Origin: Pomacea canaliculata
Lineage: Eukaryota > Mollusca > Gastropoda > Architaenioglossa > Ampullariidae
NCBI RefSeq assembly: GCF_003073045.1
Contig: NC_037600.1
Location: forward strand, 11,148,758-11,212,757
Direction of reading: 5' to 3'
DNA length: 64,000 nucleotides
Positions 1 through 64,000 of this stretch are shown in pieces. Positions within the stretch are counted from its first letter, which is position 1. Each line of letters begins with the position of its first letter. The position numbers were made by a program, and so were the translations under genes. Under the pieces are notes generated by a model. That model did not search any database and was not told the origin of the DNA. It saw nothing but the letters and a program-made list of their open reading frames with translations.

Positions 1-69
1 ACTATAAGACAAAATAACTGTTGTGTTAACAAAAAGGGCTAAATGAATAATAAAATACCAAAAATATAC

Positions 70-1137
70 CTCTGACTCTGTGTTCTGTTGACTGAACTTC
101 ACGAGTTCGTTTTCTATCCGACCCGCAACTTCTTGACACCATTCTACACTTGACAAGGGTTTTACCCACACCTCTTGGTGCAGTTCAGCGCTAAGGTCAA
201 GGCCGATGACCCTGTCTGTCAGAGTCTGTGTCATGTGTATCAGTGCAGGACGTGGTGACACCGCCGTGGCTCGCGTCAAAATGTGTTTGTGTGACGTCAC
301 CTTCCCGAGACGGTTGCTAAAGTTAGTCTTCACTTCACGTAATGAATTCCTGATTTTGAGATGTGACGTGCGAGTGTTTTCCTTTAACTTGTTACAAAAA
401 TCTTCCACCAGCTTCTGAAGACGATCACATGACTTGTCTACCTGCGCCATGTCTTCTTGTTCGCTGACATCAACTTCCTGTAGACATGACGTCACCTGAC
501 CTATAGCCTGCTCTAGCTTCTGCTCCGCTTCTACAAGAATCTTTCTTAGGTCGTTCAGTGAATTTTGGGCTAATTCTTTTTCATCTTCAAGATAGTTTGT
601 TTCTCGACATACTTTGTGTTTGTGAGACCTACAGGCTGAGCAGACAGCGAGGCGGTGCTCGCGGCAGAAGAACTCCGCCTGTTTGTCGCCGTGGTCAGCA
701 CACAGTGCAGGGCGGCTGGCAGCCAGACGTTCAGGTGTCACAGTGCTGACACTCTCCACATCGTGACTGCGGCTTACTGAGAGCTTCTTATGAACATTGG
801 CACACGCTGAACACAACATGTCCTGACACTGCATACAGATGAAGTCCGCCCTGACGTCCTCACACACACAACAAAGGTGATCTTTACTCAGTACACGAGC
901 GCTCTCCACCAGCGCTTCCATCACAAAGTCTGTCGGCAGGGCGTCAACAGTGGCGGACGAACTTCCATCTGACTGCTGTGCTATAGGACATCGACACAGA
1001 GGACATCCAGCTGCAGATTTCGAATCCATCCAGGAAATGACACATTCTCGACACAGGTGATGACCACAGGGTAGAATCTTTGGAATGGTAAAGTCATTCG
1101 TACACACGGCACACTCTCTTTCGTCTGGCTCAGCCAT
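70..1137 (-). CDS. TRIM-NHR copy 1, RING/B-box/coiled-coil first coding exon (gene runs off the window)
   Basis: Predicted E3 ubiquitin ligase exon of 1068 nt (356 codons). It is open from the ATG at 1137 down to a GT donor after position 70, and remains open to the window edge if read through. The N-terminus MAEPDERECAVC starts a C3HC4 RING (CAVC, then CGHHLCREC, then CPLC). B-box-type Cys/His clusters follow (CCVCEDVRADFICMQC; CADHGDKQAEFFCREH), then a helical coiled-coil region. Its closest relatives are the exons at 36728 and 58478. The exon is intact with no internal stop. The NHR exons expected downstream lie outside the window, so whether the whole gene works cannot be judged. The start is chosen because all paralogs begin with Met-Ala at this point, just after an AG acceptor. 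Confidence 0.85.
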
Positions 1138-1337
1138 CTTGACAAACCTCAATATACAAAACATTTAAACATAATGCACGGTTTGAAGTTTTAGGTTAGT
1201 GGTTATCTCTGTAAAACAGAATTTAGTGTAAAGACATTTACATCACATTGCTGTGTTTTTGAAAAGGTATTTTCGAGTGGAACAAAATCAAGAAAAAGAG
1301 GAGTGCAATCGAAGAAGGATAAAGGTTTAATGAAAAA

Positions 1338-1587
1338 GAAAATCTGTCGGCAGGTTGTCAAGAGTGTAGCACGAACTTCGATCTAACTGCTCTACGATAG
1401 GACACCTACACAGCGGACAACGAGCTTAACGTTTGGAATCCGTCGGAGAAGTGACACATTGTCGACACAGTAGATAACAAAATAGTTAAATCATCAGAGT
1501 AATGATTTAGTGTTAATCACTGGACGTTGTCTTTCTTATCGCTGAGCAATCTTTGAGTCTATGTTACTGATGTTACAAAACAGAAAC
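1338..1587 (-). pseudogene. Older RING-exon relic in the 5' intron of copy 1
   Basis: On the minus strand this recalls the start of the RING exon: an ATG-like context after GTAACATAGACTCAAAGATT, then remnants of the zinc-finger codons (TGTCGACAATGTGTCATTTC, GATTCCAAACG, TGTCCGCTGTGTAGGTGTCC) and the following linker (CTGCCGACAGATTTTC). The reading frame is destroyed. The same relic occurs at 10455, 27465 and 36285, each upstream of a TRIM-NHR unit, so it belongs to the ancestral unit. Confidence 0.75.
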
Positions 1588-2235
1588 GTGACAATTTTTT
1601 TTCTTTTCTTACTCGACGGGATAAACTCAAAATTTTAAATACAAATTTGGTAGATAAAGATTAATGAGATGTGAAATTAAGGAAAGGAAGAATTAAAACA
1701 ACGTGAGTTTAGTAGACATCGTTGACTGTTGCTGCAGTTTTTCTATTGCTAATTGTTTTCACTTAGTCTTGCACCTTGCAGGTTGAATGTTCTGGATGTA
1801 GGAAGAAAAGAAATGAAACATAAAATAGAAGAACTAAAACAAATGTCTCTTGACATTAAAAACAATAGCAGAATTTCAGCTGATCACATGAATTATTTTT
1901 GTTATTTAATGAGGTAATTTGAACAGAGTGATTAGTGGCAGCAGTGAGGTACAGATACACAACCAGTTAGCGAACTGAGGAAATGAAACTGTCGTGAAGA
2001 ACTTATGATCCAGCACCTGACCTCTAATACTTGTTATTATAATTCTGTACAAGCTCTAGGCTGCTACAGCAAACTGTGAACATAACTGAACACCTGAAGC
2101 AATAAATGTCACTACACAACGGCTGACCTACCTGACTCACCCTCTACTCACAGTACATGGCGGGTAGGTGACACACAGACCAGGAACTTACTCAATGTGT
2201 CGACACTAAGTAGTGTAAGTAGTTAGTGTACTCAC

Positions 2236-2419
2236 CTGCTCCTTTAGATAAACAATTGCTAACTTTGTAGAGGCTTTACTCTGCCTGACTTGTAAGTCTA
2301 CGTAAGTATTTCAGACCAAAGAGTCTATTTAGCTCACAGTGTTTCTCGCTACGACGACCGGTCGTGTCTGTGTACGTCACGTGATATTTATCGACACAGC
2401 AACTAATTTGGAAATTCCC
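2236..2419 (-). promoter_or_regulatory. kappaB/TATA promoter and noncoding exon of copy 1
   Basis: On the minus strand: a perfect kappaB-like decamer GGGAATTTCC (2419-2410), a TATA-like GATAAATA (2392-2385), CACGTGACGT just downstream, then a leader ending at 2236 before donor GTGAG. The order and spacing match the promoter at 35744. It would start a leader exon spliced to the ATG exon at 1137. The motif calls are direct readings. Rel/NF-kB control is inferred from the motif and its conservation. Confidence 0.65.
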
Positions 2420-2429
2420 GTTACAATAA

Positions 2430-5400
2430 TTTTGTACACAATTAGATTTTGCTTAATTGGGTTTGTTTGTGCATTGTAAGAAACCACTCTAGACAGCTTA
2501 AACCGAACAATGATATGTAACAAATAACTGTTTTCAAGTACATTGATATATATTTATTAATGTCAGACTTTGTTCAAAACATTATCTATCATGACCTGTA
2601 ATTTTGTTGCACATAATGAGAATAATTGTGGGTAAGTCGTCATGCAAATAAGAATAGAAGATGCTAGAAACACGTGGTCACCACGTTACTTGAAGGAGCT
2701 ATGAAGGTCTGGGAGTGGAAAGTAGGGAGCCACACAGTCCCACTGACTACAGTGTCCCTCCAGCAGAGGACACTGTGAGTATTGTTGTCTTGTTCTATAT
2801 ATATATATAAGTGACGTCATTGTAACGTTTTGCGTGACAGTCCCGTATTTGAACGTGCCCTCACCTACCATCCACTACTTGTGTGATGATGTGTCTTTCA
2901 CTGATGTCCACATTCTTCTGACGGGAGTAAACTTTTCATCAACATTAATTGCTGTTAATTTTTAAGCTGCCCAGTGATAACCTTTTTCTAGAAATGTAAG
3001 TGGACCTACTTTCCATGTAAATCTCTTTTACTCAAGCTTAATAATTGTGTTGTAGTCGGCTGTACAACAGACACAAACTTAAGGACAGTAACAATTTCAT
3101 GAAATATTAGACTCTCTATATTTTCTTGTGATCACCATCAAACGCATAGGTGATTACATTTTAGTTCTTTTATATATATATTAATGTATGCTTACAATTG
3201 AAGAAAAGCAAAGAAATATAAAAATTAAAATATGTAAAGCATAAGAAAATTAAAAAAGGTTCATTGTTTATCTCTCTTTGTGAGACAATAGCTGTATACA
3301 AACTTGAAAATACAAGCGGAAAAAACATACTAGTCCATGCATTTTGTTGCCTGTGTATCGTTATTTGTACATCTGAGTTTTGGTTCTCATATACGATCTA
3401 TCAACTTATGCGCATCCGTTTACAGTTGATGAAAATCCAGAAAAAAAGTGATATAAAAATGCAACTTTCAACAACATTTTTATAAGGTCACATGTCTGTT
3501 TATGCTGTCCGTCTGTCCTGTACTAAAGAATACAAGCGTAATGAGAAAATACAAGTACACGATGTAGAAATTTGAATATCATTAGATTTTATTACTAGAG
3601 AGTTTCTTTAACATACACACTAATCTCATAAAGTTTTACTTATCAAAGCATATAGTGGATTACAGCGTCAATAGCCAACAGATGGCGCCAATATATAATA
3701 TAAAACCTATGCTAAGACCACATTAAAACAAAGCAGGAAGACATATCTGTAGCATACACAATCACAAAAAGCGATTATTTTACAAAGTAAGAAATCATCT
3801 AAACATTGTTGCTGTATGCTTTATCAGAATGTGGAGTCGCTTTAGAAAAAAATTCTTTGGGGCGAGTATACAAAATGACAAAAAAGTAAAATTAATTTAA
3901 GTAAGTCTGTTTAATGTTTGTTAATTGTCAGGAATGATCACATTTTCTCTGTTATTGTACATGAGCAGTGCCACCACAGTAACTAACCAATACAAAGCAT
4001 TCAGCTTACTCAGTGTGTTTATATTATTTACTACCATGTGACTTTGGCTACAGAAGGAAAAGGATCGACATCTGCTGACAATGATGATGGATTACAAGCA
4101 TTTGAAACTATGTGAGGAAAGGATTGTTGATGCTTTAGGCATGTGACGATTGTTTACAGTTAACTACTAGAACGAGGCTGGTGTATACAACGCTTCCGGT
4201 TATGTCATATTCATTGTTAAGGCTCGCCGAGACTAACAGCGAGACTACCTACACACGTCCGTTGCATTATCGGACTGTGTTTCCAAGACAAAGAATAGGC
4301 TTCACACATTAACCGTAGCTTTCAGCCGACATATTAAAACCATATAAACAGGAAAACACATCTTAGTAAGTGACAATTGAAAACAATGAACTGACGAAAT
4401 CGCCATAAAATCAGTTAAACATCTTAGCTCATCGATGTGTCAGATAACTGAAATGTGAGTCACTTTATTGTCTTGTTAGAATCACACCTGAGTATATCAA
4501 TAACATAAGTCTCTGTAACACCGCGCTTAAGAAAACAAACCTGATTTCAGATGGATGCACATTATTATCTTGAAGGAATTTCTAAAGTCTATTTCCTATT
4601 AACAGGTTTATTCTGAGACTAACAGGCAGTTACATTTGATTTCATCCTTTAAGCTTTGTAGTGTTTAAGTAGAACTTCTCAACATACTACAGTCAATGCT
4701 AGTTCCCTGTTCCTTCTTTGATATCCTTTGATCGTCTTTTTAGAGGCCATTTTATCTTTTCTTGAACCAGAAGAAAACAGAAAATAAACACAGTCGTACC
4801 ACCGCCACCACACTACACAGGGTTAACAGCTTTCCACAGAAGTGATTGGAAGTCACGTAAAGTGTAGTTCTCAACTTGTGAAGTGTCCTGGTCTACATTT
4901 TACTCATTTTTAATCTACCCACACAGTCCGGAAATGAATACAGACATTTTCTTTACGTAGAGGCACAAAAACTGTAAGTAATAATTTTACTTATTGGGTA
5001 GCATAGCAAATCACACAACGGATGATTATGGTTTAATTCTGGTTATGTTAATATTAACTGTAAAAACCATTTAAAATAATCAACACAAAGAAAAGCCAAC
5101 ATCAATGTATTACACACCAGTAACTAACTTACAACAGCACTCAGTGTTAACTTCTTAGATGCTAAACAACATTATATTGCTGCAATAATATTTCATCCAC
5201 TCTCTCATGGTAAGAATAGGAAATCTAGTATCTATAATATGCCCTGTAGAATAAAGGATAAAGATAGCGAGCCCACTGTAAAGGACCAATATGCACGAGT
5301 ACATATAGCTTATGCTTTTGACTATAGAACCACAACATCTTACAATGACTGTGTAATAAACGGTGCTGTGACCCACACCATGGATAGTAAAAATTATTCT

Positions 5401-5900
5401 GTTTTTACGCATTAACGCAATCTGACGTATCCACGTTAAAAATCTTTAGGTCTCCCCTGATCCAATCCTCCTGTATATAAGTATTTGTAGTAGGGAACAA
5501 GTTATCTCCCTCGACTGTACATTGGGTAGTTGTCGTACCGAAGACAGGTAACTAGACATCTTTAGTTCTTATGGGGAGGCTATCTTCACTTAAACTCAAT
5601 GAGGTTTTCCTAACACACGTGTTGAATGTTGTGTATAAGACTGAAATGTAATCCCGCCCACCAGAGCTCATTGTGGATAGAAAACGTGCATAGTGTTCTA
5701 TGAAAAGCTATAGAGTAATCATGTTTAGATTATTTCGGAGTAAGACTGCATGACTTTTTAGTAATTTATCGTTAAGTTACGTTGTATCATCATTATATCC
5801 TTTAATATCATATAGAATGTTTAATGTAGAAAATATCATAAAGAATGCCTAATTCAGTAAAACTGAGACGCCCATCGCATTGTTTTTTCATTCATGGATC
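2430..5900. other. Spacer between copies 0 and 1, no gene seen
   Basis: AT-rich sequence with no convincing coding exon. It is the mirror copy of about 31750-35740, with matching blocks throughout, for example around 2880-2960, 4070-4190 and 4840-4960. The small open frames at 2686-2871 (minus) and 35153-35341 (minus) are antisense stretches of this mirrored spacer and show no family resemblance. Confidence 0.6.
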
Positions 5901-5949
5901 TCATTCGGTTGCAGGGCTGCCTGACGACTAAACTTGGGTTGTAGATAAC

Positions 5950-7324
5950 TTTCCTTCTACCTACTAACGATCTCAATTCTAAAGACAGCAAATCCAAGGT
6001 TTTACATTCTTGAGTAACGCCCTGCCACCGCTTCATTAATGTGAAGTATGATGAGGTCACCAGTACCACCACTCGACTCCCGACTCAAGTCCCCAAATTC
6101 ATTGCGAGCGGTAACGCACTCTACATATAATACCTAAAGAGTTTTATCTATAGTTAATAAAATAACTGGCGTTGGAGTGACACACCCACTGACCTGCTAC
6201 ATTTACACGCATCTTCATTAATATTTTGGTTAATCATGTCACGTAATAAAGAACCTTTCGAAAATTAGTTGACCAAGCAGATTTCATTTATCGTGACTTG
6301 TAGACAGAAAAAAAGTGTTTATTACGACTTCAAGTTGATTATTTAGCAGTAAAAGCCTAGTAATATTCAAACGGCATCATCTTCCATAGAAACATGTCCT
6401 ACAAATCTAGCTTATACCACCACTGCATATTACTCAAAAGTTGATAAATCTCTCCAAAAAATCAAACCTTCCAAAGTTTACCCTATCTCACCTGTAGATA
6501 AACATACAATACTCTAAATATCTTTATTCCTTAATATATTGAGAGATTGAGACTTATTTACAGTATCAAAATATGATATTTAATTGGATAAATTTCCTTA
6601 GTTACCTGCTCATTAGAAAAAAAAGAAATCCAATGAAACCTTCAATTTATCTTTTGTAATAACAGTAAAAGAAAAATTTAATCAGCTTTATCTTACACGA
6701 AGACCAAACCACACATCTGTATCAGAGAAATGAGACTCACAAATATATGTTGATAGACACACCGGCGGCTTATAACGGATCATTATGTTCACCACTGGCA
6801 CAGGGAGTATTCAGGAAAATTTTCAACACCCAATGAGATAGCTCTTTCAGTCTTTACGTCTACTGACCGCGTCAACATCCAGTCATGACATGTCAAGCTT
6901 GACAGCTATTAGGCATTGACTATTGCACTAAAGGATCAATCTCTCAGTAAAGCTACAGCGAGCAGAGAATATTACTGCAACCTACTTCAAATCTTTCCTC
7001 ATACCTTTATTCAACATGTATCAACGATCTTTAAAACATGCTAAAAAATTTATATATGCTGTGTGAATAAACTGTAATAGCAGAAAATTTATTTTTTTTC
7101 ATAAAGCGCTTTCTTCCCGACTTATTAATACACTAACATTCATTAAATGTAATTCGTGCTCGATCATATTTTAGTCAAATATCTTACTTCTACAGACGGT
7201 TCGCCAAACATAGGTCACGTTACACCCACCCGCACTTGAAGTCTCATATCTACTTCTCCCGTCCTTACCGTTGTTCAACGAAGTTGGTCCGCAGTGGCGT
7301 AACACAAAGGACTGGCTTGACCAA
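5950..7324 (-). pseudogene. TRIM-NHR copy 0: decayed NHR exons N1-N3
   Basis: Three NHR exons survive on the minus strand in correct order. N1 is 7324-7188 (acceptor TTTACAG, a start like TTGGTCAAGCCAGTCCTTTG, donor GAAGTAAG; 137 nt instead of 159). N2 is about 6867-6741 (preceded by GATGTTGACGCG, 127 nt instead of 153). N3 is about 6120-5950 (preceded by TATATGTAG; still reads VVLVTSS). Each has small indels that break the frame. This is the mirror counterpart of copy 6. No RING exon was found upstream, between about 7.8 kb and the gap. Confidence 0.75.
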
Positions 7325-7789
7325 CTGTAAATAAATATTAACAGATCTAAGACAGCAATAAGTTTAAAATAATAAAATAAAATAGAAATATAACATATTC
7401 TTTACGATACGATTTATAACTAAAATGTTTTTTGTATAGGTATTAATTGTGATTTGAAATTTGTTACAGTTCTATTCACTTGGAAAGTGCTGTGTCTTAG
7501 AGTCCACTTCCCATACATTTAAATCCCAAATACCACACAACACGTTTGGTATATTGTGCAGAAATACTGGCGATGTTGTCATAGAAATACATTAACGTCA
7601 GTAGAGACTGACAATTTGGTAATCTCTTTATAAAACATGCATTCTTAAATAAGAACAAAACTACAAAAACTTGTGGTCTTTCTCTTGAGGTTTTTATAGG
7701 ATTGATATCACCTTTGTGGATCAGGATTGCGTGTACACGTTATGCTACTTATTTCAAGCTCTAAACAACAGTCTACAACACATTTATGT

Positions 7790-9151
7790 TACCATTCTCA
7801 ATCTCTGTTCTACCGCTGTGAACAGTAATGGAAGTATTAGCTTCTGATGTAGATAGCGTCCCGTAACATTCTCCAAACGGCCTATGTTTAGATCGTTGTG
7901 TGGGTGCCGCATGTTCGTTACCATTTAGATCAAATGATACGTGGTTGTATCGGCATGTAGTATCACATACAAATACAAAAAGTTAGCTGTTGAACTATTA
8001 CAATTCTCTAAAACAATACATTCCTGACATATGTCACATGACCAACTCTTTTCATAAGTATTTTAAAGAGTTTAAATTCGGATGAAACCTGCTTGTAAAA
8101 ACGATTACCCCATGTTGGTTCGAACCAACGGTACAATAACCAAGTATGGCAACGGCTCTCCCTCTGCATTCCTCTTTCAACTCACGCATATACACACACT
8201 ACAGGGATGGAATCCTATAGTCTCTACACTACTTACCGCTACAAATTAAAAAAAAATACTGTGAGCCCAGCTGACATTAGAAAAAGCCTAGCTCTTTGGT
8301 ACATTGGCTACTTCATACATCCGACAGCGTTTCGGCCAAAGCGACACAGCCACTACCTCAATCGCTCGTGGTTGACAGCCAGACACCACGTGTCTCGCAC
8401 GTCAGTAACCCAGACTGGTCGTCCATGTCGGAGCATTCCAGTATTGTTTCCTTGAGAAAACAAGATAACTACCCGATCATTTCAGCCTATTACTTAAATT
8501 CTTACATTTTAACAACAGAGAGTGGGTATACTTCAAATGCGAAAATGGGTTCGCACACGAGAGTACTCAACGACCAAGACGTCGGCGGTTAATTGAGAAC
8601 GTCACTTGCAGTATCGTGAGATTTCACGATCTCATCTCATTCTCTTTCTGCTTTGGATAGATATGACATTTGTAAGACTGTGAAGTAAGGTGCATCAAAC
8701 TACCGCTGGGGCTATCCTGATCAAACAGCTTTACCGTGTGTCTGACACATGTATCTAGTAGTCTTTCATAAAGTTGTGTTTGGTGTTGATTGTTGTGGGT
8801 GGTGTGGTTGCTTGTGGATTGTGTGGTTTGGTTTTTGGTATAGAAAGTTACTAAGATGCCGCTCCGCGTCACTCTGCAGCCTCTCACTTTCAGATTCAAA
8901 TTTTCAAATTTTTCATCCTTCGTCTCACCCGGGTAGGGTTAGTTCATGTTTAGACAGTTTGTCGTGTCTTTGCATGATATTTTACCTGTTAGCTGCTTTC
9001 TTTTGATGCTCCGTCCACAAGCCACATTTAAGATGGCGTCGCTATTTCATCTGCACGTTCTTACTCCCAAGCTCTTGCTCTTCTTCCACTCCCTCTGTTA
9101 CCCGGATTTCGGGCGCTGGCAAGCATCATCGACGGCCCCCACTTCGCAATC
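7790..9151. other. No recognised gene before the assembly gap
   Basis: Open frames of 60-100 codons on both strands here (for example 8207-8455) lack recognisable motifs, and several overlap one another in different frames. Around 8760-8850 the plus strand is GT-rich. I see nothing I can name. Confidence 0.4.
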
Positions 9152-9251
9152 NNNNNNNNNNNNNNNNNNNNNNNNNNNNNNNNNNNNNNNNNNNNNNNNN
9201 NNNNNNNNNNNNNNNNNNNNNNNNNNNNNNNNNNNNNNNNNNNNNNNNNNN
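9152..9251. other. Assembly gap, 100 N
   Basis: Exactly 100 consecutive N, the usual placeholder for a gap of unknown size. The distance between flanks, and any exon that fell in the gap, cannot be read. Frames that appear to run through it are not real. Confidence 0.99.
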
Positions 9252-9589
9252 CCAGAACTATCAAAAGAGCTAAGGTCCACACATTCGAATCCTTTTTTAA
9301 CAGACAAGCCTTTTCCACTCCCCTACACCGCAGGGTTTCTCCACTTGCCGTAATGTCTCTTAAGTGAGCACTGGTACTCCACACGCTGTTAATATTATCC
9401 TCTGTTACACTTTCCTTTTCAAGCCTATCCTACAAAATAAATTACCCTGGCTTCAGTCATTGCAAACGAAGTCCTGACACGCAAATGCACACAAAAAATC
9501 AAAATCGTCATGGCCCTCATCGTTATACAGTGAATTTACTTAATTCTTCAACTCAAGGAAATTTTTTAATAAAAAACACTAGTTGGCCT

Positions 9590-9838
9590 CATTTCTATTA
9601 AACCTCAACTTCACGTGACTGCACAGACACGAAACTGTCGTCCGTTTGAACAAATGCCCCTGAAAAAAAACATCTTAAGTAAAAAAGTTCATTGTCAACA
9701 ATCCTTAGGTCAACTGATCATTGACAACAAAATACTTCATCGCCGAATATTTTTCTTCAGGAACTGTTCAATACAGAGGTATGATTTTTAGATTAAACCT
9801 CTCACACTTTTGCAATCCTTATCTTTAAAGGAGCAGAG
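9590..9838 (+). promoter_or_regulatory. Degenerate TRIM-NHR promoter and noncoding exon of copy 2
   Basis: CTTCACGTGACTGCACAGAC (about 9611-9630) matches the promoter core after the TATA-like box in copies 1 and 7. The leader ends at 9838 (AAGGAGCAGAG, then GTGAGT), matching the AAGGAGCAG/GTGAGT donors of other copies. The kappaB decamer is not intact here (only a GGAAATTT-like stretch upstream). It is probably a dead promoter of a gene that lost its middle. Confidence 0.5.
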
Positions 9839-10454
9839 GTGAGTGGTCCACACCTGGCTACACTAGGACTCCCCCTCGACACATTGAGAAGTAAATCTCC
9901 TGTCTGGTGTTCCCTAAACCCCGCAATATCTTGTGAGTAAGACGGGTGACTCAGGTAAGGGTCAGCCCCATGTGCATTTATTCCTCAAGGTGTTCAGTTA
10001 AAATCACAGTTTGTTTTAACAGCCTGAAACTTCAGAATAATAATAACAAGTATAAGAGGCCAGGTGCTGGCTTATATTTCATGTTATTTTACATTTCCTC
10101 AGGTAATAACTGATCATGTATCAACAACTCGCTGCTTCTAATCGTTGTGTTCAAATCATCTCATTCGATAGAAATAATAAAAGAATTCATGTAATGAGAT
10201 GAAATTCTGATATTTTCTTTAATGTCACGGGGCGGACGTTTTATTTCTTTTTCTTGTTCGTTTCTTTCTACATCCAGAACATTTAACTTGCAAGATGAAT
10301 GACTAAGAGAAACAAAGATGTCTACTAAACTCACATTGTTTTCATTCTTCCTTTCCTCCATTTCACACGTTATTAGTCTTCATCTACGAAATTTATATTT
10401 TCAATATAGAGTTTATCCCGTCGAGTATGTAATTTAGAAAAAATGGAAACGTTT

Positions 10455-11679
10455 CTGTTTCGTAACATCAGTAACATAGACTCAAAGATGACTCAGCCAT
10501 ACGAAAGACAACATCCAGTGATCAATAATAAATGATTACTCTAAAGATTTAACCTTCTTCTTATCTCCTGTGTCGACAATGTGTCATTTCTCCGACGGAT
10601 TCCAAACGTGAAGCCAGTTGTCCGCTGTGTAGTGGTCTTATCGTAGAAATGTGTTTGGCCCTCAGGCCGAAAAAGTTTGGGCATCACTGATTTAGAATGA
10701 TGCCAAAAAGATAGACGTCAGTAACGGATGTGTATATGCTGACGTAGATAGTGTGGTAGCAAATAGGTTAGCTGTCAAATGCTATTTAGGTGGCTATGAT
10801 ATTGATCTTTTTCACAGTAAATTTTACAAAAGTGTACTCAAGAATGGAAGTAGAGTATTTTTATAGCTTTGTTGCAATATTGTCTTATGCTGAGGAATAG
10901 ACCGTAATGAAATCCAATTCAACTATGGACTGAAAAGACCTAAGGAAATCAGACCCTAGTTGTAAATAAATAGTCGTAAATAGCTTTTAATTTTTTTTTA
11001 TTTGTACAAGTCACTATAAGCTTAAATCACCCCTGTCCCTACCTAATTTTCTCCGAAGACATCAAGTATTTCTTTCTGTATAGTGCACAGTTATGCAAAT
11101 AATCATGGAAAAGTGCATACTAGAACTACCTACGGGGGTCAAGCTAGGGTGCTCCCTCCGTTTATTAAAAGGTAAAAGTATCATGCATTTGTCTTTAGGT
11201 GTCAACCAAGCTTGGAGAAGGTCTCAAGCGACTTCAAGTCGGGAGTCGCGTTGGGTTACTGATGGACTCATCTAATTACCTCCACCTCTACGTCAACGGC
11301 CGAGACCAAGGCATTGCAGCAAGACATGTCCCACTGCCTTGTTTTGCTGTATTTGATATTCCCAGTGCAGTGACTAAGGTGAGAGATATAGGTACACGTT
11401 ACATAACTCAGAGGCATCTGGGATTATCTAGGGAGACTTTAATGGTCTCTTTAACTGTGATGAAGTAAAAATGTCCCAAAATATGCACTTAATAAATTAT
11501 AAAGAGGAAGCATTTTTTAACTTCTTTCAGGTGCTGACGAAATGTCTTTTTTCGTATAATGAATATTTCTACACAGTTTCGTTATTTCTATGAGTAAAGC
11601 ATTAGGTTTTGTACCTGCTACATTATTGTCTGTTGAGCAGGTGACAGCACTTCCTACATCTAAGAGGATATTAAGATAA
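10455..11679 (+). pseudogene. TRIM-NHR copy 2: RING relic joined to the NHR 3' half
   Basis: 10455-10652 is the older RING relic (GTAACATAGACTCAAAGATG, TGTCGACAATGTGTCATTTC, TGTCCGCTGTGTAG). The intact RING/B-box exon and NHR exons N1 and N2 are missing. From about 10690 the sequence resumes as the intron before N3 (compare 62605 onward). N3 (11199-11378, 180 nt) and N4 (11641-11679) are still open with good splice sites: N3 reads GSRVGLLMDSSNYLHLYVNG and ends at TK; N4 reads VTALPTSKRILR-stop. The junction contains a hAT end, suggesting a transposon-associated deletion. The open N3/N4 exons may be recent remnants or could serve another transcript. Confidence 0.75.
10653..10689 (-). mobile_element. 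hAT terminal fragment
   Basis: TTTGGGCATCACTG at the end of this segment, with GGCCCTCAGGCCGAAAAAG before it, resembles a hAT-type terminal inverted repeat (CAGTGATGCCCAAAC when reversed). Only one end survives, and it lies exactly at the break between the RING relic and the N3 intron of copy 2. Confidence 0.45.
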
Positions 11680-11699
11680 TCAGAGAACAAGAAGTCTGA

Positions 11700-13390
11700 G
11701 ACTTGAATGTCCTTGCTGACAGCGATGTCAACCCTGACACTTTTTTATGGAGGTTGTCGTTTCATTTGCTAAAGGTTTTTTTCTGAAATCGTGAGACGTC
11801 TGCCAACTTAACTGACATGTGTAGCTTATTATTTATTTTGAGTTTGTACGCCCATTGATATTTTGTTTGTATGTGTGAAGCGTGTGTGATGCCAAAAGTG
11901 ACAATGACATCAAGTATGTACAATATTTTGCGTCAGAACACAAATGGAGTACTACCAAGGCACCATGTTAGTAAATATAGTGAAACGAATAATGTTGCCT
12001 TTTTTTCAAATTCATTCTCTTTTTGGAAAGTTGAGATGACTTCCTTTTATATAAGCTGTTAGAATATCAAAGCAAACACAATACTACATAATAACTACCA
12101 TTAGTTGAGAAAAGTGATCTTATAACAGAAAATGTTTATTATTGATACACGAGAAACTTTTAAAATTAACCGTCGGAAAATATTATCAGTGAAAACTAAA
12201 CATGACAGAAATTTAAATATGTAGAAAAGGGAAGATACATTCTCAAATGTCTAAAGAACGCGAGACTTGTTATACTAGTAATTAATTGGTTATGATGGAA
12301 AGAACGACAATTTTTTTACTTCTGGAGAAATCCGTGAAGAGTGAAAAACTGTAAAATAATCTTATTACATGAGTTTTTATGTCAGACGTGATACTTGTAA
12401 ATAAAAACATTGCTTTGATCATTGATACTATTAATATAGGTCTGTGAAGTTGCATGTCACAGGTTGAAACGCTTAATATTGAGTTTATCATATTAAGTGG
12501 CATTATTAGAGGTGACAAAATGTTTATGGTGATATACTAGTACTATCTTACGATAATGAATACAAGGCATGTAGTACACCATAACTACTGACTGTGGTGG
12601 AGTTAGAAAGCCAGTAATTTTTGACAAAGAAAGACTTATCATATTTGCGAAACACCAACAGCGCCTTTGTCAATGTCTGCCACCTCCCCCATGTGATGTC
12701 CGCCAACAACCTTTCCCATAATGCTAGTCCTTGTTCACACCCTTACTTTTGTAATATCATGTTACTCTCAGTTCTTGTTCTTGTCATTTGGTTCCTCTTT
12801 GTGATTTTTGTATTTGATTTTATTCTTCGCTTAGTAAGATTGCTAATTCTTTTATAGCTCATGTGTTATTTGTTTTCCTGTTCCTTGTATGCTGTCCATG
12901 TTTTGTTTTTGTAAGCGTGCTCCATAGGAGTGTGCGTATGCACGTTACTAATTGTGCATTATTATTGTTGTTATTAATTATTACTGTTGTTATTATTGCT
13001 ATTATTATTATTATTATTGAAAAGATAAAAAGCCGTTTAGTTCTTTGTGTTCTTAGAGGTTTAAGTCTGTGATTGGACTTTTGAACACATTAGAACTCTC
13101 GTGGTATCTTCTGTACTCTTGTTACTCTCTCCAGCATCGATTTTATAAACAAAATATGTTTTACCTAGTGAGGAGTACGCTGTCATATACAGTTTCCATG
13201 ACAGGATACTTGCATATCATACGCGCCATTTACATTATAGAGGGATCTTTTACAAAAGCTCACAGCTATTATCTCCGATATTAACCCAGCGTGGAATGTT
13301 TTACCAACTCTCAAGAGTCGTTTCAAGTCCAAGTCACATTATCATTCATCACCTGTTCTTATCTGCCTGGCCTCTTGACAAGTGTCCGAC
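11700..13390. other. AT-rich spacer with low-complexity tracts, no gene seen
   Basis: No frame here carries recognisable motifs. 12955-13019 is an imperfect (ATT)n/(GTT)n tract. The hydrophobic short frames at 12621-13072 come from T-rich sequence and are not supported as genes. Confidence 0.5.
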
Positions 13391-13739
13391 AATTATTCTT
13401 ATGCCAGGCAACAGTGTGACAGATCAAGTGACATACTGTTTTAAATAAGGTTTAACAGAAAGAAATAAATCTCCGTGTATTTGTAGAAACAAAAATTGCT
13501 TTACATTTCGATTCTGCAGACCCAGCAAAAGAAAGCTTGTTAGAGTAACGGAGGTAGAAGGGACTTGTTCTTAATCTGCCAGACGGAGAATACGGACAGA
13601 GGTACAGAGCTTCAAGGTCCAATAGATTCTCTAGTCCACAGACTGTGAAAGGTTTTCACTTAGAGTAATGCCACACCCAAAGGGTAGAAAGTGTGAACCA
13701 GGACTTTCCCTGAGGACAAACGTACTCCCCTGCCTTTCA

Positions 13740-14240
13740 CCCAAAATAGTCCTTCCACCTGTCGTTCGCGTCACCGGATGTGGGAGGAAAGGGGAAAGCA
13801 CTTATCGTGAGTCACAGATAAGAGATTAGTAGAAGTGTGAACTCAACTATCAGAAGGACGTTTTGTGTCGCCAGGAATTTCTACATTAGTTTGTGTAAGT
13901 GTGCAAAGATCACCTGTTTGGATGTTAAAGCTCGGACTAACGTACTACCCAGGAGGTCTTCTAAGGAACAGAGTTCTCAACTTTTGAAAGTATTGAGGCA
14001 AACTGCAGGTCAGACAAGAGTCAAGCCCAATCTAACTCGTTCATCTGAAGGAGACGGTGAGTAAACTCTCTGTACTTTCACCACTTAACATCGCAACACT
14101 CGCTAACATCCGGGCAGTGCGTGCAGCTAACCGCCATCTTGGTGAACTATATTGTGACTCAGATCAGCTTTAAATAATTACATTCATTTCTGCAGGTATT
14201 CATTTAAACTCACAGTTTATTTAAGCAGTCGGAACCTCCA
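13740..14240 (+). pseudogene. Solo TRIM-NHR 5' end (copy 3)
   Basis: 14040-14240 matches the leader-donor-intron segment of the other copies: a donor after 14056 (GAGACG/GTGAGTAAAC), an intron with TAACATCCGGGCAGTG and CCGCCATCTTGG, then TTAAACTCACAGTTTATTTA. 13410-13500 also resembles 56890-56970, next to copy 10. No RING or NHR exon follows before the SWIM-type gene. An open frame at 13837-14064 crosses the donor and is not supported as a protein. Confidence 0.5.
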
Positions 14241-15090
14241 AACATAAAAAAAGGCTTAAAGGAAAATTATTAAATAATAAAACTTTTGTTTTGACAGACA
14301 TTTTTAACCATGTTATTAGATTACATTGTTTTCCAAGACTTAATGGCTAAAAAAGAACTAAAGTCTGATAAAAAAATAATAAAGGCAAAAAAATCCACAC
14401 AAAATCAAAAAAAAAAAGGAAATAAAAAGGTATCACTCCTTTAGGGCAGTAGTTAAGAAAGTATTTACAATGGCATTATCAGTATAGGTAAGCCATGACA
14501 TAGGTAAGCCCTAGTGAATGAATCGGCTTTACATATATCCCGACACTTTTAAAATTGAATGAACATAAAATAATGTTGTCAAGTATGAAACCTGAGGCTG
14601 TTCACCGCCTATAGAAATAAAATTATCACGAGAATAGCAAATAGAAAACCGGGAGGGGATATCTTCTGGGCTCGGCTTGTGAGCAAGTGAGTTTGCTCAC
14701 TGTGGTGTTATCTCGAGAATGTAAAGAGTTAAAGGAACGCCTGACAACACGGGAATGTTTAGCTCATGGCTGATGTACCTCCTACTAAACTTAAGACTTT
14801 ATCAGACCTTCCCTACTTCCTTCTCTCTTACTTTCATTTTTAGTGACACGTGACCTGGTCAAAGATGGTAATCGTGACGAAGGGTGATGAGGTGCAATTG
14901 TAGTTTAACAAACCTTAAATAAAAGTAAACATCAGGGACACATTTACTAGAGTCGGACTGTAAAGATACTGAAGAGTTTTCTGATGTGTCTTCAAGGATG
15001 ATCCAGAAGTATCCGCCTTTTCGTAATTAGGTGCGCGGAAAGAGATGCGCAGAAACGAGAAACCACCGCTACTTCCTGTTTACACTTCGC
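14241..15090. other. No gene recognised
   Basis: AT-rich with several A runs (14400-14430). A short imperfect hairpin (GTGAGCAAGTGAGTTTGCTCAC, read as two arms) lies at about 14680-14700. Nothing else stands out. Confidence 0.4.
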
Positions 15091-15094
15091 TACC

Positions 15095-16966
15095 ATGGCC
15101 GAGTCGTTTACCCCATCTGTGTCCTGTCGAAATATGCAATGCATACCCGATATTTCGTTCAGAGATATTGAAGAATTTAGTTGCAGAAGCTCGGCAAAAC
15201 GCAATCATGAGCGTGGATACAATTATTTCGCCGAGAAATATATATTCAACGTATGGGGTAAGCAGACACTTTGCAGAGTGAATGTGCAATTGTGATTTCA
15301 GCTTTTTGTCTGAATGTGCCATTGACTATGTCAGTCTCGTAAATATAATTGCAAAAAATTAAATATATTCTTACATCAGAAATATATTAAAACATATACT
15401 GAAGTAGTTTGATGAGAGAAAGTTAATTTTAAGTAGTGGAAGTCGAAACGTGCATTGTTTACATTTGCGGTAAACTGACGTCTATCCAGTTTTGTTTTTT
15501 TTTTTAAACTTGTTTACTGTTGTTTTATATAAGTTATTTTATCATTTGTGTCTGGTCTGTGATGTTTTTTCTGTTTTTTTTCTGCACAAGGACATCCGAT
15601 TTAAAAAAAAAGTACAGTTGCACCGAATCCACAAAACCATGGTTGTCAAGCAGCATCTCGATGCTACAGATAATACACGAAAACTGGAATTCCCCTGACA
15701 CTTGAAGTTAGTGACGTTGAAAATTTTCTTCTCGCTAAAATAATTGTTAAAAGGCATAGTGAAACATAATTTCACAGGAGGGAGAGAGAGAGTGAAAAAT
15801 AAACTTTCTTTTCCTAATGCAAAATTTTCTGAAATGTCTATGATAATGTTTTCATCAAAGAAAGCACTGTTACATTGAAATTGTTTTATTGTGATTGTCA
15901 GGTCTCAATCAGTGCCACAAAAGCAATCTCTGATGGATGCTGCACATGTTCTAATGGCCAGAGTAGGCACTGTGGACATATTGTGGGCTTGCTGTACCAG
16001 CTTTCTCATTTTAAGATAACAGGAACAAACTACATTCCTGAGGTCATCTTGACAATGAAGAGGGATGGTCTGAGACTATTTCTAGGTGAAATATTTTTTG
16101 TCAAGTGTTTCTTATACAGTGATACCTCGGTTCTCGAACGCCTTGACTTTCGACCAAATCGGTATTCGACCAGGAAATTCGAGAAAATTTTGTCTTGGAA
16201 TTCGAACAAATATTTGGAACTCGAACATCCGAACGTCCGAGATGAGCCGAGTTGAGCCGAATGGCGTTCATTCGGCCCAGCGCGCCTTGCTTCGTCGTCA
16301 GTGACAATAACCATCCCCTTCCCTCCTCCCTCCACATTCATTCCCTCCTGCCATAAAGTTGGTACAGGTACAGTAAATGAAACACAATTTACTGTACTGT
16401 ACTGTACAGTACATTTTTTTAATAAATACACTTTTATTTCTTATTTCTTGTTGAGACTCATGTTTTTCTACATATTATATACAAATTAGGCCAGTAAATA
16501 GGCATTTTCTGGGGCTTGGAACGAATTAATCCAGTTTCCATTATTTCCTATGGGTTTCATTGCTTCGGTTCTCGAACAATTTGGTTCTCGACCGTCCTCC
16601 CGGAACGAATTATGTTCGAGAACCGAGGTATCACTGTATTAAAAATAATAGAAAATTTAGAAAAAAATTTGCCAGCAGGTATTACTTGTTTGCTGTGTAA
16701 TATTCCATCATCTACATCAGTTTCTCATTTTCAGGATGCTGCAAAAACATCACTGCCCCAGACATGGCACATCTCCAGAGGAGAAAAGATAAGAGGGAGG
16801 CAGTGGATGAAATCAAAATCCTCAGCTTTAAGTCTGACAAGAAGTCAGACCATAGTATTTGCAATACATACAGGTACAATCCATTGTGTTCAGAGTTTCC
16901 ATCCGCCCTTTGTCTTGTTGAGAGTTTAAAAGCTGCCACAGATAGTAAGTTCCTGTTGTTTGATTA
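15095..16966 (+). CDS. SWIM-type zinc finger protein gene (fragmentary, probably broken)
   Basis: Three exon-like pieces fit a SWIM-type domain protein of the kind common in molluscs. Exon 1 (15095-15259, ATG in MAESFTPSVSC) ends at GTAAGC and contains RGYNYFAEKYIFNV, typical of the region before the finger. A middle exon (about 15901-16041, acceptor TTGTCAG) encodes CCTCSNGQSRHCGHIVGLLY, the CxC...CxH signature, and ends before GTCATC. A third exon (from about 16733, acceptor TTTTCAG) encodes TSLPQTWHISRGEKI, the usual segment after the finger. It then changes frame to AVDEIKILSFKSDKKSDHSI and NPLCSEFPSALCLVESL. That frame change, and poorly defined links between exons 1 and 2, suggest a pseudogene or a sequence error. 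A 520-bp MITE lies in the intron before the third exon. Function is unknown beyond zinc binding. Confidence 0.5.
16117..16636. mobile_element. Tc1/mariner-type (pogo-like) MITE
   Basis: 520-bp element with terminal inverted repeats: CAGTGATACCTCGGTTCTCG at the left, and its complement ending TATCACTG at the right. TA dinucleotides flank both ends (16115-16116 and 16637-16638). It encodes no transposase. A palindromic TGTACTGTACTGTACAGTAC-type stretch sits at about 16393-16412. The TA target and CAG termini fit the pogo/Tigger branch; the family name is an inference. Confidence 0.8.
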
Positions 16967-17089
16967 AGAATTTTATTTGTTGTGTTGTACAAGATCTGCA
17001 TAACGAGAACTTTATACTTTAACAAGTAATCACACCCTGTCTGTTTTCATTACAAGATCATCCATTAATACAATGCAACAAAAGTTTAC

Positions 17090-17988
17090 CTCTGATTTGT
17101 GTTGTCATTTGCTTGTGACATGGGATGGCGAACTGCAGGCTGATTTCTTTCTTTTCCACATTGAAAGTTTTCCCATGTAAACAAACTTGGTACAGCATCT
17201 GATTTAAGTCTTCTTTGTTTTCCTTTTAAGGTCAAAGGGCAAAAATCTTCTGGCACAAAAAGCCTGCTACAAACCATTGTCCAATTTCTGATCTGAGGAA
17301 AAAACATATAGTCATGTTATCATAAACATTTACATGTATGATTTTGTGCTTATGGTTTTGCCTTTAAGCCGTTTTTAAGTGATTTTCACATCATTACTTT
17401 TAATCACTGTTGACTATGTTGTGAAACTAGTAATCCTTCTATTTAAATTATGTATGATAGAGTGTAAAGGAATGGCGATTGATTCAAAATTAATTAGTCG
17501 TGCAGCAGCAACAAAGATATAGATTTCACTACAAAATAAGTTGCAATACTGGTAATATATGTCAGCCTTTTTGAACATTTCTGCAGCATTTTAATGTAAC
17601 AGCACTTTAATAATACAAAGTAATGCGTTTTCAGTAATACGAAATGGCTATGCCCACATGATGTAAGTTTAAACTACGAGCACAATAGGTATTCTGAAAT
17701 CATAGTTTTAAATCAATTAGAAAGATTAACGATGATTCAGATGGCATGGAAAAAAGTGATGTTGCGAAAGAAGAAAAAGACTAATAGTGATAGGGAATTT
17801 GAAACCTCGATCATGGCTACCCGAAAGAGTGGCCCTTTGTCTCTCCGAATTCTTACAAGCCAAATCTTCTTCATTTGTTCATCTTTCGGAATTCCATGAA
17901 AGGATAATGTTGGACATTTGTAGGCTTGAACTGTACATTGAGGTACAAAGCAAAATCGACCATCATTGTTATTTTTAAGAGCCGGCAT
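17090..17988 (-). CDS. THAP-type zinc finger gene (two exons)
   Basis: Exon 1 (17988-17821, 56 codons, phase 0, donor GTAGCC) encodes the first half of a THAP domain: MPALKNNNDGRFCFVPQC, then SFHGIPKDEQMKKIWLVRI. Exon 2 (17292-17090, acceptor TTTTCCTCAG) completes it: NWTMVCSRLFVPEDF, then LKSDAVPSLF, matching the THAP C2CH pattern (C-x4-C ... C-x2-x) and the closing AVPxLF box. THAP domains bind DNA zinc-dependently in host regulators and in P-element-like transposases. Reading on, a stop follows after NTNQR at 17086, giving about 124 residues. Alternatively a donor GTAAAC after 17090 leads to further exons not found here. The gene converges on the SWIM-type gene. No promoter was identified. 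Confidence 0.65.
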
Positions 17989-18123
17989 GGTCGAAGAACG
18001 CTACGTGCATCAACAGTAAACATCAACATCGGAAATGGACTGGAGTTTTTGTGGGGTGGAGGTCATCTGCATGCATAATTTTCCGAAATCGTCCATAGCT
18101 GGGAACCAAGGCAGCGTATTAAA

Positions 18124-18303
18124 GGGAATTCCCAAATTAGTTGAGTTAAAGTCACGTGACCTGTCTCAATGTCAGCACGGTCGGTTGTCATAGCGAGGAG
18201 AATCAAAAGGAAAGAATTATCAACCGTTTCATTGGCAATATCAGGCCCACTGTCAGGCCAGAAAGTCTCAAATCTCATTTAATGTGTTCAACTAATGAAG
18301 ACA
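18124..18303 (+). promoter_or_regulatory. Solo TRIM-NHR promoter and leader (copy 4)
   Basis: A palindromic kappaB-like decamer GGGAATTCCC (18124-18133) is followed by AAATTAGTTGAGTTAAAGTC, CACGTGAC, and a leader ending at 18303 before GTAAGTAAAC. The arrangement matches the promoters at 35744 and 58096. Only a RING scrap follows at 18806, so this is probably an orphan promoter. Confidence 0.6.
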
Positions 18304-18805
18304 GTAAGTAAACTATACATGCTAAGACTGTTTTACATCCACACGCTCGTAAACATTGCGGTGAGTGTGTTCAGCAAACCGTCCTGTCTTGTGACTCCAG
18401 TAGGTCAGCCGTTGTGAAGACATTGTTGTAGGTACACAGTTACGTGCAAAATTTTCTTTAGTAGTCAGAAACTTCTACAGCCTTCAATGGAAGTTACTGA
18501 ATAAAATAAAACCTCTTGCTTTTTTCAAAAAAATATTGCCTTATTGCCTCCCTTTTCACGGTAACTGGTCTTCCTGCAAAAAAAACCTGTCGCCATTAGT
18601 CAAATCAGCTGTGCAATGTCCAGAGAAAAATCTCCTGTGATGGCTGATTCTATAAAAAGTAAATCTTCTGTATTCTTCTTCGATAGTATCTTCCGAAATA
18701 AGTATGATCTAGAAACTCTGAAGTTTGAAGACATTTTTCCACGTTCATTAAAGCTACAAATATCATATTATATATGAATTTTGTTTACAATTTGTGAGAT
18801 TTAAA

Positions 18806-18893
18806 GACGGCTCATCCACACGAAACAGAGTGCGCAGTGTGCACTAATGACTTCAACACTGCAAAGATTCTACCCTGTGGTCATCTTCTGTGT
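18806..18893 (+). pseudogene. RING-exon scrap of copy 4
   Basis: 88 bp closely match the start of the RING exon: GGCTCATCCACACGAAACAG, AGTGCGCAGTGTGCAC, then AAGATTCTACCCTGTGGTCA and TGTGTAG. The start codon is ACG and homology stops inside the RING, so it cannot encode a finger. Confidence 0.75.
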
Positions 18894-19251
18894 AGTTATA
18901 CCAGTTATCCATACATAGGTTATACCCGTTGAAACAATTTGTACACGAGTGGTTGTGCTCGATATGAAAACACTCTGCCTTCATATTTTAAATCGGTGAA
19001 TAAGATTTGTGAAGTCTTTCACGCTACTCGAAATAATTAATTTATTAGCTTTATGTGCTGTAGTGGTTACACTTCGTAAATGGAAAGAAGACTGTCAAAA
19101 GACTATGTCAAACAAAGTTACAGGTCATTATGGATAATGTTTTGAACAATCATCGACATACATAAATAGAGCTCACTGTATTTGAAGACAGTTATTTCGT
19201 AGATATTATTTTTCGGTTTTAAGCTGTCTAGAGCGATTTCCTTACAATGAA

Positions 19252-19415
19252 CCAAATAAAAAAAATTAAAAAAAAACAACAAAACAAAACAAGCAACAAA
19301 AAAAAAAAAAAAAAAAAAGCAAAAACTTACAACATAACAAAAAACAACAACAAACAAACAAACAAAAAACAAAAACAAAAGAAAAAAACCAACAACAAGA
19401 TAAGCAAAATCCTAT
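19252..19415. repeat. A-rich low-complexity tract
   Basis: About 160 bp of A runs broken by C (AAAACAACAAAACAAAAC-like). It produces Lys/Asn-rich frames on one strand and Phe-rich frames on the other, neither supported as protein. It lies directly upstream of the copy 5 promoter. Confidence 0.85.
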
Positions 19416-19437
19416 TGTGTACTAAATTATTTTTAAC

Positions 19438-19619
19438 AGGAGTTTCCAAATCAGTTGCTGTGTCTATAAATGTCACTTGACGTGTACAGACACGACCTGT
19501 CGTCATAGCGACAAACACTCTCAGAGAAATAGACTTTAGTGTGAAATACTCAGGTAAACGTGCAAGTCAGGCAAATTAAATCCTCCACAAACTCAACAAT
19601 TGTTTATCTCAAGGAGCAG
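19438..19619 (+). promoter_or_regulatory. Solo TRIM-NHR promoter and leader (copy 5)
   Basis: A degenerate kappaB-like AGGAGTTTCC (19438-19447), TATA-like CTATAAATG (about 19464), CACTTGACGT (CACGTGACGT in copies 1 and 7), and CAGACACGACCTGTCGTC. The leader ends at 19619 with AAGGAGCAG before GTGAGTACAC. Intron homology to the other copies continues to 20083, where a SINE is inserted. No RING exon follows before unrelated sequence. Confidence 0.65.
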
Positions 19620-20083
19620 GTGAGTACACTACCTGCTTACACTACCTAACGTCAGAACATTGAGTAACTTCCTGGTCTGTGTGTCACATGACCGACATTT
19701 AATCTTGGTGAGTAGACGGTGACTCAGGTAGGTCAGCCATTGTGCAAGGACATTTATTGCTTCAGGTGTTCAATTAAGTTCACAGTTTGCTTTATCAGCC
19801 TGCGATTTCTACAGAATTATGCCATAAAAAATTAGAACTCAGGTGCTGGATCATAAGTTCTTCACGTTACTTTCTCAATTTGGTAACTGGTATTGTATCT
19901 AAACCTCGCTGCTGCCACTAATCAATCTGTTCAAATTACCTCATTAAATAGAAATAAGAAAGAATTCATGAAATCAGTTGATATTGTCTTTAACGTCTTA
20001 GAAGAGTCGTTTTATTTATACGTTTATCCCAGACTTTATTTCTTTTCCGTCTTCTTCTTTTCTTTCTACTTCCAGAACAATTA

Positions 20084-20270
20084 GAGCGGACCGGTGGCGC
20101 AACGGTTAGCGCCTGTCACCAATACACTGAAGGTTGGCTGCCCAGAGTTCATTTCTCGTCTCGGGCATGCTGTTCTTTCTCTGCACGTGGCATCTGTTTA
20201 CAGGGCTGGCTGCTTGCCGTAATATAGGCTCAGTTGCTGACACGGCGTAAAACACCAATGCCCCCCCCCC
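20084..20270 (+). mobile_element. tRNA-derived SINE with target-site duplication
   Basis: A box-like TGGCGCAACGGTTAGCGC and B box-like GAGTTCATTTCTC give a tRNA head. A tail with GCTGACACGGCGTAAAACAC ends in a C run. The 13-bp direct repeat TCCAGAACAATTA flanks it (20071-20083 and 20271-20283). It is inserted in the 5' intron of copy 5; the paralogous site at about 27285 lacks it. Confidence 0.85.
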
Positions 20271-20283
20271 TCCAGAACAATTA

Positions 20284-21860
20284 AGCTACAACCCAGCCTG
20301 CAAGAACTCTTGGGTCCCTCATGGGACCTTTCGGGAAGAAAGTTGGGTCCTCGCGGTTTTGGATGAGGGAACTAAGGGGACCTCGTAGGAATTCCACGGG
20401 TTCTCATGTTTCCCACGAAAGACCCCACTCACCTTCCACGAAAAACCATTGTATACCACACGATAGCCCATGAAAAGTCGTGTTTTCCCATGAAATTCCC
20501 CACTCCCACTTGCTGCATCCCTCACCCTATCTCACTTTTACTTACACTGGTTCACGGCTGGCACACCATGAGAAAACATTCAACAGCTTTTCAAAATCTC
20601 GTTTCCTCACAACGCATAAATAGTAGGCAATAGATATCATTAAACAATTTTATTATTTACACCAAAAACTATTTTAAACAAGTTTACATTATTTAAAGCA
20701 TTAAATTGTTTTTGAACATAAGCATTCATCCAATTATTTACATAAAAATTGCAGTCAATAATTTTTACCCCATGAAAGTTATTTTTGAAATAATTATTTA
20801 TAACATAAAGTCAAACAATTTACATAAAAGATAGAAAAATATGACACCAAAAATCGATCCATGAGTGGTGGAATCCCTGTAGAAGAAAAGAAAAAAGTTA
20901 CAGTGTATTTACATATTTTGATTTTTGCTATGTAAGTAGAACTAACCTCTCACATAGATGAAAGCCTCTTTCTTTATGCACTGAACACGGGTGGCCGCTC
21001 ACTTGTTACGCAGTATTCACATTGGGCTGATGCATTGGTGTAATTTTTTTTTTAGGCCTTTACAGCTCGTGGTTTAAAAGAAAAACTTAATAAATAAGAT
21101 AGTTTAAGCCTTTATGAACACAATTATCTCCCTTACATGACGAAGGATGTATGTTTGAACGAAAGTCTCGCCGATATTCTACACTACCTGTCCTTTTCGA
21201 TGGTACACATTGTGAACATCATGCATCTGAAACGCCAAATAACAAAAGAAAGAACATCCCAGAGGATATTCCTGCTTCAGATGAAGGAGAATTTGACCAC
21301 GAATGGTGTAAAAATGGTTTTCATCTGCTCCTGAATTTTTTGTTTGAAATGTGTAAAAAAAAAACATTTTCCAAACTTCACATATATACCTAATTTTGGT
21401 TGGATTATCATAAAAGTGAGTTCACAGCAAGATCACGGTAAATTGTTCCACTTCTACACATTTTGATCTGTCATAATCAATTTAAATTGCTTCTATCTTG
21501 TTTAGTTATTTTTTAATAATTTTTTGAAAAAGGGTAAATTCATGCGTACAGGGGGTTTGACGCCTTTAGCCTTGTGTAAAGAAGGAGTTAAAGCTTTCAT
21601 AAATCTACTAATTACTAGTGACATTACAAGAACTTGAACAAGAGTCGAATAAAAAGATTTTTAAACGGTAATGTCTTGATCGCCATTTGTGTGTATAAGA
21701 AGTTTTGGATAATATCTGAAAGTAACCAATTAATCTTTAGAACAAAAAGTAAAGTAAATAGGCCTACTGAATAAATCCACAAAGAATAAAACAATGCTCA
21801 CATTAATAATTTTAACTTGACAAACTCATTTTGTAATTCCACTCACCATTAGATATCACC
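20284..21860. other. No gene recognised; unit boundary and a repeated 45-bp block
   Basis: TRIM-NHR homology ends near 20295. 20300-20530 is GC-richer with repeated CCCATGAAA/CCCACGAAA words. 20619-20661 (AGTAGGCAATAGATATCATT onward) recurs at 23748-23794, so these direct repeats bracket the DUF4806-like gene. Short frames at 21137-21393 on both strands overlap and have no motif I recognise. Confidence 0.4.
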
Positions 21861-21867
21861 CTTCGAA

Positions 21868-23202
21868 TCATTCCTCAATCCATGTCTCTTGGACTGCAGC
21901 TGTGCACAAATAGAAATTGTAAGGTAGACTTAAATGCTATTGTACACAATAATAAATTTGTAAATGTAGAGAAAATAATACTTAGATACACTATTTTTTT
22001 TAAATTGTTCGGAAACTTGTCCTTTTAAGTTCATATTGACATACACCTCAAAGAAATCAAAACCAAACAAAAACAACACACCAATTAATATACTTCTAAG
22101 CTGAAGTGACTGGAAACTTTTTCCCCTTTGGTTCCACTGAGCCAACTCTGAAGATAGCAGCCGTTTTAAAATTCTCCGTGCACGAGAGGTGCTGAACCTG
22201 TTAAAAAAAATCTTTAGTTGTTTCCACCATGTAAAATACTACAATACAAATGCAAAATAAATTAATTCACTGGATTGGGTAAGTTTAAGATATAATGCTG
22301 AACCCTACTCCACTGATGAGGGATCAATGGTTGCATGATGAATATAGCTGCAAACCAGACCCAGTCTCTTAAATAAACCCTAGTGGGACTTCAGAGAAAA
22401 TAATGGCATTAAGTGACTCAAATCACCAATTTCATTAAGAGTTTAATCAAAGCTATTCTTTATGAAAGTAAAACAATTTTAGGGGTCATAGTTAATAGAC
22501 ACACAGACTGCTCATTTTGACACCATGAAAAGCAAGTGACAGAATTATTTTATAAATAAAATCTATGCATATAAAATACTACATTATTTTGTACTTCATA
22601 AAATGTGTATTATTTGTTAATACAAATATTACACTGACCACACATTCTTGTCAGGAGAGTTAACCTGTAAGCCGATGCTATGCCTGCCTGTTTGTTAAAT
22701 GGTTTATCAAGACTGTAAAGCATAACATACATATTAACTGATATATTAGCTAAAGCTAAAGGTAATATTTAAAAAAGGTGTCTAGTACTAACACATTATA
22801 CTTAAATGACAAACCACTTTTGTTCTAATTCCTTTCTTCATCAGCTCCTCTTTCCCCATATTTTGAAGAAGCAGAGTGACCTGATTCAGTTTGTGAATTA
22901 CATTCTGTAGTGCTTTGCTCTGCTCATCAACTTTGCTGAGAACTCTGTTCAAAAATGTATTTGAAATAAAAATATTACTTTTAGTCTTTAAAGTAATGAC
23001 AAAACAAAACTATGGATGCAAGTCTATTGACAATTTTTTCAATTAACAAAAAATGTTTAGATGGATATAATAAGGATGTGCATGTAGACCATTAAAAACA
23101 CAAAACCTGTGCTTGCATAGTGATCCTCATGAAATCATAGAGGGAGACAAAATAAACTTACTGGTAAATTCACTGAGCCAGACCTACAGTCAGTGTGATC
23201 TG
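21868..23202 (-). CDS. DUF4806-like gene fragment with a coiled-coil exon
   Basis: Several minus-strand exon-like pieces line up. About 23202-23163 (acceptor TTGCAG, donor GTAAGT) encodes HTDCRSGSVNLP. 22944-22802 encodes the helical SKVDEQSKALQNVIHKLNQV and LLLQNMGKEEL. 22197-22082 encodes STSRARRILKRLLSSELAQW, then SFQSLQLRSILI. 21899-21868 encodes AAVQETWIEE-stop. The last two splice in frame, and together they resemble the C-terminal DUF4806 domain (R..lk.ll..ela ... G..F..L.l...i..av). The phase between 22802 and 22197 does not fit without another exon. A possible upstream exon near 23555-23490 reads KFVVCFLNNKRC. Function is unknown; such genes are often multicopy in invertebrates. Confidence 0.4.
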
Positions 23203-24186
23203 CAATTAAAGATTGTTATAATTAGTTCTTTTTGTAAATCATGTAAAATAAAATGAAAAAATGGCATGCAGCATTTTAAGAGAATAGAAAATATATGTGA
23301 TCAGATAAGTGATTGTTAGAAAATGACAGACTTTGACAAAGTTCATTGCATAGCTTTGGATTTCATACATTTTGTTTTAATTTCAAAGTGTATAAGTACA
23401 AAAATAAAATTCTTTCTTTTGCTTTGCAATATTTTCCAAAATTTTAGTTGTTCAGAAAGCAATGTGATTGTCTTGTTGCTTTCCCCTAGAATGCACCAAG
23501 ACGTTTGGTAATCGCAGCACCGCTTGTTATTGAGAAAGCAGACGACGAATTTCAAGCATGACTCAATGAGTTCATGTCATAGATTTCAACTTCGAAGTTA
23601 ATCATCAATAATACGAGAGAGAGTGTGTGTGTGTGTACTTTACCTCTTGACTAGTTAATTTGAACCCATCATGCACTGTCCTCTTGCTTCTGCCAATCGT
23701 ATTCGCGCTCAACATTTCGTTTCTGTAATTATTAAATACGTGCAATTAGTAGGCAAGAGATACGATTAAGCAATTTGATTATTTACAACAAGAAGGATAT
23801 TTATATATGGTTAAACCATTTAAATTATTTACAGCACATATAGAAGACAACGTCATGTAAAAGCGAGTTGCCTGTGGATGTATGTGTCAGACCTGCCGGG
23901 TACAACACGTGAAACATTTCACAAAAAGCACTACAATACTTATATATGATCATAAATTATTCATGACTATCCAGTGTTATAAAGTATAGTTGTTTTAATG
24001 GCATCTTTCACTTAACTTTATTAAGACTTACTTCAGAAATCGGCGGTGTTTCACTTGAAGATGGACGTACAGTTCAAAATGTCTGCGGCCGCTGATTTTT
24101 TTTTCCTAAACGTCCCAATGAAGGGAAAAACTTCGGAAGCCTTCGGAAGAGTGACGTCACCGACCTTGGCCGACCGCGCTCAGAGA

Positions 24187-24597
24187 AACCCTTCGCTTCA
24201 ATCTTTGAAAGCTGTGAAAAAGCTATGAAACTTGCTCTGGGGCTAATTCAACTACTGTTAAACACTATGAAGGGCTGCATTAAATTAATTGTGACAGTCA
24301 AAATAACTCAAAGCCTAAAACTGATGAGAGGTAAAGTAAAATATATGAGAGCCTAACACAACACAATGTTTAACTACAAGTAGGTTAAACCCTTCGCTTC
24401 AATCTTTGGATGCTATGAAAAAGCTATGAAACTAGCTGCTCTGGGGATAATTCAACTACTGTTAAACAGTATGAAGGGCTACATTAAATTAATTGCGACA
24501 GTCAAAATAACTCAAAGCCTAAAACTGATGAGAAGGTAAATAATAAATGAGAGCCCAAGAACGCAACGCAGACAATGTTTAACTACAAGTAGGTTAG
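24187..24597. repeat. 201-bp tandem duplication
   Basis: 24187-24387 and 24388-24597 are direct copies. Both begin AACCCTTCGCTTCAATCTTT, share GGATAATTCAACTACTGTTA-like and AAAACTGATGAGA words, and end AACTACAAGTAGGTTA. They differ by scattered substitutions and small indels. No gene is evident in them. Confidence 0.85.
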
Positions 24598-24616
24598 ATT
24601 AGAGATGACTGTCAGA

Positions 24617-24712
24617 TGGCCTCTGTGGCCTAGTGGTTAGAATCGTCCTCTTAAAATTGATAGGTGTTATGTTCAAATCTTGGAGTGGGGTTTAATTTTT
24701 TTTTTTGTTGTT
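24617..24712 (+). mobile_element. tRNA-like SINE head or tRNA pseudogene
   Basis: TGGCCTAGTGGTTAGAATCG fits an A box and ATGTTCAAATCTTGG fits a B box 30-40 bp later; a T run follows. The acceptor ends do not pair into a good cloverleaf, so I read it as SINE-like rather than as a working tRNA. Confidence 0.5.
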
Positions 24713-24879
24713 TTGTTTTGCGTCCGGTCTGCTTCTCGCGTATAAAAGTTATCGGCGGCCCGGGGCTGTGTAACTCGCTATCCGGGCGGAAAAAATGGCG
24801 GGCCGTCACTGTGTTTTACTGGCAACAACGTCGATTGTCGAGACGAAAGTCGGGTGTTTGGTGACAGATCGCACCCCGT

Positions 24880-25230
24880 TTGAAGTGTTTGGATGAATTA
24901 AAAACTGTATTGCAAACTTCATTTTAGGCCGAGAGAACATTCAGCGATGACCGCTGTAGTGGCATGCGAGATCGCTGTACCAGTCGGCAAGGCACACTAA
25001 ACACGTTTGCTACAAGTGCTCATGACTGACGATATTTTGCCACAAATATCAAACTTTCAAGAAGTTTGTGGAGAATTCACTGATGTAGACAAATCAACTG
25101 TTATTCGTACTGTGGCGAGAATCCCCAATGGTTTGCATCGGCGAGCCCCTAAAGGAATTTCATTGCCGGATCAAGGTTGTGCGGAAAAAGACAAAGACAT
25201 GCAGACACATCGGGCCTGTGAATGTCCTTA
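24880..25230 (+). mobile_element. PIF/Harbinger transposase relic
   Basis: The frame at 25007-25231 includes NFQEVCGEFTDVDKSTVIRT, followed by ARIPNGLHRRAPKGISLP. This matches the N-terminal helix region of Harbinger (HARBI1-like) transposases, where a 'g.f...gD..gvskstvsrtv..v' pattern precedes the catalytic DDE core. The core itself is absent and the frame stops soon after. No terminal repeats were identified. A host gene of HARBI1 type is less likely given the truncation. Confidence 0.5.
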
Positions 25231-25249
25231 ATACTTGGATTTATCGACA

Positions 25250-26740
25250 GCAACTTGATTTCAGACTCCAGTGAAAAATAAAGTAAACTTATCCATAATA
25301 TTAATACTTGAATTTGTAAGGCGCTTGTAAATGTTTCCTGAATGCACCATATACTTTGATTTATTTGATTACACATGCTGTGATGCAATTTGCATTAAAG
25401 GGCTAGATTGCTAGAAGAAGGAAAAGAATAAGTGAGTGAGGCAAAAAATTAAGCTTTAATGTATTAACTGTTAAAACTGACCAGCGAATGTGTGTATGTG
25501 TGAGGATATTGCATGTAAGATATATAGTAATGTGTGTGAATATCTCTATAGACCTTGAAAGAGTGAAAAAATAAAGATTCTTGAAATCATAAGCTTCCCA
25601 ACCTGATGACACTCTGAAAACATGACTAAGTGGCGCTGGTGAAGATGTAAGGAATGAACCAAGTCAAAAAGTGCTAGATTACACAAATTGTTTCTTCAAG
25701 AATTGTTAAAGTAAAAGGTTATAAAAAATGCGAAAAAAAACAAAAAAAAAAAAAAAAATGCCCACAATACAGCACTGGTTAAACATGACAAATTGTTGTG
25801 CTTGTCTGTCCATGATAGGAACAGCTTGAACAAAATTGCCCATGTTAGTTATAAGATCATGGTGTCAGCAGAAGAAAATTTGGGTTTTGTTGCAATTAGT
25901 AAAATTGCAGGAAATATGGCCATTTACTCAATATCTGAACAATGTCTGCCTGCAGGAGAATTGTTTTATAAATCAGGCAAACCTATGCGATTCAAAAGTG
26001 CAGAAGCAATATAATATATTATACACAAAATCATTTCCTTTATCATTTAAACTGCTGAATGCTAAGTGAAAGTGTGTGAAGTGTGAAGGGTAGGTCCTAG
26101 AATAGATGTGAAACTAGGAATTTTTTTATCAAGCCATTCATTTTTTTACGTAATGTACCACTTGTTTTGTAACTGAGCACTTGCTTGTAACTTAGCAGAC
26201 CTTAAAATTAACCTCTGGTATTTCTAATGGTTGTCATTGGTCAATGACATAAACTACAATGTTGCCTCTCTAAATGTCACTCTGTGTGTTTAGCATGTGT
26301 GTAGACCACTTTGTAAAGCAATGAACTCCTCTTCGATGTGTTTATACTAATAGTCAATCTTGCTTTCAACTGTTAAATTATACAACATCTTGATTATCTG
26401 TGTAATAATGTAACGAATTAAACACAACCCTTTAGACTGAAGCACAGGCTATATATTGTATATTGTACATTTCAGGCTCAAGGCTCTTTAATTCATTTGT
26501 CGATTTGTCACTCAGGCACTTCTAGTGCACCCCACATGCAGGTATTCACATTTTGCATGTTGACTCCTCATGAAATTTTTTTTTTTAGGTTATGACTGTG
26601 ACTGTGATTACCAAATAAATAGAGGTGCTTGAGGGAGATTCTCCAAGCAATGTCGGAACGCCTTGCCATATGTTTATTTCTTGAACATTTTAAACTTTTG
26701 CACATGTAATGTATGTCACAAGAGACAACTCCCTTTGGTA
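25250..26740. other. No gene recognised
   Basis: AT-rich, with a poly(A)-like tract at 25731-25759. Frames at 25403-26069 show no family motif, and the two plus frames at 25793-26069 overlap in different phases. Confidence 0.4.
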
Positions 26741-26850
26741 GTTGACATCGCAAACCCCGTCCGCTCTCTGAACAAATCCTTTTGACCAGCCCCTTTGGTT
26801 TATTTTCTAACCTTTCCTGTCTCCGCTAGTAACCACGCAAACACACCAAG
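26741..26850 (+). promoter_or_regulatory. Possible decayed 5' end of copy 6
   Basis: The segment leads to a donor-like AAG/GTGAGAG after 26850. It is followed by ACGACACATTGAGAA at about 26908, which also follows the leader donor in copies 2, 5 and 7. The kappaB and TATA motifs are not visible. Copy 6 may therefore have a changed or distant promoter. Confidence 0.3.
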
Positions 26851-27464
26851 GTGAGAGATCGCTGCCTCACACCTGTCACTTGACTTTCACTAAACAACAG
26901 GGTCAAATACGACACATTGAGAACAGTGACTTGCTAATTAGTAGGTGGGACTCGAGACGACAGTTCGATGTAAGGAAGAAAGAAGGTGAGATAGGCAGTA
27001 GTTAGCCTCCTCCCTCCACTGAACAGCCACCGGGTTTCCCCGCATAGCCAGGCCCGGAGGAGCTAGTTGAGGGCGATTAGCGTCTTCGTCATGCGAATCC
27101 GGAGAGACCGTATCGGGAGTAGGGTCCCGACTAGCTTTCCGGGACTAGCAGCTAATTGGAGTTATCCTCAGTCGATTTTCATGCATACGGGGCATTGTCT
27201 TGAATGTCCAAGAAGAGTCGTTTAAATTTTACTTTTATCCAATGCTTCATTTCTTTTCTTTCTTCTTCTTTTCTTTCTACTTCCAGCTACAAGGTGCAAA
27301 AGGAAAAGTCGAGCAATACTCAATGATGTCTACTAATCTCAAAATTTTTTTCATTCTTCGTTTCCTCCATTTCATACCTCATTAATCTTCATCTAAGAAA
27401 TCTACATTTTGAATACAGACGTTTTTCCATCCGGTAAGAAAAGAAAAAAGTTATTTCACGTTTC

Positions 27465-27725
27465 TGTTGCGTATTATCAGTAACATGGACTCAAAGTTAG
27501 CTCAGCCATACGACGACAACGTAGAGAGATCAAGAAAAAAAATCATTGCTTTAGAGATGTTACCATCTTGTCATCTCCTGTGTCACGAATGTATGATTTC
27601 TGCGACGGATTCCAAACGTGAAGCTGGCTGTCAGCTGTGTAGGTGTCCTATCGTAGAGCAGTCAGATCGAGGTTCGTCCTATACTCTTGACACCCTGCCG
27701 ACAGATTTTCTTTTTAATAAAACCT
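27465..27725 (+). pseudogene. Older RING relic upstream of copy 6
   Basis: The best preserved of the older RING relics. From ATGGACTCAAAG (27485) the frame still includes CHLLCHECMISATDSKREAG and CQLCRCPIVEQSDRGS, before running into sequence paralogous to the intron ahead of the RING exon. The first CxxC pair and the PxILPCG loop are gone, so a complete finger cannot form. Confidence 0.7.
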
Positions 27726-27914
27726 TAATCTTTCTTCGATGGTACTCCTCTTTTTCTTGTTTTGTTTTACTCGAAAACACCTTTTGAAAAACACAAAAAA
27801 GCCGATTTACCTAATTGTCTTCACATTAAATTTCATTCGACAGATATAATAACTAACCTAAAACCACAAACTGTGCATTATGTTTTAATGTTTTGTATCT
27901 TCAGATTATTCAAT

Positions 27915-29081
27915 ATGGCTGAGCCACACGAAAGAGAGTGTGCTGTGTGCACAGAAGAATTCACGACTCCAAAGATTCTACCCTGTGGTCATCTCCTGTG
28001 TCGAGAATGTATCATTTCCTGGATGGATTCCAAACGTGATGCCGGGTGTCCGTCTGTGTAGATGTCCTATAGTAGAGGCTAGTCAGATGGAATTCGTCGA
28101 GCACTGTTTGACGCCTGCGACGACTTTGTGTGGAAGCGCTGGGTGGAGAGCGCCTCGGTGGCTGAGTAAAGATCACGCTTTTGTTGTGTGTGTGAGACGT
28201 CAGGGCGGTACTTCATCTGTATAGCAGTGTCAGGTTGCATGTTGTGTTCTTGCGTGTATCAAGGTCATAAAAAGACTTTCATGAGTGTGCAGTACGATGT
28301 GGAGAGTGGTCAGCACTGTGACAGCCTGAAACGTCTGGCTGCCAGCCGCCTGCACTGTGTAAGGTGTGCGGACACGCGACAAACACGCGAGTCTTTGCCG
28401 CGAGCACCGCCTCGGCTGTCTGCTTAGGCCTGTTAAGACTAACAAAACACCAGTATGTCCAGGAAACAAACTATGCTTGACAATGAAATCATAAGTCAGT
28501 CAAATTTCACTGACGCAAGACTAACGAAGATTCTGGTATAGAAAAAAAAAATAAAAAAAACAAAAAAAAAAAAAAAAAGAGAAAGGGCGGGAGCAGAAGC
28601 TAGGCAGGCTATAGGTCTAGGTTACGTCACGTCTACAGGAATTGATGTCAGCGACAAGAATAAAAAAAACCCAAGACTTGGCGGCAGGTGGAGCAAGACA
28701 TGTGACCGTCTTCACAAAACACACACCGCGCTGGTGGAAGATGTTCGTAATCAAGTTGAAGGAAAACAGTCGCACGTCACATCTGCAAAATTAGGAATTC
28801 TTTACGTGACGTCAAGACTGACCTAGGCAAACGTCTAGGTAAGGTGACTTCACATCCAAACACCTTTTGACACAGCGGCGGCAGTGTCACGCACGTCCTG
28901 CACTGATACACATGACACGTCTCTGAGCAGGACGAGTCAAGCAGCCTTGACGCTCAGCGCCTGAGCTTGCTAAGAAGAGGTGTGGGTGAAGCCCTTGTCA
29001 AGTGTGGAGTGTTCTCAAGAAGTTCTGACAGTGATACAAGACGACCTCATGATGTTGAAGCAGCAGAAAACAGAGTCAGAG
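27915..29081 (+). pseudogene. Copy 6 RING/B-box exon with dense indels
   Basis: Compared with the exon at 58478, most differences are single-base insertions or deletions in otherwise near-identical stretches: a T inserted in TGTCCGTCTGTG at about 28052, a changed AGAGGCTAGTCAG at 28075, and extra bases around 28135-28160, 28200 and 28345. There is an A-run expansion at 28541-28578. Zinc-ligand codons of both B-boxes can be recognised piecewise (GCCGCGAGCACCGCCTCGGC). Substitutions are comparatively few. This pattern is unusual for ordinary neutral decay. Confidence 0.75.
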
Positions 29082-32000
29082 GTAAAATTTTGTCATTTTC
29101 GATTGTTTATGATTTTTTAGGATTTTTTGTAGCATGAAAACAAGTTTCTTGTTTGCTAGTCGTCTTTCTCTTCTTAAGGAGCTTTTTTTTCTTCTCTTTT
29201 ATAAGCAACTAGTGACAAAGCGAAAATGTAGTGTATATATGTGTGAGTGAAAGAGAGATAACGAGAGAGAGAAAACACGTTTGCCATATATCTGTGTTAT
29301 CTATTCCCGCTGGATTTGAACCACATCGGGGTGCATACGTTTAACAAGCAGGTCATCGAATCTTTAAATCATCTTAAAATACATTATGAAAACAGTCTGG
29401 TCATGTGATATGTTTCCAGGAAATGTATTATTTTAGGAAGCATTGTAATAGATTCAAAGTATTGTATTTTTGCTTTTGATACCTAACACATACAACCGAA
29501 CGCGCGCACACACGATCTAAACATATGCCAGTTTGGAAGAAAAAGTTTAAGAAGACGCTAAGTATCTACACAGCAGCACTAAATACTTACCCATTTCCTG
29601 TTCTTACAGGGGTCCAAGTAAACAGAGGAAATTAGACTGTTATCAACATCCTGTTGTGACTGTTGTTTAGAGCTTCAAATAAAATGTCAGGACTAACACT
29701 GTAACTAGCAAACCTCTCATCACAAAAGTGCATATACAAACTCCTTACATAAAAACCTAAATACACAGACATAGTCTCTTGTAGTTTTTTGTATTTATTT
29801 CAGAATGCAAGATTTATGAAGCCATTAAGCCCAGAAATTTGCAGTAAAGTCATCTACTAACCGTTAAATGTATTTTTCTATGACAACATCGCCAGTAATT
29901 CTGCAAACAAATATAAACGTTTATGTATGGTATGTTATGATTTAATGTACGGGAAGTGGACTCTTACGGACACAGGACTTTCTTAAGAGTATGACTGCAA
30001 ATCTATAACAAAAATCTATAAAATACAACTCATAACACTAATAATAAAACATTTTAGGTATTACAATACAGTATCGTAATAATTTATGTTTATTTACTTA
30101 TTTATTATTAATTATTTTAAAACATTATAGCTGTTCACTTTAGATCTGTTAATAATTTTTATGGACAAAAAATTATTTTGTACAGTTGGTCGCACAGCCA
30201 CCAGTCCTTGTGTTCCACGACAACTGCGGAAACAACATTCGTCTGACGAACGGTAACAGGACCGCGGTGAAGATAGATTTGCAGGCCTACAATGACGGGG
30301 TGATCGGGTCACGTGACCCTATGTTGGGGAACGTCTTGTATGAAGTAAGATATTTGACTAAAACTATGATGAGGAAAACGATGATGATTATCATGATGAT
30401 TGTACTGTTATTAATAAATCAGGCTTTAAAATTAAATTTTCTGTTATTCACGTTTTTTTCTTTTACAGTCTACAGACACAAACACAAAAAAAAATCATTG
30501 TTAATAATTTTGTTTCCATTTTTTTCAAGACCGTTGATACAAGTTGAAAGCTTACTGAGGACGGATTGAGTAGTCTCAATACATTCTTTGTCTGGTCCCG
30601 ATTGTAGCTTTACTGAGAGATTGACATCCTTTAGTGAAAGTAGTCATCCTAATCAGCTGTCACAGCTTGACATGTCATGACACTGGGATGTTGACGCAGG
30701 TCAGAGTGGACGCAGTAACAGATGTGTACAACTATCTAGCATTGGGTGTGACAAGAATTTCTCCTGCACACCTCCTTGTGCCAGAGTGGATTAGATACAT
30801 GAAAGACTCCGTTATGATCGCGCCCGGTTTGGTCTTCTACCACAAAAAACGTGTAAGTCTTCGTGTCTCTGAGTGCAGATGGCTTGTGGTGTGGTCTTCG
30901 TGGAAGAGATAAAGCTGAGTATACACTTTACTATTTAACTCTTGATACAGCAAAGGCGTAATTTGAAGTCCTGCATTGATTCTTTCTTTTTCTAAATGAG
31001 CAGGTAAAACTTTATTAAAAATTAATTACAAAATTTAAATTAAAATCTGTGCCTACTGTAAATACAAGTCTACAAACATCCAAATATTTAGAATGAAGCC
31101 AATAAGAGAGACTTTAGACGTATGTGTATATGTTGACTTAGACAGGTAAGGTAGGGTAAGATATTTAGGAGGTTTTATTTTTTTAACAGTAAATTTTATC
31201 AATTGTGGGTAAAAGAATGAAAGTGAGGTAATAGCCAAGATTTTTTAGAAATGTTATTTGAAGAACGAGTACCCCGTTTAAAGTAATTCAACTAAGGGTT
31301 TGACTGACCTAAATAAATCAGACCTTAGTCGTAAATCAAACACTTGTTTCTGTACATAAAGTCACGATAAAATAAAACCACCCTGATCATACCTAACATT
31401 TTTCGAAAGGTTTAAGCATTTATTATTATCGTACGCTGTTACAAAAAAAATATTTCTGGAAAATTGCGTGCTTAAGGTAATGACAGAAGTCAAGCCGGGG
31501 TGATCACTCCACGCCCAATATTTTATTAATAAGATAAAGTGCCAGGTATTTATATGTAGGTGCCGTTACCGCTCGCAGAAGGTCTCAGGAAACTTGAAGT
31601 CGGGAGTCGAGTCGGGGTACTGGTGACCTCATCCAACGACCTTCACCTCTACATCAACGGACAGGACCAGGGTGTTGCAGCAGAAAATGTTACACAACCC
31701 TGGTTTGCTGTCTTTGATATTTACGATACAGTTAGTAAGGTAAGAGATAAGGTTAATACAAACACCACAGTGTTCACAGCACACGAAGAAAACTTTCAGT
31801 GAAGCCTCTCTGTTGGTCAGGGAGTAGCGACAGTTACGCCGCCTTTTAGTGGAATCTCAATATTATTTGATATAAACGAGCCTCAGATGACAGCTCGAGT
31901 ACTTCCGCCTGCTGAAACTGGTAGTGGGGTAGAACCTTTGTAATATTACGGTACGGTTCTTATGTCGACTGCAACGTAGATGGAATGATAAATCGTCTTC

Positions 32001-32503
32001 TTTCTTATTTAAAGCGTGTGTGGGAAATGTTGTTCCTCCGTTCTGTACCCGTTGGCTGGGCAAATGATTACATTCTTCCCGACTCTTTCCTTCACAACCT
32101 TCACACACGTCTTTTAGGGAAAACCTCAATTCAGTTTGCAGTGAAAAACAGCCTCCCTTGTCTTGCAGTCACGACAACACACCACACAATCGTAATGAGC
32201 CATGGTTTCTTACACAAACACACTTTATATTACACAGAGGAGTTTTGGATCACTGGAGAGACTGTAACGGTCTCTTTAACGGTGATAACGTGAAGGTGTC
32301 CTGAAAATTGCAGTTAATGAGTAATAAACAGAAAACATTTTACCTATCTACCTGGAGTTGGCGTACAGACGTTTATTAACAAAGTTAACACTTGTATAGA
32401 TGTTTGTTGGTTCTATAAGTAAAGCATTAGGTTTATTACCTGCATATTGGGCTAATTGTTTGCTTTACAGGTGACAGCCCTTCCTACATCTAGGATTGCA
32501 TGA
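27915..32503 (+). CDS. TRIM-NHR copy 6 (first exon disrupted, NHR exons intact)
   Basis: Exon 1 (27915-29081) starts MAEPHERECAVCTEEFTTPK and keeps the RING as far as WMDSKRDAGC. It is then interrupted by many one- or two-base indels and an A-rich insertion near 28540-28580, making it about 100 nt longer than its paralogs. The donor (AGAG/GTAAAA) is kept. The four NHR exons are all open, phase 0 and flanked by consensus sites: N1 30186-30344, N2 30700-30852, N3 31560-31739, N4 32471-32503. They read PPVLVFHDNCGNNIRLTNGN, LALGVTRISPAHL, SSNDLHLYINGQDQG and VTALPTSRIA-stop. The product would be a RING E3 ligase with a C-terminal NHR. As written the RING exon cannot encode a protein. Either the copy is a young pseudogene or this stretch of consensus is poor. 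Confidence 0.7.
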
Positions 32504-32519
32504 CGAATATCAGAGGAGA

Positions 32520-33689
32520 AAGAGGCTGAGACAATAAAACTGAAGATGGCCCCAACCTGGGTGTTGACATTACCAACGACAGTTGCAGTGAATTTGTTTT
32601 GTCAGTCTATTTACTATGCAAAACAAGACGAGTACAAATTGTTTTCCAGTTGAAATACATTAATAAAAAAGCTGGATGTACTGCCTTCCCCCACATACAC
32701 ACATTCAAGCATATAAAGAAAAGAGGGAAAACAGCTTCTTAGCATGAAGAGAAGTCGGATGAAGTATTATTTCAGCAAATGAAATATATTGTGTAAGCAC
32801 TACAAAAGTATACACATGAGTGCTGCTGTAAATTAGTTACATTTTAAATACATTGAATAGACCTTTGGCTTATCTTTGTGTTGATTAATTTTAAAATGGT
32901 AAAACTGTTAATGTTCATCGACAATTAAAATAATCATCCCGTGTGTGATTTAGTTCTGCTACCCAATAAGTAAAATTATTACTTACAGTTTCTGTGCCAC
33001 TGAGTAAACAAAATGTCTCTATTCATTTAAAAAGACTTTCCGGACTGTGTGGATGGATTAAACTCTTTCACTAGGCACTGTTTCATAGCTCTAATCACAA
33101 ATAATTCGGTTTTGGTGGACTTTAAAGAAATTTTGATAAAAATGAGTAAAATGTAGACCAGGACACTACAGTAGCTGAGAACTACACTTTACGTGACTTG
33201 CAATCACTTCTCTGGAAAGATGCTGAACTGTCTCGTATGGTGGCGGTGTATTTATTTCTGTATTTATTTTCTGTTTTCTTCTTGTTCACAAAAAGATAAA
33301 ATGTCCTCTAAAAGACTACCAAATGATATCAAAAAAGGAAAAAGGGAACTAGTATTGACGATAGTATGTTGAGCAGTTCTACTCAAACACTACAAAGCTC
33401 AAAGGATGAAATCAAATGTAACTGCCTGTTAGTCTCAGAATAAACCTGTTAATAGCAAATAGACTTTAGAAATTCCTTCAACATAATAATGTACAACCAT
33501 CTGCACTAAGGTTTGTTTTCTTAAGCGCGGCGTCACAGACACTTGTGTTATTGATATACTCAGGTGTGATTCTAACAAGACAATAAAGCGACTCACATTT
33601 CAGTTATCTGACACATTGATGAGCTAAGATGTTTAACTGATTTTATGGCGATTTTGTCAGTTCATGTTTTCAGTTTGCACTTACTAAAG

Positions 33690-33730
<41 letters not shown>

Positions 33731-35740
33731 GTTTATATCGTTTGAATATGTCGTCTGAAAATTATGTTTAATGTGTGAAACATATTCTTTGTCTTCAAAA
33801 AACACAGTCCGATAATAGCACGGACGTGTGTGAATGTAGACTGATTGATCTCTGCCGAGACCAACGCTAAGCCTCTTGTTAAGCTCTTCGCTGTTAGTCT
33901 CGGCTAGCCTTCACAACAAATGTAACTTAACTGGAAGCTTTGTATACACCAACCTCGTTCTAGTAGTTAACTGTAAACTAAAGCATCAACAATCCTTTCC
34001 TCACATAGTTTCAAATGCTCGTAAGCCACCATCATTGTCAGCAGATGTCGATTCGTTTTCTTTTTGTAGCGAAAATCGTATGATAGTTGTCAGGTATCCC
34101 CACGATTCTGAAATAACATAAAAACACTGAGTAAGATGAATGCTTTGTACAGGTCAGTTACTGTGGTGGCACTGATCATGTACAATAAAAGATAAAATGT
34201 GTCATTCCCGACAATTAACAAACATTAAACAGACTTATTTAAATTTATTTTACTTTTTTGTCATTTTGTATACGCCATAAAGATATTTTTCTAAAGTGTG
34301 TACATGTATTACTTAAAACATGCAAACAAGTGGATAAGATGTCAAGTAGATAGAACCCAGGTATGACCAGACTACGTTGGACGTCTACCGATGTCACTGC
34401 GCTACTACAACACTAAGAGATGGTGAGACGACCTCCGAGGTCTGTACTGTGCCAACCTCTGTGTTACGGATGTCATCACGTGACTTTCTAAATAGACACT
34501 AGGACTCCATGTGTGATGGGTGAAGATAGCGACTTCACATTCTGAGACAGCATGAAACAACAATGTTTAGTTTGTCGCTTGGATTCTTTAGTACAGGACG
34601 AACGGACCGCAAAAACAGACACGTGGCCTGCCTTAAAAATGTTTATGAAAGTTGAATTGTTGAATTACTTTTTTCTGCATTTTCATCAACTGTAAACAGA
34701 AGCGCATAAGTTGGTAGATGCGTATATGAGAACCACGAATCAGATGTACAAAAAACGATACATAGACAATGTCATACACAGACTAATATGATATTTCCGC
34801 TTGTATTTTCAAATATGTATATAGCTATTTTCTCACATAGAGAGATAAATAACGAACCTTTTTGAATTTTCTTATACCTTATATATTTTAATTTGTATAA
34901 TTCCTTGCGTTTCTTCCATTGTAAGCATAAATTAATATATATTTAAGAAGAAAAATGTAATCACCTATGCGTTTGGTGATCACCAGACAATATAGAGAGT
35001 CTAAAACTTCATGAAATTGTTACTGTCCTTAAGTTTGTGTTTGTTGTACAGCCGACTACAACTCAATCATTAAGCTTGAGTAAAAAAAAAAAAAAACTTA
35101 CACGGAAAGTAGGTCCGCTCACATTTCTAGAAAAAGGTTTTCACTGGGCAGCTTAAAAATTAACAGCAATTAATGTTGATGAAAAGTTTACTCCCGTCAG
35201 AAGAATGTGGACATCAGTGAAAGACACATCATCACACAAGTAGTGGATGGTAGGTGAGGGCACGTTCAAATACGGTACTGTCACGTAAAACGTTACAATG
35301 ACGTCACTTATATATATATAGAACAAGACAACAATACTCACAGTGTCGTCTGCTGGAGGGAGACTGCAGTCAGTGGGACTGTGTGGCTCCCTACTTCATA
35401 GTCAGGGAGCCTTCACAAGCCCCAAGCTCCCTACTTTCCACTCCCAGACCTTCGTAGCTCCTTCAAGTAACGTGGTGACCACGTGTTTCTAGCATCTTCT
35501 ATTCTTATTTGTATGTCTGCATGACGACTTACACACAATTATTCTCATTATGTGCAACAAAATTACAAGTCATGATAGATAATGCTTTGAACAAAGTTTG
35601 ACATAAATAAATGTAGGTCAGTGTAGTTGAAAAAAGTTATTTCTTACATATCATTGTTCGGTTTAACCTGTCTAGAGTGGTTTCTTACAATGCACAAACA
35701 AACCCAATAAGCAAAATCTAATTGTGTACAAAATTATTGT
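32520..35740. other. Spacer between copies 6 and 7, no gene seen
   Basis: AT-rich, the mirror of about 2430-5500. It contains a (TG)n microsatellite at 33691-33727. CACGTGAC-like words occur at about 34478. Frames over 60 codons (33876-34121, 35153-35341) carry no motif and are not conserved in the other arm as protein. Confidence 0.55.
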
Positions 35741-35743
35741 AAC

Positions 35744-35927
35744 GGGAATTTCCAAATTAGTTGCTGTTTCTATAAATATCACGTGACGTACACAGACACG
35801 ACCGGTCGTCGTAGCGAGAAACACTCTGAGCTAAACAGACTCTTTGGTCTGAAATACTTACGTAGACTTACAAGTCAGGCAGAGTAAAGCCTCTATATAC
35901 TCATCAATTGTTTATCTAAAGGAGCAG
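35744..35927 (+). promoter_or_regulatory. kappaB/TATA promoter and noncoding exon of copy 7
   Basis: The clearest promoter of the set: kappaB-like GGGAATTTCC (35744-35753), TATAAATA (35771-35778), then TCACGTGACGT overlapping an E-box and a CRE-like half site, CAGACACGACCGGTCGTCG, and a leader ending at 35927 (AAGGAGCAG before GTGAGT). The likely start site lies about 25-35 bp after the TATA box. The leader would splice to the acceptor at 36717 (TATCTTTAG), ten bases before the ATG. Confidence 0.7.
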
Positions 35928-36284
35928 GTGAGTACACTAACTACTTATACTACTTAGTGTCGACACATTGAGTAAGTTCCTGGTCTGTGTGTCACCTACC
36001 CGCCATGTACTGTGAGTAGAGGGTGAGTCAAGTAGGTCAGCCGTTGTGTAGTGACATTTATTGCTTCAGGTGTTCAGTTATGTTCACAGTTTGCTGTAGC
36101 AGCCTAGAACTTCTACAGAATTATAATAACAAGTATTAGAGGTCAGGTGCTGGATCATAAGTTCTTCACGACAGTTTCATTTCCTCAGTTCGCTAACTGG
36201 TTGTGTATCTGTACCTCACTGCTGCCACTAATCACTCTGTTCAAATTAACTGATTTAAAAATTAAACTGAATTCATGTTTCTGT

Positions 36285-36560
36285 TTCGTAACATCAGTAA
36301 CATAGACTCAAAGATGGCTCAGCCAAAAGAAAGACACCGTCCAGTGATTAACACTAAATCATTACTCTGATAATTATACTATTTTGTTATCTACTGTGTC
36401 GACAATGTGTCATTTCTCCGACGGATTCCAAACATAAAACCGGTTGTCCGCTGTGTAGGTGTCCTATCGGAGGGCAGTTAGATCGAGCTTCGTCCTATAC
36501 TCTTGACAACCTGCCGACAGATTTTCTTTTCATTAAAACCTTTGTCTTTCTTCGATTGTA
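36285..36560 (+). pseudogene. Older RING relic in the 5' intron of copy 7
   Basis: Mirror twin of 1338-1587: GTAACATAGACTCAAAGATG, TGTCGACAATGTGTCATTTC, GATTCCAAACATAAAACCGG, TGTCCGCTGTGTAGGTGTCC and CTGCCGACAGATTTTC are recognisable. The frame is lost. It lies between leader and coding exon and would be removed by splicing. Confidence 0.75.
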
Positions 36561-36727
36561 CTTCTCTTTTTCTTGGTTTATCACTCGAAAACACTTCTTC
36601 AAAAATACAGAAGTAATATTTGCTTAAATGTCTTTACACTAAATTTTATTTTACAGAAATAATCACTAGCCTAAAACTTCAAACCGAGCATTATGTTTGA
36701 ATGTTTTGTATCTTTAGAATATTCAAA

Positions 36728-37792
36728 ATGGCTGAGCCACAGGAAAGGGAGTGTGCTGTGTGCACGAATGACTTCACCACACCAAAGATTCTACCCTGTG
36801 GTCATCTCCTGTGTCGAGAATGTGTCATTACCTGGATGGACTCCAAAGCTGATGCCGGGTGTCCGCTGTGTAGATGTCCTATAGTTGAGCAGTCAGATAG
36901 AAGTTCGTCCGTCACTGTTGACGCCCTGCCGACAGACTTTGTGATGGAAGCGCTGGTGGAGAGCGCTCGTGTGCTGAGTAAAGATCACCTTTGTTGTGTG
37001 TGTGAGGACGTCAGGGCGGACTTCATCTGTATGCAGTGTCAGGACATGATGTGTTCAGCGTGTGCTAAAGTACACAAGAAGATGTCCATCAGCCGTAGTC
37101 ACGATGTGGAGAGTGTCAGCACTGTGACACCTGAACGTCTGGCTGCCAGCCGCCCTGCACTGTGTGCTGACCACGGCGACAAACAGGCGGACAGCTTTTG
37201 CTTCTGTCACCGACTCGTTGTCTGCAAATCCTGTAAGGTTCAGAAACACAGTGAATGTTTAAAAGTAAGCGATTTTGACTTTGAAATACATTCAGCTGAA
37301 AACTCACTTACCCACCTAACAAAGATTCTGGTAGAAGCGGAGCAGAAGCTAGAGCAGGTTATAGGTCAGGTGACGTCACGTCTACAGGAAGTTGATGTCA
37401 GTGAACAAGAAGACATGTCGCAAGTAGACAAGATATGTGAATGTCTTCAGACGCTGGTGGAAGATTTCCGTATGAGGTTGATGGAAAAGACTCGTACGTC
37501 ACATCTGCAAATCAGGAATTCATTACGTGACGTCAAGACTAACTTTAGCAACCGTCTAGGGAAGGTGACGTCACACAGACACATTGTGACGCGAGCCACG
37601 GCAGTGTCACCACGTCCTGCAGTGATACACATGACACAGGCTCTGACAGACAGGGTCAACAGCCTTGACCTTAGCTCTCATTTTGAAGATGTGTGGGTGA
37701 AGCCCTTGTTAAGTGCGAAATGGTGTTTAGAAGTTGTGGCACGGATAGAACAAGAGCTACTGAGGTTGGAGCAACTGAAAACGGAGACAAAG
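36728..37792 (+). CDS. Copy 7 exon 1: RING/B-box/coiled coil
   Basis: 355 codons, starting MAEPQERECAVCTNDF. C3HC4 RING at residues 9-48 (C9, C12, C24, H26, C29, C32, C45, C48). A B-box1-type cluster lies at about 89-125 (CCVCEDVRADFICMQC) and B-box2 at about 145-177 (CADHGDKQ ... CFCHRLVVCKSCKVQKH). A coiled coil spans about 190-265 (ILVEAEQKLEQVIGQV). A conserved stretch to the donor includes VTSHRHIVTRATAVSPRPAV. An upstream in-frame Met at 36701 lies before the acceptor and is not used in the spliced model. Donor: AAAG/GTACCC. Confidence 0.9.
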
Positions 37793-40700
37793 GTACCCAC
37801 TTTGTCAGATTGTAGTCTACTTGATAAACACAGGTTATCTATGAATAGTTATTGTACATTATTTAGCTGCGCACAGTAAAAGAAGAACCTAATCAAAGAG
37901 CAATTACTTGTGGCCAGTGAAGCAAGTTAATGATCTACTTAGGTCGATTATTTGTGATGTTATCTATCTCCGAGCAATTACCTTTTAGTGTAACGGGATG
38001 AAAGTGTAAAAAAAAACTATAGTAAACAAAACCAGTAAACAACATCTTTATTTTAATGTGGAAACTCGCCAACTAACGAATATCATATAAAGCCTCTTTA
38101 TAAACTGTGAATCAAATTTGAGATCTCAATAATAAAATGTTTCTTGATGCTCTTTGTCCTTTACTAGACTTATTTACCAAGCTCCTCGCAACAATTGAAC
38201 GAGGCTATGAAAGCAGGCCAGGTAAATAATAATTTTATCAACATGTTTGGAATTATGTATGTTTATAATATACATAAACAGTTTTAAAATTTATTTAAAT
38301 TCTTTCCCTCTAAATTACTGGCTCCAGCAGCTCTACCAGTAAAACGTAAGTAAATAAACAGTTTGCAATGTAAATGTTTTCATTCTATGTGCATATACTT
38401 TTTAATGGAGGTCATCGCAATAATTAAAGCATTCAAAAACAGAACGCCTGTAATACCTTATCTGACATTCTACCTATAGTTCCATTTGAAAGAAAAAAAG
38501 ACACATTATTTGCCATTTAATTTGAGAATTAGTTTTTGGCTGCAGACACTTTCCAGGTTCAGAGCACATTAATGTGTGCAAGTTCTCCAAGCAGGTCATT
38601 GGAATATTTAACGCACCTTAATATACATCATATAGTTTTGCTACCTTTGAAACTAACATTATTTTGATTAAGGATTATGTCGGTTCAGAAAATATTATTT
38701 TAGTAAAGAGGGTTCTCGGCATTTTACCGTAATCCCTATAATCACCAATTTTTCGTCTGTGTGTGTGTGTGTGTGCTAGTACGCGAACCCATGCGTGCGT
38801 GCGTGTATCATACAGAGGCATTAATTATGTAAAACATATAATTAAATATCAGAACTGACACTGTAAATAGTAAAATGTCGATCACAAAGGTGCCTATCCT
38901 AATTTATGTTATATAAACACCTGAAACACTTTTTATTTTACAAAAAACAACAGTTTCTCTTAGACCAAATCAGTTGTCTTTAAAGTTATTATAATAAGAG
39001 ACATGTATATATAATATTTCATATAAAGCTTCATTTCATTGATGGCGTATATCAATGTATTGATCTGTTCCGAAATGGATGGTCTGTATTTTTATTACTA
39101 GCTTTTTCTTAAGCCAGTGGTGATGGTGAGATGATTGAAAAACTCAAAGAAGACATTTTAACTTTTTATTATTGTTGTTGAAGATAGATTAACTCTAACT
39201 AATCTAACTTGTTGTTGCCCTCTATAAGATGTCCAGCAATACAAGTGTGAACATAACCAGTCTTGAAGACACAAAAGAAGTTGCCAAACAAACAGCACGT
39301 CACTGCTATTCCGAAAACAAAGCTAGTTCGGGATCGGATGCATTTGATAGTAGGCGTCGTTCCGGAAATTGTGCAGCAGTTGGTAAAACCAATAATAATA
39401 CAAAAGAAGAACAAGAGTTTAGAAATGAAAGGGATGATACCTTTCAGTGTGCGATTTTAAGTAAAAAGGAGAGAGGGTGTAATGTCTGCAGGCAGCTTCC
39501 AGAAAGCCATCACTGGAGTGACCATGATACTAAGGTTTACAAAGAAGGCTACCCTAACAAAAAGGACAATCTTAAATTAAATCACAATTTGAAATTTTAC
39601 CTGGGTATACTGTCTTCAGTACCAGATGGCGATTTTATTGATAACATCCATAAAAAGTGGTGGGGTGACCATGATCTCTTGGAGCGCCACAAAGGCTATA
39701 TTCATTGGTTATTTCCAATTCGAGAAAGTGGTAACAACAGGCAGGCCCAGGAGCTGCAGATGCATGAGACAAAGGCAATACAAAAAGATAAAAGGGCTTC
39801 AGAACGTTTCTTAAAGTCCTACGAGATGATGCTGGATTTTTATGGCATGAAGCTAGTAGACGGCAATAATGGACAAGTTCAGCGTTCGGAGAAATGGAAA
39901 GAGCGATTTCACTTTCTGAATCACTCAACGCACAACTATCTCCGCATCACACGTATCCTAAAGTGTCTTGGAGAAATGGGACTGGAACATTTTAAAATTC
40001 CATTGATACGTTTTATTCTTAATGAAGCCATATATAAAGGCACACTTGATCGCACACTAGACACCTGCCTTAATTACTGGGTTGGAACTTTGCGGAAGGA
40101 TGAAGATAGGCAAGAGATGGAAAAATACACCAAACAGTTGTTCCACAAGAAGGACAATCACAGTTAACTTAAATGTGGTTGTAATTTTTAAATGAGATAG
40201 TATTATTTTGCAAGAGATATGCTTTGCCACTGATTGTACATGATTGTGATATTTTTATGTTTTAGTGTAGATAATAATAATGGTAGTTATTTGTAAAGGA
40301 ACAATTGGATTCCTATATTTTCCCATGCCAAGTTCATGTAGAGGAAATACTATTTGAAAATATGTTGCCTAAAATACCTTTGCAATGATTAGATGAAGTG
40401 AAGATAAAGATGTTGCAGGATGACCTTAACTAACTTAACTCTGGCAAGGTTGACTAATAATTGTCAACAACTACAATATAAAGAACTATTCTTCAATTAG
40501 AGTGACAGAGATATCTGAGAGGCTGTAAATTTGCATCTTCTATGTGGTCTATGCCAGACTTCAAGTGAACTGTTAATTGTGTCATTCCCAATTAGGAATG
40601 CCGAGGACAGTTCCTAAACATTTTCAGGACAGTAACTATGCTTGTGATTTGCTAAACTTAAATTTATCTGCAGCTTTGGGCTTCATTCTGGATACAGGGG

Positions 40701-43700
40701 TGTTTAATGCAAATGTTTTTCTGGCAAAGCAATGTCGATAAACATGCTATAGGAGACTTGGGCACTACTGTGCTAAAATATTGTGCATTGTAAATTTATG
40801 GATGTATGGTTGTGAGATAGGGAGAGAGCATGTGGTGGAGTACTTTCTGTGGAAGGTGATGGAATTGTTTTCTTGTTGCTCTAAACTCAGTGAGAGAAAT
40901 ACTTAAAAAAGATTGTTAATTGTATTGCTCTACAAATTTTGTCTAAGATGCCGCTGACATTATTGGGTTGCAACATGTTATAAACAATGGTTTAGGAAGA
41001 TGCTCTGCATTTGAGGAGGGCCAACTATGGTGACAGTGAAGGATGTTCCCATTCTTGCCTCATCAGTATCTTTTTTGAGGGGGCGTCTACCCCATTTGGT
41101 CACGTGGTTCCAAAGCTAAATTAGAACCTGCAGAGGCCGCTTATGAGTGCAACAACTTTCAAATCTGACATTTCTTGCTTTTATTAAACATTGTGCATAA
41201 TAATGCATTGCTAAATTTTTATGCACGAAATCTTAAAATTAACAAAAAATCCTTTTTTTACATAATTTAGAAATAAACGATGATGAATTTTTATTCGCTA
41301 AGCAGTCATTTATAAGAAATGCGTATTTCTTTCATGGCATGTATAGAATGTGGATTCTTAGTTTAGTAATGTTTTCATGACATGATTTGCTGATAGACAT
41401 GTATAAAATGTGAATTCTTAGTTTTGTAATGTTTTCATTACGCGTTTAGCTGATAAGACAGGAGGAGTTTATTGTAAACAGATGTACAAAAATTGCATTA
41501 CTGATCTGTGAAAACTGCTCCCATAAATTTTCAAGCTGAATATTACATCTTCTGTAATACATTACTAGGTTTATTGATATCATGTTCCTTGTCATTAAAC
41601 AAAGTACATGTGTGTGAGTCCTAGAGTCTTGCTGTGAAAATTCTTAGACCGGCTATTTATTAGTAAATTATATTCGAATATTTTATTTGGGATAACATTG
41701 TAATCAGTAATTGGTAATTGTTATGTATGTTAAGATACTATATTGATGTTTGTAATAGGTTTATACATTACACATTTAATTTGTATAATTTGTATTAATT
41801 TATATTATAAAAGTCTATAGATATGCATATTTATGGACAAACCATTCATTTTTAAATGTCCATTTTTACCTTTATATTAATTACGACATCAAATGCATTC
41901 AGTAACAGACAAATAAAGTCTCCATACTAATGGTATGTGAAACTAGTATGCATTCTTAATAAATAACTGGTTTTGGTGATATACATATAAAAGATTTTTA
42001 AACTTCAATGTGTTTATGTATATGTATATTATTTAACTGCGCTAAGTACAAGATGAAACATATATAAGAGCCATTAGTTGTGGTTAGTGAAGCAAGTGAA
42101 CGATTTAATGAAGTCAACGATTTACAACCTTTTCTGTCTCTGTCCTACTAAATGCCTTTTAGAGTAACTGACAAGAATAAACATTAAAATAAAGAGAAGC
42201 AGTAAATGATAAAAATCTTTTTTTAAATATGCAAACTAACTCAAAGAAAAATTCTTAAAAAAGTCTTGTTTTCAGATTGTTAATCAAGTTCGGGATCATC
42301 AAATGACATTTTTCTCAATGCTCTCTGTCTGTTAATAGAGTTCCTTCTCAAGCTGCTCGTTCAAAGTGGAAAAGACTGATAAGCAAATCAAGGTAAATAA
42401 TCTTTTTACACATTTTATTTTTACTCGTGATATATGTATTAATGTAGCTATATGCAAGTATGTATGTAAATTGTGTAAAATATTTTTCACCTATTTTCTA
42501 TCACATTACACGCCTAGAATTTTCACAAGTAACTCATTTAGGGGAACAATGCAATATTACATTTAGCAGTCCAAGTCCATCGCATATTTCTCAATCTTCT
42601 CTCTCTGTTACTAGCCTTACCTGCCAAGTGATTCTTCAAAAAAGAAAAAGTTTGTAAAGAAAAGCCAGGTAACAATTTTTCAATATTTTTAGCATCGTCT
42701 ATATATATATTATAAAACATGTATAGAAACAGTTTTGAACATTTGCTTTATTTCCTTAACTGTAAAAGCTCTAACAGCTGGAAGAAAGTATGTATATAAT
42801 TTAACATTTACACTTTTTTAAAGAAAGTCATCAACAAGTTTAAAGCATCTAACATTCCATTATAATATTTGTCCTTATTTTGGTCAGACTTACTTTTACA
42901 CGCGTTTAGTAAATGTTGCATTATAGTGAGCATATAACATTTAAACTTAAGCAGACACAACCTTTACACACACACGCAAACTAAACACAGTCTAGTGTTG
43001 CAGAAAACGCTCTGACAATATATAATAATAATAGTAATAATAATAATGATAAGTGAAGATTTATATAGTGCATATCCTACACACGCATATCGTCGACACC
43101 TTTGTGAACAAGTGATGACAACTGGACATTGTGTGTGTATGTGCAAGAAGGAAGCGGTCCTATCATTCAAGTGTAACAGAATTAAATACTGAAATTGTAA
43201 CAAACGGCTTCACTATTTCAAATGTTTCTTAACCCACAATTTAAATTTGAATTTAAACAAATACAATCGTATGCACACGCACATATACTTGTGTTCGATA
43301 AAAGTCTTTGACTGCAGGTCGGTAATAGGTAAGGTATTGAATCACATCAGTGACTTTGTTGGTTAAATGAAGAGTATTGTATGGTTAAGACCTGTCATAT
43401 TAATTCTCTCTTCCTTCGGGGTTTTTGTAGAATTTAAACAATATTTTTGTTCGCTAGTCTTTTTCCATTTCTTAAGAAACCTTTTTCCCTCCCTTGTATC
43501 AGCAGCTAGTGACAAAGTGAAAATAAATGTCAGGACTAACATTAACTAGCAAAACCTGATCACAAAAGTTCATATCCCATTTCCTTACATAAAAACTTCA
43601 AGACACACACACACAGTCTCTTGTAGTTTCGTTAAATTTATTTCAGAATGCATGTTTTATGAAGTTATTACCTGTAAATTCTTCAAACGAATGTAAAGGT

Positions 43701-46692
43701 TAATGTGTGATATGATTTAATGTATGGGAAGTGGACTCTTACAGACACAAAACTTTCCGAAGTGTATGATTGTAGATCTCAGCTGAAAAAACAATTATCA
43801 AATACAACTTATAACACTAATACCAGAACATTTTTAGTTAATACTATAGTATAATACTATAGTATACTATTGATCTGTTAATAATTTTCATGGACAAGAG
43901 AATATTATTTACAGTTGAACCCACAGCCACCAGTCCTTGTGTTCCACGACAACTGCGGAACCAACATTCGTCTGACGAACGGTAACAGGACCGCGGAGAG
44001 GACAGAGCTGAATACGATCGATGACGGGGTGGTTGTGTCACGTGACCCTATGTTAGCGAACGTCTTGTATGAAGTAAGATATTTGACTAAAACTATGATG
44101 ATGACAACGATTATCATTACAATGATTATTAGTACTGTTTTTAATAAATCGGCCTTCAGAATAAAAATTACTTTTATTTACTTTTCTTTCTTTTACAGGG
44201 TACAGACGCAAACAAAAAAATCATTTTGAATTATTTGGGTTCCATTTTCTTAAAATCGTTACTATAAGTTGATGACAGCTTACTTTGGACGGATTGAGTA
44301 GTCTCAATACATTTTTTCTCTTTTCACGCTTGTGGCTTTACTGAGAGATTGACATCATTTAGTGCAAATAGTCATCTTAATCAGCTGTCACAGCTTGACA
44401 TGTCATGACACTGGGATGTTGACGCAGGTCAGAGTGGACGCAGGATCAAGTGTGTACAACTATCTATCACTGGGTGTGACAAGAATTTCTCCTGCACGCC
44501 TCACTGTGACACTGTGGTCTACAGACCTGCAAGACTCCGCTATCATCATGCCCTGTTGGGTCTACCACCAGGGAGAAAGTGTAAGTCTTCATGTCTGTGA
44601 GTGCAGATGGCTTGTGGTTTGGTCTTGGTGTAAGAGATGAATCTGTGTGTTATTCACTTATATTTACTTTTTTAGTACACAAAGCATGCTTGAAGGTTTT
44701 GATGGATTTTCTTTTCTTTTCCAATGAAGAAGTAATTCTTAGGGAGAAATGTTATTCCCAAGTTAAAATTAAAATCTTTACCTGCTGTGAATAAAAACCT
44801 ACAGTTATCTAAATATGTAGAGACTTAGACGGATCCGTTTATGTTGACTTTGGTCAGATAGGATAAGTTATTTAGGAGGTTTGATTTTTTTGGACAGTAA
44901 ATTTTATAAAATTGTGGATAAAACAATGGAAGACTTCATTTGTAAAAATGTTTTCTGAAGCCGAGTAAAACCCGTTTGGAGAAATTGAACTAAAGCTTTT
45001 ACTGACCTAAATAAATCAGAACCTAGTCGTTAAACAAAATCTTTATTTGTACATCAAGTGACGGTAAAATGAAATCACCCTGCTCATACCTAACATTTTT
45101 CAGAAAGTTTCAAGCATTTTTTCTCGTACTGTTACAAAAAAATATTTGTCAAAAAGTGCGTGTTAGAGTTAAAGACGGAGGTCAAGGTGGGGGGCTCACT
45201 CCACGCCCAATATTTTATTAATAAGATAAAAGTATCAGGTATTTATATGTAGGCGCCGTTACCGCTCGCAAGTGAACTCAGGAGACTTGAAGTCGGGAGT
45301 CGAGTCGGGGTACTGGTGACGTCATCCAACGACCTTCACCTCTACATCAACGGACAGGACCAGGGCGTTGCAGCACACAATGTTACACAACCTTGGTTTG
45401 CTGTCTTTGATATTGGCAGTTTAGTTACTAAGGTAAGAGACACAGGTTATCACAAATACCACAGTCATAGAGGCAGACACTGACACTGACAGAAGAAAAC
45501 AAAGAAAGATCAGTGGGTGTCTTAGTGTCAAGTGGAATTTTTTTTTAACTTGATTAGCTTCATTTGTTGTTGTCATAGTTATTTTCTTTTACATTCATTT
45601 TCTCTTTTTTAAGCATGATCCTTAATGTATATATGCTTACAACCAAACACTGCATCTTAAAGATTAATTTTACTAAAGAACGTCATGCAGGGTTGAAAAC
45701 ATGAAAAATAAATACATAAACACATGAATCACTCCACTTCTATTTATATATTCTACACTATCGCACAGTTTTCTTAATTAACTAGGACCTCTTGGGTCAC
45801 AGTCTCTAAAGCTTGTTTTTTCTTTTTAAAACCAAGAAATTCCAATGTCCGATAATGGATATGGATCCGCTAATTGGCTTTCACAAACTATAAACTACTT
45901 TCACTCAAGATATCCGCCACGCGACCTTTCGAAAAGCAAAAGTAGCATCTGTGGGTCCCTAGGTTGTTAGACTAATCACAACACAGGAAGAAAATTATCC
46001 GTCAGTGGATCCTCTCGTTAGTCTGGGAGTAGCGACAGTTATCACCACCTCCGAGTAAAATCTCAATATTCTTTGAAACAAATGAGCCTCGGTTGGCAGC
46101 TCCAGTAGTTCCACCTGTTACAACTATGAGGGAGGTAAAACCTTTGTAATATTTGTAATATTTGTAATATTTCGTGCTGTTCTTCTTTCAACTTTGGGAC
46201 TTGTCCTGCATGTCGTTCCTTTATTTTTACCCATTGGCAAGGCAAGGAACTACATTCTTCCCGACTCGTTCCTTCACAAACTTCACACACTCTTTCTGCC
46301 CCACAGGCCTATTAGGGAATGCCTGAAATGAGTTTACAGTGAATACTAGTCTCCATACTAAACAATGTTTAGTTACCTGCAGTCACAACAACACACTACA
46401 CAATCGTAACCAGTCGAGTTCCTGACAAACACACTTTATATCACACAAAGGAGTTTGGAATTGCATGGGGAGACTATAACGGTCTCTTGAGCGGTGATAA
46501 CATGAAGGTGTCTAGAAAACTGCAGGTAAAGATAAATAAAGAGAAAGAGAAGACACTTGTCTTACCCATTGCATGGAGTTGGGGTACAGACTTTTTTTAT
46601 TTATTAAAGTTTACATTTGTACAATGTTTGTACCTGCTGCTCTGTTGTCTGTTTTACAGGTGACAGCGCTTCCTACATCTTTTAGAACATAA
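36728..46692 (+). CDS. TRIM-NHR copy 7: RING, B-box, coiled-coil, NHR E3 ligase
   Basis: Complete gene model, all junctions phase 0: exon 1 36728-37792; three 54-nt cassette exons 38168-38221, 42339-42392 and 42615-42668; NHR exons 43915-44073, 44428-44580, 45253-45432 and 46660-46692. With all cassettes it encodes about 583 residues. RING E3s transfer ubiquitin from an E2. NHR domains in Neuralized bind short motifs in Delta-type ligands and other partners, so the NHR here probably selects substrate. The first intron after exon 1 holds an intronless OGFr-like gene on the same strand. The kappaB/TATA promoter lies at 35744. Inclusion of the cassettes is inferred from their splice sites only. 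Confidence 0.75.
38168..38221 (+). CDS. Copy 7 cassette exon a (54 nt)
   Basis: Acceptor TCCTTTACTAG, donor CAG/GTAAATAA, phase 0, 18 codons: TYLPSSSQQLNEAMKAGQ. It is in the same relative place and of the same length as cassettes b and c. It extends the linker between coiled coil and NHR. Confidence 0.55.
39229..40167 (+). CDS. OGFr-like protein, intronless, inside a copy 7 intron
   Basis: 312-codon uninterrupted frame. Residues about 121-290 match the conserved N-terminal domain of opioid growth factor receptor proteins (OGFr_N). Hallmarks are LKFYLGILSSVPDGDFIDNI, WWGDHDLLERHKGYIHWLFP, FLKSYEMMLDFYGMKL, WKERFHFLNHSTHNYLRITR and GLEHFKIPLIRFILNEA. The N-terminal 100 residues are polar with a CNVC motif. 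The known vertebrate proteins are longer (several hundred residues, with C-terminal repeats). The single-exon form within another gene's intron suggests a retrocopy. AATAAA occurs at 41912-41917, but no poly(A) tail or target duplication is clear. The frame being intact suggests recent origin or selection. Biochemical function is unknown. Confidence 0.85.
   Translation: MSSNTSVNITSLEDTKEVAKQTARHCYSENKASSGSDAFDSRRRSGNCAAVGKTNNNTKEEQEFRNERDDTFQCAILSKKERGCNVCRQLPESHHWSDHDTKVYKEGYPNKKDNLKLNHNLKFYLGILSSVPDGDFIDNIHKKWWGDHDLLERHKGYIHWLFPIRESGNNRQAQELQMHETKAIQKDKRASERFLKSYEMMLDFYGMKLVDGNNGQVQRSEKWKERFHFLNHSTHNYLRITRILKCLGEMGLEHFKIPLIRFILNEAIYKGTLDRTLDTCLNYWVGTLRKDEDRQEMEKYTKQLFHKKDNHS
40168..42020 (+). 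other. Probable 3' UTR and flank of the OGFr-like gene
   Basis: No coding frame. The sequence is unlike the rest of the TRIM-NHR introns, which resume at about 42028. A polyadenylation hexamer AATAAA lies at 41912-41917. 41341-41370 and 41399-41430 hold a short duplicated word (GTATAAAATGTGAATTCTTA-like). Confidence 0.4.
42339..42668 (+). CDS. Copy 7 cassette exons b and c (54 nt each)
   Basis: Cassette b (42339-42392, acceptor GTTAATAG, donor AAG/GTAAATAA) encodes SSFSSCSFKVEKTDKQIK. Cassette c (42615-42668, acceptor GTTACTAG, donor CAG/GTAACA) encodes PYLPSDSSKKKKFVKKSQ, whose KKKK/VKK resembles a basic nuclear signal. Both are 18 codons in phase 0, like cassette a. The preceding introns share CTCTCTGT-type words, so the three arose by local duplication. 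Whether they are used together or alternatively cannot be told. Confidence 0.55.
43915..46692 (+). CDS. Copy 7 NHR exons N1-N4
   Basis: N1 43915-44073 (53 codons): PPVLVFHDNCGTNIRLTNGN, ending NVLYE. N2 44428-44580 (51 codons): VRVDAGSSVYNYLSLGVTRI, ending HQGES. N3 45253-45432 (60 codons): LEVGSRVGVLVTSSNDLHLY, INGQDQGVAA, QPWFAVFDIG. N4 46660-46692: VTALPTSFRT-stop. Joined in phase 0, they follow the Neuralized repeat pattern: H.....i.L....tA.R at the start, a central GVT, G.l.v.vNG..qG, then a PWF.vfD....V end. The whole repeat is about 170 residues, slightly longer than a standard NHR of about 155. Confidence 0.8.
46140..46173. repeat. Nine-base tandem repeat (TTTGTAATA, about 3 copies)
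   Basis: CTTTGTAATATTTGTAATAT and on: three units in the intron before N4. The paralogous site in copy 6 (about 31937-31950) has a single unit, so this is a local expansion. Confidence 0.7.
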
Positions 46693-47084
46693 AGAATATC
46701 AGAGAACAAGAAGGCTGAGACAATAAAACAAGAATATTTTTGTGATCGAGGATGACATTAACCTGGGCGTTGACATTACCAATGAGAGCTCCAGTGAATT
46801 TGTTTCGTTAACCTGATTGCTATCCAAAACAAGACGAGTACACATTGCATCTGTGTAGGATTTTTTCCAGTTGAAAGACATTAGCAAATAAAAAAAAGCT
46901 GGACGAGCTACCTTCTCCCCACCCACACACACACACATAAAGAAAAGAGGGAAAACAAATTCTTAGCATGAAGAGAAGTTGGATTATATATTATATATTA
47001 TTATTTATTTTGGATTTCTATTTTGTTTTGTTTTTCTCTTCTGTTTGTGCCTATTCTTCGTATCAGCCTGGGGTTCATCGACTT
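46693..47084. other. 3' flank of copy 7, no gene seen
   Basis: The 3' flanks of copies 6, 7 and 11 share GAGACAATAAAAC-like words and a CACACACA tract (46922-46937) shortly after the stop. A polyadenylation-like AATAAA is present at about 46722. Nothing else is recognised. Confidence 0.4.
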
Positions 47085-47400
47085 GCGCTGAGTTGGATAT
47101 AACTTCAAGAAGTGAAAACTTTGTGTACTTTTCACGTGGATATATTGTGTAAGTTAGAACTGAAAACATTGAGCTGTTTCAAGTGAGACTTTGTGATGAA
47201 CTGTACTGTCGGCAAAGAAGATTGAATATTTTTGAGACATTGGAAGCAACGTGTGTTCGAACTGTCTGTTGGAAAATTTGGACTGGTTTTGTTTCTGTAT
47301 TTTAAATTATATATTATTTTTAAAATTTTAATCCCTGTCTGTGTTTTAATTTATTTATGTTCCTCGTCTGGAAGGCACTGTAGAGTGCAGGCGACAGTCA
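47085..47400 (+). repeat. Dispersed repeat, copy a
   Basis: Matches 48770-49105: GAAAACTTTGTGTACTTTTC, ACGTGGATAT, GAAAACATTGAGCTGTTTCA, GATTGAATATTTTTGA, ending GGCACTGTAGAGTGCAGGCG. It precedes a LINE frame and is probably the 5' untranslated part of that LINE or of its relatives. Confidence 0.7.
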
Positions 47401-47499
47401 GTTTTTGGAAGGCTGTTACTACAATTTTGTAATACATGTGACTTAACAATCTTAAATGGCACCTGCGCTGGAGATGAAAATGGCCGATATACTTACATA

Positions 47500-48150
47500 A
47501 GCACTATGGGCAGTAGCACAATTCATTATTTCCTTTGCTCTAGAGAAATGATTCCAGGCCAGTTTAGTCCAGAGATAACGGAGCGATTCGAATCGAAGCA
47601 TCTGCCCCTGCAGTTGACCTCAAATCGGGACATAGTGATATCAGAGACAGAACCAGTAACTATAGAGAAAATTATCTTAGATAACAATAAATGCCAGTCT
47701 TTCATGTCCAACATAAAAAACGAAAAAGCAGGCAAGAAATTAAATGACGTTTTCGACATGCTGGACGTCTCTGTCGAACAGTCAGTAGAACTTTTTAACT
47801 CTGGCCTTCTAAACGCGGCTCAATGTATGATGTGGAAAATTTGACAGGGCGAAGAAAGAGTAGGTGGTTTGATTCAGTGTATACAAGCCAAACGTGAAAC
47901 GAGAAGGTGTCACAGGAAATTTCGACGCACGGCTAAAACTATCAACAGACAAAAATATGTAGAAACGAGTCGTAGGTATCGAAACCTAATGCAAAGCAAA
48001 CGAAAGCAGTTTAAAAAGGATCTGTTGGAAAAGCTGTCCACTTACACAGACAATTCACAAGCATTTTGGAAAGAAACAAAAGCAATCTGCAGACAATCTA
48101 ACCACGAATGTACTATAGACAACAGAACATGGTATGAACACTTTTAAAAT
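47500..48150 (+). mobile_element. Non-LTR retrotransposon (LINE) fragment, CR1/jockey-like
   Basis: Two frames (47506-47844; 47869-48147) form the stretch that normally joins endonuclease and reverse transcriptase. The second reads CHRKFRRTAKTINRQKYVET, RRYRNLMQSKRKQFKKDLLE, then FWKETKAICRQSN and RTWYEHF, the usual 'FWk.lk ... W..yF' lead-in to the polymerase. The endonuclease and RT domains are missing, and a stop separates the frames. A RING scrap follows directly. Confidence 0.6.
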
Positions 48151-48169
48151 GTTTTTCAAGGTGATATAG

Positions 48170-48265
48170 TAGATTTTAGTCATCTCCTGTGTCGAGAATG
48201 TGATATTTATTTTTTGACTATAGACTTTCATGATGAATGTCTTCTGTGTAGATGAGCTATGTCAC
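48170..48265 (+). pseudogene. RING scrap (copy 8)
   Basis: AGTCATCTCCTGTGTCGAGA, ATGTGATATTTATT, GACTTTCATGATGAATGTCT and CTGTGTAGATGAGC recall the second half of the RING exon, and are closest to the relic at 50680-50770. No open frame. Confidence 0.65.
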
Positions 48266-48769
48266 AAACCTGCTGAGATGTATTTTTTAAAAATGTTTTT
48301 TTTAATTAGTAAAAGTAATTGTTCGGGTGAGGTGGTAAAGACAGCTATCACTGAGGCTGTTAGTGTCAACAGTCTGAGGCGTGCCGCGCCATACGGGGAT
48401 GGCTGGCCGGTCTTTGTGTAATTAAGTAGTAATGATAGGTTGTTTGGTGGTTACTTTGAACAAAGGAAAGAGTGTGATAGTGTGTTGGATGTGTGTGGTT
48501 TGATTAGGGTTTTTCCTTGACGGGAGCGGGAAGAAGGGAGTCTCTTTGGTGTTGTCAGTGCGTCCGGAGCGGACGGCTATTGCTTTGTAACCAGTCTTGA
48601 CGGACTTGGTGTTGTAGACCTGTGTGTACAAGTCCTGACCAGACTTGGATTGTGTGTATAAGTCCTGAACCGACTTGAAGTACCAGACTTGTTTGTGTTT
48701 TGTTAACATTGAACCTGTTGAAGTTTTCTTGTGAAGTTTCCTGTGGATTTTTCTTTTGGATTTTCTTTT

Positions 48770-49112
48770 GGATTTAACTACAAGACGAAGTGGAAACTTT
48801 GTGTACTTTTTCACGTGGATATGTGGTACATGTTAGAAGTGAAAACATTGTGCTGTTTCAAGTGGAGACTTTGAGAGAAACTGGATGAGAGGATTGAATA
48901 TTTTTGAAACTGTTGGAAGAAACGTGTGTACGAATTGTGGGGTTGGGAAATTAGGAATCGTTTTGTATTGTGTTTATTTATTTTTTGTTTTCTTCTTTTA
49001 TTTTGATTTTTAAATTATATTATATTTCTAAAGTTTAAACTGTTGTCTGTGTTTTGATTTTATTAATTGTCTCGTCTGAAAGGCGCTGTAGAGTGCAGGT
49101 GACAAGCTATCT
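48770..49112 (+). repeat. Dispersed repeat, copy b
   Basis: Second copy of the 47085-47400 repeat, ending GGCGCTGTAGAGTGCAGGTG and running into a short CTAT microsatellite (49109-49121). It abuts the 3' end of the minus-strand LINE. Confidence 0.7.
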
Positions 49113-50125
49113 ATCTATCTAATCCTTTTCGTGCATTAGGTTGCACATAAGGCCTTAACCAGAGTCCGCCACTGATGTCGATCGGCTGAAACCTGCTCTA
49201 GGTTACCCCATGTCCAGCCCTTTCTTTTCATCTCCCTTTCCGTTGTTCTTCTCCAAGTTTTCTTCGGCCGTCTGGAGTCCATCGTAGGGCGACTCTGGAG
49301 AGGTCTGCTGTCTGCTGGTGGAGCACATGTCCAATCCATCGGTTTCAGCTCTTCGGTGGAGTTCTTCGTTGGTGATGGTATTTGGCCAAAAGATGTTAGG
49401 TAGGCGCCTGAGGCATCTGTTTCGGAAGATGTCAAGCTTGTTACTGATGGCTTTGGTTTGACAGACTTTCTCTCGTCTATCGTCTTCCATGTCTCTTCTC
49501 TGATCCACAGTTTTTTCTTCTTCCGTTGGAAGCCCAGTATTTTCTTTCCTGTTTCCTGTAAGACTCGATTGAAGTCGTCTAAGGTCATCTCTTGTTGGTC
49601 TCCTAGAGCCTGGGATCTGTTCTTTACTTCCATAACAAAGGCTCGTTTGGTGGCAGGATCTTTCAGTTTGCCGGAGTCCACTCTCTGCTCACGTGCCTAT
49701 TTTTCTCGCGATCGAAGTAGCTTCAGAGAAACTGTGGCTATCACAAGAGTGTGGTCACCAGCAACATCTGCTCCTCTGTAGGCTCTAACATCTTGAAGTG
49801 AGCTCCTCCATCTTCGGTTGATGATGACATGGTCTATCTGGTTCTTTGTGATCCCATCTGGTGATGTCCGCGTTGCCTTGTGGATGTCTTTGTGTTGGAA
49901 GAGTGTGCCTCCAATCAGTAGGTTGTTTTCTTCACAAAAGTCTGCCAGTCTCTCTCCGTTGTCATTGATGGTATTAATTCCATGCTTGCCCATGACATGC
50001 TCCCTGCAGGTGTTGTCACTTCCCACCTTGGCATTGAGATCGCCGATGATGAGCAACATATCGTAGGCTCGAATGGTACAGGATGCTCCACAATAGCCCA
50101 CAATGCCAAAACAGTTGAACATGTC
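49113..50125 (-). mobile_element. RTE/craniofacial-development-2-like LINE, reverse transcriptase deleted
   Basis: The minus-strand frame 50122-49697 is the C-terminal half of an AP-endonuclease domain: IIGDLNAKVGSDNTC, NDNGERLADFCEENNLLIGG, and DGITKNQIDHVIINRRWRSS with GADVAGDHTLVIA. The next frame (49681-49136) begins with the linker (FQRKKKKLWIREETWKTIDE) and jumps to the element's extreme C-terminus (KKTWRRTTEREMKRKGWTWG, then DRHQWRTLVKALCAT-stop). The whole polymerase is missing. A TAGA/GATA tail follows at the 3' end. It cannot move by itself. Confidence 0.8.
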
Positions 50126-50325
50126 AGTAAATGAAGTGCAGAATCCTATATATTAAAAACCTGCGCATCAAGATTACCAATGAAATGAGGCAACAACAAA
50201 CAGTGAATAACAATCCATAAGAAAGGCGAAAGGCACAACAAGCATCACAGATGAGTAGGAGAAACTAAAACTCGACATACGTTCATAGATGAGACAAAAC
50301 GACAGAGAGCTGGTCCCCTCCAGCC

Positions 50326-50384
50326 ACACACACACACACACACGCACACACACGCACACACACGCACACACACGCACACACACA
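50326..50384. repeat. (CA)n microsatellite with CG interruptions
   Basis: CACACACACGCACACACACG-type tract; it makes a Cys/Val-rich frame on the minus strand that is not a gene. Confidence 0.9.
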
Positions 50385-50610
50385 AACTATCACAAAATGA
50401 CAATAGTGTAGGAAATCCAAATAAAAATATCAAAGGGACTTCTATCGTCTCTGAACTGTCTGGTTACGAGCAGCTTTTCCTTGTCTACCCTACACCCATA
50501 ACTAACAATTATCGTAATGTTAAAAAAATGAGTTTGATACAATTGTTTCCAGTATGGCATTCACTCAATACCTTGAATTACATCGCATACTTTTATATAT
50601 ATAATCAAAG

Positions 50611-51025
50611 ATGGCGACAGCATCAGTTCAGCCCAACTAAAAAGTGTACCATTTGCATGAATTACCTCACCTCAAAGATTTTAGTCATCTCCTGTTTCAA
50701 GAATGTGTTATTTCCTTGTTGACAATGGACTTTCATGCTGAATGTCTACTGTATAGATGTGCAATAGATATGTCCAATGTACAATACCTCTAACAGGATG
50801 TATGGATTTGTTTGTGAACCTGCAGGCAGCACAAGCTGCCGACCACCTGCCCACAGATTGTTTTGATGGAATCGCTGGTGCAAAACGTTGCTATACTGAC
50901 TGTACACACGTGTGTTGTTGACAATACGATGACAACAACAAAGCTGAGTTTATTTGTATGCAGAGCCTGGACATGATGTTTAATGATGCCAAGAAGTCTC
51001 AGCACTGTGACAGAGAATTAATATA
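50611..51025 (+). pseudogene. TRIM-NHR relic (copy 9): RING and B-box1 remnants
   Basis: The sequence starts GATGGCGACAGCATCAGTTC, matching the copy 10 start (ATGGCGGCAACGTCACTTCA). It retains TGTACCATTTGCATGAATTA (first CxxC), GTCATCTCCTGTTTCAAGAA, and TTTATTTGTATGCAGAGCCT plus AGTCTCAGCACTGTGACAG from B-box1. Frames are broken in several places. It is closest to copy 10 and is likely a dead duplicate of it. Confidence 0.7.
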
Positions 51026-52245
51026 TCGCTTGTGCTTCTCGTTATCACTTTACTTCAGTCACCTGACTTTTAGACATTCCACTTTGTAAGCGTTTATTGA
51101 GATGTGTGTGTGTGTGTGTGCGTGTGTGTTTGTGTGAGAGAGAGAGAGAGTCTTCACAAAGGTGCATGTGATACCTACCGTAAAGATGTGAGCTTGTGTG
51201 TTTGTGTGTGGATATATGCGAAGCACTTTGAGACCATCAGGAACCAGATAAAAAGCGTTGTATATATAAAGCCTATTACATTAACAACCTCTACAAACCA
51301 AGTGTATATGATAGAAACTAATAAAGAAAGAAACTCATTCAAGCACACACGCACGTGGACACACACACATGAGCAAACACGTAAGTACGTACGTTTATTC
51401 TAACAAATATCCATCCTATATACAAATACAACCTCCTGTGTCATAATCGAAGCCAGCTAACGACAATGTACCTGCTGTTTTATATCAGTTACGAACTCTA
51501 GGGGACCTTTGTTACTTTATTACTAAATGAGCCGCGGCAGCTGTCAACACAAACATGAAACCGACCCTTGCTGTGTACTTTCTGTACATGCCCCTCGCCA
51601 TCTGTAGTTCATTCACTTTGTATTGTGTTTAGCTGGTAATAAGTTGTCTCTCCTACAGCTCGCCGAATTTTGAATCAGAAAGATAAGAGATATTAGAAAA
51701 AAATCGCAAAAAAGCCTTTGATTCTGATTTTTTACAGCTAAAACAAAGGTTAGTGGTGTTTTGCATATTTGGTTAGATATTTTAGAATGTTTTAGCATTC
51801 AGTCGTTATGAGTATGTTTGGTTTCATTATTGGTGGAGTTGCTTTCCTTCTAGTGACAATGAGGCTGTCCTGAATCTCATTCAGTAGGTCCTCCATCTAG
51901 CGGTCTGTCTCCTCATTAATAATCCTTGATGAGTCAGACGCGCTACTAGTTGTCCTACGAATGGAAATTTAAATAAGAATTTTTTTCTCCATGCTCCCAC
52001 ACATGCAAGCTACACGCCTTCCATTCACACAAAATACCAAAGAAAAATAATTAATTATCATTTTTTTAAACACATCAATTATATCACGTTATTGATAACG
52101 TTTGTAGTTAGGAATTGTAAATTCTTTATTACTCCTGTTTCAGCACAAAGTTTCTGACTCAAAAATAAGAAGAATGTTTTAGCGGGGTGCTCTTGATGCA
52201 AGCAGTTTTTATTTTGTAACATTCCACAAAGATTTACATATCAAA
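51026..52245. other. 5' flank of copy 10; microsatellite, no kappaB decamer seen
   Basis: (TG)n then (AG)n at 51102-51150. No kappaB/TATA/CACGTGAC arrangement like the other copies was found within about 1.2 kb, though TTACTCCTGTTTCAG (52131-52141) could be an acceptor for the coding exon. An ATTGATAACG-type word lies at 52090. Otherwise unremarkable. Confidence 0.4.
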
Positions 52246-53334
52246 ATGGCGGCAACGTCACTTCAGCCACACGAACGAGAGTGTGCCGTGTGCACGAATG
52301 AATTCACGACACCAAAGATTCTACCCTGTGGTCATCTCCTGTGTCGAGAATGTGTCATTTCCTGGATGGATTCCAAAGCTGATGCCAGCTGTCCACTGTG
52401 TAGATGTCCTATAGTACAGCCCACAGCACAGGTAGATCGAAGTTCAACTGATGTTGCCGACGCCCTGCCAACAGATTTCGTGACAGAAGCGCTTTTGGAG
52501 AGCGCTCGCGTGCTGGCTAAGGATCACATTTGCTGTGGCTGTGCAGACGTCACGGCTGGCTTCATCTGTATGCAGTGCCTCGATATGATGTGTCAGTCTT
52601 GTTGTATGATTCACCGAAAATTTTCTGCGACCTGCAGTCACGATGTGGAGAGTGTCAGAACTGTGACACCTGAACGTCTGGCTGCCAGCCGCCCTGCACT
52701 GTGTGCTGACCACGGCGACAAACACGCGGAGATCGTTTGCGTCGATCACGGCCTCGCCGTCTGCGCATCCTGCACTGTCACGAGACACCGGAAGTGTAAA
52801 GCAGTGAGAGAGCTCCAAACGGAAATGACGTCATCCAAGAGCACAATCGCTATTCTTACATGCATGATCGACAACGCTGAGCTAAATCTCGAGGAAGCCA
52901 TTGCTAAGCTTGACTCTCGTCTGCAGGAAGTTGGTGACAACGAACAAAACGACATGGCGCAGGTGGACATACATTGCCAACGTCTTCACCATGTGGTTGA
53001 CGATTTTTGCAACACACTAAAGGAAAGAACCCATGAATCACATTCACAACTAAGGAAATCTCTCCGGGATGCCAAGAATGTCCTGGCCGAGCAGCAAGTG
53101 AAGGTGACGTCACACAAGCGCATGCTGACGCGAGCCACAACCGTCGCTCCGAGACCCGGGCTGATATTCGCGACTAAGGCTCTGACAGACAGGGTCAACT
53201 ACCTGGACATCAATGTCAAGCTAGCGGGCGATGTTCTAAGGAATCCTTCCACAAATGCTGGATTTTGCGAAAGTGTCGTTAGGCGGATCGAGAAAGAACT
53301 ACATGGAATTATAGACCCGAGAGCTAAGAGTCAG
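52246..53334 (+). CDS. Copy 10 exon 1: RING/B-box/coiled coil
   Basis: Starts MAATSLQPHERECAVCTNEF, three residues longer at the N-terminus than the other copies. The C3HC4 RING runs from CAVC to CPLC (residues about 12-51). B-box1 includes CCGCADVTAGFICMQC, and B-box2 includes CADHGDKHAEIVCVDH then VCASCTVTRHRKC. The coiled coil includes IDNAELNLEEAIAKLDSRLQ. Donor TCAG/GTGAAG after 53334; reading on gives only a GAT/GTG-rich tail. Blocks of near identity with copies 7 and 11 alternate with clearly diverged coiled-coil sequence. Confidence 0.88.
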
Positions 53335-56300
53335 GTGAAGCATTTTCTTTTACTTTTTGATGATAATGGTGGTGGAGGTTGTGTTGTGATTGTGGATGAT
53401 GATGATGATGAAGCAAACAGAAAACCAACAATACTACTAAAAATAAAAATGAAAAGCAAAGAGTTCAATAGTCTAATAATCTGTGATTCCAGTTCTAAAA
53501 TATTCAATATCCATTAGCAAAAATGTTGCAAGAAATTCTTTTTAGGCGGGCTGGACTCTAAATTACAAAAAAAAAATAAATAAAAAAAAAATGTTGAGAC
53601 TTTAAGCCAGACAAAACCTAATTCAATAATGTTTAATTAAGACAAAATCCTCTCTTAACCCGTGACTGACGAATGTCTAGGCAAAGTCCGCAAGTGGGGC
53701 TGTGATGCTGACCAGAAGTAAGACAGAGACGGGAAAAGGATATGAACTCTACATTTCTCAGCTTGGTGAAGTCACATCCTGTGAACCTCTGGAGCAGAAT
53801 GTCTTGTATCAGGTGATGATGATGATGGGGGTAGATTAGGAAGAGAAGGATTTAAGTGACAATTCTGAATGATTTTTACCTCTTGATAAGATATACTTGT
53901 ACGAAAAAGAGTAGATATGGATGAACCCATTGTGCACAGACGAGCTTAGCTAGGTCACTGATTAAGACAACACAAATCACTGATAACAAAATTCATTCGT
54001 CCATGAGCTACTTATCTCCGATCTTACTTTTACAGCCGCAGGGTGTGCCATTAAACATAAGCAGTGTTTGTGTGTGTGTGTCGAACTATTTAGCTGCGGA
54101 TGGACCAAAGTAAATGGAAATCCAGACAAGCAGGAAGTGTGCAGTACGGAGTGTCAGAAGAGCGCCCAAAGGGATGTAACTTGCAAACGGTAAACGTATT
54201 TCATCACGTGACATAAACGTCAAGTTAAATAACAATTTGTATATTCTGGTCTGTCTGCTTCCACTCTTGAGATGACTTATATTTAGCAGCTGACAACTAT
54301 CTATGTTTGGATGTTTGTCATTTTTCAAATGTAAATTCCAACAACTGTCACAATTGTGAAAAAAAAAAATTAAAAGTTTGACATGAAAAAATACGATGAT
54401 GGGATTTGAATGTGTTTTGTTTCAATCCACTAATGAAGAATGATATCATAATAAATATATTTACCAGCTTTGCATAAATTTTTTACAGGAATTCAGCCAT
54501 TCCAGATGGAAAGAGATAAATTATGAAGGAAGCGTGGCTGGATTAATGATCGACTCCTATAATTACCTTCACTTTTACCTCGATGGCAGTCTGATAGACA
54601 CAGAGAAAATACCAGTTTCAAGACCGTGTTACGCCCTGTTTAAACTCAACACTCGCATGAAGGTAGACAATAGAAGTATAATCTTTTGTCTGTCAATATG
54701 TAAATTTGGTATGCGTAATTAATTTCACAAGAAATGTTAAATATTGTTTACGTGTAGTAATTGTTGACAGGTAAGAATTGTTCTTTCTAACTCCTAAGTC
54801 CTAGCAAGTTTAAAATTAGAAATACCCGACAAAGAACTATCAATTGAAAAAAAAAATCATGTTCCAAGTGTTCCCAGGGTAAAGAAATAATTAAAAGATG
54901 TAATCAGGGCTTCTGCTAAGGCTAAATTCTTTGGGGTCCCAGGGACCCCTTCCTCAGATTTCTAAGGGGTCCCAGGCTAACTCTAAGGGGTCCCTTTACA
55001 ATGTAGAAAAAAATCAACAAATCAACTACTTTGTTCAACTGCCTTTCAGGCACACAAGCACTGTAATGTCTAGTCAGAAACGGCGAGATTTCTGTGCCAT
55101 GATGTCTGTGCAAGCATCTGTGATGAGCTTATGCTCACTGTACTTGGGGTGCTCACTTTCTTTCCGTTTCTAAGGCAATGAATTTAACCACGATGTCAAC
55201 AACATCTTTGAAATAAGTTAAATAAGCTGCACCTGGTGGTGGATGGGAGAGGTATGAAAGTATGAATGCCTCAGATGCCATCATTCAAGAGGAAGTTCTC
55301 GACCGTAACCTGGCAATTAATAAGTTAGTGAGAACTAGAGTTGTAAGAAACATCAACGAGAGGTGGCACATTGATAGAAGTATAAAAGTTGGGATAAAAA
55401 AACCTGGCGCAAGGTAGAAAAGCGAACCTCGGCAAGACGTGGCGCCCACAGCTCAGTGACATTCAGTGGATTCTGAATGTTACGTAAATCATGAGATGAT
55501 CGAAGGTGTTTGAAACTGTACAAATAAATTAAACGAGTTTCAGTTGCAAACTATATTTAGCAATAAAACGTCTTTCTCAGCCGACTAGTACTTGATGTAG
55601 GGTCTAAGAAAAGTGAGGCGAAACGGCTTCTATCTGAACATACGTCTTTCCTTGCATTCTTTCTACTCATAAGAGGGATAATAATATTTAATATTTTCAG
55701 TTCATTCTCCTCCTGATGACTGACCTAATGTACACTCGGTTTGAGTCCAGTCTTTGAGCTTTTACAAATGGCCAACAATTCACGACTGCAACATAGTGCC
55801 CCCACTGTGTCTTTCTTCGCTTATCTAACCCGACCATATGCGATCAATTCAGTTGTTTTTATGTTTGTGTCATTTGCGCTGTTCATTCTTCTCTCCTTTT
55901 TAAATTCTAGTTTTTTTGTTTGTGGAGAATACAGTCAGTCCTAACCCGACAGAATGTTCAGACAGAAGTCGTTTCGATCAACGCTCAGACCCTACCGCAA
56001 GTACTGGGTGAGGGAGACGATTTATGCCATGCTAGTCGGCAGTGCCTGTGATGTCCACCCCGCCTTTTGTCCGGGTAGTAATTGAAGACGACTGGCCGAT
56101 GGCAGTCCGCACCTCGTGTACTCCTACCTTCCCTTGCACGGGCGATACCACTCACTTCCCCCCGGTGGGAAGATATCGGGCCTTTAATGGAACTCTTCTA
56201 GGTAAGGGAAAACAGACTCAGTGCAAGGGAAGTTACTCTCGCCTTGCAGCAGACGACAACAATAGGTTGGTCTACGATGTCGGACACTACACTTACCCAA

Positions 56301-56689
56301 TGTTGTATCTGTTCTTCGCCCAAATTTGAAGGGGTCCCCTGGGACCCCATTGATGAAAATTGAAGGGGTCCTCCGAACTTTTAATGCGTACTGTACGCAA
56401 TTTTCTGCGTAATCAGAAGCCCTGAATGTAATTGTTTTCGTTTCTGTCAATAAGTGTATTCTTAGTTTTTGTTTCACTAGTATTGTTTCATAGCTATGTC
56501 ACTAACATTGTTACAATACATTTACTACCAATAACCTTTCATTAGGTGGGTAATTAAAAGCTCTTTCTTTCAATAAAGATTTACTGAGCTATTGATTAAG
56601 TTGTTTAAACTGCAGATTTCCCTTCTTTTCTATCGGCTATTTTCACTCTGCAGGTCACGTTGCTGCACCCGATACTAAAGATCATCTAA
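52246..56689 (+). CDS. TRIM-NHR copy 10: divergent RING, B-box, coiled-coil, NHR E3 ligase
   Basis: Complete model, all phase 0: exon 1 52246-53334 (363 codons); N1 53681-53812 (acceptor TGTCTAG); N2 54094-54189 (acceptor CTATTTAG); N3 54489-54662 (acceptor TTTTACAG); N4 56654-56689 (VTLLHPILKII-stop). Total about 507 residues. The RING half is close to its paralogs, but the NHR half has diverged strongly: N1 reads GAVMLTRSKTETGKGYELYI, N2 reads SVQYGVSEERPKGC (32 codons instead of 51), and N3 reads SVAGLMIDSYNYLHFYLDGS, then PCYALFKLN. The shorter N2 may alter the binding face. A hAT-type element sits in the last intron. Intact frames and splice sites in a diverged copy argue that it is a working gene. 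Confidence 0.7.
54905..56424. mobile_element. hAT-type non-autonomous transposon in the last intron of copy 10
   Basis: Termini CAGGGCTTCTG (54905-54915) and CAGAAGCCCTG (56414-56424) are perfect 11-bp inverted repeats. The flanking 8-mers GATGTAAT (54897-54904) and AATGTAAT (56425-56432) differ at one base, fitting an 8-bp hAT target duplication. Subterminal GGGGTCCC/GGGACCCC blocks occur in both ends. The 1.5-kb interior has frames (for example 56042-56329) but no transposase motif I recognise. Confidence 0.75.
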
Positions 56690-56699
56690 AGCTGAAGGA

Positions 56700-58095
56700 A
56701 GACGAACTGAGCGAGAACAAGACCATACACAGAAAAAGTTCATTTGCTTAGTTTGTAACTCCATAAATCACAAACCCTGAGAAATCATTTCATCTCAAAA
56801 GTCATATTATCACCGAAGTGTTTCTAGCACCTTGTAATTTCTTACAGACGTACACGTCACCTGACAACTTACCTACATTTACTCTCATGTTGTGTAACAG
56901 ACAGATCAAGTTACGAACTGTTTTAAATAACGATAAAAATATGCATCAGTGTATTTGTAGATAAAAACATCGACTTGAGTTATTGAAACCTCTTTCTTTT
57001 AAATGCTGCGGGTATCCAGTTGTGCTCACAGTTCGCTTGGCGGTCCAAACCTCGAAGTATTATTAGTAACATACATTTCAAGATGGTAGACCTACACAAA
57101 ATAGGTTTTGAAGTGTGCTTCTATCATGGTGTTTGCCAATAACCAGTCATACACAAACATCACGGCGCCATGTATCAAAAGACTGTAAGTATTCAAGCCC
57201 GTTAGTGTAACCAAGGGCTATGAATACTGTTTACTTTCCCTCTGTGCCCTCCACTCCTACCCAACATGTAGTCTCGCCATGAATACCCGTTAATGAAAAG
57301 AACGTGTACAAGGAGGGTATCGGCTAAGCATAGAAGTGTTCACGGCAAAAACCGTTGACACTCACTTTGTGTCAACACTCCTTTGTGCAATAATGGGGTC
57401 ACCCCCGCCATTGTACTGCTTTTTTCAAGATGTCTGAGAGATTCTATCCCCTCAAACCGTAACCGTTATATCTGCCATAACCTAGGTGACCTCGTTTTAG
57501 TGGTTAATGGCAGACTGTCATCAGAAATCCCAGCAGACGACTCGAAGGTCCCTATAAATGCAACCCACCAAGGTAGCTGTAGATTTCTGTTAATCCATCA
57601 TCTCTTTGTATTGCAACATATATAATATATAGTTTGGTATTGGCTGTTGATACGCGCATAGCTCTTCAACCATCTCTGATGTTACAATAATAATAAAATT
57701 ATTATCGACATTGTTGTGTACAGTTTGAGCCTACAGAGTCCAGCATTGTCTTTTCGTGGATTTACAAATAATAAGCAAATGAAAAAGAAACCTTTAACTG
57801 TAATAGTTTACTTAGGCTTTTGACTTATTTTTGTTGTTTAAACATCTTTAAATTTCAGCTCTTCTAGCATTTAATGTATTAAACATTTATCCATAAATCA
57901 TTTTATAGTGAATTGCAGTATATTATATGCATGTTTCGAAACGCAACGACATAATTATTTGAGACGATCTTAGGTATTAATAAATAAGAACCATTGTTTA
58001 TGAAGAAAACATATTTTTCATATCTTCGGCTTAAAATATGTAAGCCATTTTCTAAAAATTAAGAAAACACTAGAACAAAACTCTAAAATATCAAC
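56700..58095. other. Spacer between copies 10 and 11, partial unit relic
   Basis: 56885-57060 resembles 13410-13500 and 14190-14240 (CAGATCAAGT, CTGTTTTAAATAA, CAGTGTATTTGTAGA, CTCACAGTT), so a decayed TRIM-NHR 5' segment lies here. 57383-57625 is an open frame with no motif. 57358-57385 is a short inverted repeat (GTTGACAC / GTGTCAAC). Confidence 0.45.
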
Positions 58096-58273
58096 GGGAA
58101 TTCCCAAACAGTTGTAACGGATGTGTGTTTATTTATAGCACGGCCTGTCCCCATAGCGACAAAGCACTCACAACGCAAACAGTTTTAGACAAGTTAAGTC
58201 TGGAAGATTCAGGGACATTAGCAAGCCTAGTAGCTTAAAACTTCATCTAACTCATTCCTCTCAAGAAGTAAAG
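58096..58273 (+). promoter_or_regulatory. kappaB promoter and leader of copy 11
   Basis: Palindromic kappaB-like GGGAATTCCC (58096-58105), an ATTTATAG TATA-like box on the opposite strand (58131-58138), CACGGCCTGTCCCCATAGCG (matching the GACACGACC..TCGT block of other copies), and a leader ending at 58273 (AAAG before GTGACT). The CACGTGAC core is not retained. The leader would join an acceptor near 58462 (TTCTATAG) ahead of the ATG. Confidence 0.6.
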
Positions 58274-58477
58274 GTGACTAATCAATCTGTATTTCTACTA
58301 ATAAACGTCAGCAAGGATATCGAAGTGTGTAGAGCAAAGAACCGTTTCACGGAAACTGCAGTGTGACACAAGTAAGTCAGCAATTGTAAAATACAAAATT
58401 CACTGCTGCAAGAATTCAGTTTGATTTACAGTTTCCATTAGTGGTCGAAAAATTCTATAGGAAACTTAAGCTTAAGG

Positions 58478-59545
58478 ATGGCTCAGTCCCACGAAAGAGA
58501 GTGTGCTGTGTGCACAGAAGAATTCACGACACCAAAGATTCTACCCTGTGGTCATCTCCTGTGTCGAGAATGTGTCATTTCCTGGATGGATTCCAAACCT
58601 GATGCCGGGTGTCCGCTGTGTAGATGTCCTATAGTAGAGCAGTCAGATGGAAGTTCGTCCGACACTGTTGACGCCCTGCCGACAGACTTTGTGATGGAAG
58701 CGCTGGTGGAGAGCGCTCGTGTGCTGAGTAAAGATCACCTTTGTTGTGTGTGTGAGGACGTCAGGGCGGACTTCATCTGTATGCAGTGTCTTGACATGAT
58801 GTGTACAACATGTACAAAGGCTCATAAAAAACTATCAGTGAGCCGCAGTCACGATGTGAAGAGTGTCAGCACTGTGACACCTGAACGTCTGGCTGCCAGC
58901 CGCCCTGCACTGTGTGCTGACCACGGCGACAAACACGCGGAGTTCTTCTGCCGCGAGCACCGCCTCGCTGTCTGCTCAGCCTGTAAGGCTAACAAACACA
59001 AAGTATGTCCAGAAATTAACTCTCTTGACGATGAAATACAGTTAGCCCAAAACTGGGTGAGAAACTTGACAGAGGTTCTGGTGAAAGCGGAGCAGAATCT
59101 AGAGCAGGCTATAGGTCAGGTGACGTCAAGTCTACAGGAAGTTGATGTCAGCGAACATGAAGACATGGCGCAGGTAGACAAGACATGTAACCGTCTTCAG
59201 AAGCTGGTGGAAGATTTCCGTAACAAGTTGAAGGAAAACACTCGCACGTCACATCTCAAAATCAGGAATTCATTACGTGACGTCAAGACTGTCCTCAGCA
59301 AACATCTCGGAAAGGTGACGTCACACAAACACATTGCGACGCGAACCACGGCAGTGTCACCACGTCCTGCAATGATACACATGACACATGCTGTGACAGA
59401 CAGGGTCAAGAGCCTGGACCTCAGCACTGACTTGCAAGAAGAGGCGTGGACGAAGACCTTGTTAAGTCCAGAATATTGTGAAGAAGTTGTGAGACAGATA
59501 GAAGACGAGCTTTTGATGTTGGAGCAGCAGACAACGGACACAAAG
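58478..59545 (+). CDS. Copy 11 exon 1: RING/B-box/coiled coil
   Basis: Starts MAQSHERECAVCTEEFTTPK. RING ligands are C9, C12, C24, H26, C29, C32, C45 and C48. A B-box1-type cluster lies at C89/C92, C101/C104, C109/C112, H116 and H125. B-box2 is at C146, H149, C158, H161, C166, C169 and H174. A coiled coil spans about 185-265 (VLVKAEQNLEQAIGQV). A conserved region to residue 356 includes TSHKHIATRTTAVSPRPAMI. Donor AAAG/GTAAGAG. Reading past it adds 13 codons to a stop, a possible NHR-less short form. Confidence 0.9.
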
Positions 59546-62500
59546 GTAAGAGTGTTATTTTTACCACCTCATTATTTTTTTCATTGATTATAAGACTAAT
59601 GCAATTTTTCTTTCTTTCTGATCATTCTTCTTTTCCCGATGATCTTTTCTTTTTGCTTCCTGTTATCAGTATCCATGAAGCGAGCTAGCGACTAATGAAT
59701 CAAAAGAAAGTGTAAGTTTTTGAAATCGCATTTTGTCTTATTATATATAGACTGCAGAAATGTGTTATTAAAGAGGGAGAATGTGTGTGTGCGTGTTTGT
59801 TTCTTTGTGTCGGCGATTGATACTGATATCTACCTTGCCGTTTCGCTTTTGGCAATTTGTTAGTTGTCTGAAAGGAAGAACAAGGGTAATGAATGTAACA
59901 ACAAGAAATCTCTGGGACTTAAAACACCAGCATACGTCCAAAGACACATAAAGCTGATAAAACTGCTTAACATGCCTTAAGAAGAGACTTGCAATATGTT
60001 TCATTGATAAGATTACTATGCAACCCCAGTAGCAAAAAGGCGTCCGCTGTGTGGCCAGTAGGCGAGATCTGAGATGTTGTTTTCGATGAAATGATAAAAA
60101 TCTTACATTTTTGACAGGGTGGAGGACTTAGGAAAAGCCTGCTTCAACTCTGGAGCAGACATAGCAAAATGAAAGAGGTTAATTTTTTACACACTAGCAG
60201 ACTAAGCCACGACAGTGTAGAAAATCTTCTTTTTGTAATGCAAGGAAAAGGAGGACATGATGACAAACAATTTATTGGCAATTTCTGTTCTTTTTGCGCC
60301 GGGTGATTGTGGATTGCCTAACCATGCGAAGTGAAAAAAACGCAACTGCATCAAAGACCGAAATTACTTGTGTTGAAACTGAGCATCATCACTACTCACA
60401 TCGTGTGTTAGAAAGGCAATTGAGGACACTTTTGAAAAAAAAAACCCACTGGCCTTCAACTTTATAGAGACATGTGGCACGGTTCATGTTTAACTTTCCT
60501 TCAGATGCCATGCTACTATATAGGTGGCTGCACCCTAAGGTTAAGCTATCAATTGAAACGACAGTAATATTCTACCTGAGATTTCCTTTCTCATCCCTAC
60601 TTAAAGGAAAAGGACACAAAATTTGGTATTTAATATGAGAATTAGTTTTTGGATCCAAGCAAACACTTTACAGCAGCGGTTCTCAACCTGTGGGCGCCCC
60701 CCCGCGACGTGCTTACAAGGGAGGCGCGAAGGTGGTCATTTTTTTTAAGTTTCTTATACCGGTATTAGTGAAATTAGTTTACATTGCTGGCTAAGGGGGG
60801 GGGGGGCGGACGTACCTTTGACCGTCAGGGGGGCGTCACAAGTAAAAGGTTGAGAACCGCTGCTTTACAGGTTCAGAGAACATAAATGTGTGCCAATTCT
60901 CCAGGCAGGTCATGAGAATGTTCAATACACCTAAATATACATCACACAGATACGCGGCTATAAAAACTGACATTATATTAATTAGGGATTATGTCGGCTT
61001 CGTAAATGTTATTTTGACGGGGGTTCTAGGTTTTTCTTTAAGAATCTATCCAGCATTTTACCATAATCCCTATTATTACAATGTTTTGGCTTCTGTCTGT
61101 GTGTGTGTGTGTCTTAGAAATAGGAGGAAGAATTATGTAAAAATATCATTAAATGTCAGGACTAATATTAAAACTAGTAAAACCACTAGCACAGGTGTTT
61201 TCCCAACTTCTTACATATAAAGATAAACACACACTTAATTGTAGTTTGGTTAAAATCTTTTTAGAATGCATGTTTTCATGAAGTGCTTAAATTTGTAGTA
61301 AGATCGTCTGCCAAAGGTAAAATGTATTTCCCAAGATCACATCGCCAGTACAGTCTTCACACGAATGTAAAGGTTTGTGTGGTATGTTGTGATTTAATGT
61401 ATGGGAAGTTGATTCTTACAGACACAAGACATTCCTAAGAGTAGGATTACAGATCTTAACAGAGAAAACCACCCGTCTTATAAACTACAACTAATACAAA
61501 AACACTTAAATTATTAAATGTTACAATAATATTAGTGATGTAGATTATAGTTACTTAACTATGATGAAATAATAAATTTTAACTTCAAAAGAATCAACAT
61601 TATTTACAGTTCGCCGTGCAGCCACCAGTCCTTGTCTTCGACGAAAGCTGTGGGAAAAACATTAAACTGACGAACGATAACAGGACTGCGGAGAGGACGG
61701 TTGTGCATAGCTCCCGCGAAGCAGTGGTCGTGTCACGTGACACTATGGTGTCAAACGTCTTGTATGAAGTAAGATGTTAGGTTAGAACGATAGTGATGAC
61801 GATGAACATGACCAAGACAAAATACGACGACGACGACGATGAGGATGATGATGACTACGGGGATAATTATAATAATTATGATTACTAATATTATTATTAA
61901 AAAAAACTTCAAAATAGAAATTACTCTTATGCACTTTTTTCTTTTATAGTGCACAGACACAAACAAAATAATAACTTTGAATTATTATGGTTTTATTTTT
62001 TTAAATCGTTGACACAAGTTTAAGAAACGTATATTTACAACGGATTGAGTAGTCTCGATACATAGTATCTCTCTGTGGCCACACTTTTCGCTTTACTGAG
62101 AGATTGGCATCCTGTAATCCCCGTAGTAAGCCTAATCAACTGTCAAAGTTTGGTATGTCATGACACTATGATGTTGACGCAGGTCAGAGTGGATGAAACC
62201 TCATCTAAATACAGCGAGCTATATCTGGGAGTGACAGAACTTTCTCAGGCAAAGTTCGTTATAAAAAAGTCTGATGGAGACCTGGGAGACTCTGTTGTCG
62301 TCGCTCCCAGTGAGGTCTATTTCCAGGGAAATTGTGTGAGTTTTCATGGATCCAAGTCCTACAAATGGCTTGTGGTTTGGTCTACGTGTAAGATCTGAAG
62401 CAAATTATCATTCACTTCCTGTCACACTTGTATTTCAACAAAGCATTTTTAAATGATTTTTTTAAGATATCATATCCTTTACTAATCAGCTGGTAAAATT

Positions 62501-63600
62501 CAGTGACAAATATTATTTCCCAAAATAAGATTTAAAATTTCTTTGCCCACTTTAAATAAAAGCTTACAAACATCCCATTATAAAAAAAGAGGCAAACAAG
62601 AGAAACCTCAGTAACGGATGTGTAAATGTTGACGTAGACAGGGTGACAGCCAATAGGTGAGGTAGCATATGTTATTTAGGGGGCTATGAGTTTGATCTTT
62701 TTCACAGTAATTTTTATAAAAGCGTACCTCAAGAATGGAAATGGGGTATTTATAGGTAGATCTGTGGAAATGTTAACATTAAGCTGAGGTACACCCAGTT
62801 AGGAGAAAGAAATTCAACTAAGGCTTTAATTGACCTAAAGATATGATACCGTATTCGTAAATCAAGAGCTCGTTTTTTCTTTGCACGTGGTCATGATAAT
62901 ATCAAACCATCCTTGCCCCTACCAAATAATTTTGGAAAGGCATCTAGGATTTCTTTTTCTAATAGTACACAGTTGAATAATAGTTGAGGACATTTCAAGC
63001 TACAATTATGGTAGAGGGTACGCTAGGGTGCTCACTTTCCGTTCAATATTTTATTAAAAGGTAAAAGTAACAGGTATTTGTCTTCAGGTGTCGACCACGC
63101 TCGGAGAAGGTCTCGGGAGGCTTCAAGTCGGGAGTCGAGTTGGGGTACTTGTTGACTCATCTAATTACGTTCACCTCTACATCGATGGACAGCACCAGGG
63201 CGTTGTACCAGAACCTGTCACGCAACCCTGTTTTGCTGTTTTTGATGTTTGGAATACAGTGACTAAGGTGAGAGATACACGTACACACGTTACATTGCAC
63301 AGAGGAGTTTGGGATTGCATGGGGAGACTATAACGGTTTCTTGAACTGTAATAGCACGAAAATGTCCACAAACTGCAGTTCATAAATAATAAACAAAAAT
63401 CTTTTACCTACTTCCTGGTGCTGACGTGTTTTTTCGTAAATTGGACATTTTTACAAATTTGTGTTTGTTTTGTAAGTAAATCGTTAGGTTTAGTACCTGC
63501 TGTCCTATTGTCTGTTGAACAGGTTACAGCCCTTCCTACATCTAGGATGACATCAAGAATATTAGAGAAGAAGAAGGCTGAGACAGGCTTGTTTCGTTAA
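58478..63600 (+). CDS. TRIM-NHR copy 11: RING, B-box, coiled-coil, NHR E3 ligase
   Basis: Complete model, phase 0 throughout: exon 1 58478-59545 (356 codons); N1 61610-61768; N2 62183-62335; N3 63088-63267; N4 63523-63600. About 545 residues. N1 reads PPVLVFDESCGKNIKLTNDN. N2 reads KYSELYLGVTELSQAKFVI. N3 reads GSRVGVLVDSSNYVHLYIDG and QPCFAVFDVW. N4 has a longer, basic C-terminal tail (ILEKKKAETGLFR). A possible extra 60-nt exon (60119-60178, GGGLRKSLLQLWSRHSKMKE) has an AG acceptor but only a weak GTTAAT donor. A 189-bp hAT MITE lies in the intron before N1. The intact frame, splice sites and kappaB promoter make this the best candidate for a working member. Confidence 0.8.
60674..60862. 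mobile_element. hAT-type MITE with 8-bp target duplication
   Basis: 189 bp bounded by CAGCGGTTCTCAACCTGTGG and its near complement ending GGTTGAGAACCGCTG. The target duplication CTTTACAG lies at 60666-60673 and 60863-60870. The paralogous intron of copy 7 (about 38545-38565, ACACTTTCCAGGTTCAGAGC) shows the empty site. The interior has C-rich and G-rich runs that pair. No coding capacity. Confidence 0.95.
61610..63600 (+). CDS. Copy 11 NHR exons N1-N4
   Basis: N1 61610-61768 (acceptor TTTACAG, donor GAA/GTAAGA), N2 62183-62335 (acceptor GACGCAG, donor TGT/GTGAGT), N3 63088-63267 (acceptor TCTTCAG, donor AAG/GTGAGA), N4 63523-63600 (acceptor GAACAG). Lengths of 53, 51, 60 and 25 codons match copies 6 and 7 except for the longer N4. 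The acceptor of N2 lacks a pyrimidine tract in all copies, yet the 100 bases before it are strongly conserved. Confidence 0.8.
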
Positions 63601-64000
63601 CCTGTTCCCTAAACATAACAGGAAGAGAACAAACTGTTTCGCGTATGATATTTTTTTCTGTTGATAGACACCACCAACAACAACAACAAATTGTATGAGC
63701 TGCCCCTTCTAAATACACACACACACACAAGGAGAAGAGGGCAAGCATATTTTTAGTATTAAGAGAAGTCTGACTAAATATTATTTAAAGGTATACTCAA
63801 GGCTTGTGATAAGGCTGTGGCGACGGTCAGACGTTTCAAAAACACATTTAGTTACAATAACAGAGCACGAGAGGAATACAGGAGAAATAAATTATTCGTT
63901 TCTCACTTAATTACCACTTATTAGCACTATTTCGGTTGCCGATGTTTATAAACATTGAAAAAATCCAGTGGAATCGACCCTTGTGTCCTTCCGCCGAGTA
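63601..64000. other. 3' flank of copy 11, no gene seen
   Basis: A short (CA)n at 63715-63729 and T-rich sequence matching the 3' flanks of copies 6 and 7 (AAGAGAAGTCTGA near 63760). Nothing recognised beyond 63800. Confidence 0.45.

Follow-up and report, generated by a model that had tools for sequence, protein, structure and literature searches.

One stretch of the Pomacea canaliculata genome, 64,000 nucleotides long and hereafter the window, carries repeated exons of two kinds: a large exon encoding a TRIM-type front half, and sets of short exons encoding a Neuralized homology repeat (NHR) domain. This raises the question of whether the two kinds form one gene, and whether the NHR acts as a recognition module in the position where many TRIM proteins carry SPRY. 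The initial annotation proposed both, and described four phase-0 exons rebuilding an NHR with constant borders in copies 6, 7, 10 and 11, which we took to be the exon-1 copies starting at 27915, 36728, 52264 and 58478. Our analysis indicates that the locus probably belongs to a tandemly amplified TRIM-type family with an NHR as its C-terminal substrate-recognition module.

Two complete predicted genes in the window

Two copies, W36 and W58, have five exons that are all open, multiples of three in length and flanked by GT/AG.

36728..37792, + strand: W36 exon 1, RING (aa 9-48), B-box 1, B-box 2 and coiled coil; phase-0 donor AAG/GTACCC
43915..44073, + strand: W36 N1, start of the NHR; acceptor TTTACAG, donor GAA/GTAAGA
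44428..44580, + strand: W36 N2; donor GTAAGT
45253..45432, + strand: W36 N3; donor AAG/GTAAGA
46660..46692, + strand: W36 N4, VTALPTSFRT and stop, closing the NHR and the protein
58478..59545, + strand: W58 exon 1 (RING, B-boxes, coiled coil; RBCC); donor AAG/GTAAGA
61610..61768, + strand: W58 N1
62183..62335, + strand: W58 N2
63088..63267, + strand: W58 N3
63523..63600, + strand: W58 N4, 25 residues ahead of the stop (10 in W36)

The Pfam search of the spliced models, which the initial annotation had called for, found RING, B-box and Neuralized in both genes, including the significant NHR match on which its proposal depended. Neuralized (PF07177) scored 3.1e-26 in W36 and 1.1e-19 in W58, covering positions 1-147 of 149 in both; the N-terminal RING (PF00097) scored 2.1e-9 and 7.1e-10, and the B-box (PF00643) 1.1e-6 and 6.7e-9, with two stretches in each gene. 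Pfam gave no coiled-coil match in W36; an AF2 model places a helix of 111 residues at 183-293, with a mean pLDDT of 67.6. Foldseek matched this model best to the RBCC fold of TRIM28 and then to other TRIMs in the PDB, with modest E-values (best 5.4e-4). All 16 exon-1 sequences have the same eight C3HC4 residues in the RING and the same residues at most Cys/His positions of the B-boxes, assigned as ligands by hand. The front half thus has the TRIM/RBCC order in sequence and model (N-terminal RING, B-boxes after it, coiled coil after those), as initially annotated.

For the NHR, the nearest solved sequence is 2e63 (KIAA1787, which we take to be NEURL4), with an E-value of 1.8e-15. No SPRY domain was found at E 0.01 or better in four full models, where Pfam finds Neuralized, so the B30.2 domain of finTRIMs is not what ends these proteins. 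A model of another NHR from the same genome, outside the family (L029), matched Neuralized NHR1 first and, lower down, the B30.2 domains of MID2 and TRIM67. Judged by this model, the NHR fold is SPRY-like, and the proposed replacement of SPRY by NHR is better described as an exchange between related domains.

Other copies in the window are less complete.

27915..29084, + strand: W27 exon 1, broken
30186..30344, + strand: W27 N1, open
30700..30852, + strand: W27 N2, open
31560..31739, + strand: W27 N3, open; N4-like VTALPTSRIA and stop from 32471
52246..53334, + strand: W52 exon 1, of a divergent class with 58% identity to W36; donor CAG/GTGAAG
about 53681-53812 and 54094-54189, + strand: W52 N1-like and N2-like, weak, placed by eye
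54489..54662, + strand: W52 N3-like exon
67..1137, - strand: exon 1 of a further copy; an NHR N3 match lies outside the window at C11:11147188-11147355 (-)
11211..11378, + strand: decayed copy, N3; N4-like sequence follows 262 bp further down, and upstream there is only an exon-1 fragment at 10538-10648

The claim of an NHR rebuilt with constant borders therefore holds fully for copies 7 and 11 (W36 and W58). Copy 6 (W27) keeps the same borders, an open NHR and N4, but its exon 1 is broken. In copy 10 (W52), exon 1 reads open and the NHR-like exons are strongly diverged; the model joined by eye reached Neuralized at E = 0.0063, under the Pfam cut-off, and no N4 was found.

Extent of the family

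Exon 1 matched 114 places in total, of which 33 are partial or contain stops; the 81 stop-free frames lie on two contigs, in zones on C11 and C2. We took forward 18 gene units and spliced 16 of them, dropping A15 and A93 (N1 interrupted, N3 partial); units with a broken exon 1 or weak NHR (W27, W52, W11 and others) lie outside the 18. Eleven of the 16 have all five exons without an interrupting stop: two in the window, seven in C11:10855001-11055000, one on C2 and one, an old paralog, at C11:9.3 Mb. Each of the other five has a defect: Am0 and A54 contain stops, N2 was left unplaced in Am33, and Am17 and Am46 yielded no N4. Pfam finds Neuralized and RING both in the C2 unit, L031 (Neuralized 1.8e-26; zf-B_box above the cut-off, as in W36 and W58), and in the old paralog, L030 (Neuralized 6.7e-24; zf-B_box in one stretch, 24.0 bits against a cut-off of 24.1). 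The units share a fixed order, strand and phase, with one RBCC exon, four NHR exons, recurrent splice sites and an N4 holding only VTALPTS and a short run to the stop.

A locus on C10 has an RBCC and a single-exon NHR on one strand, followed by a COR match. We considered it as the ancestral TRIM-NHR gene and rejected it, as its splice borders and phases fit poorly.

Linkage of the two halves

A same-strand exon 1 lies upstream of 93 of the 98 NHR pieces in the family zones (within 15 kb; the farthest at 9.1 kb), leaving five unlinked, and of none of the 20 pieces at other NHR loci. Since a downstream control also found exon 1 for 79 of the 98, as expected from head-to-tail arrays, linkage alone is weak evidence for one gene. 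The two halves could instead lie on separate transcripts or be alternatives to each other, one transcript encoding the RBCC alone and another, with a different first exon, encoding the NHR; they would then simply have been duplicated as a unit. Three observations would suit such an arrangement: the intron between exon 1 and N1 is long in some copies (6.1 kb in W36), 22 of the 81 full exon-1 copies have no NHR piece at E 1e-3, and an intronless NHR copy on C4 joins N1, N2 and N3 with no exon 1 ahead. Read from its sequence, the C4 copy shows splicing of N1 to N2 to N3; because its similarity begins at the N1 border, it may be 5'-truncated or derive from a transcript with a different first exon. 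Against separate products, 20 of the 21 open exon-1 copies examined end at an in-frame GT donor (AG/GT[AG] in 18), although donors and acceptors were chosen in frame by score and their presence is partly by construction. Beyond this donor the distance to the first in-frame stop ranges from 3 to 91 codons, which means that exon 1 itself lacks a conserved stop. N1 begins without a methionine, and the gap between exon 1 and N1 is just 341 bp in L030. We consider separate transcripts quite unlikely.

Probable selection on the NHR and partial homogenisation of exon 1

The two halves evolve differently. Dataset-wide dN/dS is 1.34 for the NHR, 0.42 for the RING-B-box part and 0.64 for the coiled coil, and a site model assigns about 30% of NHR codons an omega near 3.8. 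Comparison of M8 with M8a gave a 2dlnL of 135.6-135.8 for the NHR, and 30.6, 63.4 and 27.0 for NHR exons on separate trees. The M8 code was custom, checked solely by agreement with IQ-TREE M0 likelihoods; 24 null simulations gave a largest statistic of 6.0, with values as low as -6.3 reflecting optimiser noise. The site-model set left out L030 and L031 and added the NHR of W27 and Am0; a 13-sequence set excluded A54, Am0 and Am33, and its pairwise counts also excluded L030, L031 and Am55. Together with the in-phase position of the NHR after the RBCC in many copies, these rates favour the initially proposed recognition role, refined by the SPRY-like nature of the NHR itself.

The same data might be explained by a single gene whose NHR drifts under relaxed constraint, or whose dN/dS is raised by conversion, with no diversifying selection. 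The sequences compared are paralogs, not orthologs, and site tests can come out too high where paralogs have undergone conversion; exon 1 bears signs of conversion, and the share of exon-1 matches that are partial or stop-bearing points the same way. Relaxation, however, does not readily give a whole-domain omega above the neutral value of 1, nor a statistic so far beyond the simulated nulls, and the NHR exons also pass the test one by one, with a separate tree for each. Several NHR motifs are fixed, and the excess amino-acid change lies mostly outside predicted strands, a loop enrichment read from the model of another NHR, itself of low confidence (pLDDT 60), with 39 of 45 selected sites. We regard this explanation as unlikely. 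A role in development or Notch signalling, with copy number incidental, would draw on the NHR of Drosophila Neuralized, which binds Notch ligands; a developmental regulator would not be expected to have about 80 open copies whose NHR changes fast, and the RING here is N-terminal, inside a TRIM core, which makes such a role very improbable.

NHR distances between genes follow those of the coiled coil (r 0.69, p 1.5e-4, 10 genes; r 0.41, p 0.011 for 11 genes with Am55 included) and are uncorrelated with those of the RING-B-box part (r 0.05, p 0.33). We take this to mean that the front part has been homogenised, rather than that the genes are separate. Within exon 1, one tract is frozen at the nucleotide level across contigs and in broken copies.

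37097..37186, + strand: 90-bp tract with a frozen 61-bp core in W36 exon 1, from the end of B-box 1 to the start of B-box 2

An RNA hairpin was rejected as the cause (z -0.37 and -0.76 against shuffles). The tract lends itself to direct testing: either conversion works across chromosomes in very short tracts, or constraint acts at the nucleotide level within a coding exon.

Proposed mode of action

In the TRIM-NHR reading that we prefer, exon 1 would be spliced to N1, as the splice sites suggest, and the protein would form dimers via the 111-residue helix. The NHR loops may bind varied targets, and the RING would recruit an E2 and ubiquitinate whatever the NHR holds. As has been proposed for fish finTRIMs, the selection pattern would fit the recognition of targets that change quickly, for instance proteins of pathogens or transposons. 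Partial homogenisation of exon 1 between copies would hold the effector constant as recognition diversifies. More speculatively, and with considerable doubt, the snail may hold a germline NHR repertoire of about 80 TRIM-NHR ligases in which the frozen tract anchors genome-wide short-tract conversion between chromosomes, or serves as a shared small-RNA handle, so that the effector stays common to the copies and the NHR loops are diversified by selection to recognise pathogens or transposons. If the preferred reading is true, effector homogenisation and recognition diversification could be measured together in one genome, and the NHR, known from Notch signalling, would gain a second role as a variable recognition surface.

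Comparison with known systems

Neuralized proteins carry an NHR before a C-terminal RING and have no B-box or coiled coil. The snail family shares the NHR with Neuralized/NEURL; unlike that architecture, it has RING, B-boxes and coiled coil ahead of one NHR, and the predicted protein of the W36/W58 type ends at the NHR with its RING at the N-terminus. Its order of RING, B-boxes, coiled coil and a C-terminal domain is that of the TRIM classes in one survey, whose main text does not contain the word Neuralized (PMC3503706). The text of an Aplysia immune gene survey, whose 22 TRIMs are listed in a supplement, names NHR only in the legend of a figure on TIR and COR-domain proteins (PMC9334734). 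Among the matches listed from the open-licence PMC literature we found no description of a TRIM-NHR architecture.

The zebrafish NLR-B30.2 family likewise has positive selection in its recognition domain; it differs in having a NACHT core instead of RING and B30.2 instead of NHR, and the portion of the text consulted mentions no short frozen tract (PMC4852459). The family also resembles the finTRIMs of teleost fish, a large duplicated TRIM set whose B30.2 is positively selected, mostly in loops, with a weaker signal in the RING-B-box part, as the consulted sections describe (PMC2657112). The snail family is likewise a duplicated TRIM set with positive selection in a C-terminal SPRY-fold domain and less in the RING-B-box part; the finTRIMs of those sections are vertebrate and carry B30.2, whereas the snail domain is an NHR (PMC2657112). 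It would thus work like finTRIMs without being a member of them. If so, a mollusc has independently built a fast-evolving E3 repertoire through a different SPRY-fold domain on the TRIM core, and, the NHR fold being SPRY-like in the model, the TRIM-NHR family resembles fish finTRIMs built on another SPRY relative.

RBCC and NHR exons of the window copies

The genome search covered the 440,159,624-bp assembly (24 contigs), in which the window occupies C11:11148758-11212757. In the window, the following copies of exon 1, the RBCC exon encoding RING, B-boxes and coiled coil, are accompanied by several exon-1 fragments.

Exon-1 copies in the window
67-1137, minus strand, exon-1 copy
start 27915, broken exon-1 copy (W27)
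start 36728, plus strand, exon-1 copy (W36)
start 52264, plus strand, exon-1 copy (W52)
start 58478, plus strand, exon-1 copy (W58)

In W36 and W58, exons N1, N2, N3 and a tiny N4, which rebuild a Neuralized homology repeat (NHR), lie downstream of exon 1 in consistent order and strand and in phase 0. Conservation of a segment 3' of N3 across copies led to the detection of N4, which in W36 encodes VTALPTSFRT followed by a stop. Both spliced models, W36 and W58, have RING, B-box and Neuralized matches in Pfam; the Neuralized match covers positions 1-147 of the 149 in the profile. In sequence, the closest NHR of solved structure is 2e63 (E 1.8e-15), and the remaining four of five matches are near-chance dehydrogenases. 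The initial annotation had proposed RBCC with a C-terminal NHR, in place of SPRY, in four copies. This holds for W36 and W58 and is only partly confirmed as a whole, because exon 1 of W27 is broken, with NHR exons still open 3' of it, and the NHR-like exons of W52 score only below the Pfam threshold.

Partial RING-exon fragments at 36388-36531 and 1333-1476, about 200 bp 5' of exon-1 copies, look as if they were remains of an older duplicate preceding the gene; similar ones stand before some other copies. The W36 intron contains a 319-aa open frame (39208-40167). Minus-strand open frames at 49136-50152 presumably resemble a retroelement endonuclease.

In all 16 exon-1 sequences compared, the C3HC4 residues of the RING are invariant, as are most Cys/His residues of the B-boxes. 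The AF2 model of exon 1 has one helix of 111 residues (mean pLDDT 67.6; residues 72-142 below 50), and TRIM28 RBCC and other TRIM structures come first in Foldseek, three of these reaching E 0.001 or better. Because several exons share the family NHR, the fold prediction used instead the single-exon NHR of a C10 locus outside the family (L029; pLDDT 60). The closest folds to this model are Drosophila Neuralized NHR1 (3.8e-10), then 2yue and 2e63; further matches are SPRY folds, B30.2 of MID2 and TRIM67 among them, interspersed with glucanase folds from bacteria. On one strand, the C10 locus (C10:7484001-7493500, with C10:7478663) carries an RBCC frame, the single-exon NHR (E 2.4e-38), a COR match and a weak, below-cut-off Roc-like P-loop. 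These are possibly a second, independent RBCC-NHR(-ROC-COR) gene, or mere neighbours.

Family size and exon linkage

The exon-1 protein has at least 114 genome matches (113 of 297 candidates scored), and at least 81 stop-free matches span 315 or more of 361 residues (60 on C11, 21 on C2). Neuralized has at least 118 matched pieces (150 of 181 candidates scored), 98 in family zones and 20 at other NHR loci. A same-strand exon 1 lies upstream within 15 kb of 93 of the 98 listed family-zone pieces (median 2.6 kb, largest 9.1 kb); two of the five without one belong to copies in the window whose exon 1 has decayed. Since the downstream control also finds 79/98, as expected from head-to-tail arrays, the E1-N1-N2-N3 order within units is a better argument than proximity. 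Eighteen units were taken forward; 16 were spliceable and 11 complete and stop-free across five exons. The five-exon structure is common to a C2 gene (L031) and an old paralog at C11:9.3 Mb (L030), whose exon 1 is 35% identical. The N1 donor of this paralog is GC, not GT (GAG/GCAGGC, L030 2136-2147).

Clusters of NHR pieces at C2:37.275-37.289 Mb and C5:12.24 Mb, with no exon 1 among the matches listed, are probably multi-NHR NEURL-type genes. A dense B-box cluster at C2:24.19-24.57 Mb, with neither family exon 1 nor NHR among the matches listed, is perhaps another expanded B-box family.

Joining of exon 1 to N1

An in-frame GT donor lies near the exon-1 end in 20 of 21 open copies examined (exception Am40), 18 being AG/GT[AG]. 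The first in-frame stops beyond the donor are scattered 3 to 91 codons away, so exon 1 has no conserved stop of its own, and N1 starts without a start codon. Judged from these features, exon 1 and N1 would make sense when joined. In L030 the two lie 341 bp apart. On C4, the NHR copy L035 (C4:16064501-16068500, reverse strand, near 2059-2510) is intronless, with N1, N2 and N3 joined where expected; it has small deletions, and no clear N4 was seen. Its similarity begins at the N1 border, and the sequence before it has no match to exon 1 or to the upstream intron. This counts against joining and may point to an NHR transcript with another first exon; the copy may also be a 5'-truncated retrocopy.

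A frozen tract in exon 1

Residues 57-93 hardly differ between the C11 array copies, even at silent sites; this does not extend to comparisons with Am55, L031 or the divergent class. Throughout the expanded family, a tract of some 90 bp (37097-37186 of the window) is frozen; one copy, Am40, deviates more in the alignment. Between W36 and L031, 16/16 four-fold sites and 29/29 third positions are identical inside the tract, whereas outside it the counts are 39/71 and 174/325. Its 61-bp core occurs at 58 genome places without mismatch and at 76 with up to three (reversed control 0). Of these 76, 72 fall inside a listed same-strand exon-1 match, two within 300 bp of one, and two (C11:11346510, 11417186) have none. 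The old paralog L030 is without the tract in the exon-1 comparison.

The near-identity of residues 57-93 and the tract suggest homogenisation, and for the tract we prefer short-tract conversion as the reading. A rival reading is that a nucleotide-level function keeps the tract. The stop-bearing copies in L032 and L033 carry the core with at most one mismatch, and their other 45-bp bins are at 0.60 to 1.00 identity. The core is thus kept in broken copies, which speaks against protein-level selection alone; their decay may also be recent enough for the core to have survived.

Selection on NHR and exon 1

Among 10 array genes, the pairwise medians of exon 1 are dN 0.106 and dS 0.197 (dN > dS in 0/45 pairs), and those of NHR are 0.315 and 0.376 (14/45 pairs). 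One-ratio omega is 0.42 for RING-B-box (n=11), 0.64 for coiled coil (n=11) and 1.34 for NHR (n=13), with M0 likelihoods equal to IQ-TREE values. The M8 versus M8a statistic (2dlnL) is 11.9, 5.2 and 135.6, respectively. With separate trees it is 30.6 for N1 (omega 0.90), 63.4 for N2 (1.87) and 27.0 for N3 (1.11), and it stays at or below 6.02 in all 24 alignments simulated without positive selection. Of the 45 selected NHR sites, 39 can be aligned to the L029 model; 30 of these lie outside strands, a higher share than among the sites not selected (57 of 110; p 0.005). The selection results as a whole call for caution, given the use of paralogs, conversion, home-made code and the weak L029 model.

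Proposed mechanism and closest known systems

We consider it likely that these are TRIM-type E3 ligases whose NHR loops choose the target. The RBCC front would be the conserved, partly homogenised effector half, and the NHR loops, diversified between copies, would set target choice. What is known of related families, together with the selection pattern, suggests ligase activity, a target class and an immune role. Among the open-licence papers listed, none was seen to describe TRIM-NHR proteins; the architecture may already be present in automatic annotations elsewhere. In general terms, PMC8195603 places SPRY, PRY and Neuralized repeats together as SPRY-like domains that are linked to E3 effectors.

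By predicted domain content, the family is TRIM, and it is not a Neuralized-type ligase because its RING is N-terminal. The nearest working analogues are the finTRIMs (PMC2657112) and the zebrafish NLR-B30.2 genes (PMC4852459); the family would work like both and is a member of neither.
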